From contig NC_088711.1 in NCBI RefSeq assembly GCF_963576615.1, positions 25,142,182 through 25,206,181 of the forward strand: 64,000 nt of DNA, given 5' to 3'. This DNA is from Watersipora subatra (lineage: Eukaryota; Bryozoa; Gymnolaemata; Cheilostomatida; Watersiporidae). Below, piece by piece: positions 1 to 64,000 of the stretch. Each line of letters starts with the position of its first letter. Within the stretch, counting starts at the first letter, position 1. Made by a program: the position numbers and the translations under genes. The notes under the pieces are model-generated. The model was not told the origin of the DNA. It searched no databases and saw only the letters and a list, made by a program, of their open reading frames with translations.

Positions 1-109
1 ATTATGGAGCACCTATGTGAATGTTCTCCTTATGGTAGGAAAGAAGAGGGGAAATTGCTAAAACTGCTCATTTTTCATTTCTTGTATGAAAAAAAGATCT
101 GCAGAACTG

Positions 110-640
110 CTGATATAAGCAAGAACACTGAAATACAGAACTCCTGATATAAGCAAAAACACTGAAATACAGAACTACTGATACAAGCAAAAACACTGAA
201 ATACAGAACTACTGATAGAAGCAAGAACACTGAAATACAGAACTACTGATATGAGCAAAAACACTGAAATACAGAACTACTGATATGAGCAAGAACACTG
301 AAATACAGAACTACTGATATGAGCAAGAACACTGAAATACAGAACTACTGATATGAGCAAGAACACTGAATTACAGAACTACTGATATGAGCAAGAACAC
401 TGAAATACAGAACTACTGATATGAGCAAGAACACTGAAATACAGAACTACTGATATGAGCAAGAACACTGAAATACAGAACTACTGATATGAGCAAGAAC
501 ACTAAAATACAGAACTACTGATATGAGCAATAACACTGCAATACAGAACTACTGATATAAGCAAGAACACTGAATTACAGAACTACTGATATGAGCAAGA
601 ACACTGAAAGACAGAACTTCTGAAAAAGCAAAAACACTCA
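110..640. repeat. 34-bp minisatellite
   Basis: About 15 head-to-tail copies of a 34-bp unit built on ACTGAAATACAGAACTACTG plus ATATGAGCAAGAAC. The central copies are nearly identical and the edge copies diverge. It lies just downstream (in transcription sense) of the gene C terminal exon. Confidence 0.95.
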
Positions 641-760
641 AACATACTCATGAAGCCAAGCCTGCTGTTCGCAGATCAGCAGCTCAGACCACTCAGTCAC
701 AGCTGCTGCCTGGCAGCTAAATTGCAGGATCAAATAATTACCATAATTAGTAATATTAAA

Positions 761-766
761 TTTATT
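761..766 (-). promoter_or_regulatory. Candidate polyadenylation signal of gene C
   Basis: AATAAA on the minus strand, about 190 nt beyond the gene C stop codon at 953-955. The spacing is reasonable for a 3' UTR. In A+T-rich DNA a chance match is possible. Confidence 0.35.
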
Positions 767-952
767 TCTTTAAATGACTTAGACGCAAAATGAACAGCTA
801 ACAAAAAATAAAAAATATCAATCATAGATTTTATAGGAATGGAAATTATACTCGATGCTGACTCGCTGATTCTGTGAAACCAAATTATGCATTAGCACCA
901 GCAGCACTACGTTCTAGCTGTTCAGGCTCCTGTCAATCAGTACTCATTAGCC

Positions 953-3900
953 TTAGTATCTAGTAGTTGAGGCTGAGCTATTTGGAGGGTTGTTCACAAC
1001 TGATGTGGGAGCGAAGTACCCGGGAGGAGGAGGAGCTAAACAGAAATATACATGTACGTTAGAAAAAAAGAATTACTGACACCCCACCCTAATAAGGAAG
1101 GTCCCCTTTGTTACCGCTAAGTTGTCTAGTGATCCAACACAGCGTGTTATCAGTGATTCAGATTACAGCCAAGAATTTCTCATGTTGATTTGCATAATTG
1201 CCCAACACTGTTTCCAAATATCGCTAACATGTCGACAATATGTTCAAATATTTAACTGTGTCATGTGTGATTTGACAGTTTTTCAATTAGTCTCAACAGT
1301 ACCCTTCTAGCTTTAATAAAATAAATAGAAAAACCACATCTCATCTGTCATCCTTGCTAATGAAACTTGGCAACACGGCTACCATAATAGGGAAGTTAAC
1401 AAAAAGTTGAAAACTACAGTTTATGTCTGCGCTTGAGTTTAAACTATAGATTGTTTCTAATGATCCTGTTGTTTATGAAATTATAAAAATAAATAAACGC
1501 AATCATTAATGCTTTTCCTCCATCCATTAAAATGTCTGTAAAAGTTACCCATTTGAGTAAAGATTCCCTAATCAACAAATTAAACTCATGAATATGACAA
1601 GTGGAATAACCAACAACTGGCCAGAATGTGAAACAGCTAAATATATTGCTTTTTAAAACATGTGAGAACAGTGAAAGAAGGAATGGTTATGGATTCGTGT
1701 CACATAATATTCTACTAATGCATCTTTGAGGAAAGCAAGATAAAAACTCGTGTTTTATATATCTTACCCGATTGTGGTATAGCTGTGGAGGCGCTATAGG
1801 GAGGAGGGGTCGGGAAGTTTCCGGTAATTGGTGGCGGGTGCTCTTGGAGTCGTCCATATGGCACATTTGACTGATGAACGGTAACAGTGGTTGTGGCAAC
1901 CTGCCAAATGTGCACAGCGTAACTAGTTTATCAGGTCATGCTATAAACACTTGCACCAAATATGTTATCTATTTTTGTGCCCGTTAAAAGGTATGTCAAA
2001 CTCTCGAAGCATAGGCTCTGCCAACTTAACAAAGTGATGACACTCGAGATGTTATATCTGTCTCTAATAATTCAATCAATTTGAGGCAGTGCCACAAATT
2101 AGGTCTCTTGACAAAAAAGGTTTTATCCGGGTAATTTAGCAATTTTAGGGTCATTGCTATAACTGACCTCATCAACAGCTATTGTGTACACTGCCGGTAC
2201 TAGTATCTGCTGCTTTCTATAGAAAGCAGCAGATACTAGTATCTGGTCTCATATCAACATGTTTTTTGTCATTATGGCTTGTCTTCTCCCTCATTAGGAA
2301 AGTCATTTCAGCGGAGCTGAGCTGGCGCTTTTAACAAGAGCATATAGAAAATGGCTTACCCTTCTCAATCGCACTCTGTAGGTGTAACGGCGAACCCTCC
2401 AGGTGATTAGACAGACCTTCAGTCCAACACCAAGGATGCATGCGACAACAATAATAGCAACGGTGCCTCCAGATAAGCCTGAGAAAAATACATTGATTGA
2501 TGTTATACCAGACCTGTACACACCGTGTAATACATAAAAACGCTAGTACTCAAGTTGAACAAGTGTTAAGAGGAACTAATCTTCACTTGTGCTATAATAG
2601 CCAACTCCGTTAAGCTTTTCAAGGTTCCTATTTCATGCATGCTGCTCGACTAGTTGTAATAGAAACTTACTAGGTCAAGGCCATGTCCTACTAGGCTCAA
2701 CTGCCATTGAGTAAATTAACTAGGAACAGATTATAATAAGACACAATGTATGGCTGTTAGGTAAACTACATTTCCCTAGCAGATTTGAATATATTACTAA
2801 AACTAATTTTAGATCGTTAACTTTTTAACTTTTACTATTTCTGTAGGTGCCACCTTTCTAGACTAAGACAAATCTTCACTATAATGAGAGACGCCTCCAT
2901 CTGAAACCACATTGAGGTTAGGAAAAGAAAGATTGCTTTGAATAAGTTTCCAACTCCCAACTTTCAGTTTAGTACAGCAACACTTTACCACTGACACCTG
3001 ACAATCTCTCACAGAGCATCAGGATGCAAGATACTAGTAATAATCCAGCTAGATATGCGCTTATATATGATCGCCTAAACATACAGAACTGCCAGAATAC
3101 TACGGAAAATTTTAGTGAATATCTGACTCTAAACTTGAAGTAATATCTAAGATATGGTGCTAGGAGTTTCTCAAAAGTGAAGGTAAAGGAAAATGATCTG
3201 AAGCGAGTAGAAAGCTCGAAAGTTAATATGTGAAAAATATAAAATAAAGAGATAAAGCGACTATGTAATAAACTAAGTTAGTTTAAAGCTTGCATGATTG
3301 AAGATAGGGGAGGCTCTGTAAGCTCTGTCATTAACTCTACCCGCACCACAAAAGCTTTACCAATGTTCCCTTGCCTCGCTAAGTACGTGACACCAAAAAC
3401 CTTCTTATTCTTTCTTTATTAGTTTAGCTTTTACATTTCTCTCACATAAGCTATTGCTTTTACTGTCATATGCAATTATTTGCATTATCTAGAGAGGAGT
3501 GATCAAGCGGTGAAATAAACTAAATGAACCATAGTGCATACCTATAGAAACATTTAACCCGATACATGACAGTTTCAACAAACCAATCATAGCCTAGAAT
3601 AAGTAAAATTCCTATATAATGGTTGAACAGTACAACAGTTAGGATTAGCTCTACGATGTTTCGAAATGTGTAATGAAATGTATAGCATGTGTAATGACGC
3701 AGACCTAATGCATCAGCCTAAAATATAACAGTAGATTACCATAATTTCGTAACACGCCTAGATTTTATATTTTAGCATCTGAGGCTAGGTTATGGCTAAG
3801 AATGAAAGTAGTTATGGCTAGGAATGATGGTAATTAATGGGAAGCGTGTCTGTCGACTAGTATGAAAAATAATCTATCTTCATGCTTTTTGACACAGATA

Positions 3901-6900
3901 TATATAGCTCTCTTAACTTGGCAATGTATATACTCTGAACAGGCGACAAATAGTTACAGCTCGTTTTAGACTATGATCCCCGCAACTAGTAGATAGAACC
4001 ATTGGCTATAGTAAGGATTATTGAAAGATTAAATAGCATAGTATTCTACCTTGAATCATAAAACTAGTTTCAGAGTGTTTATATCCCAAATCTAAGCAGC
4101 TCCCCATATGTAGGAAGTCCAAAAGTAGAGTTAGTTAACCAGTGAGGCTTCAAGTTACATCGTTACGCAACAAAGTGTTTGTTTAACTTGTTCAGCAGGA
4201 TTTGCTACCTTAATGTGTATTTGCGGCCATAAATACAGTAGATAGTAATGTGTATTTGCTGCCCGAAATACAGTAGATAGTAATGTGTATTAGCTGCGAT
4301 AAAAACAGTAGATAGTAATGTGTATTTGCTGCCATAAATACATCAGATAGTAATGTGTATTTGCTGCCATAAATACAGTAGATAGTAATGTGTATTTGCT
4401 GCCATAAATACAGTAGATAGTAATGTGTATTTGCTGCCATAAATACAGTAGATAGTAATGTGTATCCCAAGCTGACTTTGCATGAGCATCTTTCAACCAA
4501 TAAAAAACCTAGAGTAGGCTTACTACTTACCAGTCTAGCCTTAGCTCCAAGCTTATCTGACCATCTCAGCGCAGTCATTTAACGAGTTATACGATTAGTT
4601 GATGACACAACTAGGTGTGTACTGTTATTATAGGAGCAATCAATAACATGGAATAAAGTTTTGTAATTAAAGGTAGTGTAAACTGTCTCCAGTGTAACTG
4701 ATAGCAAAGCAAGGTTTGCATTGAGGTTAGATAAGGACAGATCTGAAGGAGATGAGCGGATCAAAATATGAAGGCTGCGCTGAGGCTGGGGAGTTAAAGG
4801 TTGTTCTTATTATTGAATACCTAAGTGATGTCTTCTACATGTATGTCACTCCTTATACTAATCACAAGCAATTAGTAATAATTCTAGCCCCATGATATTG
4901 CATAATAACTCAACCCAATTATGGAAACGCTCACGTAAGATATGCACAAACATTCATCTAGTATTTCAGCGAGAGTTCGCTTTTTCTGTTTCTGATCCAA
5001 AGCATTTTGTAGTACGAATTAATCATGTGAAGTTTTTCTGAGAACACACAGTCGAAAAGCTATTCACACTCTATTGCACAAGAAAACAGGCTTGCAGTTT
5101 TACATAAACTTAACCATACACTGTACCCTATAGCAATTGTGCAATAATAGAATTATTTTTTCGCCAAAAGGAAATAACAAGGAGACATTGAGTAATGAGG
5201 GCCTCTGAAAAATGCCCACATTATTATGTTCAAATCTCAAATGTTCAAAACAAGCCAAACTGATTAAGGCAACTTCAGTTGAAGCGCTCAAGTTGAAATC
5301 TTATTTTTTGTAACAATCTAACCCTAAAACGCATTACAGCTGTGACACGCATCATGAGAGAGAAGCAACAATACTGGAATAGGTGAAAGGTTATGAAAGG
5401 TTATGAAAGGTTATGAAAGGTTATGAAAGGTTATGAAAGGTTATGAAAGGTTATGAAAGGTTATGAAAGGTTATCAAAGGTTATCAAAGGTTATGAAAGG
5501 TTGAGGCAGACTTATGAATACACAAGGAACTGTTAAAGCCTGGCTCAAATAAAATTGCAGGATGATATAAAAGACCCAGTATAACTAATACTTATGATAG
5601 AGATTTGTGTGTACACATGTTAAGGACAGCTGAATTCGTTCACACTTTCATTTGAAAGAGTGTTTAGCAGCGGATCATCACCGCAATACTAAATGCTAGT
5701 TTCACAACGCCCCCCTTTGATCTCTAACGTATCTCACACTTGAAAAACTCAAGTTTATGTATAAGGTAGACAAGGATCATCTATTATGTTAACCAACGGA
5801 ATGTGTTATGTCCCCAAACCAATTAATATGTCAATGACTACAGCAAAGGTTAGGTAGAGCCTATGAACCATCTGGAAAACAAAGTTTTGTTAAAGAGCGA
5901 GTAGGCTTACTAACAAACACGAGTAAATCAACACTCAGAGACTGGTTGAGAAATTAACACGCATGAGCTAAAATAAACTTCGTGTCCAGTTAAATTAATC
6001 AAAAAACCAACGAAACGCGTATAGTAAAAAGATAAACATATATGATTCTGACATAACATGTGTATGCCAAAATGATCACCAAAAAAGGTCAACAATCAGA
6101 TATTGCGTCGTTGACAGAAATAAAATGTTGTTTATTTATTCACAAAGATTTTACTAGCCCTGAATTGAATTACAGCAGCTGACAGAAAATCTTCGATTGG
6201 CATGAATTTATTACTATTGCTGTAGCTACTAGCCTTTCAATGTCACTCACCGCTACAAAAACACAGATCAAACTTCTTCTATTTTGTGTGAGGTTTAGGT
6301 TTCTATTGTCAATTTCGTCATACGCAGCCTCAGTTTGCCAACTAATCTTCATAAACTCTACTACATATTTTATTTTTAGCGTAAACAATTTCTTTAAAAT
6401 ATTAGCCACCTTGAATAGCCACCAATTTCAAGCAGGTCCTATCAAACACTTCTGCATTGAATTGCTAATATTGCAATCATGTTAACCTGGGAAAATCCAT
6501 TAGCGTCAAAATAGTGTCTACATGACGAACGCTCGGATAGCAAGTGTACCCACATGATGTAAGCATCATACCACGGGTTGTGGTTGACGCATTTTCCTTG
6601 ATGACGAGACTTGTGTTGCGATTATGGAATTCAAATGCGCCCTTAGTCGTAACAGCGCCAATAATAAACTTTACAATATATCGAAAGCTATGTGATTTTG
6701 ACATATCGGTGTCTAACAGGAGCAATGTCAATTGCACTTTGCTTAAGTGAGCAGTCAATGAGCATGTATTTACTAGTATTAGTGAGCAGTCAATGAACAT
6801 GTATTTACTAGTATTAGTAAGCAGTCAATGAACATGTATTTACTAGTATCAGTAAGCAGTCAAGGGACATGTATTTATTAGTATTAGTAAGCAGTCAATG

Positions 6901-7802
6901 AACACGTATTTACTAGTATCAGTAAGCAGTCAATGAACACGTATTTACTAGTATCAGTAAGCAGTCAATGAACATGTTATTACTAGTATCAGTAAGCAGT
7001 CAATGAACACGTATTTACTAGTATCAGTAAGCAGTCAATGAACACGTATTTACTAGTATCAGTAAGCAGTCAATGAACATGTATTTACTAGTATCAGTAA
7101 GCAGCCAATGAACACGTATTTACTAGTATTAGTAAGCAGTCAATGAACATGTATTTACTAGTATCAGTAAGCAGTCAATGGACACGTATTTACTAGTGTT
7201 AGTATTCTACACAAGCTCACTCACCATAGTCGTCATCATAATAATCTACAAACAGAACAGATATATCATTGTATTATCACATATCAGGTTTTATTGATGA
7301 GTATTTATTTCATCAGTCCTCTCCTCAACTGCTTAGTATCATCGGTCCAATATCGGCTAATCTCATCAATAAGTTTTCAATATATCCTAATTGATGTCAC
7401 ACATAATCGAAGTTATCTCCTTGATATTATTCCAAAAACAGTCTCAATATCATGTTCTGTGCCTCGTCTAATCGCCGTCATCTACTCTGAGTTCAGCGCT
7501 GCATTAGCCACACAGCAGACATTTCCCTAGATATCAGATTCATGATGAACAAGCGCAGCAGATCTCATTCCTATCTTATCACAGCGTAAGCTATGTACCG
7601 CAATATCTCATCACTTTGTGATTCAGCTCCTGATAACACCTCCCTATCCTTTGACAACGCTATGTACCCTTATATCAGATATCGTCTTGAAACGCCTATT
7701 TACCTGGTTCGGCGGTCCATGGGTCGAAGGGATCGTCAGTCCGTGGACTCCAAGGGTCAGTCAGAGGTCTCCATGGGTCAGTCACAGGTCTCCAAGGGGC
7801 AG
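953..7802 (-). CDS. Gene C: Shisa/CYYR1-like single-pass membrane protein (N-terminus not found)
   Basis: Five exons chain in frame: 7704-7802 (phase 1 to 1), 7225-7245 (1 to 1), 2360-2478 (1 to 0), 1768-1900 (0 to 1) and 953-1035 (phase 1 to stop TAA). All junctions are AG/GT, with strong donors GTGAGT, GTAAGC and GTAAGA. In order the protein has a Trp/Pro/Asp repeat segment (DPWRPLTDPW), an acidic tyrosine run (DYYDDDYG), a membrane span (GGTVAIIVVACILGVGLKVC), a basic stop-transfer stretch (TWRVRR, then RVRLRR), and a Pro-rich tail with TPPPYS and PPPPGYF. PPxY-type motifs in STMC6-type adaptors bind WW-domain proteins such as Nedd4 ligases; that role is inferred here. Signal peptide and Cys-rich exons should lie above 7802, possibly beyond the NHL gene. 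The 4.7-kb intron holds three minisatellites. The tail exons match the plan of genes A and B. Confidence 0.75.
2198..2241. repeat. 44-bp perfect palindrome
   Basis: The two 22-nt arms are exact reverse complements with no spacer, centred on CTATAG between 2219 and 2220. It lies inside the gene C intron between the transmembrane and tail exons. No flanking duplication is obvious. Confidence 0.9.
4208..4465. repeat. 35-bp minisatellite
   Basis: About seven copies of a 35-bp unit beginning TAATGTGTATTTGCTGCCAT. It produces two overlapping minus-strand ORFs that are repeat artefacts. Confidence 0.95.
5384..5503. repeat. 10-bp tandem repeat GAAAGGTTAT
   Basis: About 12 near-perfect copies of GAAAGGTTAT. 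Two adjacent copies carry the same G-to-C change (TCAAAGGTTA), showing local copying of a variant. Confidence 0.95.
6743..7203. repeat. 35-bp minisatellite
   Basis: About 13 copies of a 35-bp unit containing AGTAAGCAGTCAATGAACAC and GTATTTACTAGTATC, with interspersed variants. It ends about 20 bp before the donor side of the gene C micro-exon. Confidence 0.95.
7225..7245 (-). CDS. Gene C 21-nt micro-exon
   Basis: Acceptor GTTTGTAG and donor GTGAGT enclose 21 nt in phase 1 to 1. Joined to its neighbours it reads D-YYDDDY-G immediately before the membrane span. An acidic, tyrosine-rich juxtamembrane patch could carry tyrosine sulfation, which is inference. Skipping the exon would keep the frame, so it could be a cassette exon. 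Confidence 0.6.
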
Positions 7803-9959
7803 CTTAAATAGGCAAATGAAACTAATATATGCAGTAAAAACAATTTTGTTTGACATTTTTTATATTACCCAAACTTTTTGTTACGTTTATAGAGAGTGCA
7901 TTGTTTACATCTCGAGCAAGTCTGGTTAAAACAAGTTATTAGCAATCTCGGTAAAACCAGACCAGATAATGACTTTCATAATGTTGCATATGAATGCCTC
8001 ATTATGAAAGTACTATCATCACTAAGTTTCCATGCTTTAAGTGGGTTTGGAGTTGCCCGCTGCCAACGAATGCGCTTCCTGCCATTCTAACGATTCAGAG
8101 TTGCGCTACATTGTTCTTTCCCAGATTCACGATGTATCCCTTAAAACGCAACTTGTTAATGTAGACGCGAGTTGGAGGTCAAGGTCACTTTTTAATTAGT
8201 GCGTAGTCAACTAATTGCATTAAACCAAAATAATAGATCACAATTGATCGCAATGTTAAATTCTTTTTACCTCCACTTGGGAGAGCTTAGCCGGAAATTA
8301 TCGATTTAGATCCATCAGCAGTGAGCGTTTCCATGATGAATAGTGCTCACACAGTAAGTGCCTTCGCACAAATTTAGTGAAGCAAAATGACATTGAATGC
8401 GTTCGAAGTTTACCATTTCCGTGATTCACGGTAGAAACAACTCCAAAGCTATTTGACGCATAGAAATGCAGTGCGTATGAATGACTAGGGAATAGCTACA
8501 AAGAGAGCTTTGGACTGCTAGAATACCTCTTTGCTGTCACTATCAAAGTTATCAATTGTGACTTGTCATTCAAAGTATTCGATTGAGCTCAAGTTCACGG
8601 CAGTGTTGAAACGCATGCTGACCCAAGCCTCAATAAGCGGCTACCTTGTTACCTACCAACTACGCTGTATATCAGAGCCAACCTAAATTATCTCAAGTTA
8701 TCTTCTTTCGTTGAATCAATAATAAACTCACTACGCCGCTAGATTGGGAGGGTTTGCCATCATGTTTGCGCATCTTTGAGAAGCAATACTCATTCGGTAG
8801 ATTACACAAAAATACCTCTTAAAGTTCAGTTTTTCAAGCCGGCAGCTAACATAACCAACCGGTCTTTAACTGTTAAGTCATTGCAGAAACAAAGAGCTAT
8901 GTTAAAAGAATCAATTAGGTAAGTTCCAAATTTTTCAATTTTCAGATAATGCATATGTTATATGCACGAAATATGCACTAGTAACATTTCTGTAAGTCAA
9001 TTATTCAAGTTAAAACTTCTGTTGATCTAAATCCAATAAGTCAAATTATAATAGAGCTCAAACAATCATATACATACGAGTAGTGTAGACTCCAGTTGTG
9101 GTTTCTTTCTTTGACCCTGTATAAAACAAGGTGATAAGATCACATCGATGTTACTATAGAAGTTCTCAGGCTACTTTTCACAGTCAAACCTTGACATACC
9201 GCATTATCCTTTGCGAAATTTTTTTATGTCTAAACTATTGTACATGTATGTTAAGCAAATTATTCTTAAAAACATACTGTATTTTTTATTTGCTCCACAA
9301 CTCAAAAGACAATGATAAGTACTTCAAATAATTACATATTGCATTAAAAATTGCAATATATATAAAACTATGTAAAATTTTTATGTAAAAAGCTAATTTA
9401 TTTAATTAAAACTAAATTAATGCAGTAATAATTAATAAAAATAGAAAAAATAATGGAGCTACATGAAGTAATTTACTCCAATATACTTGAAATTAATTTA
9501 ATTTACACATTTATATAAATAATATGCTACACTTTTATTTGTAGTTTTTCACGTTTACTCACAACATTGTAATGTTTTAGGAACTTTTGAACGTCGTATG
9601 TTGAAAGTTTTTAATGTCAGGTGCAATATTAGTTACAATTCTAAGTACAAGTCAAATAATCAATATCCAGAAGTAAATGTAAGTCGAGGTTTGACTGTAT
9701 CCGTCAGCAACATTGTTTCAGAATGGTCAGCCATAGGATCATCATAAAGATGATTGTAAAACTGCTATTTTTAATTGGACTACTCAATCAAAGCGATATT
9801 TAGTAAAATTGCTAAAGAGCTATAAAGAATAGTAGTACTAACAGGAACAAAGTTCTTTTGGTCAACTAGTGCCTAACTAGTGCACAAGCATTGATCAACG
9901 GGTGGCTGAGCTCATGCAATTACATTTATGAATTAAACTCACAAACACATTCTGTATTC
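7803..9959. other. No gene recognised between gene C and the NHL gene
   Basis: Anonymous A+T-rich DNA. The missing 5' exons of gene C may lie here, but none could be supported. A short inverted repeat, ACTTTCATAATG at 7972-7983 against 8000-8011, is present. ATTAAA on the minus strand near 9770 could serve the NHL gene as a poly(A) signal. Confidence 0.4.
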
Positions 9960-11142
9960 CTACCAACCTGGAGTTGTGAAACTGATCTTTGTGATTCTCG
10001 CTTCGTCCAGATCACTGTCGTAATCGCTGCCGATGTATAAGAAACCATTGATAACGGCCACAGCGCTGGGTCGCACCAGTGTGCACTGAGGAAGCCCCCA
10101 ATAAAAATAATCTGTGTCATTACAAATGGTAAAGTTGCCATTTTCTTGCTTGTAGTCGATGAAGGTAACCATCCCACTGTCGATGTTTGTCACGATAAGT
10201 ATGCCATCAAAAAAAGCAACTCCAAAGGCATCAGCCATTTTTGTTTTAGCGATATCACGACTACCGTCCGCAGAAATATTCATAATTTCATTGCTTTGGA
10301 GAACAGCGTAGGAATTGGATAAACCGTCATATGTAAAACTGTGGACTACTTCTCCATGTGTACTAATGTTAACTCTAGCATTAAACTGAGTTTCATAGCT
10401 TGATATGATCACATATTTTTGATCAGTAATCAGCATGTCAAGGATGAAGGTAAAGCCACTCCGTGAGTCATAAACCATTTTTGAAGGTTTATTGAAGGTT
10501 TTCATGGGTATATATTCATCAGGGCTATAGTAGTGAGAGAAGTTGCACGCTCCTGCATATGCCTCGACATAGCCTACATCTCTAAAGAGTACCCTCAGAC
10601 ATTGATTGTTCTCATCGGCAATTAATAGGCGGGTAGACGAAAGTTGAGCAAGTCCCGATATTCGATTAAAACGGGCATCCTGAGCGGTACCATCGGCGTA
10701 GCCACCCTCTTCCTCATATCTACTTCCAGCAATACGCCAGACAGAACCATGCTCATTCATCCTGAAGACAGCATTTCCAGCAGCAATTAGAACAAAACCT
10801 TCATCATATTGATCTTCTTGTATTTCTGTAATCGTTGGCAAGTCATCGCGGTGAACAGAAAAGTAATAGTGGTTGACCTTCGAACCAACTTCTGCTCTTC
10901 TCCAGGCACGAACTTGCCCACTGCTACATGGATGAGACAAAGATTTAATATCAGCAATGAGTGACGTTACAGGAGGTACTACAAACATAATGATGTATTT
11001 TGCTACCTATCACTGCTTAAAACATAGATGTATGAGTATAAGCACTATGTAATACAAATACTACATGTTAACGGTACACACCTTCCCAGCAGTAGAGCAG
11101 CTCCGATATATAATAACAACATGTTCAACTCTGCCAACACAG
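9960..11142 (-). CDS. NHL-repeat (six-bladed beta-propeller) protein
   Basis: The main exon, 9960-10923, encodes about 320 residues and ends in TAG. It splices in phase 2 (acceptor CATCCATGTAG, donor GTGTGT) to exon 11082-11142, which contains the start MLLLYIGAALLLG, a plausible signal peptide or anchor. That gives about 334 residues. An NHL blade is clear around residues 85-126 (GGYADGTAQDARFN, then LLIADENNQCLRVL). Weaker blades follow, including the C-terminal VRPSAVAVINGFLYIGSD. Asn-x-Thr/Ser sites (NIST, NISA, NDTD region) suit an exported protein. NHL propellers bind proteins or RNA, and this one is probably extracellular or lumenal. The stop overlaps a weak donor (CCAG/GTTGGT), so a further exon cannot be excluded. 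The exon at 11419-11487 may add an N-terminal extension. Confidence 0.8.
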
Positions 11143-11418
11143 CTAAAATAGAACAAACAGCCATAAAACCTTTATTACAAACCTAGTAACACAAGTTCAA
11201 GATATTTTTAATTTACATCTACTCCTTACCAGCTCCAGGCGAAGATTAAGGTAGATACTAAACAGACTTTAGACCACTGACTAGCAAGGGATGCAACAGA
11301 TAGTTGCAAAATAGTTAGGCAATGAGGCTGAGTGTTTACAATCAGCAACAGCCAATAAGCTGCCGTCATTAGCGTGAATCACCCTAGATCAGAATGCGAG
11401 TACACGCAATTGGCTTAC

Positions 11419-11487
11419 CGTCGGATGTAGCCTTGCGACACAGCATGAAGTGGTTCATCGCATTAGCGCTCAGCCCACAATGGTTGG
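11419..11487 (-). CDS. Candidate upstream coding exon of the NHL gene
   Basis: 69 nt, phase 1 to 1, between acceptor CTCTATTTAAAG and the strong donor GACG/GTAAGC. It reads NHCGLSANAMNHFMLCRKAT and continues SD. It joins in frame to acceptor TTCTATTTTAG at 11143, which lies 20 nt upstream of the MLLL start and leaves VLAELNMLLLYIG open. Translation could then begin at a Met in this exon (MNHFMLCRK), giving a charged N-terminus before the hydrophobic stretch. Alternatively the exon belongs to another minus-strand gene. Confidence 0.4.
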
Positions 11488-12019
11488 CTTTAAATAGAGC
11501 ATGAGTAAAGCTCCTATAAGGCTTCACACTTTCTAGATACATGCTTTGCAAAAAGTCTCTGTGCTTCTATGTAGACAGAGAAACCAAGTTGAAAGTATTT
11601 CCTACCATTTTAACTAAAGTATGTATTGAAGGCGGTAGGTTTCTTTTTAGGTAAATTACAGTAATTGTAACCATGATTGTACCTATTGCAGAAATTACCT
11701 TGAGTACCAGAAACTCACTTTCAAGAGCCTGTTTTTGCTCCAATGTAAAGCTTTTGCTTACTGGTTGCGTCTTGATGACACGTTTAAGCCATGTAAATAT
11801 ATGTAGGCCTACATATATGGTATATATGTAAATAAGAAAGTATACATGTATATATACAGTATATGTTATTTATACAATATATACAGTATATACAATATAT
11901 ACGATATATATAAAATATATATATATAATACATATTAGCTCCCTCTACAAGAGCAAATAGACTGAGGTCACTGCTCATGAATAGCAAATGAAGGCAACTT
12001 TGTTGAAACCTATAAGCCT
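11488..12019. other. No gene recognised; TA-rich tract
   Basis: Anonymous sequence with an imperfect TATA-rich microsatellite at about 11795-11930. It yields tyrosine/isoleucine ORFs that are artefacts. Confidence 0.6.
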
Positions 12020-12028
12020 ATAGAATTC

Positions 12029-12677
12029 TAGCCTGTCTTGACAAGCTGTTGTTTTTGCGTAGTTGTCCCCCCGTCGAGCGGCGAGCAACAACAGCTTGTC
12101 ACAAGACGTACTGCACCTGATGCATCAGCTGCACTTATAGGGAGTTGTTCTCTTCCGTCTACGTGGCTTGGCCGCGATGTTATGTCGGTCGCTCCATCGG
12201 TAATCATAACGGATTGCACGCAAAAATTTATGTAAAAAAAAACAAGATTACAACGTTTAACCAAAGACCAGTTTTTGTGATAAACTTTAGTAGAACTTAA
12301 GAATAAAATAAACTCAAAATAAAATCCATAAGAGCAAATAAAACTGACTGATACAAAAATAGAAATAAAACTGACTGAGCGCACAAATAACGACATGTTT
12401 AGTCGCTGTTGTTGCCTAAGTTCTCATATTCTAATAAAGTTTACTGCAGAGAGGGGTCGCCAGTTAAACGTTCTTATCTTAATTTCGTTAAATTCGTTAT
12501 GATTACCAATGGAGCGACCGGAATAACATCGCAGCCGAGCCGCGTAGACGGAAGAGAACAACTCCCTATAAGTGCAGCTGATGCATCAGGTGCAGTACGT
12601 CCTGTGACAAGCTGTTGTTGCTCGCCGCTCGACGGGGGGACAACTACGCAAAAACAACAGCTTGTCAAGACAGGCTA
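12029..12677. mobile_element. MULE-like non-autonomous TIR element
   Basis: 649 bp with terminal inverted repeats of about 200 bp, starting TAGCCTGTCTTGACAAGCTG. It is flanked by a perfect 9-bp target duplication ATAGAATTC (12020-12028 and 12678-12686). Long TIRs with 9-bp duplications are typical of the Mutator superfamily. There is no transposase. The arms differ at a handful of positions, and the centre (12240-12470) is A+T-rich. Confidence 0.85.
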
Positions 12678-13237
12678 ATAGAATTCTAGCGAATAGGAGT
12701 GAATCTAATAAAGTCCAGCAGATCTGTACGTCAGCTGAGGCTATCATAAATTGTAAATTTATGTCTTTGCTCATAGTTTTACAAAATCTTAATAAAACTG
12801 CCTTCTCAGTTTCACACCACCCAAATATTATCATTATTCAAAGTGGCAGAGCCAAATTATCTTATTCATGTACTTGTTCATAAACTTCTCCTGTTGATAG
12901 CTGTTAGTCGATATGCAAGTAGCTACTCTTGACATTTGAAGAGAGCTATAACTGGCGTATCTGTATTGGAGAGGGGCAGCCAGTCAAGTGTGAAAAAGTA
13001 GTCAAGCTAATGTTTCCTTGTGCAAGGTTGCATCACTAGTGAACAGACCTACCTACAAAAGCATTGGGAGTTTAGGTTCAGAACAAATTGCCTGCATCTG
13101 TTTCTCTGCCCTCTTGGCCTTGTTCCAGCGTAGAGCTGGCATAGCTAGGAAACTATGGTCAGATTTGAATAGAGCAGCCTCTCTCTGAGCAGGGTATTTA
13201 AATAAAGCTGATTAATTGTAGCTTCAGAGTTCAGACT

Positions 13238-14059
13238 TGTGTTGAGCCGGTAAGGAGTCATCCGCTCTAACCGACACCGAAAGATTCTCGGTATCCAGGA
13301 AAACCAATCATTTTGGGTGACAGAGCTAGTTATCCGCGGCCGGTTTGATATAATCAGTATTTATTCGTAAAAGCCTCTCGGTAAATGGTTATCCGGATAG
13401 ATTTTTGTTTTTGACAGGCTACAGCATTACCAGCGACGTGATGCGCGGACAAATATATTGCGCAATGAGCTGCTTATGAAAGAGCTCATTTGACGCCTGG
13501 CGCACAATCGCCATGTAACGGAATGAGATTACAATTGCGCTTCAATTGATGTTATGATTAATTGCAAAAATGCCTCTTTGACGAACACGCTAATCAAAAA
13601 GAGTCGCTCAGCGCACATTGGCAATCACAACTTTTTTCTCAGTCATTCTGAAAACACAACACTTGCGATTTATATTATAACTCTTTTGCCAAAGAACATT
13701 TCCACGCTTACCTATAGGTATCTACTATTATGTTACGTCTTACATTGATAATGCCACCAGCCTCAAAGGTTTGGGAGTTCTTCTCCAAAGATGGGAGGAA
13801 GTAAAAAAACACTAACGGCGACCTTGTGACATGCTTGTTGTGTAATAAAGCGTTATATAAAAATGGGCAGTAGGTAAGCTGAAGTCAAACAGACACTGAA
13901 AACCATATACCGAACTACAATACCGACAATACCAAACTTTTGTCGTTGGCAAAGGATACTGAAGATGGTAAATACCAAGGATACCGACACCGGGAAAACC
14001 GATAAAAAGATGCAAGGATATCCTATCCGACACTAAAATATATACCGGCCTAACACTAC
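13238..14059 (+). mobile_element. hAT-like element with BED-finger remnant
   Basis: Termini match as short TIRs (TGTGTTGAGCCGG at the left; CCGGCCTAACAC near the right end). They are flanked by 8-bp near-identical duplications, TTCAGACT at 13230-13237 and TTCAGACA at 14060-14067. Eight-bp duplications are the hAT hallmark. At 13765-13870 (plus) a broken zf-BED-like segment is visible: VWEFFSKD, then after a frame break GDLVTCLLCNKALYKNG with a CxxC pair. BED fingers occur in hAT transposases. This is an internally deleted, non-autonomous copy. Confidence 0.75.
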
Positions 14060-14711
14060 TTCAGACACACGATCTAGAACGAGTCTGTCTTCCTTTTTCA
14101 TGAAATTAAAGTGAAAGAAATTTCACCAGAACATTCTAGAAGAACTTAACCAAGCTTTCACCAAGTTTTATTCACATTAGGTGTTATGCATAGAGATACT
14201 CAGCATTCGAAGGGAGTTGTAGCAGATGATGGTTTAATAGAGTTAATAGCCTCCCTATCACTTTGGCACACTGTATATAGAAAGTGAGACACTATTATAA
14301 ACTATAGATGGCTTATTGAGAGAATTTGGTCATATTTTAGTGTTAGTAGCCAGTCCGGCAGCGTGTAAACCTATTTTCTTTGTCAGATTAGCAAGTAGGT
14401 GACAGCAAGAACAGCCATCAATAGAATAGGAAGCCTATTTCGGCAACTTGCAACTGTTTTCCTTCCTGCAAATGCTTTAATGTGTCTTTTGAGTTGTCTA
14501 TCCAATTTGTTCTATAGCAGATATCTTTCCAATTCAAAAGATTTGTGTGAGAAGTTCAATTAGGCATTCAATTTGAAGAAGACATGGCGTACATGTTGAG
14601 CCAGAAACAAAACTACCTCTTCAGAAGTGAGGATACTATCACCGGGAATGATTGACCCATCAGTCCATAGTATGTTATTTTTGGGACATAACATTAACAT
14701 TGTGCAGCAGG
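14060..14711. other. No gene recognised
   Basis: Anonymous unique-looking DNA between the hAT-like element and the TA microsatellite. No splice-supported exon was found. Confidence 0.5.
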
Positions 14712-14804
<93 letters not shown>

Positions 14805-14839
14805 TATATATATATATATAGATATATATATATATATAT

Positions 14840-14927
<88 letters not shown>
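14712..14927. repeat. (TA)n microsatellite
   Basis: About 215 bp of almost pure TA dinucleotide, interrupted by regularly spaced TAGA steps near 14801, 14821 and 14841. All Tyr-Ile ORFs over it are artefacts. Confidence 0.98.
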
Positions 14928-14930
<3 letters not shown>

Positions 14931-15163
14931 CAAACTTTATTGTGGTAACCAATAGTAATATTTTTCAACATGTTGTCCACAAGGTACCACAGCAGGTTAA
15001 CTAACTGAAAAGCAGTGTACAAAAAAACAACAAAGAAGAACAACACAAAAACTATAGTCTAACTAAAAGACTAAAACTAAGTCTAACTAATATAATAATG
15101 TTGGAACTGAAAGCATGGAATATGTAAAAAGCAAGTTTGAGGATTGATATGAGTGTTGTTTAA

Positions 15164-16039
15164 AGGTTGACTTGCAACAAAATTCACATTACAGTTATTT
15201 GATATGAAAAGATTCGCCATGTCTTACTCTGTTGTGTTGTAGGTGCAAAATATGTGGAAATATGATTACAAGCTCTTAAAAGCTCAAAAATGAACAGATG
15301 ATCGCAGCCACTCGAGACCGCTGTAGTTTGGATTCTCTTTCCAAAACAGCTCAAATATGACCTAGCTGTGGGAAATGGTTTCTGTTTACACTTTCATGCA
15401 ACCTTATTCGTCGAAATATTTTCACAAATATACTTCACGCATTCAATGAAACCATGTCTATTGTTCTTATGCATCTGTTTTATCGTCATTGTAATGCTGT
15501 CATTTTTAGCAGTGATACCTTATAACTTACCGTAAAAATTCATCTAATTTTTTAACCTTAGCTCGAAAGAGTACATATCATTGTCTGATAATCATGACGA
15601 GCCTGTTAGTCAGCTGTGATAATTGAAAAGTGCTGCAAAAATTATTTTCGAGTATTGGGTCACATGATCAGATTATGACTTGACAATTAGCTCAAGCCGA
15701 AACAAAACTGTAAAGTAGCGAGCATCTATATTTGATACAGGGTCTTCGGTAAAACCCGAAGTGTTTGTCATAAACTAGTGCTACGATAAGTTTATATTGA
15801 GTTTTTTATTGGCCTTTCATTTCATATGAGGACATCACGTGACAAGACAATAACCAAACTGTCATGGCTACATCAGAGAAATAAACGAGTTCCAATCTAC
15901 GACGGCTTTTCGTTTTTGAGCTTTTAAGAGCTTGTAATCACATTTCCACATATTTGGCACCTACAACGTAACAGAGTAAGACTTGATGAATCTTTTGATA
16001 CCAAATAACTGTAATGTGAATTTTGTCGCAAGTCAACCT
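15164..16039. mobile_element. TTAA-flanked TIR element, copy 1
   Basis: 876 bp with TIRs of about 125 bp (start AGGTTGACTTGCAACAAAAT), flanked by TTAA at 15160-15163 and 16040-16043. TTAA duplication is characteristic of piggyBac-type insertion. The terminal bases differ from canonical piggyBac, so superfamily is tentative. There is no transposase. It is paired with an opposite-orientation copy at 17120-17998. Confidence 0.85.
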
Positions 16040-16043
16040 TTAA

Positions 16044-16790
16044 ACAAAAAGTTGGCACATAAAAGCTTTGTGAAAATAGTTATGCATATCTATGGCAACA
16101 AATGACTAGTTATGAAAAATGTATAATATAAGAATCTTAAAATAGGTAAGGCTAGGTGGTGAATGGTATTATTGGTCAAAGGATAGTAGATGTAGTTTGA
16201 GTTTTGTTTTAAAAGATTGCAGAGGAAGAGTTCTTAAATAAGTGCAGAGGTTGTTAAAGGAATTTAGCAGGTTACTGTTGAGTTTGTTGAGGTTTATGGC
16301 ACTTGGTAATTTAAATCTGGTCCTGGTTTTGTGATCATGGTTTATGGTTTGAAAGCTATAGCTGAGATATTTAAGGCAGTTATTGTGGAGTATTGAATGA
16401 GCAGTGAGGCAGGTAAAGTGCTGTGATAGCTTAGGTAAGGGAAGAACACCAGTAGTGCTTGTTATTGTTGGTATGTGGTAAGTTATGGTTTTTATGGGGT
16501 ATGTTTAGGTCTTTGTATATACATGTAATTCGTAAAGCTTTTATGTAACATAAATAGTGTGTCGGTATATTTTACAGGTGTTGTAGGGTAGAACATATGT
16601 AGGCCTATATAAGATAAAAATAGATAAAATTATAGTAATATAGTCTGGCTGTATCAAAGTTCATAAGATGACGAATATTATAAAATAAACGTAGGTTAGA
16701 TGATATTTTATTTGAAATGAATGAGATGAGGTCTAGCCATGATAAAGAGTCGTTGATGATAAAGCCAAGTAGTTTAGAAGTAGATTGATT
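16044..16790. other. No gene recognised
   Basis: T/G-rich anonymous DNA between the two TTAA elements. No coding signal is seen. Confidence 0.5.
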
Positions 16791-17083
16791 TAGGCTGAGG
16801 TAATTAAGTTACAAGTATTGTGTGGTAGACAGCAGGCTGAGGTAAGTTACAAGCATTGTGCAGTAGACAGCAGACTGAAGTAAGTTACAAGCACTGTGCA
16901 GTAGACAGCAGGCCGAGATAAGTTACAAGCATTGTGCGGTAGACAGCAGGCCGAGATAAGTTACAAGCATTGTGCGGTAGACAGCAGGCCGAGGTAAGTT
17001 AAAAGCATTGTGCTGTAGACAGGCTGAGGTAAGTTACAAGCATTGTGCAGTAGACCGCAGGCTGAGGTAAGTTACAAGCACTT
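16791..17083. repeat. 38-bp minisatellite
   Basis: About seven copies of a unit with GTAAGTTACAAGCATTGTGC followed by AGTAGACAGCAGGCTGAG. Each unit repeats a GTAAGT splice-donor-like motif. Confidence 0.9.
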
Positions 17084-17119
17084 CAATATGTCAACATAAG
17101 TTTTCAAACCAATCTTTAA

Positions 17120-17998
17120 AGGTTGACTTGCAACAAAATTCACATTACAGCTATTTGGTATCAAAAGATTCACCATGTCTTACTCTGTTGTTTTGCAGGT
17201 GCCAAATATGTGAAAATGTGAATACAAGCTCTTAAAAGCTCAAAAACAAAAAGCCGCCGTAGATTGGAATCTCTTTATTTTTCTGACGTAGCCAAAAAAT
17301 TTATTTGTTGTCTTGTCACGTGATGTCCTCACGCGAATTGAAAGGCCAATAAAAAGCTCAATATAAAATTTATCGTAGCACTAGTTTATGACAAACATTT
17401 CGGGTTTTACCGAAGACCCCGTATCAAATGTAGATGCTCGCTACTTTATACAGTTTTGTTTCGGTTTGGTCTAATCGGCAAGTCGTAATCTGATCATGTG
17501 ACCCAATGTTTTGCAAATAATTTCTGCAGCACTTTTCGATTATCAAAAGTGACCAACAGGCTCGTCATGATTATCAGACAATGATATGTGCTCCTTCAAG
17601 CTAAGGCTAAAAAATTAAACGAATTTTTACGGTAAGTTATAAGATATCACTGCTAAAAGTGAAAGCATTACAATGACGATAAAGCAGACGGGTAAGAACA
17701 ATAGACATAGTTTTATTGAATGCGTGAAGTATATTTGTGAAAATATTTCGACGAATAAGGTTTCATGAAAGTGTAAACAGAAACCATCCCTCACAACTAC
17801 ATCACATTTGAGCCATTTTGGAAAGAGAATCCAAACTACGGTGGTCTCGTGTGGCTGCAATTAACTTTTCATTTTTGAGCTTTGAAGAGCTTGCAATCAC
17901 ATTTCCATATATTTTACACCTACAACACAACAGAGTAAGACATGGTGAATCTTTTGATACCAAATAACTTTAATGTGAATTTTGTTGCAAGTCAACCT
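17120..17998. mobile_element. TTAA-flanked TIR element, copy 2 (inverted relative to copy 1)
   Basis: 879 bp with the same TIRs as copy 1, and TTAA at 17116-17119 and 17999-18002. Internal landmarks (the GGAAAGAGAATCCAAACTAC stretch near 17819 against its reverse complement near 15325) show it lies in the opposite orientation. The ORF at 17627-17860 is not supported as a gene. Confidence 0.85.
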
Positions 17999-18002
17999 TT
18001 AA

Positions 18003-18620
18003 TATATATATAATATATATATATATATATGTAGGGCCTATATATATATTACTGTGTCGGAAATAATTTCATTAAAATATTTTTTCCAAAGTACACCACT
18101 TGAGAATCATAAAAACGGCAACAGGAAGCCATTAAAATCAAATAAATGGTTTGACATGTAAATGTAGTTTTTAAAATATCTTTCTCTACTAAGAGAAGGG
18201 ATATTAGGTAAAACATTGTTAAAGGAGCTGGCAATAATATGTTCAAAATAATTGTACGATATTTGTTCATATGGTGTAAGGTGAAATGAGCTGAAAGCTT
18301 GTAGCTGCCCTGTAAAACTAAGGACACAAACCATGAAAGATTTGGATACCTTTAATTGACGTAAAATAAACATCTAGCATAATAAAGTAAGAAAATGCAA
18401 AGATTTGGAAAGATCATTTGTTGGAATAAAATGTGCTGCAATATGATGTAGATTTTCAATTAGTAGGAATTCTTTTTTTTTGCAATAAAAATAAATCAGT
18501 GACATATCTTGGAGATAGATTAAATAGATTAATGGATTAAGTAGATTAAACAGATTTAAAAGCTAGACAAATGTATTAATCATGAATAATACGGCAAAAA
18601 ATAAACTGATAATAAAATGC
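18003..18620 (-). pseudogene. LINE 3'-end fragment with TA-repeat tail
   Basis: The minus strand encodes a broken C-terminal reverse-transcriptase tail (IIASSFNN, SLSRERYFKNY), closely related to the copy at 24838-25456. The element's 3' end lies at the left, with a TATATA tail abutting the TTAA element. Internal stops and frame breaks are present. It resembles CR1/jockey-type LINE C-termini. Confidence 0.65.
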
Positions 18621-18984
18621 TATGGCATATCTTGAGTTAAAGTGTGCCCATGCAGTAACAAAATGCTATGGCATATCTTGAGTTAAAGTGTGCCCATGCA
18701 GTAACAAAATGCTATGGCATATCTTGAGTTAAAGTGTGCCCATGCAGTAATAAAATGCTATGGCATATCTTGAGTTAAAGTGTGCCCATGCAGTAACAAA
18801 ATGCTATGGCATATCTTGAGTTAAAGTGTGCCCATGCAGTAACAAAATGCTATGGCATATCTTGAGTTAAAGTGTGCCCATGCAGTAATAAAATGCTATG
18901 GCATATCTTGAGTTAAAGTGTGCCCATGCAGTAACAAAATGCTATGGCATATCTTGAGTTAAAGTGTGCCCATGCAGTAACAAA
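18614..18984. repeat. 46-bp minisatellite derived from LINE sequence
   Basis: Eight near-identical copies of a 46-bp unit. The unit begins AAAATGCTATGGCATATCTT, which continues the adjacent LINE fragment (compare AAAATGCAATAGCAGATTTT in the other LINE copy near 25416). The array appears to have been seeded by LINE sequence. Confidence 0.9.
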
Positions 18985-20425
18985 ATAATAAAACTTTGTT
19001 AAAAGTCACTAAACTGGAAAAAAGCAATGAAATGATATTAATTCTGTAAGCCAATCTGTGTTCATTAGCAAATTTTTTTTTGAATGATGACTTCAGTTTT
19101 AAACCAAACGTGTATAAAAAAAGGAAATTTTATAAATTAACAAATCATCTTTGACTATTTCATCTAATATAAGTGAGATTATTTTGCCAGCAATTTTTTG
19201 AAAGTCGTTTGTCTAATTGGTCCCCATCAAAATGACAAATAATGATACGTTGCTAATTAACATGTTTCTTTATTATGGCATGACAAAATGATATTCATCA
19301 CACCACCATAGCCAGAAAAATTATCTAGTTGTCATTCCTGTCATAGAAAATTAAGTGACTTACAATTAACTTTAAAAAACTTAAAATTCCATGGTGCCTA
19401 ATGGACACCCAGCGTAATCTTATTTGTCATACAAAGGAATGATATGGATGACATGATTTCAAATTGAGAACATTTTGCCCACTGCATAGTATGTGCACTA
19501 GCGTGCTAGTATCTGGTTGGGATATATGGATGGTGGCAAACGAATAGATGTTCTCATCAGTTGATGTGGTTTATTCGCTTTATTTGTTTAATTGTGTCCT
19601 GCATACAGCAAATCATGCATATCAACACAAAAGGAATGTGCACAAATATTATCAAAATATACAGAGCTGTTGGTAAAAAACGGGCATATGCATCCATGGA
19701 ATTGAACATATGTTATTATCACATACAATAGTTAGGAGATATCCTACAAACATTAGTAAGACTGTAAATTGCCCCAGTTAAAGTAGGTGAGATAAAATAA
19801 AGACTAGCTGTTGCGTGTGAATCAATTGACCAGTAAAGATTGTATCCTGGAATATAACAGTTAAGTCCAACTTAATACATGTGTAAAAGGACATTAATAA
19901 AAGTGCACAATTACATGATGAACGTGCTCCAAAACACATGGAGTAAAAATAGAGACAGATGAGCTTACTGTAAAATCAGATTTCCCTCATGATGAGAAGT
20001 TGATAAAACTTGCACACTTTCAGGTAATCCTTTGGGATGGCCTCACAAATTAACTAATGACCAGTGTTAGAAGCTAAACTGTTTATATAAGCTAAAGTCA
20101 TCATAATAATAGATAATAGCAATACTTATAACAAAAAGCTAAGCTTGTTAGACAGGCAATAGCACTGTTGTAAAAAATCTGGAACAGCTTTACTCTGGCA
20201 ATCCATTGATCCAAAGATGCACTGATAAGGTACAGAGTATAAGTATGTGCACAATTATTCAGAAATACCACTAGTGCAGGTGTTCGAGTGCCAGGCTACT
20301 AAGCTGAATGCCATAAGTTTTAATATTGTATGAAATAATATTTTACTCAAATTTATAATCGTGGCTTTGGACGAACGACTAAGGCCATTATTATAGTACT
20401 CTGGGTGGCAGTCTCGGGAACACGT
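18985..20425. other. No gene recognised
   Basis: Anonymous A+T-rich DNA with no supported exon or repeat structure. Confidence 0.5.
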
Positions 20426-21290
20426 GCTAGCCGGGTCACGCACTCAAGGATTTTCGCCACGCACATACAAAACAAAAACAGCAGGGTAGACCCACTTTTC
20501 GCGGTCTTCCGCACAAATATTCAAAAATACTAACAGATGTCCATTCAACCGGCCAAACACAACCTAAAATTTGGTGAGCAACCTATTAATGTATCCGAAT
20601 ATCTCATATGAAATAGGCCAACCAAGTTGCATAATGGTTAATACCCATTTTTTCTCTAGAAATATACCTGCCCGCGATTTTTGGCCAAGAATAACCAGGG
20701 TTCATTATACACCAAAATGTCTCATACGGGTTTCGGAGGTAGTCCGTTATCTAACATTATCGAGTGGGTTTATTGTCCCCATACCGAAACTTAAACTATT
20801 TTTAAGCCAATCAAATTCACGTGTTGAATAAATCATGAACACGTAAATGAACTACCACTCCACTATTACAACTAGCGCGTAGGTATTGTATGGTGTTGTG
20901 ATTAGCTTACATTGTAGCCTCTATTTGGGGCAGGGTGTTTGTATGAACGCCCGAACTTAATAAACAGAACGGGCTACCTCCAGAACCCGTGAGAGGCATT
21001 TTGGTGTATGATGAACCCTGGTTATTCTTGGCCAAAAATCGCGGGTAGGTATATTTCCAGAAAAAAGATGGGTATTAACCATTATGCAACTTGGTTGGCC
21101 TATTTCATATGAGATATTCGGATACATTAATAGGTTGCTCACCAAATTTTAGGTTGTGTTTGGCCGGTTGAATTGACATATGTTAGTACTTTTGAATATT
21201 CGTGCCGAAGACCGCGAAAAGTGGGTCTACCCTGTTGTTTTTGTTTTGTATGTGCGTGGCGAAAAGCCTTGAGTGCGTGACCCGGCTAGC
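20426..21290. mobile_element. Long inverted-repeat element
   Basis: 865 bp with arms of about 325 bp (20426-20750 and about 20965-21290), starting GCTAGCCGGGTCACGCACTC. The arms surround a spacer of about 215 bp. The arms are highly similar, so single-stranded DNA or RNA would fold into a long hairpin. The ORFs in both arms are mirror images of one another and not genes. Target duplication is unclear, and there is no transposase. Confidence 0.85.
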
Positions 21291-21371
21291 CGATCATCAG
21301 AAAGATCATCAGATATCCAAATAAAGAACAGAGAATTACTAACTGCACAATGATAATAAAACTTGATAGAT

Positions 21372-21512
21372 GAATGATTGGGCCAAGTGGTAGTGTACCA
21401 GGTAGATGTTTGAAATGTTGTGGGTTCAAATCCATTATGAAGTAATCATTTTTGCAACCTTTAGCCAGTGGCTTCAAACAAAGGAACGAACACAGCCTTC
21501 ATTATAGTCAAC
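21372..21512 (+). mobile_element. tRNA-derived SINE copy
   Basis: A-box-like GGCCAAGTGGTAGTG and B-box-like GGGTTCAAATCC stand at tRNA spacing. They are followed by a body and a degenerate CATTATAGTCAA tail resembling the TTATTATAGTAAA tail of other copies in the window. Confidence 0.6.
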
Positions 21513-21892
21513 ATGGCTGCAGCTTGATGTAAACATGATTTACTTTTAGTCCTATTCCTGTTGGATGAATTATCATTATCAACATAAGTGGTCGAATTGC
21601 AAATGAGATATACAGAGAAATCAGCAAGCAGAAAGAAAAATGATATGGTGGCATTGGTTGGTTTAAAGTCCAAATATATTGTGACCCATTAAAATAATTT
21701 GGATATAAGCTAGAGTATTACAGCTTTACGGTATGTCTAATGCAGAATATAAACTGACAGATCCATATTTGTTATAGTCTAAATGTTGATTCTCATGGAG
21801 TGAATCTCGAAGATACTGCTAAAGGTTAAGGTTATGTTTACCAATAACTATACAGGTGTAACTTGCTTCAAATCAATATTAAATCAATATCA

Positions 21893-22235
21893 ACTCACAC
21901 ATGTCTATCACTAAAACATCAACTTATTCAGTATCAATAACTAAGCCATCAACTCACACGTGTCAATCACTAAGACATCAACTCGCACATGTCAATCACT
22001 AAAACATCAACTCACACGTGTCAATCACTAAGCCATCAACTCGCACATGTCAATCACTAAGACATCAACTCACACATGTCAATCACTAAGACATCAACTC
22101 GCACATGTCAATCACTAAGACATCAACTCGCACATGTTAATCACTAAAACATCAATTTACACGTGTTAATAACTAAGAGATCAACTCACATGTGTCAACC
22201 ACTAAGGCATCAACTCGTACGTGTCAATCACTCTT
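21893..22235. repeat. 29-bp minisatellite
   Basis: About 12 copies of a 29-bp unit such as ATCAACTCACACATGTCAAT plus CACTAAGAC. Alternating CACACGTG, GCACATG and similar variants occur. Confidence 0.95.
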
Positions 22236-24617
22236 CAACAACTTTTTTTCACAACTGTCGAATCAGATTGGTTCTATGACTTGAATGATGAGAAACTATA
22301 AGCAGCTTGTACTCTTGTCATACATGGTTACTAGTATGAACTTTACTACATCCCATTTTCATGTTTGAAATCTTTCCGATTATAAATTAATGTTTATCTC
22401 ATTGTAGAAAATATACTTCTAACCATCATCTCATAGTTAAGCACAGTTGAGAATGCTAAACTAAACATTTACCAGGTACTTATTTCAACGAAGAGATAAA
22501 CTGAAGAGTTGGAACCAGAAAATTCAAATAAATATTAAAAGTGCACTTAGGTTAACCGAGCTAACCACAGCTTAGGGAGAAATCCACACATAAAAGTACC
22601 TTGTGGTAGTCTATAGGATGTTGAGTTGCACCAACAGATGTTTGATGAAATAGTTCCCAGGGACACTAGAAGTAGAAGCAGTAAAACTTGATAAAGTAAG
22701 ATTTTGTAACAGGAAAATGTCTTGATTAGCGAAATACCTACAACAATAGATAAAACCCTTGGAAAACAAACAGATACTGAGTGTTTAATTAAACAAGACA
22801 TTGCAGATGACTAGACTATGGTGTCATGTTTAGATGTTTTGTTGTCAAAGATCACTCTCACAATCAAAGATGACTCTTTGATATCTTGTTTTGATAAAAA
22901 AGACATCAAAGAGTTTGTTTTATAGCAATAGTTAATACAGTTGAAAGAAATAAGCGTATGTTTTATGTTTTCAGCAAACGCATTGAACTATTTGAAGACT
23001 ATATTAAAATATTGTGTAATATTGTTATTAATATTACAAAATATTGTTATCAACAACTATGTTTAACTGACCTATCGAAAACACCAACAAAACATCATAA
23101 TTGTATAAAACACTCTTGGGTTTCAGACTGAGCTTTTACAAGTTTGCTTTGAGAGAAATACGCTCTGCACTAGATAGTAATATGAAACACAGTAAGCCAG
23201 TTAGCTATAAAAAATATCAGTTTATGTGATGACAGCTAAGCAAAGGCGACAAAACTACCTCTTCAAGTTTGATAATCGATCTCGTCATTGTATCAATTAG
23301 ACTTTTGTATAAAAAATAAACAAACTGTTGTTGATACAATGATCAGATAGACTCGTGTTACATAAAAGTTTTATCTCAGTTGCTTAAGACACATTCTATC
23401 ACTCTTCATTACAGAATGTGCCAGTCAAAAGCTCATGACATCATTTAGGTAGCTTCATGACTCCTCTGGATAGCAAGTGTGTTAGACTATCTTAGTAGAG
23501 AATGCTATTGTCCTATTTAAATTAGAATCTCAGTTCAATTTTTATCCTTCTCTTTACCATAAGAGTTAAGGCAGCCATCTTCTTAATTAGTCTCACTGAT
23601 AATTATATATTTTTTTTGTTTGTTTTAGCAAAATGGCCCAATCAGTTTTCACAAGTGTTCTAACATTTAAATGTTAAACCAAAGTTTCAGAAGTTAAATT
23701 CGTATTCTAAATTTTTAGGCTAAGTCATATCAATGGATTTGTTTCCTCTTTCCCTTTCCTTTTCTCCCTCACTCTCTCAATCAATAAAAAAAAGGAAAAT
23801 AAGCCAGTGAAATACCGTATTTCATACCTGTAGCTCACTCCACAAAACTTAGCATAATATTGCACTATATGAAAGCACTTGAATTCATCTATAGTTTCAT
23901 ATCTCTCTTTATTATAAACTAGCCAAATGTCCGGCGTTGCACGAGTATTAAAATACAGCTTATAAACAATGGCAGGTAATGTAGTTGCTTGCCACTTGCC
24001 ATTAGCCTGGCACATTGTCAATGGCAAATTTGAGTAAGCTAGTATTCGTATTGCTAAACTTAGTAATAAGAGCCGTAAGAGCAAGCTTTAGTGACATTGT
24101 GGCGTAACACGTAAGTTATATTGCCCAAAGAAACCACTGCATCCCGCGTAGCTCAATAGGTTAGTTTATCGCCTGGTGAACGAGATGTTCCAAGATCAAA
24201 TATTCTGCTATACAGATTCTTCACTGTTAAACTCTAGTCTGCTATAGCAGGACAGACTGAACGACAGACTTTGAGATTTATATTTATAGAAGAAAACAAT
24301 AAAACTAACAATTTTATACATATGAAATGTTTAGCCTGTTATCTTGCAAGTCTATTTTAAATATAGCCAAATTATACATCGGAGCACTTTACAATGCCGC
24401 ACTTCTTATGATCGGCTCAACAACAAGCTATCATCTTTTAGGTCTTTTTACATTCGCTAAGAGTAGCAAGCGGGTGGCTTGGTTTTAAAAAGAATTTATA
24501 AGGCTTAGCTTCACTAAAAAAAGCAATTAGAGAGGCTTCAGAGCCAACCTATCTGCTTTTGATCGTCTATATGTGATCATCTAAATTTATATCTAAATAT
24601 CATAGATCTATCATCTA
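22236..24617. other. No gene supported; SINE-like head near 24140
   Basis: Mostly anonymous DNA. A minus-strand 66-nt stretch at 22600-22665 has a very good acceptor tract but a weak donor. At 24140-24265 a degenerate tRNA-like head (GCGTAGCTCAATAGGTTAG) precedes a SINE-like body. The minus ORF at 23725-24084 looks repeat-derived. Confidence 0.4.
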
Positions 24618-24837
24618 TCTTCACGAGAGGCTTGCGTATCACATTAAAGTTTGACTTATTTATTTGGCTCTTTCTGCTTCCTTCTTCATATTTTACCGTA
24701 AAATAACAAATGATGTCTATATAATTACTTGTGATCATCAGATTGAAAAAATGCCTGCTCAACTCTGATAGAAACTCATATCATGCTGTTTCTCCCTATT
24801 TCAAGTTAGTTTTGAGCTCGTATCTGCTTTCTCATAA

Positions 24838-25456
24838 TATATATATATATAGTACTTTATTGGCAATAATTTCATTTCACAAATAGAAATGTTTTTCAAA
24901 TTAGGCCATACAACAATAGTAGAACAAAAAAACAAAAAAAAATGGAAAAAAGCAACAGTTAGCCATTAAAATTGAATAAATAGTCTGGCAAATAGTGTTT
25001 AAAATGCCTCTCTCTGCTAAGAGAACGGATATTCAGTGGAAGATTGTTAAAGCAGCTGGCAATGATATTTTCAAAATGATTGTTAGTGATTGTATGCAAT
25101 TTGTTCATATCACGTAAGTTGAAATGAGTTAAGAACCTGTAATTGTCATGTAAAAAACGAGGACACAAACCATGAAAAATCTTGAAACATTGAATTGAAG
25201 TAAAATAAATATTTAGCATAGGCAGAGTAAGAAGACGCAGAGATTTGGAAAGATCCTTTGTTGGAATAATATATGCAGGCATATGATGTAAATTTGCAAT
25301 GAGTCGAAATGCTCTTTTTTGCAACAAAAATAAATCCTTAGTGACATATCTTGGAGCTAGATTATAATAAATGTGGATACCATAAATAATATGGCAAAAT
25401 ATAAACTGATAATAAAATGCAATAGCAGATTTTGAGTTCATGTATGGCCTGCAAAA
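24838..25456 (-). pseudogene. LINE fragment (RT C-terminus), insertion private to unit A
   Basis: 619 bp flanked by the 7-bp duplication CTCATAA (24831-24837, 25457-25463). Unit B carries the empty site near 39565. The minus-strand ORF of about 160 residues (24959-25489 extends past the element) has the C-terminal RT pattern of CR1/jockey-like LINEs: LLQKRAFRLIANLHH, IYFTSIQCFKIFHGL, SLSRERHFKHYL. It is 5'-truncated and ends in a short TA repeat rather than poly(A). Confidence 0.8.
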
Positions 25457-26462
25457 CTCATAACCGTTGTTATCATTCGAGAAATTCAAACCCGTTCACC
25501 AAATAATCAGCAAGGATCTTTTTTGCAAGCGCAACCATCAGTGTAGTCCATAAGCTGCATTTACACATTCCATGAACAGCGTGCATTACTATTGACTTAA
25601 CAAACTTACAATTAAGATTTGTCCTCTCTTTTATTCTGACAAAGCTACTCTAGTTTATCATAGTTTCAACTTGTGTGAATGATTGTACATACCAGTACTG
25701 TAATAACTGTTTGATTTGATTATTTTGTAAAGAGGTGATGATTTTCTCTCTTTTTCGATTAAGCAAAACATTTTCCTGTCTAGTCATATACTGTACTAGT
25801 TACATGTAATAAATTAGTTACTAACAGTATTGACTGATGGAAAGATTGCTCAACACTTCCTCCTGTAGCTTGACCTATGTAGAACTATTGCCAAATTGTG
25901 AAATTCCACAATCACACGACTACTCACAATCATTTCAAAATACGAATGCTTACGGTGTACAATGTAATAATATTTAAGGAAAGTACAAAATAATTTCCAA
26001 CATAAAACTTTACCATAACAATTCTTGTAGGATTACGGTTCCATAAGTGAATGTAAAGAGGAAGATGAAAATTAAAAGTCAAAAGTAAAAGCCTGAATAA
26101 TAACAGATGTACAAGTTAAGTTAGTTTAAACTTCCCTTAGTTCATGTTAAAGTAGGTTACTCTGTGTATATCTACCTTTACATTTACCTACACATCCGTT
26201 ACGTGTCTTTATAGCAGTAACAATTCACAGTATCTCCGGTGATGCCCGAGATTTCTTATATTTTCAATCAGATTGCCTAGAGGATGTTTAGGAGGCACCC
26301 GACTAGAGGATGTCTAGGAGGCACCTGACTTGACAGAATTTGAAACTAAATATTTAACTGACCTGGCAAAAGCACGGAACTTATTTGTGTGAAGTTTGGG
26401 TGAAATCGGGCAAAAAATGTGAAAACGCAGAGCATTTACACATTTTTGTAACCACATTACAG

Positions 26463-26572
26463 AGTTACACAGACTAGCACACAGACTAGCACACAGACTA
26501 GCACAAAGACTAGCACACAGACTAGCACACAGACTAGCACACAGACTAGCACGCAGACTAGCACACACATAC
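26463..26572. repeat. 12-bp tandem repeat (unit A)
   Basis: Eight copies of ACAGACTAGCAC. Unit B has about 15 copies at the equivalent place. Minus ORFs of Cys-Ala-Ser-Leu repeats are artefacts. Confidence 0.95.
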
Positions 26573-27277
26573 TCACAATAACAAAGGAGGATTTATTAAT
26601 ATAAATAAAAACATGATTTTACTGTTAATATATTATTTAATTTTATTGCGTATAACTTCTATTTTGGGTAGTTATATATAATGACTTTGTTTTCTTGCTA
26701 CATTTAATTAATTACCTGTAATATCTTTATTCTAAGGGGTTATTAGGATTAAAATGTGCAAACTGTTGTGGGAATACTTGCGAAGCAGATTTTGGAGTTT
26801 TTGTGCACAGAAAGGCAAATAAGATAGCATACGCTAGGACAGATGATTTACTGTATTCTAACCCACAAATTCTCAGGAGTTCTGATGGGAAACAAATTTA
26901 TCTATCCATCAAAATTGTCTATCTTTAGAAATTACCTGCATATAGATATTACCTATACATAGTTTTTACCTACGCATAGACACTGTGTGAAAGTGAGCAA
27001 TAAACGCGTTCATGAGTCTGGAGATTCAACAAAAGATGCTATAGATAATCTGATCTGTATTTGTAATTCTGACTAAAATATCTAAACATTCTTTTAGAAA
27101 AATCATCTGTCATAAATTTAGAGAATTGTCGACCACAGCAATGTAAAAGTATATAATCGTCAATCGTTATAGAAAAAGGATGAGGCATGATAGTATGAAA
27201 GTAACAGTACGGTGTTCAGATCAGACACAGGTTGTAGCAAATAACATAGAACAGATCTAGTAGCCTCAGAGCCTAGC

Positions 27278-27363
27278 TCAGATGATCATCGAGACATCAT
27301 CCTTCTCATTGGCCAGATTATACGGAGGAGGATCTACAGAGGCTCCTAGACTGCCAACACAAG
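27278..27363 (-). pseudogene. Orphan duplicate of the gene A terminal exon
   Basis: 86 coding nt with intact acceptor (TTGTGTTGCAG), reading frame and TGA stop: DPPPYNLANEKDD then VSMII. It is the unit A copy of 41502-41587. No transmembrane or tail exon lies upstream of it within unit A. At least four of the five differences from the unit B copy change the protein (P/L, S/N, T/A, P/S). The shared P in gene B supports unit B as the conserved state. It could be a dead exon or a very distant alternative 3' exon of gene A. Confidence 0.7.
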
Positions 27364-30300
27364 CTGCAACACAACAAATTTAACACTGTGACACTCGTCA
27401 ACAGGTCTTTTAACAAATAGTAGAGAGAACAGTTTGGTGAGTCCATCCCTGTTCAATCTGTTATAACCTATTCGAGAGTAGACAGATGCTCTGCTCGTAC
27501 TCTAAAGGGCTGCACATGACAAAATATCTAAAAAGTACAACAATCTTCAAAAGGTGTAAGAGATAAGCATTTGTTTAGTTCTACATATATTCATAAACAT
27601 AGAGTTATTTTCTATTTTCCACAGGAATACTCTATTAATGACTTGGTTAACTAAGACGATAAATAATTTTTAGCATACACCGATCGCGTTTTTATAAAGC
27701 AAGCGTTTGCTTCTCGTATCCAAAGAACATTAAACTTTTAGTAAAGATCTCAAGCAACGAGTTATAGACTGTCAACGGTCTCTACTCAATTCAACCACCA
27801 TGTACTCTTGTGTACCTCCATTCATATACAAACTACCGCAATTCTCTTAAAATCACGAACTGTGTATGATCGGAATTCTAACTCTTCCAGTGTACTCTAT
27901 TTTGTTTCTTATGACAGGTAATCAAAAACATTATTTTGCTAATGTTTACTAATGCCAATACCAATTACTAATAGGTAATAAGTTCTACATACATACCCTA
28001 ATCGCTTACAGCATATCAATAACATACAAAAATATCTGAACACTCGCTAAATATTACAGTTTTATGTACATATGGGCTGAGAAGAGGAATACCATTTTCC
28101 TATCCACTAGAGATAATATGAGGAGACAATTTGTTGTTTTGATTAACGCTTCAGATAACAGGTGAGAGTTCAAAGACTATTGTTGCCATAGAAACAGGCA
28201 AGTAAATGTGTTGAAAGACTATTGTTGTCATAGAAACGAAAAATATATATTTTACTTGTTGCTGATATGATATTAAAAGCTTTTAGCTCGAGGTATTCAA
28301 GTGCCAATAGACTTGCTTTAGGAACTAATGCTATAAATTGAAGCCACTGCACTTCAGCCCTGAGGAAGTGCAGTTGTGTCAAATGTAAAATGACTAACTG
28401 TTCAGTGCACTGCCATATGATTACGGAGCTTGTTTCAACTTAAATTAATCCAACAGAACAATAAAAAGATTGCTCACAATGTTTTGTATATCATTCAGAA
28501 TGCCCTAACAATACAAATATAAATATTTTATAAGTCTACAATAAAGAAAAACCAAAAAGATATTTTTATTACGAAAAGAGGGGTACTACCTGTTCGACAT
28601 TGCATCTAGGGGTGTCAAGGTTATGATAAAAGATAACTTTCGACGATACTCCAACTCATGGCATGCAGATTGGTAAGCCGACGCTGTAACACCTTTTCGC
28701 CTTCAAGTATTTATGAACAATTGCGCAGCTACCTATTCTCTGCTTTGTCAACACATCTGACGAACTATCGCAACGAACTAAAATGTTGCAAAAGTTTTTG
28801 CTATATAATTGATATAACGCTATTTGCACGTCGTTTTTTCTCCTGCTGGTGCGGTGAGATAGGTTACCATTCAAATCGAATTTAAGAAATTGCATGACTT
28901 AATACTACGTTACATGGAAATTTTTTACGTGGTTCGAAGTAAAAACTTCACATAAATTCTTTACGTTATCTGGAATTCACGTTATAGGAGGTATTCATTA
29001 TAGGAGCGTCTACTGTCTATCAGACACATGGCTATATTGGCGACATGGTTATATCAAACACGTGGATATATTGGAAGCAGGGTTATATTGTAAACATGGT
29101 GATATCGTACACATGGCTATATCAGACACATGGCTATATCGTACACATGGCTATACCTGACACATGACTATATCTGACACATGGCTATATCTGACACATG
29201 ACTATATCTGACACATGACTATATCTGACACATGGTTATATCAAATGCAGGCTATATCGGACACTTGCTATATCGCACACTTGCTGTATCAGATACGTAG
29301 CTATATCATATCTTCATCGAAGATTGTTTCATTACAAACCTGAAGAGTCAATACTCATACAATACAACACAGTCATATCATAAAAAGTTAGAAACAGTAA
29401 GTAAAAATAACACAGTTGGACTAGTTGACTTACATCATTAAACCTGAGTTAAAATTAATCAGCAAAGGAAATTGTAAGCTGGATCTTAGTATCTCAGGCT
29501 ATGACAGACATCTTTAAAGCAAAAGGCTAAAAATATTTAAGATACATAAACAAAAAGGGAAATACTAACATTTCATAGACCCTCATGGATACAGAAGTCT
29601 CTTTTATATGTTTTATAATGGACAATATGTTTAATATTGCGATTCTGTTTAAATATCAGGAAAAGACAACTGCAGTTGTTTAGATGACTGAAAGGATTTT
29701 TGTGTTAAAAACTTTGAGGACATTTGCTCAAAACATTCACACATAATGGAAGGTTTTTTAAAAACAAACTTTTCTACTTAAACCAGAAAAGCTGGCAGAC
29801 ATAAATTACAGTGTACCACTCGGTACTATGCTATAACACCTAAATAATCTGACCGGTGTTTACTTGCTCAGCGATTGAAGCAATATTTGAGGTTTCTGTT
29901 TCAGCATTGATTCCTTTACGCTTAACCGTGCATAGCATTCTCTAGCTAGGCCATAACTAATGCTTCATTGGCATACAAAGGCTGTTGCAACACCTAGATA
30001 TATCTAAAGTTGACACATGTAGAGCCACCTCACAAAGTTTATTTCCTTATGACACGAGCTATCTAGTAACAGTTAATCGATTGCGAAAAAATATTTTAAG
30101 TTTCTATCGTTTTATTTGCATAATCATGACATTTTCTAGCTGTATGTATATAAATTAAATATCTCTTTCCCTCAACCGAATAGTAGCTTCTGCTATCAGC
30201 AAAAGTAGCCTATCAGAGTAACCAAGGCCCAAAAGATGGAAACCAAATAGTTTTAGTCAGGCAAAAATTTGGTTTGACTTGGTATACCTGAAGCTCGCGT

Positions 30301-30581
30301 TTGATTGGACAACAAACTATTAGCGAGGGCAATATTCATTTTATATGTTCACAATAGTTTATATAAGTGTGGTTCAGAGGGCAACGAACATGATCGCATG
30401 ACAAAAGGAGAGGAAGCACTTGCAACATTTGTCTGAGTTTAATTTGGACTCCTGTGATTGCACTCCTTGCATGCTTCAATCGCGATACAGCGTCAGCTCT
30501 TATTCGAAAATAGTTGTATATTAATAGGTATTAATAGGGATTAATATTAATATGTATATACTCCTACTGCTATATATCGTA
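27364..30581. other. Unit A sequence without a gene
   Basis: Matches 41588-44900 of unit B. It holds a short repeat of GAAAGACTATTGTTGCCATAG near 28170-28240 (two copies here, three in unit B), an 18-20-bp TATATC/ACACATGG array at about 29020-29310, and a single 30-bp unit at 30200-30230 that is expanded in unit B. Confidence 0.6.
29020..29310. repeat. 18-20-bp degenerate tandem repeat
   Basis: Repeats of the type GACACATGGCTATATC with length variation. The unit B counterpart is about 43075-43310. Confidence 0.85.
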
Positions 30582-30586
30582 TATAC

Positions 30587-30816
30587 TGTTGAGTTGGAGC
30601 TCGTGCCATGGATTTAATAGTGTGAGCTTTGATTAACGTGTATTGCCATCGTAATTGATGCAGGATGAGAGACGTACAGAGGATTGTGGGATAAAAATAG
30701 TAAATATAACTTGTTCACATTTAAGAGTTGTTCTCTCTTGAGCATGGTGGAGGCAACTGCTTAATATAACATTATAGCATAAGTAATGAAATAGCAGTTT
30801 GACTGTTAGTTTGACA
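30587..30816 (-). repeat. Copia 3' LTR
   Basis: 230 bp, TG...CA ends (plus strand TGTTGAGTTGGAGCTCGTGC to TTTGACA). It pairs with 34775-35005. Confidence 0.9.
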
Positions 30817-30826
30817 CACCCCTTCA
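30817..30826 (-). promoter_or_regulatory. Copia polypurine tract
   Basis: Minus strand GAAGGGGTG immediately abuts the 3' LTR start TGTCAAAC. It is the expected plus-strand DNA priming site. Confidence 0.6.
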
Positions 30827-30849
30827 ATCAATAACGCACATTTCTAGCA

Positions 30850-33800
30850 TTCTAATGGCAGGACAGTGTTTGATTTTCTCGAGAGGTGTTGTAAGTATAT
30901 CGGCGATGTTGGACTCGACGGCGATGTGTTTGTAAGTGATACTGGTTTGTTCTCGGATAAAGTGATGACGAATGTTGATACGCTTTGACCGCGAATGATG
31001 TCATTTCCCTTTTGTGAGGGCCAATGCTCTTTGGTTATCTGAATACATAGTGTTTTGTTTAGGTTTTTTTACGTCGAGTGAGGAGCAGAAGGATCGGAGA
31101 CAAATCATTTCTTTGGTGGCCTGACTCAATGCTACGTATTCTGCTTCGCAGCTGATAGGCGCTGAATCGCATGTCATAATGAATCCTGTTGTGGAGCGGC
31201 GGTCCTATACATCATTCGCCCAGTCAGAGTCAGAAAAACCTTTGAGTATACCACTAGTTGGGCGATAAGTTAGGCCATGCGCTACGGTGCCGCTGAGATA
31301 ACGTAATAAATGTTTTACCGCCGTGACATGGGCTGGTCCGGTCGGTTTATCAAGGTGTTGCAAAAGCTTGGATACAGTCTAACTGATATCTGGTCTTGTC
31401 GCTGTCATTAGCTATATTAAACTGCCTATTACCTCGCGATCTGGAAACTCAGATTTGCGAACTTGTTTGCAGTCGTCATTAGTAGCCTTATTGAGTTGTG
31501 TTCCACTGGCGCTTGGGGTGGATACTGATTTGCAGTCAGCCATGCCATAGCGTGCTAGTACTTGTTTGGCATATTTGAATTGGTCGATAGTGTAGCTTCT
31601 CCCAGTGTTTCATTTGAAATCGATACCCAGGAACCAGTTAAGCTCTCCACAATCATCGGTTTCAAATTTACTTTAGAGGAGCTGTTTGGTTTTTTCAATG
31701 TATTTTGTAAATTTTCCTACCAAGATGATGTCGTCAACCCAGAATACAAGTAAAATGTATTCCTTACAACTCTCTTCGTTGTTGGTAAACACACAGGGGT
31801 CATGAGAATTTGATTTGAATTCGCTTGATTTTAGAAAGTTAGTTAATGTTTCCTACCATATACGTCGGCTTTGTTTTAGTCCGGGCTTGATTTGCTGAGT
31901 CTACGTGTGAGTTTCTCGAGAGCATTAGTTTTAGGTTCATAACCGAGCGGTGGAGCTAAATATATTTCTTTGCAAATAGGAGCATTGAGATAAGCCCCTT
32001 TGACGTCTAGTTAGTAGAGAATGAAGTTGTTGTTGGCTTTTTTCTGAATTAGACTACGAATTGATGTGAATCTAGCAGTCGGTGAGAATGTCTAGTAATA
32101 ATCAGTGCCATATATTTGTAAAAAAACCTTTAGCTACATACCGGGCTTTATACTGCACTTCACCTGGTGTTTTGCTATGCTTTAGTGTATACACTCACCG
32201 TTCTTTGGTTTCTGCACAATCAGCCGAGAGTTGTGTCACCTCCCATGTGTTGTTTGCTATAAGTGTATTGACCTCTTTGTCCATGGCTGCTTTCCATTGC
32301 TCGGCGTGTTCGCTATCTATGACCTCTTTGTAAGTGTTCGGTATAAGTGGGAAAGCCTTGTAAGCGTGGTCTAGGCTGGTAGAGAGAAGGTATTCTTTCT
32401 GGAGACGTATTGGGAGTTTACATTGTCTCTGTGGTCTGTCTGGAGCGGTCGTTATGCGGTTTGCTCAGATTGATTTGTAGTTTGCACATTGTCACTGATT
32501 GTGGCTTTAGGAAGAGTATACAAGTACGTTTCTTTTAGTATTTGATCTGGAGTTTGTTGGTTTGATCAATTGTCCATTGGGTGTACACTGACGCTTTGAG
32601 TAGTGATCACTATGTTGTGGCTAGATTCAGTAACAAAATCACTATGGTTACGAACGTTTATATCTAGGTAAAAACCAGGAAACCCTCTGGCATCTAATTT
32701 GAGTTTGTGGTGTTTGGTGTAATATGTAGGCCTACATGGTGAGCCAAAGGTATGTATTTTGCTCATGTCAGGTTTGTGATTGGTGAAAAGGTCATACGCG
32801 GTTTGTTTAGTATGTCGTTGGTAACTACGGTTACATAAGTTCATGGCGTGTTGGACAGCGTAACTCCAAAGTGGTTTTAGAAGCTGTGAGTCAGGCATTA
32901 GGCAACGCAACAGTTCCAGTAAACTACGCCGTGCATGTTCAGATTTACCGTTCCGATGAAGTGAGTATGGAGCCGACAAACTGTACTTGATGTGGTTACT
33001 GCACAGTATGTTCTGGAATTATGTACTTGTGGATTTGCCTCCGTTGTCAGAGTGTATTTCTTTCACTTTGCCAATCGGTGAAACATCCGCCATAAACTGG
33101 GTCAGAGCTGAGTGAGCCTCGTCTTTTGAGCGTAAAAGGTAAGCAAACAACATACTTGAATATTCGTCAATAAAGTTAATCAGGTGTTTAAATCTTTTAT
33201 GAGATGTTGGATATACTGGTCCAGCTATATCAGTATGAACCCGTTCGAGATGTTTGGTAGCATAAATTATGTCGTCGTCGCCCGACTTAGGTCGGCGAGT
33301 AATTTTGTTTTCATGACATATTGTACAAAGGTATAGAAGGATTGGTAGATTTACTGATAGTCATACTTCTAGTACAGGAAGGAAGTTGGACGATGTCGTC
33401 ATTGCCCATGTGTCCCAAGGTACGGTGCCATTCTTCTAGTGTTTTAGCAGCATAGGCGGGTGTTGATATATAAATTTCTAAAAAGTAGAGCTGTCCTCGT
33501 TTAGTCATGTTGAAAGCTGTGTCATCGTATTCTAGGATATTTGTTGATTTAGTGAAAGTTGCTGTGGCACCTGCCTCAGCCGCGGCGTGTACAGAAAAGA
33601 GGCTGACGGGGAAACTGGGTGCCATTAAAGCATTGTGTAAGATAACGACCTGGCGCTGGCTTTTCGAGTCGATAATAGAAAACTTCGCGTTTCCACGGGC
33701 TATAACTAGGTCATTTCTTTGTCAGCCATCAGCAACTTCGATATAGTACTGTCTTGGATTAAAGTTTTGATCGTATGGTGCAAAGTGATCTGCCGAATTA

Positions 33801-34740
33801 ATAATGTGGGTTGTTGCGCCCGTATCTACGAGCAATGCAGATGTGTTGGTGCGAGTAGTTTGGTCGTTTGTATGATGAGTTGTGATCACGAAATGAAAGG
33901 ATTGTGTCAATTGTTCGGGTGGCTGTGTAGGTGTAGGCACAAGCACATGCGCAGTTGTTCTGTTGGCGTTATGATTATTTCATTTCTTGCGACATACGGA
34001 CTCTATGTGGCCGGTAAGTTTAAAAAATTCACATTGTAGAGTTGATATATCAGTAGGGCAGTCATATATCTTGTGTCCTTTGCTGCATGCATAACACCTG
34101 GTCTTGTTATTTGTAGGCCTAGGTTGATTATAATGTGTGGCATGTCCTTTATTGTTATTATATCTAGCAGCAATAGCGGTGTTGGGTGTTGCTCTCATAG
34201 CCTCAGTGTTTGCGTATGTATCAAGCGTTGATTTAAATTCTGATAAAGTTTTTATCTTATCCAGTTGAGTGTGTACTATCACAAACTGTTTGTATGCTTT
34301 AGGGAGGCCTTCAAGGATCATCGTGATTACTAGGTTGTCCGATATTTGTTCGCCTGATGTTCGTAGTCCGGTGGTGGCGCGCTCTGTCCTGATCATGTAG
34401 CTTGTAATGTCTTCGGTTTCCTGAAGCTGCAGGGTGGTAAGCTCTTTGAAGAGTGCCAGTATTCAGGACTTTTTGGTGCTGACGTAGTGTTTTCTTAGTA
34501 CACCAAGCGCTCTCCTGGACTCATTAGATGCGTCGGTCATAATCAGTTGAAGGGATCGCTCATCTAGCAACTGAACTAGTTCAGCATAAGCGCTTCTATT
34601 TTTAGTAGCAAAGTTATCTTTGTCATCCTTGCTGTCAAGCTTTGGCTGGATGGCAGTGTGGAGATCTTCATCTTGTGTGTACAGATAGTTTAAGAATCTT
34701 GTTTCTTATATAGGATAGTGTTCCAGATTGCCGTCGAAAT
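30850..34740 (-). pseudogene. Degenerate copia gag-pol
   Basis: Gag end at about 33980-34396 has a zinc knuckle (CYACSKGHKIYDC) and a second, damaged one. Protease around 33722-33946 shows LLVDTGATTHI. Integrase at about 33311-33625 shows WHRTLGHMG, and 32566-32979 shows NGKSEHARRS. RT at 31718-31755 carries FWVDDIILVG, the copia YVDD-type site with W at the first position. RNase H at 31207-31240 shows DSDWAND, and 30953-30990 shows NIRHHFIRE. Several stops and frame changes separate these blocks, so no intact polyprotein remains. Confidence 0.88.
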
Positions 34741-34756
34741 ACAGTCTGTTATTTGC

Positions 34757-34774
34757 CTGACTGGGCCCATAACC
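34757..34774 (-). promoter_or_regulatory. Copia primer-binding site (internal tRNA-iMet match)
   Basis: Immediately inside the 5' LTR the minus strand reads GGTTATGGGCCCAG. This is complementary to the anticodon arm of animal initiator tRNA-Met (CTGGGCCCATAACC). Drosophila copia is known to prime from a tRNA-iMet 5' half, and this site implies the same mechanism. Confidence 0.7.
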
Positions 34775-35005
34775 TGTTGAGCTCGAGCTCGTGCCATTGA
34801 TTTAATAGCGTGAGCTTTGATTAACGTGTATTGCCTTCATAATTTATACAGGATGAAAGAGACATACTGAGGATAGTGGGATGAAAATGTAAACATAAAA
34901 TGGTTACATTTAGGAGTTGTTCTCTTTTGTTTATGGTGGAGGAAATTACTTAACATAACATTATAGCATAAGTAATGGAATAGCGGTTTGATTGTTAGTT
35001 TAACA
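34775..35005 (-). repeat. Copia 5' LTR
   Basis: 231 bp, TGTTGAGCTCGAGCTCGTGC to TTTAACA on the plus strand. Several substitutions relative to 30587-30816 show it is not a very recent insertion. Confidence 0.9.
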
Positions 35006-35434
35006 TATACTCCTACTGTACTACTCCTCCTCCTATACTCCTACTTGTACAGACCCAGCAGTTTGTTGAGCAATAGAAGAGAGACTTTGTTATCACAGAG
35101 AGAGAGCTGTACCACTAACAGTAATTACCTTTATTAGTTGCAAACTACAAGAAACATGGACTGTTTTGTTACTACATGCACAGTATGTCAGTATGTGAAT
35201 ATATATATATTTTTTTTCCATAAGTACCATTAAGTAATTACATTAATATTTATATTTTCTTTGCATTATATTTATATTATCATAATAAAATGAACAATGA
35301 TCTGTGCAACGCAAAAGATCTGAATCGGTATCTGAATCGGATTATTGTTCAATAAGAATCGGTAATAATAATCGGTAAGAATAATAATCATACCAAAATC
35401 GGAGCAACTCTAATAATTATCCCATGAAGAGGTA

Positions 35435-35575
35435 AGGTGGTTGTGTAGTGTAGTGGTTAGTACATCGGACTGTAGAATGGAGGGTAGGAGTAAACTTTCT
35501 GTTTGGTGCAATTTTTTTTCATGCTTTTAGCGTGGCTACGCATCGACAGCCAGATGAACACCGCTCTTATTATAG
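35435..35575 (+). mobile_element. tRNA-derived SINE
   Basis: A-box-like GTGTAGTGTAGTGGTTAGT, a degenerate B-box, then the body (TTAGCGTGGCTACG, AGATGAACACCG) and the tail CTCTTATTATAGTAAAA. It is shared with 45049-45178, so the insertion predates the duplication. Confidence 0.7.
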
Positions 35576-36734
35576 TAAAATTATTCAGGTACAAGTCAAC
35601 CGCAAAATTTTTACCATAAAATTGTCTCCCAGAAACTCGACTTCCGTATTTGGCTGCCATCATAAGAAAAAGGGTTGAAAAATAGAATGCTAATATTTTA
35701 TAATCAAAGTAGCCCTTTGTTTAATTCAGCCTGATACTTTGACGGATATGAAAAAAGGTTTAGCACAAATGGTGAGGCCGACAGCATTAATGTCGATTCA
35801 CCCAAAGGAGAGTGCAAAATATAGGCGATATTAGCACCGCTTCACCCGTAAAACTGTTACATTTATTTTCCAAAGATTTTGATGAGCATGTTGAAAGATG
35901 CAACTCTACCCTTTATCTAAACGTCACCATTAATTAAACGTCACTATAGGGAAAGAGTTTAAAAATAGAATGCCATGGCATCCAAATCGAGATTTTACGG
36001 TAGTTTTTGATTTTAGAGTACTCAACCTTCAATGTAGCTATTTTACTCTCACTGTTATATATTCTATACAAGCTCTGCTACTGCCATACTCGTTACTATA
36101 GTACTAAAACATGATATTCAACTCAACAGGCTCTTAGCACCGTAGGCAAGCGTTTCCCTGAATCAGTAGTGATCAATAATGTTCATTCGCGTGACATTTA
36201 CAGTACAGAGCGCCGTAAGTTACATACATGTGACTTCATATTCTCCCCTAGCGATGGGCATCAAATAATTATCACTCTGATTAGAGAGCTTCAATCCTAT
36301 AAAGCTGCTACACGCTGTATCGTAGTATGTTGGAGTTGTCCTCTCGGCAATTATTCATAGACTAAGTTTACTATTGACTGATGGCATCACCGAGGCAACG
36401 CAGATATGTCAGAAAACATTACAGCTGTCAAACTTTCCCGATATTTCCTGTGTATCTGCGATGCATCATCTTCGGAGCTGGTGATTGGCCATCGCAGATC
36501 GCTTGAGCTATATTTCCCTTCATGACATTTACTGCAGGATTAGTATCTCATCATTTCAGCGACCACTTTCTGTGATAAGAAAGCTATGCCGTGGACTATT
36601 TGCCGATGAAAACGCGGATGGGTTTGTGATAGCGTGAATTATGTTATCACAAACAACCACAAATTTAGTGTTGGGTTAACGGCGACATACCGCGATACAG
36701 TGTGTACCAGCCTTAACACTCCAGTGACACTTGT

Positions 36735-36806
36735 GCAACCGTGGCCTAGTGGTCTAAAACACCTGACATGCAAACAACGGATTGGGGTTCAATTCCCAAT
36801 AACGCC
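36735..36806 (+). mobile_element. tRNA-like SINE head
   Basis: A-box GTGGCCTAGTGGTCTAAAA and B-box GGGTTCAATTCCC at tRNA spacing. It lacks a good cloverleaf and intact tRNA ends, so it is a tRNA-derived repeat and not a tRNA gene. The unit B copy is at about 46925-46997. Confidence 0.5.
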
Positions 36807-37349
36807 AAGACTAAGCATGTCTCCAGTCGTTAAAGTTCCCATGCCACTGGACTCAGACATGTCCAGCCAAGATCACAGAGCCATCGTTTGAGCTCTTACA
36901 AAACAAACACGCACAGCCTCCACTTGCAGTGAGCTAAGCAGATGTGATACTTGATCTTCAAAGGATTGCTCAAACACACTTGGGTATCATTTGCTACGAC
37001 ATTTAGCTATGACTACGGCAATGGCATTATCAGCATTGAGCGTGAAGCGATCCTTCCAGGGGTAAATTTTTAATTCGTGTCAGTTTTCGTTTGCAATAGA
37101 TGGTTGTTAGCTAGGAGTAATGGTGAGATCTCGATCTACAATGCTGTGTTCAGCAGATGTCTACTCATCTGTGGATGAGCAGATCACCAATCTACAGATG
37201 GTTTGTCCGACAACGAACTGCAGGCCGAATAAGGATGAGTTTACATTTGACTTTGCTTGTGGAAAACCCAAAAGATAGTATTATTTATGAGGTTGTTATC
37301 TATGCTCATTAAACTCAACTAGTGAGGAGAGTGGTGCAGGCAAACTAAA

Positions 37350-38376
37350 TGGGTCGCGATCACAGAAACCTTGGTTAAGTCGGATGTGTTAGATTTAGAG
37401 TTATCTACATTAGCAGAAGGAAAAAGTTCTCACAATTATTTTGCAAAAAAATCTTGATTCTAGCTTAATTACAGCAGATTTTATGGTCAACAAACTGAAT
37501 TGCATGTTTACCATTAGTGTGAAAACATAGTTCTGAGAAAACTGGTGTCAAAGTTTGAGAAACGCAAACCAATGCACAATTTTGTTTACATTTCAAATCG
37601 TCATATCAACCAATATCAAGAAGTTGTGATATTGATCTAGATTTTTGTATTTTTATCCAAAAGATTATGCTGAATTTAAAAACCGAAACAGATTTTAGCT
37701 GATTATTATAGAAATAGCTGTATATCTACAGTATAAGAAATTTATTACTTAATTTTGCAGATATTAAAAACGGCTTGGCAGTACCGCGATATTGGGCACA
37801 GACGTAGTATCATCAACAGAATCTTTAGAAAAATAATAACAGTAACATATTGCACACCATCGGTCACTATATACTCCGATCTTGTAAATTCGAATAATTA
37901 TTCTTATAATTAAATCTTATAATAATCTTATAAAATCGAATAATTATTCCTGTAATTAAATATTGGAATAATCTTATAAGAATCATTAGGAAAATATCAT
38001 CATCGTTCCTTTTACTTTCACTGCTTTTGACATTAGTTGGAATACCAAAGTACTCATTATAAGTGTCCAAAAAGTCAGAGTTATCTTTAAAATCACCAAA
38101 AAAAACAATTACTTTTATCAGACGCCATTTTTCAGTACTTCTTGTTTAGCATAGTAACGGATTCAAGGGGACTTTTCTGAAGGTTAAAGACTTATATTGG
38201 CTAAACTGACTTCAGATTCAAAAAGATCACTCTTTGATTGGTCCAGATGCACGTGTGACACGTGTTACAAAAGTTGTTACCAATAATTATTATAAATTCA
38301 GTTAGTGCAGCGTCAAAGTTAGATAACTCAACTTCGTGATTTGCGACTTAACCATGGTTGCTGTGATCGCGACCCA
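37350..38376. mobile_element. 1.03-kb TIR DNA element private to unit A
   Basis: TIRs of about 34 bp: TGGGTCGCGATCACAGAAAC at the left and its near-exact reverse complement ending CTGTGATCGCGACCCA at the right. Unit B lacks it (compare 47520-47990). There is no clear transposase ORF. Target duplication is ambiguous (AA/AAAT), so superfamily is unassigned. Confidence 0.8.
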
Positions 38377-38903
38377 AATACTCGTTTAGTTTGGTGGTTT
38401 TATAACTAGTGTGTTGAGGATAAGAATGGTTCACACTAAATGCCATACAAACCAAGTACAAATTTCATTGTTGTCTTTGTATCAGGAAGTTGTTTCCCCT
38501 TACATGTATGTTGGGTTTTTCTGCTACTGCTTAGTTTTAGCACTCATCTAGACTCCCAAACAATCTACATCGGTCAAGGATATCCCAATGGAGTGTCTCA
38601 GAATTGAAAACATCTGCTCACAAGCAAAGCCTACTTGCATAGATGGTGGATGTGGCTATAGCGACAGAATAGGCAGCGGCTCAATCGATATCATTCAATA
38701 ACCTCCCAGGCTATGAAGGATGATGAGAAATGGTTTTTTCTGGTATATTTGTGACACGAATATTAATTTGTCAAATTCCCTGCTATAGGGATAGTACTCA
38801 GCATTTAAACCGTTTGTGTAATTTATTGAATTTTAGTAAACCATCTTCATTTAGAAATCTCAGTGGTAATCTACAGTGGTAAAGTTTTAGGAATGAATAA
38901 TCC

Positions 38904-38986
38904 ACTTCGTACTGGATTTGAACTCGGAGCCTCCAGTTCTGCAGACAGTCGAGCTAACCCACTACGCTGTCCTTGCCATAATATTA
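38904..38986 (-). mobile_element. tRNA-derived SINE head
   Basis: Minus strand A-box-like AGCGTAGTGGGTTAGCTCG and B-box GAGTTCAAATCC. Shared with 48470-48553 in unit B. Confidence 0.6.
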
Positions 38987-39206
38987 AACAATACTTATGC
39001 ACATACTTATGCAGTGCTTGCAATTACTATTGGCCAGCTTGATGTTACACGTAACGTCAAGCTGGCTTCACAGCTTTTATTATGTTAAAGATTTAGACTA
39101 GCTTAAGTTACTAGCTTAAGTTACTAGTTTACTAGGTAAGTTACTCAAACTCTTTTGATAGTTATTTTATTGCCCATACAATGCTGGGCATTCAGCTAGT
39201 CTTTAA

Positions 39207-39302
39207 TATAATAAAAGCCATATTTGACCGTCTGTCCGAAGCCCTTGCTAAAAGTGTGAAGAGAAAAGATTACCCCAGACAGGGATCAAACCCAAATATT
39301 TT
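39207..39302 (-). mobile_element. SINE fragment at the unit A/B junction
   Basis: Minus strand: B-box-like GGTTTGATCCC, a body with GGACAGACGGTC, and a TTATTATATTAAAG tail. The same SINE ends unit B (49022-49115), so both duplication units terminate in this repeat. Confidence 0.55.
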
Positions 39303-40589
39303 GTATGCTAATATTTGGCACAGCTTTCAGGCGTGAAAAATATTTTCACGAGGGGCTGGCAAATCACATCAGTATTTGGTTTATTTATTTGGATCTTTCT
39401 GCATCCTTCTTCATGTTTTACCATAAAATAACAAATGATGGCTATATAATTACATGTACTTGTCATCATCAGATTGACAAAACGCCTGCTCAGCTCTGAT
39501 AGAAGCTCATATCATGCTGTTTCTCCCTATTTCAAATCAGTTTTGAGCTCGTAACTGTTTCCTCATAACCGTTGTTATCATTTGGGAAACTCAAACCCTT
39601 TTACTAAATAGTCCGCAAGGATCTTTTTTGCAAGTGCAAGCATCACTGTAGTCCATAAGCTGCAACTACACATTCCATGAACAGCATTGCATTAACATGT
39701 ATTGGCTTTACAAACTTACAATTAAGATTTGTCCTCTCTTTTATCCTAACAAAAGCTAAGCACTCCAGTTTATCCTAGTTTCAACTTGTGTGAATGATTG
39801 TACATACCAGTACTGTAATAACTGTTTGATTTGATTATTTTGTGAAGAGGTGATGAATTTCTCTCTTTTTCGATTAAGCATGTTAAACATTCTCCTGTCT
39901 AGTCATATACACTACTAGTTACATGTAATAAATCAGTTACTAATACTTATTGACCGATGGAGAGATTGCCCATCACTTCCTCTTGTAGCTTGACCTATAT
40001 AGACCTAATGCCAAATTGTAAAATTCCACAGTCAAACAACTACTCACAGTCATATCAAAATACGAATGCTTGCGGTGTATAATGTAAAGTTTAAAGAAAG
40101 TACAAAATAGCTTTCAACATAAGACTTTACCATAACAATTCTTGTAGGATTACAGTTCCATAAGTGGATGTAAAGAGGAAGATGAAAATTAAAAGTCAAA
40201 AGTAAAAGCCTGAATAATAACAGATGTACAAGTTAAGTTAGTTTAAACTTCCCTTATTTCATGTTAAAGTAGGTTACTCTGTGTATATCTACCTTTACAT
40301 TTACCTACACATCCGTTACGTGTCTTTATAGCAGTAACAATTCATAGTATCTCCGGTGATGCCTGAGATTTCTTATATTTTTAATCAGATTGCCTAGAGG
40401 ATGTTTAGGAGGCACCCGACTAAAGGGTGTCTAGAAGACACCCAACTAGAGGATGTTTATAAGGCACTCGACTAGACAAAGCTTGAAATCAAATATTTTA
40501 CTCACCTCGCAGAGGTGGGGAACTTACTTGTGTGAAGCTTGGGTGAAATCGGGAAAAATGTGAAAAAAAAGTAAAAACGCGGAGTATTT

Positions 40590-40777
40590 ACACAGACTAG
40601 CACACAGACTAGCACACAGGCTACTAGCACACAGACTAGCACACAGACTAGCACACAGACTAGCACACAGACTAGCACACAGACTAGCACACAAACTAGC
40701 ACACAGACTAGCACACAGACTAGCACACAGACTAGCACACAGACTAGCACACAGACTAGCACACAGACTAGCACACA
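40590..40777. repeat. 12-bp tandem repeat (unit B)
   Basis: About 15 copies of ACAGACTAGCAC, one with an insertion (AGGCTACTAGCAC). The unit A counterpart has eight. Long minus ORFs here are artefacts. Confidence 0.95.
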
Positions 40778-41501
40778 TACTCACAATAACAAAAGAGGAT
40801 TTATTAATATAAATAAAAACATATTTTTACTGTTACTATGTTATTTAATTTTGTTGCGTATAACTTCTATTTTGGGTAGTTATATATAATGCCTTTGTTT
40901 TCTTGCTACATGTAATTAATTACCTGTAACATCTTTATTCTAAGGGATTATCCAAGATTTTCTGATTGTGAAATAAAGTATGCAAACTATTATGGAAATA
41001 CTTGTAAAGCAGAATTTGGAGTTTTTGTGCACATAAAGACAAATAAGATAGCGTACGCTAGGACAGATGACTTACTGTATTCTAACCCACAGATTCTCAG
41101 GAGTTCTGATAAGAAGCAAATATATCTATCCATCAAAGTTGTCTATCCTTAGAAATTACCTGCATATAGATATTACCTATACATAGTTTTTACCTACGCA
41201 TAGACACTGTGTGAAAGTGAGTAATAAACGCGTTCATGAGTCTGGAGATTCAACAAAAGATGCTATAGATAATCTGATCTGTATTTGTAATTCTGACTAA
41301 AATATCTAAACATTCTTTTAGAAAAATCATCTGTCATAAATTTAGAGAATTCTCGACCACAGCAATGTAAAAGTATATAATCGTCAATCGTTATAGAAAA
41401 AAAGGTGAGGCATGATAGTATGAGAGTAACAGTACAGTGTTCAGATCAGACACAGGGTGTAGAAATAACATGGTACAGATCTAGTAGCCTCAGAGCCTAG
41501 C

Positions 41502-44500
41502 TCAGATGATCATCGGCACATCATCCTTCTCATTGGTCAGACTATACGGAGGAGGATCTACAGAGGCTCCTGGACTGCCAACACAAGCTGCAACACAACA
41601 AATTTAACACTGCGACACTTGTCAACAGGTGTTTTAACAAATAGTAGGGCAAACAGTTTGGTGAGTCCATCCCTGTTCAATCTGGTATAACCTATTCGAG
41701 AGTAGACAGTGCTCAATTCGTACCCTAAAGGACTACACCTGACAAATGTCTAAAAAAATAAAACGATCTTCAAATGGTGTAAGAGATAAGCATTCGTTTA
41801 GTCATACATATATCCATAAACATAGAGCTATCATCTATTCTCCACAGAGGTACTCTATTAATGACTGGGTTAACTAATACAATAAAATAATTTTTAGCAT
41901 ACACCAATCGCATTTCTTATAAAGCAAGCGTTTGCTTCTCGTAGCCAAAAGGCATTAAATTTTTAAAAAAGATCTCAAGCTGCGGGTTATAGACTGTCAA
42001 CGGTCTCCACTCAATTCAACCACCATGTACTCTTGTGTGCCTCCATTCATATACAAACTACCGCAATTCTCTTAAAATCACGAGCTGTGTATGATTGGAA
42101 TTCCAACTCTTCCAGTGTACGCTATTTGGTTTCTTCCAGCAGGTAATCAAAAACAGTATTTTACTAATGATTATTGATGGCAATAAAAAGTTTTACATAC
42201 ATACCCTAATCGCTTACAGCATAATAAATAATATGCAAAAATATCTGATCATTCGCTAAATATTACAGTTTTGTGTACATATGGGCTAAGAAGAGGAAAA
42301 CATCATTTTCCCTATCCACTAGAGATAATATGAGGAGACAATTTGTTGTTTTGATAACGCTTTAGACAACAGGTGAGGGCTGAAAGACTATTTTTGCCAT
42401 AGAAACAGGAAAGTAAATGCGTTGAAAGACTTTCGTTGCCATAGAAATAGGTAGATAAAATATGTTGAAAGACTATTGTTGCCATAGAAACAGAAAAGAT
42501 ATATTTTGCTTGCTGCAGAGACGATATTAGAAAGCTTCTAGCCCGAGGTATTGAAGTGCCAATAGACTTGATTTAGGAACTGATGCTATAAAATGAAGCC
42601 ACTGCACTTCAGCCATGACGAAGTGCAGTTGTGTCAAATGTAAAATGACTAACTGTTCAGTGCACTGCCATATAATTACTGAGCTTGTTTCAACTTAAAT
42701 TAATCGAACAGAACAATGAAACGATTGCTCACAATGTCTTGTATATCATTCAGAATGCCCTAGCAATATAAATATAATATTTTATAAGTCTACAATAAAG
42801 AAAAACAACAAATATTTTACTATGAAAAGAGCGATACTACCTGTTCGTCGTGTATCTGCATTTAGGGGGGTCAAGGTTAGCATGAAAGATAACTTTCGAC
42901 AATAACCCAACTCATGACATGCAGATCGGTAGGCCGATGCTGTAACACCTGATCGCCTTCAAGTATTTACATATGAACAATTGTGCAGCTACCTTATTCT
43001 CTGTTTTGTCGACACATCTGACGATCTATCGCGTCGGACTAAAATGTCACGAGAGTTATACATTATCGACGCGTCTACTGTATATCGGACACACAACTAT
43101 ACCTGACACATGGTTACATCGGACATGTGGCTATATTAGATGTAGGGTTATATCATGCACATGGCTATATCGTACACATGGCTATATCGGACACATAGCT
43201 ATATCTGACACATGACTATATCTGACACATGGTTATATCAAATGTAAGCTATATCGCACACTTGCTATATCGCACACTTGCTGTATCAGATATGTAGCTA
43301 TATCATATCTTCATTGAAGATTGTTCCATTACAAACCCGAAGAGTCAATACTCATACAATACAATGCAGTCATATTATGAAAAGTTAGAAACAGTAAGTA
43401 AAAATAGCACAGTTGGACTAGTTGACTTACATTATTAAACTCGAGTTAAAATTAATCAGCAAATGAAATTGTAAGCTGGATCTTAGTACCTCAGGCTATG
43501 ACAGACATCTTTAGAGCAAAAGGCTAAACAGATTTGAAAATATATAAACAAAAAGGGAAATACTAACTTTTAACAGGCCCTCATGGATACAAAATTCTTT
43601 TTTATATGTTTTATAATGGACAATATGTGTAATATTGAAATTCAGTTTAAATATCAGGAGAAGACAACTGCAGTTGTCTGGATGACTGAAAAGATTTTTG
43701 TGTTAAAAGCTTTGAGGACATTTACTCAAAACATTCACACATAATGGAAGATTTTTTCAAAACAAGCTTTCCTACTTAAACCAGAAAAGCTTGCAGACAT
43801 AAATTACAGTGTACCATTTGGTGCTATGCTATAACACCTAGATAATCTGACCAGTGTTTACTTGCTCTGTGATTGAAGCAATATTTGAGGTTTCTGTTTC
43901 AGCATTGATTCCTTTATGCTTAACGGTGCATAGCATTCTCTAGCTAGGCCATAACTAACGCTTCATTGGCATACAAAGGCCGTTGCAACACCTAGATAAA
44001 TCTAAAGTTGACACATGTAGAGCCACCTCACAAAGTTTATTTCCTTATGATACGAGCTATCTAGTAACAGTTAATCGATTGCGAAAAAATATTTTAAGTT
44101 TCTATCGTTTTATTTGCATAATCATGACATTTTCTAGCTCTATGTATATAAATTAAATATCTCTTTCCCTCAACCGAATAGTAACTTCTGCTATCAGCAA
44201 AAGTAGCCTGACAGAGTAACCAAGGCCCAAAAGTAGCCTGACAGAGTAACCAAGGCCCAAAAGTAGCCTGACAGAGTAACCAAGGCCCAAAAGTAGCCTA
44301 ACAGAGTAACCAAGGCCCAAAAGTAGCCTGACAGAGTAACCAAGGCCCAAAAGTAGCCTGACAGAGTAACCAAGGCCCAAAAGTAGCCTGACAGAGTAAC
44401 CAAGGCATAAAAGTAGCCTGACAGAGTAACCAAGGCTCAAAAGTAGCCTGACAGAATAATCAAGGCCCAAAAGTAGCCTGACAGAGTAACCAAGGCCCAA

Positions 44501-47500
44501 AAATAGCCTGACAGAGTAACCAAGGCCCAAAAGTAGCCTGACAGAGTAACCAAGGCCCAAAAAATAGAAACCAACTAGTTTTAGTCAGACAAAAATTTGG
44601 TTTAACTTGGTATACCTGAAGCTCGCGTTTGATTGAACAACAAACTATTAGCGAGGGCAATATTCATTTTATATGTTCACAATAGTTTAATTAAGTGTGG
44701 TTCAGAGGGCAACGAACATAATCGCATGACAAAATGAGAGGAACCACTTGCAACATTTGTCTGAGTTTAATTTGGACTCCTGCGAATGCACTCCTTGCAT
44801 GCTTCGATTGCGATACAGTGTCAGCTCTTATTCGAAAACAGTTATATATTACTATTAATAGGTATATACTCCTACAGCTAAATATCGTATATACTCATAG
44901 AGACCTATATGTCGATCTCACGCATATCGATAGGTATTTTAGGACAAAAAATTGCATTATTATAGGTACTAGTACGCTTGGCAGCTCCATACACCGTGAG
45001 AGATCATCATGAATAATCAGTTTGTGCATAATTATCCCATGAAGAGGTAAGGTGGTTGTGTAGTGTAGTGGTTAGTGCGCCGGACTGTATAATGGAGGGT
45101 AGGAGTAAAAAAAATTTTTATGCTCTTAGCGTGGCTTCGTATGAATAACCAGATAAACACTGCTCTTATTATAGTAAAAATAATTCAGGTACAAGTCAAC
45201 CGCAAATTTTACCTCGACTTTTCTAGGTCGAATTTTACCTCGAAAAAACCTCGACTTACCGTATTTGAACGCGACCTTTATTTGAAAGCCACCCTTATTA
45301 GAAACACAACTCTATTTGACTGCCATCACAAGAGAAGGGTTGAAAAATAGAACGCTACCCTTAAATTGAACACCACCTCTATTTGACAGCCACTGTGACA
45401 TTCTTTGATCTCTACGAACTCATAATAGAAAGTGATCAGTGAAAGCATCTACAAAATAGTAGTCTGCTAGTAATGACTCGGTTACGTCAATAATAATTTT
45501 TTTTATTGATGCTGTAATGGTTGCCATGATTTTTGTGACGTTGTACATGTTGAGCTCAATCACCACAATCATCAGGACTACAATCTGATTCAAAACCACT
45601 AAAATCTAAGTTTTATCCATTGTTTGCAGATTCATCCATAATGTAGCTTACAATCCTACCTGAAAACTTTAAAACGTTTTGATGAATGATGAAAATACTT
45701 TTCAGGAAAACCATATGATGTAATAGTAGCCATTTTATGGCGTATTCAAACTTTAAAGCGTTAAAAACATCTTTTAAAACAATATGTCGGTTTTCTAACT
45801 CCAAAGCTTAACGCTTTTTTCTTTAAAACATTGAAACGATACCGTCAAAATACTTAATAACAGCACCACGCTAATATTTTATAATCAAAGTAGTCTTTTG
45901 TTTAATTCGGTCTGATATTTTGACGTATATGAAAAAAGGTTTAGCAAGAATGCTGAGGCCGACAGAATTAATGTCGATTCGCCCAAAGGAGAGTGCAAAA
46001 TATAGGCGACATTAGCATCGCTTCACCCGTAAAAGTGTTACATTTATTTTCCAAAGATTTTGATGAGCATGTTGAAAAATGCAACTCCATCCTTTATTTA
46101 AACGTCACCTTTAATTAAACGCCATTATAGGGAAAGAGTTTAAAAATAGAATGCCATGGCGTCCAAATTTCTTTGACACGGTCAAAAGTTTTCGATTTTA
46201 GTGTACTCAACCTTCAAAGTAGCTATTTTACACTCACTGTTATATATTCTATGCAAGCTCTGCTACTGCCATGCTCGTTACTATAGTACTGAAACATGAT
46301 ATTCAACTCGACAGGCTCTTAGCACCGTAGGCAAGCGTTTCCCTGAATCAGTAGTGATCAATAATTTTCATTCGCGTGACATTTACAGTACAGAGCGCCA
46401 TAAGTTACATACATGTGATTTCATATTCTCCCCTAGCAATGGGCAACAAATAATTATCACTCTGATTAGAGAGCTTCAATCCAATAAAGCGACTACATGC
46501 TGTACCGTAGTAGCCTATGTTAGAGTTGTCTTCACTGCAATTATTCATAGACTAAGTTCACCGTACACTGATGGCATCACCGAGGCAACGCAGATATGTC
46601 AGAAAATATTGCAGCTGGCAAACTTTGCCGATATTTCCTGTGTATCTGCGACGCATCATCTTCGGAGCTGGTGATTGGCCGTTGCAGATCGCTTGAGCTA
46701 TATTTCCCTTCATGACATTTACTGTAGGATTAGTATATCATCATTTCAGCGACCACTTTCTGTGATAAAAAAGCTATGCCGTGGACTATTTGCCGATGAA
46801 AACGCGGATGGGTTTGTGATAGCGTGAATTATGTTATCACAAACAATCACCAATTTAGTGTTGGGTTAACGCCGACATACCGCGATACAGTGTGTACCAG
46901 CCTTAACACTCCAGTGACACTTGTGCAACCGTGGCCTAGTGATCTAGAACACCTGACATGCAAACACAGGTTTAGGGTTCAACTCCCAATAACTCAAAGA
47001 CTGGTCATCTTTCCAGTCGTCAAAGTTCCCATGCCACTGAACTCAAAATTGTCCAGCCAAGATCATAGAACCATTGTTTGCGTTCATACAAAAAATGCGC
47101 ACAGCCTTCAGTGAGCTAAGCAGACGTGATACTTGATCTTCAAAGTATTGCTCAAACACACTTGGGTAGCATTTGCTACGACATTTAGCTATGACAACAC
47201 CAATGGCATTATCAGCATTGAGCGTGAAGCGACCCTTCAAGGGGTAAATTTTTATTTTGTGTCATTTTTCGTTAGCAATAGATGGTTGTTGGATAGAAGT
47301 CAAGGTGAGATCTCAATCTACGATGCTGTGTTCAGCAGATGTCTACTCATCTGTGGATGAGCAGATCACTGAATCTACAGATGGTTTGTCCGACACCGAA
47401 CTGCAGGCCGAATAAGGATGAGTTTACATTTGACTTTGCTTGTGGAAAACCCAAAAGATAGTATTATTTATGAGGTTGTTATCTATGCTCATCAAACTCA

Positions 47501-50500
47501 ACTAGTGAGGAAAGTGGTGCAGGCAAACTAAACACTAGTGAGGAGAGTGGTGCAGGCAAACTAAACACTAGTTTTTATCAAGATAGAATCACAGTACTGT
47601 ATTCATAGTAGTTAGTACGCTTGGCAGGCTGGTGCACCGTAAGAGATCATAATGGGTAATCATTATGAGCATTATTAATTCATGACATAATGAGGTGGTT
47701 GAGTGGTGTGGTGGTTAAAGTGCTGGTCTGTGATCTGAATACCTGAGTTCAAACCCTGTTTAAGGTAATATTTTCCTGTTCTTAGCATAACATTAGACAG
47801 ATGGACGAACCCTGCTCTTATTATAGAAAACATTTTTAAATACTAGGTGCTTACTTGTATACTTCTTTTGTTTAATGGCACCTGAGATATACAACAAAAC
47901 ATACCTACTTGATTAAACCAACTTTTTGAAAACTTTAGCAAAGTTTTATAACTAAAGTGTTATGAGTCATCTGCACTTGTACGGTATAAGAATGGTTCAC
48001 ACTAAATGACATACAAACCAAGTACAAATTTCATTGCTGTCTTTGTCATCAGGAAGTTGTTTCCCCTTACATAAATTTTGGGTTTTCTGCTATGCTCAGT
48101 TTTGGCACTTATCTCAGGATATCTCTTAGGATATCTCAAGGTCAAGGATATATCAATCAGTGGTGTCTCAGAATTGAAAACATTTGCTCTCAAGCAAAAC
48201 CTACTGTACTAGCATAGATGGTGGACAGAACAGCATACAGAACAGGCAGCAACTCAATCAATATTATTCAATAACCTTTAAGGCTATGAAGGATGATGAT
48301 AGATATGTTTTCTTTTTCAGGTATATTTGTGACATGAATATGATTTGTCAAATTCATTGCTTTAGGGATAGTACTCAGCATTTAAATTGTCTGCGTAATT
48401 CATTGAGTTTTGGTAAACCATAATCTATATATCAAAGTCCAATTAGCGAAAATGTTTTAGGAATGACAAGTCCACTTCACACAGGATTTGAACTCGGAGC
48501 CTTTAGTTCTGCAGACAGGCGAGCTAACCCACTGCACTGTCCTTGCCATAATATTAAACAATACTTATGCACATACTTATGCAGTGCTTGCAATCACTAT
48601 CCTTCGTTTTTTCGTGACGCCATTTTATCGTTGTCGGCCATCTTTATAGACAATTTTTTCATTAGAAACACGAAGCTTTTGCAATGATAATTTGAAAACG
48701 ATGTTTTTGTTTGCAATTTTTTATTATAGTATCAAAAAACACTTAAAAGTACAAATAAATCAAAGCAAAATGATCGTTTTCTACAAAAATGGCGGCTTTT
48801 TTCGTGAACGTGCACATGCGCAAACGGCTTGATGACGTAACAAAAAACGATGGATTGGCCAGATTGATGTTACACGTAACCTCAAGCTGGCTTCACAGCT
48901 TTTATTATAGTAAAGATTTAGACTAGCTTAAGTTACTAGCTTAAGTTTACCAAATAAGTTACTCACATTCTTTGGATAGTTGTTTTATTACCCATAAAAT
49001 GCTGGGCATTCAGCTAGTCTGCTATAATAAGAGGCATGTTTGTCCGTTCATCTGTCCAAAGCCTTTGCTAAGTGTTAGGAAAAAAGATTGCCCCACATGG
49101 GGATCAAACCCGAATATTCAGATTTCCAGCCACACATTTCCACATCTAAGAATAATTGTGCATATAGCTAGCATGCATGATGATCTCTCACAGAACACAG
49201 GTCTGCTAGCATTAAATTAAAACTTGAAATGCACCAAATCTTGGTAATTTTTTACAAAAAAAAGTATCAAAGCGCTTGGAATGCTTGAAAGTCAATGCCG
49301 TCAATGTTGACATTGGTCAAGTGGAAAAGAATAATTTGACGAGACCGAATATGGTGATTTGCATTTTACAGTAGGTGTATACGTGATACGCTAATATTTA
49401 CACTTAGTGCTTCAGTCAATATATATTCAGGGTGAACCAGCTTTAGTATTTTATTAAATTACAGCTTTCTCGAGATTTTTCTCAACCACGACGTTCCGCT
49501 TGCTAACAGTTTAAAGGGTGATTATAGCAAATTCTAGTAGATTTTATCAGAAAATGTAGATAATTCTATCATTTGAGATTTGGTTTGCTGGTTTAGGTGA
49601 TCTGATTGACAGAATGCTTGAAGATTAAAATTGACAAAACCTGATCGCAAGTACAAAACTAAAAAAAAGATATGCCCAGATTTCGCCCAAAATAATGTCA
49701 ATAATCATGCTTCCTGTTTCTTTGACATCGACTTTTACATTCAAGTTTGCAGTGTTACGCGTCTCTATTGACATATATTTTATTTTTATTTGTTCGTGAT
49801 TAGTGGAATAAAACTTCAAATAATTATGGCTACTGATATATCGTATCAGTGATTTCAATGATTTAAAGATAGGTTCGTTAGAATTTCTCCAATGCTTTCC
49901 TCTAAATGCTGTGAAAACAAATGAGCACCGATGCTTAGAGTATGATTGGCTAAAGAAGAGACCGTATAAACAACAAGCCCGACTACTTGACATCATTTTG
50001 TCTGGGCACATATTTTACTTTTGAGCATTTTAACTGTGATCAAGTTTTGTCAATTTTAATCTTAAAAAATACTGGCAGTCAGATCACCTAAATCGATAAA
50101 CAAAATCTCAAATGATAAAAAATATTTATACTTTCTGATAGAATCTGCTAGATTCTGATGTGATAGCATCCTTAACACCAGTTTCCCACAAGAATAAACC
50201 TCTAGTAAAGCTAAAAACGAAACGAAAAATCAGTCTCGTCTGGTTGGCCGTACCTCACCAACATTTCTCTGGCCATTTCATCATGCTCATTACTCCCGTC
50301 TAGGACAGCGCAAGCTATCATTACATGTACTTGCCCAGTAACTAGTCGCGTATATCTAACTTTGTCCAATAGGGAGTTGACAAAAGCTATAACTATTCAA
50401 CCATATCGATCCTCACTCCTATTGATTTTATGAAACCTACTGTTGCTTGATTGGCACGAAGTTTGAACAGGTGAATCATCTTGTTCTAAATAATGAAGGA

Positions 50501-53500
50501 TTTGCCCTCTCGTGTGCTAGGGATTATTTCTAGCTACAATATTATGAGCAGCAGATAATACTCACAGCGACTATTTGATACAGGCGTTCCTTGCTGTTTC
50601 GGTGTGTATGCATCTTCCTGCATCCGAGCGTATGGATGACGACCTTGAGGCGCCCTTTGGTTACTTACGGCTGAAACTTCTCTAACAACGACTACTCTTC
50701 TCTGTCGCTGCAATGAACAACCAAGCAGTTTTAAAAAGCGTAAAACTTTTATTTCGAAAAATCTAAACACAGTTCAGATTCTTTGTAGGCCTACAATGCA
50801 TCGACAGCTAAACTTATGAAAGTATGATTTACATTAAGTATGAAAACATTAATGAAATTTCAGTATTGGACTAAGTATTGGAGCTACTTTAACGACATTG
50901 TGAAACAAGCTCGTCGAATCTGGCATTAAAATCAAAACATTCGCTTATTGTTTATCACTAATCAACTAATTTGGGTAACCCTTTATTTTCATGAATATAC
51001 TTCTAATGTTAAAAGTGCCAAAAAACTTCTTTGCAATCTGACACACCTTTCATGTTTTGTGTGTTGACGAATTTCAACTCACGAACCAACATAAAATCAT
51101 TAATTATATTTTGCATATCGTCATGGATGTTGATTATACTACTGAATCTTGCACGATTTTGAAACTAGAAGGTCGCTACATTTTCTCTTCGGAAACGCTA
51201 AACAGGTATTTGACCAATGGTAAAGTGAAAACAACATTTTAATTTTGGTAGCCTTTGTCTATATCAAGCCATTTAAGGAAGTCATTTCATATGACATCTA
51301 ATTCTGTGTATCGCTAAATGTCTAAAATTTAAATGATGACTGCAAAATTCAAGGTCAGTAGCAACAATAGAGGATTCAACTTTGTGTGTCTATGAGCTGT
51401 CTTTATTGCTTTGTGATGTTACGGCTATTTTTGGCACAATAGGGCCGATATTTCAAAGCTGTCTTTTATCCACGAGCCATATTTTCTTAATAGGATCGAT
51501 TTTTCCAATTGAACTAATTGATGTCATTTTTGATTGAGGCGTCGACAGCTCATGGCTATATTTTTATCGATTTTTTAATATATCTGCCTTGTCAGTAAAA
51601 TTTGTGGCACAGGTAGTGGTTTATTGAGCCAATGCCATGAACCGAAACAATAACTCAAAACATCTTTGAAGCAAAATCTGAAATGTGTAGTGAGGCCTTA
51701 CAATGGCATATTGGAAACAAGTTCAGTTTGCTTCAGTTTGTAATGCACTCTCCGAAGGTTTCTTAGCGCGTGAGGTAAATTGGCCTTTATGCGGCCGTCA
51801 TCACTTTTGAAACTGTATATTATAGAATATATTGGGAATACGAACCATTTCCAATTCCTCAATGTTCTTCACATTTCTCCAAGTTCTACTGGTAGCTACA
51901 TGTAACCTTTGTTTATATTCTCTTGTGTATACATAAGTGGGAGATTCTTAGAAAATCTTGTAAGACACGATATAGGGTTGCTAGGTGTACTTTATAGTCT
52001 AGACGTACTGCAGCCCATGACCAGACAGACAAAACGGCAGCAGATTTAGTTCTAGCCTGCAGCTCTCTGCTGTTACCAAAAGATGTGTGTATAAGTAACT
52101 ACCACCTGTGGCTATTAATTGCTGACAATTACATTTTCATATATAAAATGCATGTAGGCACTCTATGGTTGTGCTTTGTTAAACCAGCTGTCAAGCGATC
52201 AAAATCTACTTGGCATAAGTATTGTTATCTATGGCGGCTCTAGAAACTTCCTTGACCTTACAGGTTAATTGCATTTAATGAGGAACTCTAGCGGACAGAC
52301 GGGATCGGACAGACGTGATCGCTCAGTTGTGGAAGGGTACTAGTACTGGCGTTGCTCCTTCTACTAGCACCAAGATGTTGAGAGACTGATGAGCTGACAT
52401 TATCGATGAGCTATGGAGTGCCATTTGTAAAATTTTGTGATATCCACAATATAAAAACTTTTTAGTATTTAAGTTCACATGTTTAATAAGTGAAAAATCA
52501 TGCTTAGTATGCTAACTTACATATTTAGTGTGCCAACTTACATGTTTAGTATGTGAAAATTCGTGTTTAGTATGTCAGTTCACATGTTTTATATGGCAAG
52601 ATTCATGTTTAGTATGCTAATTTTCATGTTTAGTATGTGAAGATTGGTGTTTAGTAAGTCAAAATTCATGTTTGGTATGCTAACTTTAATGTTTTGTATT
52701 GCGAAACGCGCATGTTCGCTATTCCGCTGCGATCCTGTTTGATATGCCAATACGCATGTTTGTTATTCAACTTTTATTTTATATGCGATCTCCTTTTTAT
52801 TACATTTCGAAGAAATGCTCCTAAGTCAATCGCGCCCTGTTTTACACGTAGCCCGCGGCCCATCGATAAATAGTTGGCAAACGTGAAGAATTTCGATCAA
52901 TAACCCTGGGGAGCGAAGACACTATAGCGAAATTTCCTCACTTGCGTACATCCGAAGCTAGCTTTGCCACACTCATTTAATAGAAAATTCTTTCAAATTC
53001 AAAAGTTGCTTGACTTTGAAAAAATGTAAGAGTCAAGATTCTATTAAGACTCAACTTTCTATATATGTGATTTTTTATCACAGCAAATGAGTATTGTAGG
53101 TTACTGTTCTGTTTTGTAGTAACAACGACGTAGAGTTCTTCAACGACCTTTTTTATAATATATTGAGGAAGTTAGTTATTAGATATTATTAAAAGTTAGA
53201 TAGTTATTGAGGAATTCTCCAAGTTTGCCAACTATTTATCGATGGTCCACGGGCTACGTGTAAAACAGGGCGCGATTGACTTAGGAGCATTTCTTCGAAA
53301 TGTAATAAAAAGGAGATCGCATATAAAATAAAAGTTGAATAACAAACATGCGTATTGGCATATCAAACAGGATCGCAGCGGAATAGCGAACATGCGCATT
53401 TCGCAATACAAAACATTAAAGTTAGCATACCAAACATGAATTTCGACATACTAAACACCAATCTTCACATACTAAACATGAAAATTAGCATACTAAACAT

Positions 53501-54892
53501 GAATCTTGCCATATAAAACATGTGAACTGACATACTAAACACGAATTTTCACATACTAAACATGTAAGTTGGCATACTAAATATGTAAGTTAGCATACTA
53601 AACATGAATCTTCACATATTAAACATGTAAACTTATATACTAAAAAAGTTTTTATATTGTGGATATCACAAAATTTTACAAATGGCACTCCATAATGAGC
53701 TGACATTATCAATGAGCTGCCAACAGGCCAAGATGATTGGTCTAAATGCATTAACTGGTTATATTTCAAAGCGTGTTCTAGACCGATTCCTCACACGAAC
53801 CCAAATTCATTTTACTCTTAGCTAATTTTATCGTTAATGTGTTAATCATCGATTACTTAAGGTTTTTCTTTGAGTAAAATATAGCAATGTGCATGCTGGA
53901 CAGACACCATTGGCATCACAAATTGTTAATGATCCATATTCAAAAATCAACACGTTCATGACCAGGTAATGAAAAACCTAGCAAGGACATCCTGACATTG
54001 TTGTTTAGTGCTAAGGCAATGCTATATTGCCTTAGCATTCATTATGTTACTCGTTGAACGTTTGTGCTCTCTAATAACAACCGGTGAAACCATCCCTTCA
54101 CCCAAATGTTTCACTCCAGCTGTCTATTTATACATTGAATGGCTATCTTGGTCGTCAGTTACAAAGCCTTGCGGACGTGCTAGCTCTTAAGGTCTGTTTA
54201 AACCAGGACAATCTATCGATATATCGGAGTTATGTTTCTACTAAGAAAGTTGGAATTGAAATGGCTTCTAGTTTGTTCTTGAAGACTTGACTCCAAACCA
54301 GCACCCACTACGACTACACAAAATGGATCAACTTTTTTAGCTTTAGATGAAATACAACGTCAGTATAACATTTGCTGGTAACATTACAGGATATGATTGG
54401 TCAATTTCATGCTGTAATTCGTTAATGACGGCTATCAAAATCAGGCTGTCAAATGGTATGCAGCATTTCACCGATTCTGTGTCTGTTGCTGGTACAAAGA
54501 TTTTTGATAACCATGTTTCATTTTGTATCAAACAGACTTTGTCGGCCTGGAAGGGACTCCAATAAATCGTTCTGGTATAAATATATTTTTAATAATTCTT
54601 ATTGTTGCTATTGAGCAATATGAATTATGGGGTGTATCAACCGAGCAATAGTTTGACAGTAAGATAAAGCCTGTAGTTTTAACTATTGTTGAAAAAAATT
54701 AAATACCATCAGGAAGGGGTGCCTTTGCTAGGACTAAAGCTAAACGGCTTATATTAAGTTGAACTAGATATTGGGAAGTAGGTTGTCACATGAGAACTCA
54801 CCGCTGCTTGACGCCAGTAGCTGCACCTCCATACCCAAAAAGCGATTTTGAGAGGAATAAGAATGATAATTGCAATAATCCAATACTCCATT
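41502..54892 (-). CDS. Gene A: Shisa/CYYR1-like single-pass membrane protein (5' incomplete)
   Basis: Three exons join in frame: 54802-54892 (91 nt, phase 2 to 0), 50566-50707 (142 nt, 0 to 1) and 41502-41587 (86 nt, 1 to TGA). The first encodes a membrane span, MEYWIIAIIILIPLKIAFWV, then WRCSYWRQAA. The second is a basic then Pro/Gln-rich tail: RQRRVVVVREVSAV and GRHPYARMQEDAY. The last ends DPPPYSLTNEKDDV then PMII, with a PPxY motif. Donors are GTGAGT and the tail-exon acceptor is CATTGCAG. Homology to gene B is clear (LIPLKIAFWVW against LVPLKIAFWVW; NEKDDVPMII identical). The intron of about 9 kb before the last exon contains most of duplication unit B. An internal GTAAGT in the tail exon could act as an alternative donor. 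Role as a WW-domain-binding membrane adaptor is inferred from family architecture. Confidence 0.75.
43075..43310. repeat. 18-20-bp degenerate tandem repeat (unit B)
   Basis: Counterpart of 29020-29310: GACACATGGCTATATC-type units. Copy number and order differ between the units. Confidence 0.85.
44190..44562. repeat. 30-bp minisatellite expanded in unit B
   Basis: Twelve copies with an exact 30-bp period: AAAAGTAGCCTGACAGAGTA plus ACCAAGGCCC. Unit A has one copy (30200-30230). Overlapping minus ORFs (GYSVRLLLGL and similar) are repeat artefacts. Confidence 0.97.
45049..45178 (+). mobile_element. tRNA-derived SINE (unit B copy)
   Basis: Matches 35435-35575, with A-box GTGTAGTGTAGTGGTTAGT and tail CTCTTATTATAGTAAAA. 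Confidence 0.7.
45349..45868. other. 520-bp segment present only in unit B
   Basis: Bounded by the direct repeat ACGCTA. In unit A the flanks are joined (near 35688). It is either an insertion in B with a 6-bp duplication or a deletion in A through microhomology. No ORF of note. Confidence 0.65.
47692..47832 (+). mobile_element. tRNA-derived SINE, best-preserved copy
   Basis: A-box TGGTGTGGTGGTTAAAGTGC, B-box GAGTTCAAACCC, body with CAGATGGACGAACCC, and tail GCTCTTATTATAGAAAAC. It is absent from the aligned part of unit A. Confidence 0.75.
48601..48853. mobile_element. 253-bp MITE private to unit B
   Basis: Imperfect TIRs CCTTCGTTTTTTCGTGACG and (complement) CCATCGTTTTTTGTTACGTC. The empty site in unit A (near 39030) shows its exact limits and a possible AT duplication. 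Confidence 0.8.
49022..49115 (-). mobile_element. SINE fragment ending unit B
   Basis: Minus strand B-box GGTTTGATCCCC, body GGACAGATGAACGGACAAAC, and tail CTCTTATTATAGCAGAC. Equivalent of 39207-39302. Confidence 0.6.
49121..50210. other. No gene recognised
   Basis: Unique intronic DNA of gene A. A diverged inverted repeat is visible: GATTTGGTTTGCTGGTTTAGGTGA near 49577 against TCACCTAAATCGATAAACAAAATC near 50086. The two arms are about 520 bp apart, suggesting an old TIR element spanning about 49530-50140. Confidence 0.45.
50211..50392 (-). CDS. Unidentified terminal-exon-like ORF
   Basis: An open 59-codon frame ending in TAG, richer in G+C than its surroundings, with non-repetitive protein-like composition: LVTGQVHVMIACAVLDGSNE and REMLVRYGQPDETDFSFRF at the C-terminus. 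Possible acceptors (AATAG at 50393; GATAG further in) both leave phase 1, the phase at which gene A's tail exon ends only about 170 nt upstream. It could be an alternative proximal last exon of gene A. Equally it could be a gene fragment, since an adjacent ORF in another frame (MIHLFKLRANQATVGFIKS, from 50479) may be part of the same frameshifted sequence. I do not recognise the family. Confidence 0.35.
50708..52412. other. Gene A intron, no exon recognised
   Basis: Anonymous A+T-rich DNA between the tail exon and the foldback element. Confidence 0.5.
52413..53693. mobile_element. 1.28-kb foldback element with repeated subterminal motifs
   Basis: Arms of about 470 bp (52413-52884 and about 53219-53693), starting ATGGAGTGCCATTTGTAAAA. 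They surround an unrelated spacer of about 335 bp. Each arm contains an irregular array of about 20-bp units (CATGTTTAGTATGCTA). Outside both ends lies the same 24-bp direct repeat, ATGAGCTGACATTATC followed by RATGAGCT. There is no transposase. It sits in the gene A intron. Confidence 0.88.
54009..54037. repeat. Short hairpin
   Basis: A 12-bp perfect stem TGCTAAGGCAAT/ATTGCCTTAGCA with a 5-nt loop. It lies in the gene A intron. Confidence 0.7.
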
Positions 54893-55460
54893 CTGCTTTG
54901 AGGTTAGTTTTAACTGCAATAACAAAAAAGAAGGTGGGCAAAGATGATCTGTGAAGGGATTAATGAACTATCCCTGATTGCCATTTCACACACAGTATGC
55001 CATCTCTCCTTATCAACGCTATAAATAAAAATTATTTCAATTATGCTATACTCTCCTATGGTTTTATGACACTAAAAAATCCTGTAAAACTACTGAGTAG
55101 AAGACAAACAGGAGCTGTTTTACTAGTAATTTCACTGCATCTATAATAGACACAAAAGCATTTCCACAAATGTAGGGCTGTCCTTTGTTCCGTATTGCGT
55201 CAAGGACAAATAGAGCCTACCTTCACCGATGATGCTGTACTTCTTCCTACGACCTTGCTCACCGTTACTGCAAACGCTACGCAGGCTTTATCAAACACGA
55301 GGTTATTGGGCAGGTTTGTTTACTCATTTTTTGTCCAATGAGGATTCTCCTTCACAAATTCCACGTGTCTATATTCAGAGGCTGCTATGGCAAGAATGAC
55401 CCATAGCATAGGGAAGTGCTACCCTTTCAGTTAATCGCCTGCAATGAACAACAGAGGGTT

Positions 55461-55510
55461 CCATAGATATAGTAAACCATAGATAAGTAAACGGTTTACT
55501 ATATCTATGG
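55461..55510. repeat. 50-bp palindromic mini-insertion
   Basis: Inverted 18-bp arms CCATAGATATAGTAAACC and GGTTTACTATATCTATGG with a 14-nt loop. It is flanked on both sides by AGGGTT, like a target duplication. Confidence 0.75.
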
Positions 55511-56634
55511 AGGGTTCTAACTGCCCTACATAAAATTTTGCAGCTGAAGAATTTTCTAGCAAGCAAAAATCACCAAACTAAATATTTTATACGTAATAGA
55601 TGCAAAATATCAGAATTGCTCATGAAGGCGATTTGTGAACTCCCGACTGCAAGGGTAGCAGTTCAAACCCTATTCATGGCCATTTCTGATGGTGGAGACT
55701 GACACTTCATACACAGTGCTCCAGACAGACTGTTACAGCAAAAACTAAAGCCAGTTCGAGCAGCTCTAGTATTTGACATTAGCTCCAAGCAAGGCTTATG
55801 AAGGAATGACATTTTTATTCCTTCATGAGCTTTATCTATGGAATGAAGATGTCTCCGGCTTTGCTGTGCAGTTAAAATGTCTCTTATCAATTAACCACCT
55901 GCACTATGCTTTTTACAATAGCCTAAAGTGTTGATTACTCGTGCACAAATTCCCTACTGGAACTGCAGCTACAATACAAAATGCCAGATGATCTGCCTAT
56001 GGCCTATAATAGGCAACGTGTAAACATTGTGTAACATCTATCTGTTCTAAGCTCTTCTGGCTAGAGACATCTGAAACCCTAAACTTTCATTAAATCTGCA
56101 AACCTTACAAGGGATTAAAAGCTTGTTCTCCTTTCCTTGCTGACGGACTTTTATAAATCTTTAGCAGAAGCAACTGCTAAAGGCTATCGTATGTTGGCAT
56201 CTATCTCACAATACTTCGGTGGTCGTTTATAATAACAATGTTCATACTATCGCAAACCCATCCACATTTACATCAGCGAATCAGCAAATATAGCGTTCTC
56301 ATTACACAATGCAGTCGCAGAAACAATGAAATACTAGTCCCGCAGCAAATATCATAAAGGAAAGTATAATAGATCAAGCAATTCGGGACAGCCAATCACC
56401 ATTGCCGAAGTAGTACAGATTGTACAGGCTGTCGTGGATGCTCGGCAAGCTATCGGGGAAGTCTGACAGCTTTAATGTTTCTCAACATATTCGAATTGCC
56501 TCGGCGATGTCATCAGTTTAGTGCGCACATCGTCGACAAATAATTGCCGTGAGAACAGTGCCAACATACCGCATATAGTGGGAACCATCCTTAAAAGTCA
56601 CATATGTCTTGTTAAGTTGGCTGTGAAACAAACT

Positions 56635-56797
56635 CTAATAGGAGTTAGTTTGTCTAATAGGAGTTGGTTTGTCTAATAGGAGGGTGTTGGTCTAATAGGA
56701 GTTGGTTTGTGTAATAGGAGAGTGTTGGTCTAATAGGAGTTGGTTTGTGTAATAGGAGGGTGTTGGTCTAATAAGAGTTGGTTTGTCTAATAGGAGT
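56635..56797. repeat. 19-bp repeat with 38-bp dimeric order
   Basis: Two 19-bp variants, TAATAGGAGTTGGTTTGTC and TAATAGGAGGGTGTTGGTC, alternate to give a 38-bp higher-order unit. Confidence 0.9.
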
Positions 56798-57619
56798 CAT
56801 AATAAAAAATGGCAATGAGCGGTTATCCTTTTCTTATATGAGATCAACAGTGTGATATACTCCTGTTGCTAAGACTTACTTTATGTAAATTCATCTCAGC
56901 CTTATTAGAAAATATTACAAGCTGTTCACTAAATGTTTTAGCAATTTTAAGCAGCATTTCTATGCATGGGTCAGGAGCAGTTAACCAAAGAAAATGAGAA
57001 CGTTGACCAACTTTCAAAAAAGAGCAGGCGGCTCTTTAAACTGCGCAAACACGTTATCGTGGTTTTATTGAGTTTATAGATCAATACAATAGAAATTATT
57101 TACTCAGATTATTTGGTAGATAGTTTGTGGATGTTTACTAGCTTCGAGCAAGGTTTATCTTTAGCCTAACTTTTATAAGTTACTAGAAGTAAGTCCAGCA
57201 ATGCTCATGATTTCTTCTACTTGAATGCAAAGTGCCATATTACTTTCACGACAGCAATCTATGAATGCGTTTATTGAAGGCAGTTGTCTTTTTATGCATG
57301 CAAATGTACATGTTTGAGTTTTTAATCAAATATATTGTTTCGCACTTATATGAAAAATGAAAGTTCTAAGATTGCCAATTTAGCCCGAGATTGCTCGGAG
57401 TTGTCCCACTTTTTCACATTAAATTAGCCGCAGGTAATACATAGAGCTCTGGCAGTCTGCTCTTATAACTCTTCCATCCCGCGAGAACATCGCAGAAGAC
57501 TGATCTTATTATAGTAAATGTTATTCTGAAAATATAAATGACGGGTGGAATGGCCCTCAGTATCGTATGCTCGATGTCAAGAGTGTCAGCCCTGTATGTA
57601 GTAATCTCACTTTAATTAC

Positions 57620-57699
57620 CTGCGTTGTATTGAGAGCTTTAAAGGATGTGAAGGACAGGCTGCATGCCTACATTTAGCTAGCTGGCATGCAGCATTCAT
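57620..57699 (-). CDS. Weak candidate Cys-containing exon of gene A
   Basis: Minus-strand open stretch MNAACQLAKCRHAACPSHPL ending phase 2 at donor CGCAG/GTAATT. Phase 2 is what the gene A transmembrane exon (54892) requires. Three cysteines fit an extracellular Cys-rich segment. The start acceptor is unclear and the region contains a GCATGC inverted repeat, so chance is quite possible. Confidence 0.2.
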
Positions 57700-57953
57700 G
57701 CTATACTTACTGATAAATAGACATTGTCAAAACTCAAAGTGAATCTTATGAACATCAATATGTATTATAAATACGTATGTTCAAGCTAGCTGAATATAAC
57801 AACGCAGGCAAAAGACAATAGAATCTTTTTGTCAGTCAGCTGGTTTGCAGTAGTCTGAGAACTAGTTCATATAAGTTATTATCAAAGAGTTACAACTATT
57901 TATGTGAGTGCTTAATATAGTAAGCTCTGTTGTACATACATGTACATGTTTGT

Positions 57954-57959
57954 TTTATT
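57954..57959 (-). promoter_or_regulatory. Candidate polyadenylation signal of gene B
   Basis: AATAAA on the minus strand about 185 nt beyond the gene B stop. The spacing is similar to that in gene C. Confidence 0.35.
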
Positions 57960-58140
57960 TCAGTTAAAGAAAAAACAATTTATGCGAATTGATTTTGTGG
58001 CACTGCAGTTTGTAGAAATAGAATTTGTAACACATTGTTATAATTCGCAACGGAAACAGAAAAGAGTGAAGAATAAATATCACATTAATATCAAAATATA
58101 AAGAATAGAAAGCAATCAGCGCGCAAACACGTGTCATCCG

Positions 58141-61100
58141 TCAGATTATCATTGGCACGTCGTCTTTCTCATTGTGATAAGCAGGTGGGGCGTCGACAAA
58201 TCCAGATGATGAGCTCCCAACAGAATCTGTAAGTCAACAATATATGCATGGCTGAGGCTAAGCTGTATGGCTGCATAAAGAAAGGTAAGTCTGAGTGGAG
58301 GACTAGAAAAAGTAGGAGCGATCAATCGTATCAAAAAGGCTAACTAAAGTCATGGCTCAGTTAGTTTGAAACAACTAGAAGGAAGTATTTTGATCTGATC
58401 AAACAAAGGCGGCTAGCAGAGGTGCTCTTATAGAACAAAAATGGCTATCGAGGCTGGTACACACTGTCACCGGATGTCACTGTTAATCACCCAGTACTCT
58501 GGTGATCATCTCTAATAACAACGCTCAAACTATCACAAACTTATCCATCTTTACATCAGTGAATAGCCCACGCAGTATCATTCACATTATACAATGCAGT
58601 CGTGAAAACAATAAAAAAAAGTTAGTCCAGCAGCAACTATCTTGGAAGAAAAGATAGATCAAGCCGTCCGTGACGACCAATCACCATCGCCAAGGGCTGT
58701 CACGAATGTTCAGCAGACTATCGGGAAAGTTTGACAGCTGCAATCTTTCCCGACGCATCCCAGTGTTGCCTCGACGATGCCATCGGCTAACTGTGGGCAT
58801 AGTCGACGAATAATTGGTGAGAGTACAACCCCAACATGCGGTAATAGAGTGTGAACCAGCCTTTGGTTAGCTGTGCCAGAGGATTAATAATTCTAGGCTA
58901 TTTAAATAGAGCTTTTTCCTCCATTGTAGAAATGACTAGGAGCTTGCCAGCTATTTAGCAGCTGACTCTGAATCTATGAGAATTGTTATCCGTTTATTAA
59001 TTCTTTCTCCACAGAATTTTTGCTCGTGTTGACAAATTAAATCATGCGAAAAAGATGTTTGGTAAAATGACAACCCACTTTCCTAAATTTATTGTGGCAA
59101 TATTTTGCATAAATCTGTTAACTCTCCGACCCTAGAGGTACTAAGTCGAGCTGTTTTAAAGGCTTTTCATGGAGAAAAAGTTACGAGAGAACTTACATCT
59201 CCTTGACAGCCTACTTGCAAAGGGGCTAGGGCTATTAAAACCTAACCTACTCTAACAAGAGAATTAGAAATAGTTTATACAGCGTCTTTACCATAAAATC
59301 CTGTTTGGAGCAAGTTTGTTAATAAGGTATGACATCAATTGCCCTCCAGGAGTTGAAAAACCAAGGAAAGCATCCACAATGTCAATACTATACTAGTCAT
59401 TGACCTTATCACACCTGCTCCTATCCTTTTATTAAAATGCATGGACACTAATTTTATACATACAATAAGTTCACAAAAACACAATTATTACTCAGGAAAG
59501 TTAGGGACCTTTTTATTTGCTAATTAAAGTTATCCAGATAGAATTTAAAGAGTTCATTATCTTGGTGGTGTTCGGTATTTAGATAAACAGAGTTTGAAGA
59601 ATTTATTGTTTTGGTGATGTTATTTAAATAAATAATTATAGTAAAATAACTATTCCAAAGCACAAGTTTTGTTTAACATTCAATAGATTGCTATGCAAAT
59701 GTGCGATGACCTTCCTTGGAGAACTGTCAATCATGTGACAGCCATCTAAGGAAGGTCATCGCACATTTGCAAAACAATCTATTGCAAAGCAAAGGAAGGT
59801 CATCGGTCATCCCAGATCATAGGATTTTAGCAAATGAAGTGAAAATTGAAAATCAAAACTCAAGCACTGTCTAGCCAGTAAAATGCCTTTTTGAGAATGC
59901 CCTTCAAACACAATAGGTAAACAATATTAATACAAATATTCAAAGTGAGTTTATCCCTGACGTAAACAATAGTGTGAAGGGTGCGCTCTCTATGCTGGGG
60001 TGTCATTGAAAAAAGAGCAGCATGATGCCAACATGCTTGCTTAATGAAATTGAATTAGTTTTTGTCAGAGTATTGTATAGAATTATTGAATTATAAAAGT
60101 ACACCGTAGATACTGTAAGATATCTCCATCTATAACCATATATGATGAAAATGGGACTTGTCCTTTCTTGCTACAACAAGTTATAACAGGAGAAGACAAG
60201 TATACACTTTGGCTTCTTTGGTCTTTTGTGAAGAATATGAAAAAGTACTTAATACACCACACATTATACATAATCGATAGTTACTTTGTCATATCTATAT
60301 TGTGTAATAGTGTATTCAAATCGAATAAAGTCATACTTAATCTGTATAATGTCACATTCATGCCATAAAGTATAATATTTTAATAATTCTAGCAGCGCAT
60401 GAAAGCTTTATACATGACAAAGTCGAACTACTCACAGGTAAAAAGAAGCTAAAATTGCAGCCTCTCACTACAAGCTATCTTAACCGTACTGTAATACATG
60501 TCTTCATACGTATAATTGTACATGTTACAGTCATATATTAGATAATCTACGTGCGTTCAAATATTATCTTAACTAGAAATACAACTACACATACTTGACT
60601 CCTTGTCCTTTGATGTCTTTAATAACAAAAAAATGTCGTAAAAATGCCAAAGTTTTATTAATTATGGATGTCTCTGATTTCAATCTCTCAAACAACATAA
60701 CAGATGTTTACAGTCAGGCAGAAACATCATATAACTAAACTGTAGACCACTATTTAATAAATGAACATTTTAGAAATATTTAGAAATATTTTAATTAACT
60801 GCTTATGGTTTTAGTCAGGTATTCTTTGCTAACGATGTGTCTACATGAGGTCTAAAAGTTGTAGTAACTTTTGTTCTTATATACATACATGTATACTATA
60901 TACAATATATATATATATTGCGACAAGTTGACGCCAGCTATGTATGCAGAATTTTCCTCTAGTAGTCGACTGTTAGCCTGCATGTATTATGCTTAGCTAT
61001 CCTAAGGACAAATGGCTGGTACACAATGAATAAAGGCAGCCAGCGTGTTTGTCTGATAGCCATTTTCTTAGCAAGTATTGATTTTTGTCAGTGGCGATAA

Positions 61101-62993
61101 AGATTGATATAACAACAGCCATTGCATTGATGTAACCAATGCTAGTCAGCTAAAGGGTCCAACAAATGAATAGCGAATGACATGTATACTCACTATTAGC
61201 TGGTGGGAGTCGGTGGTATGGGTGCTGAGCTTGTGGCTGTACACTCACTGCTGGGTTTGTCCTAACAATGATTATCCTCTGATGTCGCTAAAATGAGAAA
61301 TAGAATAAAAGTATAGAATGATTTGGTTAAAGATCATGTAATAGAAGGCCTACTGTATCTAGAGATGTTATGCAAGTGGAATGCTAGCGACAAATTGAGG
61401 TCTGTTTTGATTAACCTTAAATAAAAATTTAGTCAGTAAATTTTGATTATGATATTGGTGTCAGACCTGTATCAAATGAGAGCATAGGTCAAACAAGACC
61501 ACATTAATGCTAGGTTCAAGCATATTTTTATACATTAGTTTTTTTTACAGTGTTTTGGGCATAAATAAAATTATTAGCATTGACAGGTTTTGAGAGAACA
61601 AAATAAATACATATGCTAATCAAGATAAAGTTTTCTATCATTCATAAGTTATTTGTACATCAGCTAGTGGCTGTTGGACTCAATAAACCTTGTCAGACTC
61701 AGAAAAGTGACATCAAGTGTACTGATTGACTGAGACATGTAACTCTACACAGTCTGACTAACTCAGACAGGTCGGTCTACACACACACCGGCATACTCAG
61801 GCAAGTGTCTCTACACACTCTGACTCAGACAGGTGACTCTACACGTGCTGACAGACACGAACGGACGGGTGACATCAAGTGTACAGATTGACTGAGACAT
61901 GTTACTCTACACATGCTGGCAGACTCAGCCAGGTGACACCAAATGTACTGATTGACTGAGACAGGTGACTTTACATGTGCTGACAGACTCAGGCAAGTAA
62001 CTCTACGTATGATAACTGACTAAACAGGTAGTGAAGAGATGACAGAGAGGGGAGAAGAACCCTTTAGGTGAACGCTATAACGCAAGGAGCCTTTTAATTA
62101 CTTTGATTATATAACAAGAGTTAGTCATAGATCCGTCTCCGTTCACAGTTCAACCTCGACATAGAAATTACTTGTTCTGAGATCTTCTTTGTATGTTCAA
62201 GTTATTGTATCTTGTTGCAAATTTTCCATAGAACTACACTGCGGTTTTCTATTTGTTTCGCATCTCAAAACCTTACGGTAACTCCTTTAAAATTTGAAAA
62301 GATTCAGCAAGTAATAATACATAATTCTAAAATAAATGTGTTACATAGAATTACAGTATGTAAACAAACTCAATTAATAAAGCAATAAACAATGACAAGA
62401 AATTTTTATTGCTACTTTACCTTATAGACATCGCTTTTATATAATCAGCCTCTTTTAGGAGATAAGGCTATGGATGTTGCTATTGATAAGCCGAAGACCT
62501 ATTAACCAGCACTCTACACTATGGAAAATCTGTGAACGTATATTGAATGGTTCAGTGCTTAACTCGATTGTTTAGATTCTGCTGTTTAGGAACTTATGCA
62601 AAGTTTCCTATTATCAATGCTGTTTGCTTTGTTGAAAATTCTTAGTATTGGAAGCATTCAACTTTCGCTCTAAAAAACATTTCTGCGTCACAATTTAGCT
62701 CTATGATTGACACTAAAATCATACAAAAATTGTGTTTGTCAAAATGTTAGCCCAGCCGACTGAATGATAGAACCTATATCTGTTTACGATAGGTAATAAC
62801 AGCAAGCTTTTCTCTATAGGTAAGATAGCGATATCTTGGCAGAGTTGAGGATTTAGCGAATCAGGAAGGAAACTGAAGGGACCTCTTTACTGTAAAGCTT
62901 ACCCTTTGATGGCAAATGTAGATTCTCCAAACCCAGAAGGCAATCTTGAGAGGCACCAACACCGCAATGAGAATGATGTACCAATAATCCATA
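58141..62993 (-). CDS. Gene B: Shisa/CYYR1-like single-pass membrane protein (5' incomplete)
   Basis: Three exons join in frame: 62903-62993 (91 nt, phase 2 to 0), 61194-61287 (94 nt, 0 to 1) and 58141-58226 (86 nt, 1 to TGA). The membrane exon reads MDYWYIILIAVLVPLKIAFW then VWRIYICHQR. The tail exon reads RHQRIIIVRTNPAV and QPQAQHPYHRLPPAN. The terminal exon ends FVDAPPAYHNEKDDVPMII and carries a PPAY motif. Donors are GTAAGC and GTGAGT; acceptors are CTCTCTCCAG, ATTTTAG and TTACAG. Exon lengths and phases match gene A, so the two are tandem duplicates. The signal peptide and Cys-rich exons lie further right, probably outside the window. Function as a PPxY adaptor for WW-domain proteins is inferred. 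Confidence 0.75.
58451..58862. mobile_element. MITE with AGGCTGGT termini
   Basis: 412 bp with 15-bp TIRs matching 14/15 (AGGCTGGTACACACT; right end AGTGTGAACCAGCCT). Internal sequence is related to 56195-56592 and, in reverse, to 36130-36713 and 46320-46903. There is no coding capacity. It sits in the gene B intron. Confidence 0.75.
58863..61193. other. Gene B intron, no exon recognised
   Basis: Apart from the inverted repeat at 59681-59783 and a short TA tract near 60905 this is anonymous DNA. Confidence 0.5.
59681..59783. repeat. Inverted repeat (about 38-bp arms)
   Basis: CAATAGATTG, GCAAATGTGCGATGACCTTC and a further CTT are mirrored by AAGGAAGGTCATCGCACATT, TGC and CAATCTATTG about 30 nt later. 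It lies in the gene B intron. A further partial direct copy of the arm (AAGGAAGGTCATCGGTCATC) follows at about 59793. Confidence 0.85.
61690..62010. repeat. Irregular tandem repeat, about 32-36 bp
   Basis: Degenerate units such as CAGGTGACTCTACACGTGCT then GACAGACTCAG, with a longer superunit containing GACATCAAGTGTACTGATTG. It lies in the gene B intron. Confidence 0.75.
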
Positions 62994-63677
62994 CTGGAGA
63001 GAGTCTGACACTATCTGCAATGGCATCTCTGAGACAATGACTAAATCTTAACACATGGTTTCTATGGTCGAGTCTTGTATGACCTTCATTTTCATGTCCA
63101 GAAAACTAACTGTTTATCTGAAACTTTCCCGTACACACCCCACAGTTTAATATAAATTTTTTAAAAACAGTAAATCGTCAAGTGTATGTATCATTACATA
63201 AAGATAAAGGAGATTACTGAGTCTTTCCATTAGCCAAATGTTTTCTCGGTTTGGAGTCAAACTCAGAGCAACCTATTTTAAGGTACTTGTCACGCATCAG
63301 CTGCTGCGTAGCCATCACTCTTGCACGTTATGAGCAGAGAAATCTAATAACTTGTACAACTGGTTTACCTTTGATGGGTCTCGTTGGCTGTCAATGTACG
63401 GCTTATCTGACTGGAAGCGAGCTTATTACTAGTCAAAATGGCTGCTTGTTGATCCACCAATCAGAATTCTTTTACTCAATGTATTGATTAAAAAAGGGAA
63501 GTTTACAAAGGAGTATAATGACAGCATTGCTAGTTATTGTCTGTGACAATGCTAACTTGATCACTTCACATTGTTGAATGGGTTTCAATCGATGTCACCA
63601 TTACCATACTGTCTAATTTACTAATGGTCTTTAATTTCGGGGAATTCCCGTAACCCCACCCCTCCTTTTCTATACAG
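62994..63677. other. No exon supported upstream of gene B transmembrane exon
   Basis: A minus-strand stretch at about 63368-63412 ends with a donor-like AAAG/GTAAAC and can be read in phase 2, but it lacks cysteines and a clear acceptor. I do not call it. Confidence 0.35.
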
Positions 63678-64000
63678 ATGGCTCTCAAAAGGCAATATGC
63701 TAGCAAGATTCATTGAACTTGAGGATGAAGTTATGGAGTCTTTAACTGCTCAAAAAAAGCAGAAACTAATACTATGGCCGCAATGTCGCTAGATGACCTT
63801 GAAACAAGCATCGTTCACTTAGCTGACATTTTTAATGCTCTGAATGAGATCAATGAAAGCTCCAAGGTCGAAATGAAAACGTGCTGACAGCATATAACAA
63901 CATCAATGCTTTTAAACACAAATTGAAGTTGTGGCAGAACTGCTTGCAATCAGGAAATGTGTACTTGTTTCCATGTTTGAAGGAGTTACAGGAGAAAGCA
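63678..64000 (+). pseudogene. Frameshifted hAT/ZBED (FAM200/SCAND3-like) transposase fragment
   Basis: Three plus-strand blocks in different frames give a co-linear fragment of the hAT-derived ZBED/FAM200-type family: WLSKGNMLARFIELEDEVME; then LETSIVHLADIFNALNEINE; then AFKHKLKLWQNCLQSGNVYL followed by FPCLKEL. These correspond to the family's conserved ADIF-x-LN-x-LN and AFK-x-K-x-x-LW motifs. Two frame breaks and internal stops mark it as dead. It continues beyond the window. Confidence 0.8.

Follow-up and report, generated by a model that had tools for sequence, protein, structure and literature searches.

The STMC6 or Shisa-like proteins (CYYR1, WBP1, WBP1L, VOPP1, and Shisa) are characterized by an ectodomain that is described as a six-cysteine C*C*CC*CC domain (PMC5578492). 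One of them, CYYR1, is reported to recruit WWP1 to late endosomes via its PPxY motif (PMC11399591). Commissureless and PRRG4 are short, cross the membrane once, and carry L/PPxY motifs to which Nedd4 binds, and the Comm proteins are presented as lacking extracellular cysteines (PMC5578492). Among endocytic signals, YxxPhi and [ED]xxxL[LI] are stated to be bound by AP2 (PMC3655264).

We analyzed a stretch of 64,000 nucleotides from the bryozoan Watersipora subatra (contig NC_088711.1, positions 25,142,182 to 25,206,181 of the forward strand; hereafter the window), in which a sequence-only reading had placed an array of three Shisa/CYYR1-like genes, named A, B, and C. Our best explanation, which we hold at a probability of about 0.57, is that the cluster comprises one complete receptor-like gene (C) and two tail-only relatives (A and B), and that the tails recruit endocytic and ligase machinery.

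Exon anatomy of the cluster

We found three sets of exons, all on the minus strand (Table 1), with the matching intron phases that had been reported for them: the membrane-span exons end in phase 0, the tail exons run from phase 0 to phase 1, and the terminal exons start in phase 1. Each gene encodes one span and a tail with PPxY (PPPY in A, PPAY in B, and two such motifs in C), which supports the proposed local cluster of single-span membrane proteins with PPxY tails. The 86-nt terminal exons and the C-terminus NEKDDVPMII are likewise common to A and B. Gene A has in addition a second terminal exon at 27.3 kb that is absent from the sequence-only reading. The stalk, span, and tail of the three genes sit on exons of 21-142 nt, and such genes can for this reason escape ORF-based annotation. 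The exons that mark the two ends of this range (21 nt at 7245-7225 and 142 nt at 50707-50566) exist, but the earlier description of the whole array as consisting of such short exons, hidden from ORF prediction, does not extend to the main exon of gene C, which measures 953 nt and is visible as a 348-aa open frame.

Table 1. Predicted coding exons of genes A, B, and C, in window coordinates.
Exon	Position	Strand	Content
Gene A, first coding exon	54802..54913	-	112 nt with outer acceptor; ATG 54891, membrane span, ends phase 0
Gene A, tail exon	50566..50707	-	YARM; 142 nt, phase 0 to 1
Gene A, terminal exon (proximal)	41502..41587	-	PPPY, NEKDDVPMII; 86 nt, starts phase 1
Gene A, second terminal exon (distal)	27278..27363	-	PPPY, NEKDDVSMII; acceptor and stop kept
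Gene B, first coding exon	62903..63014	-	ATG 62992, membrane span, ends phase 0; outer acceptor uncertain
Gene B, tail exon	61194..61287	-	YHRL; 94 nt, phase 0 to 1
Gene B, terminal exon	58141..58226	-	PPAY, NEKDDVPMII; 86 nt, starts phase 1
Gene C, coding exon 1	11082..11122	-	signal peptide MLLLYIGAALLLG; ends phase 2
Gene C, exon 2	9968..10920	-	NHL beta-propeller ectodomain; 953 nt, phase 2 to 1
Gene C, exon 3	9078..9116	-	stalk (SKKETTTGVYTT); 39 nt, phase 1 to 1
Gene C, exon 4	7704..7802	-	WRPxTDP-repeat stalk; 99 nt, phase 1 to 1
Gene C, exon 5	7225..7245	-	DYYDDDY; 21 nt, phase 1 to 1
Gene C, exon 6	2360..2478	-	membrane span; 119 nt, phase 1 to 0
Gene C, exon 7	1768..1900	-	tail, YGRL and PPPY; 133 nt, phase 0 to 1
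Gene C, exon 8	953..1035	-	terminal exon, PPGY, stop at 953; starts phase 1

As read from the sequence, gene C consists of eight exons (window 11122-953, minus strand) that join in frame to 1488 nt and encode 495 aa, with every intron running from GT to AG. The protein begins with a signal peptide and continues through a four-cysteine NHL beta-propeller ectodomain, a Thr/Pro stalk, and one span to a tail with the motifs YGRL, PPPY, and PPGY; its signal peptide and span, together with its charges, suggest a type I membrane protein. Several of its splice scores are weak, namely those of exon 2 (acceptor 1.8, donor 1.3), the donor of exon 3 (-1.0), and the acceptor of exon 7 (0.3). An earlier in-frame ATG for exon 1 is possible at 11164. 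When 134 kb were scanned for TM exons on both strands, the single candidate was exon 6 of gene C, under criteria by which the corresponding exons of A and B go undetected. Scans of tRNA and Rfam models gave no match.

The ectodomain of gene C and its relatives

A search of PDB sequences with the ectodomain of gene C returned an NHL match (SOQ1, E 7.3e-7), and Pfam NHL scored 17.5 bits, below the cut-off of 20. The structural model of the ectodomain is all-beta (pTM 0.76, mean pLDDT 72.5), and the best Foldseek matches to it were propellers, headed by NHL domains, at E values of about 1e-10 to 1e-9 and TM-scores of 0.5-0.7 to the query. These included the NHL propellers of SOQ1, TRIM71, NHLRC2, and teneurin, and also propellers of other kinds, such as virginiamycin B lyase. 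We regard a beta-propeller as the predicted fold of this ectodomain. Cysteines 121, 139, 280, and 293 are invariant in an alignment of nine, and the propeller may be stabilized by disulfides.

Elsewhere in the genome, gene C has 43 other matching places at E 0.001 or better, which may point to a large, uncharacterized surface-protein family in Watersipora subatra. A second gene (on contig C6), whose exons were joined by eye, contains an NHL exon, a stalk, a TM exon (phase 1 to 0), a PPPY tail exon (phase 0 to 1), and a PPSY terminal exon that starts in phase 1. Its tail donor is weak (-4.0), and no signal-peptide exon was found within 1.4 kb upstream. Following NHL relatives about 10 kb downstream revealed a TM exon in three of six and a TM exon together with a PPxY tail in one of the six. 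One relative (L022) matches Pfam NHL at 26.4 bits, above the cut-off, and the relative closest to gene C (L012) matched no Pfam family, NHL included, at E 0.1. A genome search with the TM and tail of gene C gave five matches, three of them its own exons and two at E above 3.6. The latter two were rejected as relatives of this part of the gene: L049 has a frame with a membrane span and without PPxY, and L050 is without a C-like frame.

The architecture of gene C, in which a protein with one span combines an NHL propeller with a tail of endocytic and ligase-recruiting motifs, differs from that of the Shisa-like proposal. Membership in STMC6 (Shisa/CYYR1/WBP1/VOPP1) is contradicted for gene C by its NHL propeller with four cysteines and without C*C*CC*CC, and we consider it very unlikely that the array as a whole encodes proteins of this type. 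One span with a PPxY tail would agree with such an assignment, as would weak Pfam CYYR1 matches to the TM and tail of gene C (10.1 bits at E 1.1, where the cut-off is 31 bits) and of the contig C6 gene (E 0.19, 12.6 bits). Against this, no STMC6 model of Pfam matched A, B, or full-length C; the only families matched by A were two unrelated ones (E 0.98 and 2.7), and B had no match. The cysteine-rich exons that had been anticipated next to A and B did not appear either: in a scan that misses intron-split patterns and covers unspliced frames for A and B, C*C*CC*CC had 0 matches in the minus-strand frames of 54893-58140 and 62994-103900, and also 0 matches in unspliced minus-strand frames of 950-11130. 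Two half-patterns were seen, CC..CC at 91098 and another at 10785, which lies within the NHL exon but not in its reading frame. Cysteine-containing frames at 54.8-58.3 and 62.9-74.0 kb hold 3 to 9 cysteines, many in tandem repeat, and none of them could be fitted as an exon.

Genes A and B and their relation to gene C

Comparing A with B, we obtained dN 0.37 and dS 2.8 over 87 codons, and their differences fall on first, second, and third codon positions 31, 21, and 50 times. Judged by this pattern of substitution, A and B go back to an ancient duplication of coding sequence and are under purifying selection. It is extremely unlikely that their exons represent conserved remnants, whether pseudogenes or chance open frames, a view for which one could cite the weak splice acceptors in B and the duplicated distal terminal exon of A, which differs from its duplicate by dN 0.068 and dS 0.054, without sign of constraint. 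Such remnants are hard to reconcile with synonymous change near saturation at the given dN, with the identical NEKDDVPMII of A and B, and with GT/AG sites and stops that have been kept.

The membrane exons of A and B had been described as 91 nt long. The TM segments that they share (54892-54802 and 62993-62903) are present, but the exons probably start further out, at acceptors with which an in-frame stop comes to lie ahead of the ATG; this start is good for A and less sure for B. In gene A, the outer acceptor scores 10.0 versus -1.3 for the inner one, and in gene B the outer scores -0.5 and the inner 1.2, with another outer candidate at 63028 scoring 4.1. The in-frame stop lies at codon -7, upstream of the membrane-exon ATG, in both genes, and each ATG is preceded by A at -3 and followed by G at +4. 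Since this stop is found in both genes and only the outer acceptor of A scores well, A and B most likely start at the membrane-exon ATG, B less surely than A. With the outer acceptors, a second frame is also open in the two first exons, and its phase does not match the tail exons. The products would most likely be membrane proteins of 105 aa (A) and 89 aa (B) without an ectodomain, and their charges suggest an outside-in orientation.

It is also conceivable, if distinctly improbable, that A and B use their inner acceptors to join distant ectodomain exons and are either complete receptors or the alternative 3' termini of a single gene upstream. The inner acceptors (54892 and 62993) leave an open frame, in phase 2 in each case, and the inner acceptor of B, which outscores the outer one, has to be retained as a candidate because exon 7 of C, an accepted exon, has an acceptor of only 0.3. 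Moreover, an exon scan gave a cysteine-free candidate at 102276-102118 (score 16.7, phase 2 to 2) that is in phase with this inner acceptor, and weaker candidates that also end in phase 2; the scan was trained partly on the exons of C, its control on C is not independent, and the sequence to the right of B was covered up to 104 kb. The acceptor scores of A, the stops at codon -7, and the contexts of the ATGs argue against such an arrangement. So does a tblastn search of 134 kb with 15 NHL frames and C, in which no NHL exon was found upstream of A or B and only exons of C were matched, and so does the lack of a full cysteine pattern in the 3.2 kb before A or the roughly 40 kb before B. Genome searches for relatives gave seven matches for A (five window exons and two at E above 2) and five for B, all within the window.

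The proteins of A and B each contain YxRPhi and a single PPxY, and they end in DVPMII, which resembles an acidic-dileucine signal. Among shuffled tails, YxRPhi arises in 5-9%, PPxY in 4-19%, and [DE]xxx[LI][LI] in 0.6% (A) and 4.9% (B), and PYxR[LM], which is evident in the tails of A, B, and C alike, in 0.08-0.28%. The tail of A aligns with that of C at a score of 73, compared to 32 +/- 6.5 for shuffles, of which 0 out of 1000 reached 73. These similarities suggest that A and B are homologous to C. We find it unlikely, but a serious alternative, that A and B are ordinary adaptors, evolutionarily unrelated to C, whose phases and motifs were acquired independently under the same functional demand. 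In line with an independent origin, the likeness of B to C is weak (its score was reached by 18 of 1000 shuffles), B and the contig C6 gene are no more alike than background (254 of 1000 shuffles), and the TM exon starts in phase 2 or is non-coding there in A and B, compared to phase 1 in C. The score of A against C speaks for common descent instead, as do the agreement of the TM-end, tail, and terminal phases between A/B and C, the common PYxR[LM], and the fact that the three genes adjoin on one strand.

Proposed function and comparison with known systems

Under our preferred reading of one receptor-like gene with two tail-only relatives, we infer that A, B, and C most likely function as membrane adaptors that link Nedd4-type ligases and clathrin adaptors to cargo. 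Their PPxY motifs would bind the WW domains of Nedd4-family ubiquitin ligases, and YxRPhi and DxxxII would bind clathrin adaptors. C would then be internalized together with whatever ligand its propeller binds, and A and B would work in trans by delivering the ligase and the endocytic machinery to cargo in the membrane, for example receptors of the NHL family. More tentatively, and with considerable doubt, we speculate that A and B are ectodomain-less 'micro-receptors' that arose from a family of NHL-propeller receptors bearing an endocytic/ubiquitin tail; they would consist of span and tail only and would internalize or degrade propeller receptors in trans, with the duplication of the last exon offering a choice of C-terminus. 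Such micro-receptors would be the tail-only counterpart of decoy receptors, and tail-only paralogues, if true, would offer evolution a simple path to trafficking adaptors that act in trans.

Like A, B, and C, the STMC6 proteins have one span and a tail PPxY; they differ in that C has an NHL propeller in place of the six-cysteine domain and that A and B apparently have no ectodomain. Commissureless and PRRG4, likened to A and B by description, are also short single-span proteins with PPxY, and A and B are much shorter still. Adaptors of the PMEPA1/LDLRAD4 type have isoforms that begin near the span and PPxY tails that bind Nedd4-family ligases; compared with these by description, A and B end in DVPMII and carry YxRPhi. 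Among the literature matches listed, which included a teneurin-3 paper and an HIV proteomics study, none concerned a membrane protein with both an NHL propeller and a PPxY tail. The NHL-propeller proteins (SOQ1, NHLRC2, TRIM-NHL, and teneurins) have the propeller fold predicted for the ectodomain of C, and in teneurins the NHL propeller also lies outside the cell; in comparison to these proteins, C would be a small type I protein with an endocytic/PPxY tail.

Gene model and ectodomain of gene C

We found that the membrane, tail and terminal exons proposed for gene C by the sequence-only reading are present and join in frame in one gene model. A 348-aa open frame upstream on the same strand is, we think, part of the same gene. 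The eight joined exons give 1488 nt without a stop, and all introns are GT...AG. By a simple splice scoring made for this analysis, weak values were obtained for exon 2 (acceptor 1.8, donor 1.3), the exon 3 donor (-1.0) and the exon 7 acceptor (0.3); the remaining eleven sites score 2.9 to 6.3 (exon 1 start excluded). An exon scan that weighs codon and splice scores together, with part of its training taken from gene C itself and a minimum exon length of 45 nt, returned seven candidates over 900-11500. Four of them correspond to exons of the model: exons 4 and 6, exon 7 in a shortened form, and an exon ending at 11082 that includes the signal-peptide ATG. The other three have no place in it. 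Neither the NHL exon nor the two shortest exons were listed over this range, the latter because they fall below the scan's minimum. Scanning both strands of 134 kb for TM exons, with criteria that miss those of genes A and B, gave the TM exon of gene C as the sole candidate.

The predicted protein (495 aa) has a signal peptide, an NHL domain, a Thr/Pro stalk, one span and a tail with YGRL, PPPY and PPGY. Because the stalk exon is a tandem repeat, stalk length may differ between individuals. Against Pfam, NHL scores 17.5 bits, below the cut-off of 20, and a PDB sequence search returned the NHL domains of SOQ1 (E 7.3e-7) and TRIM2/TRIM3 (about 1e-3). Modelled from nine aligned relatives, the ectodomain is predicted to be all-beta (pTM 0.76, mean pLDDT 72.5), and Foldseek gave 1016 matches to this model at E 0.001 or better. 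NHL propellers (SOQ1, TRIM71, NHLRC2, teneurin; E about 1e-10 to 1e-9) make up most of the top rows, which also include propellers of other kinds; virginiamycin B lyase, one of these, ranks fourth. Cysteines 121, 139, 280 and 293 are invariant across the nine-sequence alignment and there are five N-glycosylation sequons, as expected for a location outside the cell.

The window is AT-rich, with abundant minisatellites. In the flanks examined (30 kb left, 40 kb right), open frames L002-L004 on the left converge toward gene C. They contain a span SSTFVALIAIMGVILGVIIILAAIYFGHSE and a Pro/Ala/Thr repeat tail and look like a further membrane protein gene or genes; three pieces of these frames gave no Pfam match at E 0.1.

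Coordinates of the genes and of neighbouring features, in window positions
Feature	Position	Strand	Remark
Gene C, exons 1 to 8	11122-11082, 10920-9968, 9116-9078, 7802-7704, 7245-7225, 2478-2360, 1900-1768, 1035-953	minus	exon 2, NHL; exon 4 (stalk), 21-nt tandem repeat (WRPxTDP)
Gene A, TM, tail and terminal exons	54913-54802, 50707-50566, 41587-41502	minus	
Gene B, TM, tail and terminal exons	63014-62903 (outer acceptor less certain), 61287-61194, 58226-58141	minus	
Open frames L002-L004	~1.5 to 28 kb left of window	plus	
Inverted pair	15160-16044 / 17115-18002		~890 nt, 90% identical; possible mobile-element arms
Tandem segmental duplication	24616-39300 / 39341-49118		non-minisatellite blocks 82-92% identical
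Distal copy of gene A last exon	27363-27278		
Ty1/copia-like element span	30586-35005		
Fragments of this element	32566-34462	minus	separate open frames
Direct repeats flanking the fragments	30586-30816, 34774-35005		~230 nt, 86% identical
Inverted repeat	52412-52904 / 53203-53694		494 nt, 96% identical; 21-nt minisatellites inside
Candidate exon	102276-102118	minus	38 kb right of window

NHL relatives elsewhere in the genome

Searched against the genome (784 Mb, 239 contigs; window at C4:25142182-25206181), the full gene C protein has matches at E up to 1 in at least 86 places, five of them its own (a lower bound, with 86 of 123 candidates scored). At least 48 reach E 0.001 or better, including 43 outside gene C. 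Many lie on contigs C6, C5, C9 and C10. Numerous NHL-domain frames of ~330 aa occur at C6 46.9-57.8 Mb, at C10 8.3-14.3 Mb and on C5 and C9; some adjoin low-complexity open frames, and several (L014, L015, L017-L021) appear by eye almost identical despite lying megabases from one another. When six NHL relatives were read ~10 kb downstream, three had a TM-exon candidate (L036, L037, L038) and three had none in that distance (L039, L041, L042). Two of the six, L036 and L039, contain PPxY in forward frames; L039 has it once, in a short frame that lacks a TM exon.

The closest NHL relative of gene C is L012 (27% identity), of which L036 is the continuation. Joined by eye, this C6 gene has a stalk exon, a TM exon running from phase 1 to 0, a tail exon from 0 to 1 with PPPY, and a terminal exon that starts in phase 1, contains PPSY and stops after 17 full codons. 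The exon plan so predicted is that of gene C. Acceptor scores in the C6 gene range from 4.0 to 7.1; the tail donor, at -4.0, makes the last junction uncertain.

Genes A and B

The joined exons of genes A and B encode 105 and 89 aa, 56% identical. Over 87 aligned codons dN is 0.37 and dS 2.8 (near saturation), with 31, 21 and 50 differences at codon positions 1, 2 and 3, from which we conclude that A and B are genuine paralogues of old date, kept by purifying selection. The exon scan ranked the gene B tail exon first in its stretch and did not list that of gene A; a genome search with both found no credible relative elsewhere.

The sequence-only reading had taken the 91-nt TM segment for an internal exon and suggested looking for Cys-rich exons upstream. 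In gene A, the inner acceptor that this requires scores -1.3, versus 10.0 for one 21 nt further out, from which the frame meets TAA at codons -7 and -5 before reaching ATG; the corresponding sequence of gene B carries TAG at codon -7 ahead of its ATG. Around both ATGs, A occupies -3 and G +4, a favourable start-codon context. Neither a full Cys pattern nor an NHL exon turned up in the 3.2 kb preceding A or the ~40 kb preceding B. On this evidence we read both genes as encoding predicted membrane proteins that begin at their span, with strong confidence for A and fair confidence for B. The gene B acceptors score -0.5 (outer), 1.2 (inner) and 4.1 (at 63028, also outside the TAG), and the inner one keeps some plausibility since the accepted gene C exon 7 acceptor scores just 0.3. 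The exon scan lists upstream of B, to the right of the window, a candidate exon (score 16.7, phase 2 to 2, LLPVVSSRILKESFLPDVKALQVDLKKLALERSTLIQSMIKDTESKIGEDNS) whose phase permits joining to this inner acceptor; it has no cysteine, and we tentatively take it for part of another gene. In the same scan the outer exons are also open in a second frame, running from phase 1 to 2 in A and from phase 2 to 2 in B, which is incompatible with the tail exons.

Relationships were assessed with 1000 segment-wise shuffles. Against the TM plus tail of gene C, gene A scored 73 (shuffles 32 +/- 6.5; none of 1000 reaching 73) and gene B a weak 49 (reached by 18 of 1000). The C6 gene scored 61 against C (1/1000), 49 against A (3/1000) and 30 against B (254/1000, no alignment signal). 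Phases at the TM end, tail and terminal exon are identical in A, B, C and the C6 gene; the TM exon start differs between A/B and C. Homology of A and B to C is likely on these comparisons. PYxR[LM] is common to A (YARM), B (YHRL) and C (YGRL); of their shuffled tails, 0.08-0.28% contain it. For the looser YxRPhi this share is 5-9% and for PPxY 4-19%; taken singly, the motifs are therefore weak evidence, and the argument lies in their joint conservation. The C6 gene has RYTR and no YxRPhi. DVPMII at the C-terminus of A and B fits [DE]xxx[LI][LI] (0.6% of shuffled tails for A, 4.9% for B), a motif that gene C lacks. The YxRPhi motif resembles YQRL of TGN38, and DVPMII resembles DERAPLI of LIMP-II.

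The tandem duplication includes the last exon of gene A, not its tail exon, and its two copies differ in the length of a 12-nt minisatellite (8.4 versus 15.8 units). The distal last exon keeps its acceptor, PPPY and stop, reads NEKDDVSMII and shows no constraint (4 nonsynonymous, 1 synonymous differences); it could be an alternative last exon or a relic. The element that we take to be Ty1/copia-like occupies the gap where the left duplication copy does not align with the right.

Predicted functions and known PPxY adaptors

The functions proposed here are predicted from sequence throughout. Gene C would encode a surface receptor or scavenger internalising ligand bound by its propeller. A and B would be membrane-anchored adaptors placing ligase and clathrin adaptors beside cargo, which, as a guess, might be C or other NHL proteins. 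AP2 binds YxxPhi and [ED]xxxL[LI] (PMC3655264), CYYR1 recruits WWP1 to late endosomes via PPxY motifs, and NDFIP, ARRDC and WBP1L are adaptors for Nedd4-family ligases (PMC11399591).

The sequence-only reading had proposed STMC6-type (Shisa/CYYR1-like) PPxY adaptors. STMC6 proteins have a C*C*CC*CC domain following the signal peptide (PMC5578492); gene C lacks it. Pfam CYYR1 scores 10.1 bits against its TM plus tail (cut-off 31), and a Pfam search with A and B gave no STMC6 match; STMC6 membership is not supported on these grounds. Against the TM plus tail of the C6 gene, CYYR1 scores 12.6 bits (E 0.19). The likeness to PPxY adaptors stands, and by analogy A, B and C would work like them. An NHL-propeller membrane protein with a PPxY tail was not found among the matches listed in open-licence papers; the genes described here would be of the PPxY membrane adaptor/receptor type.
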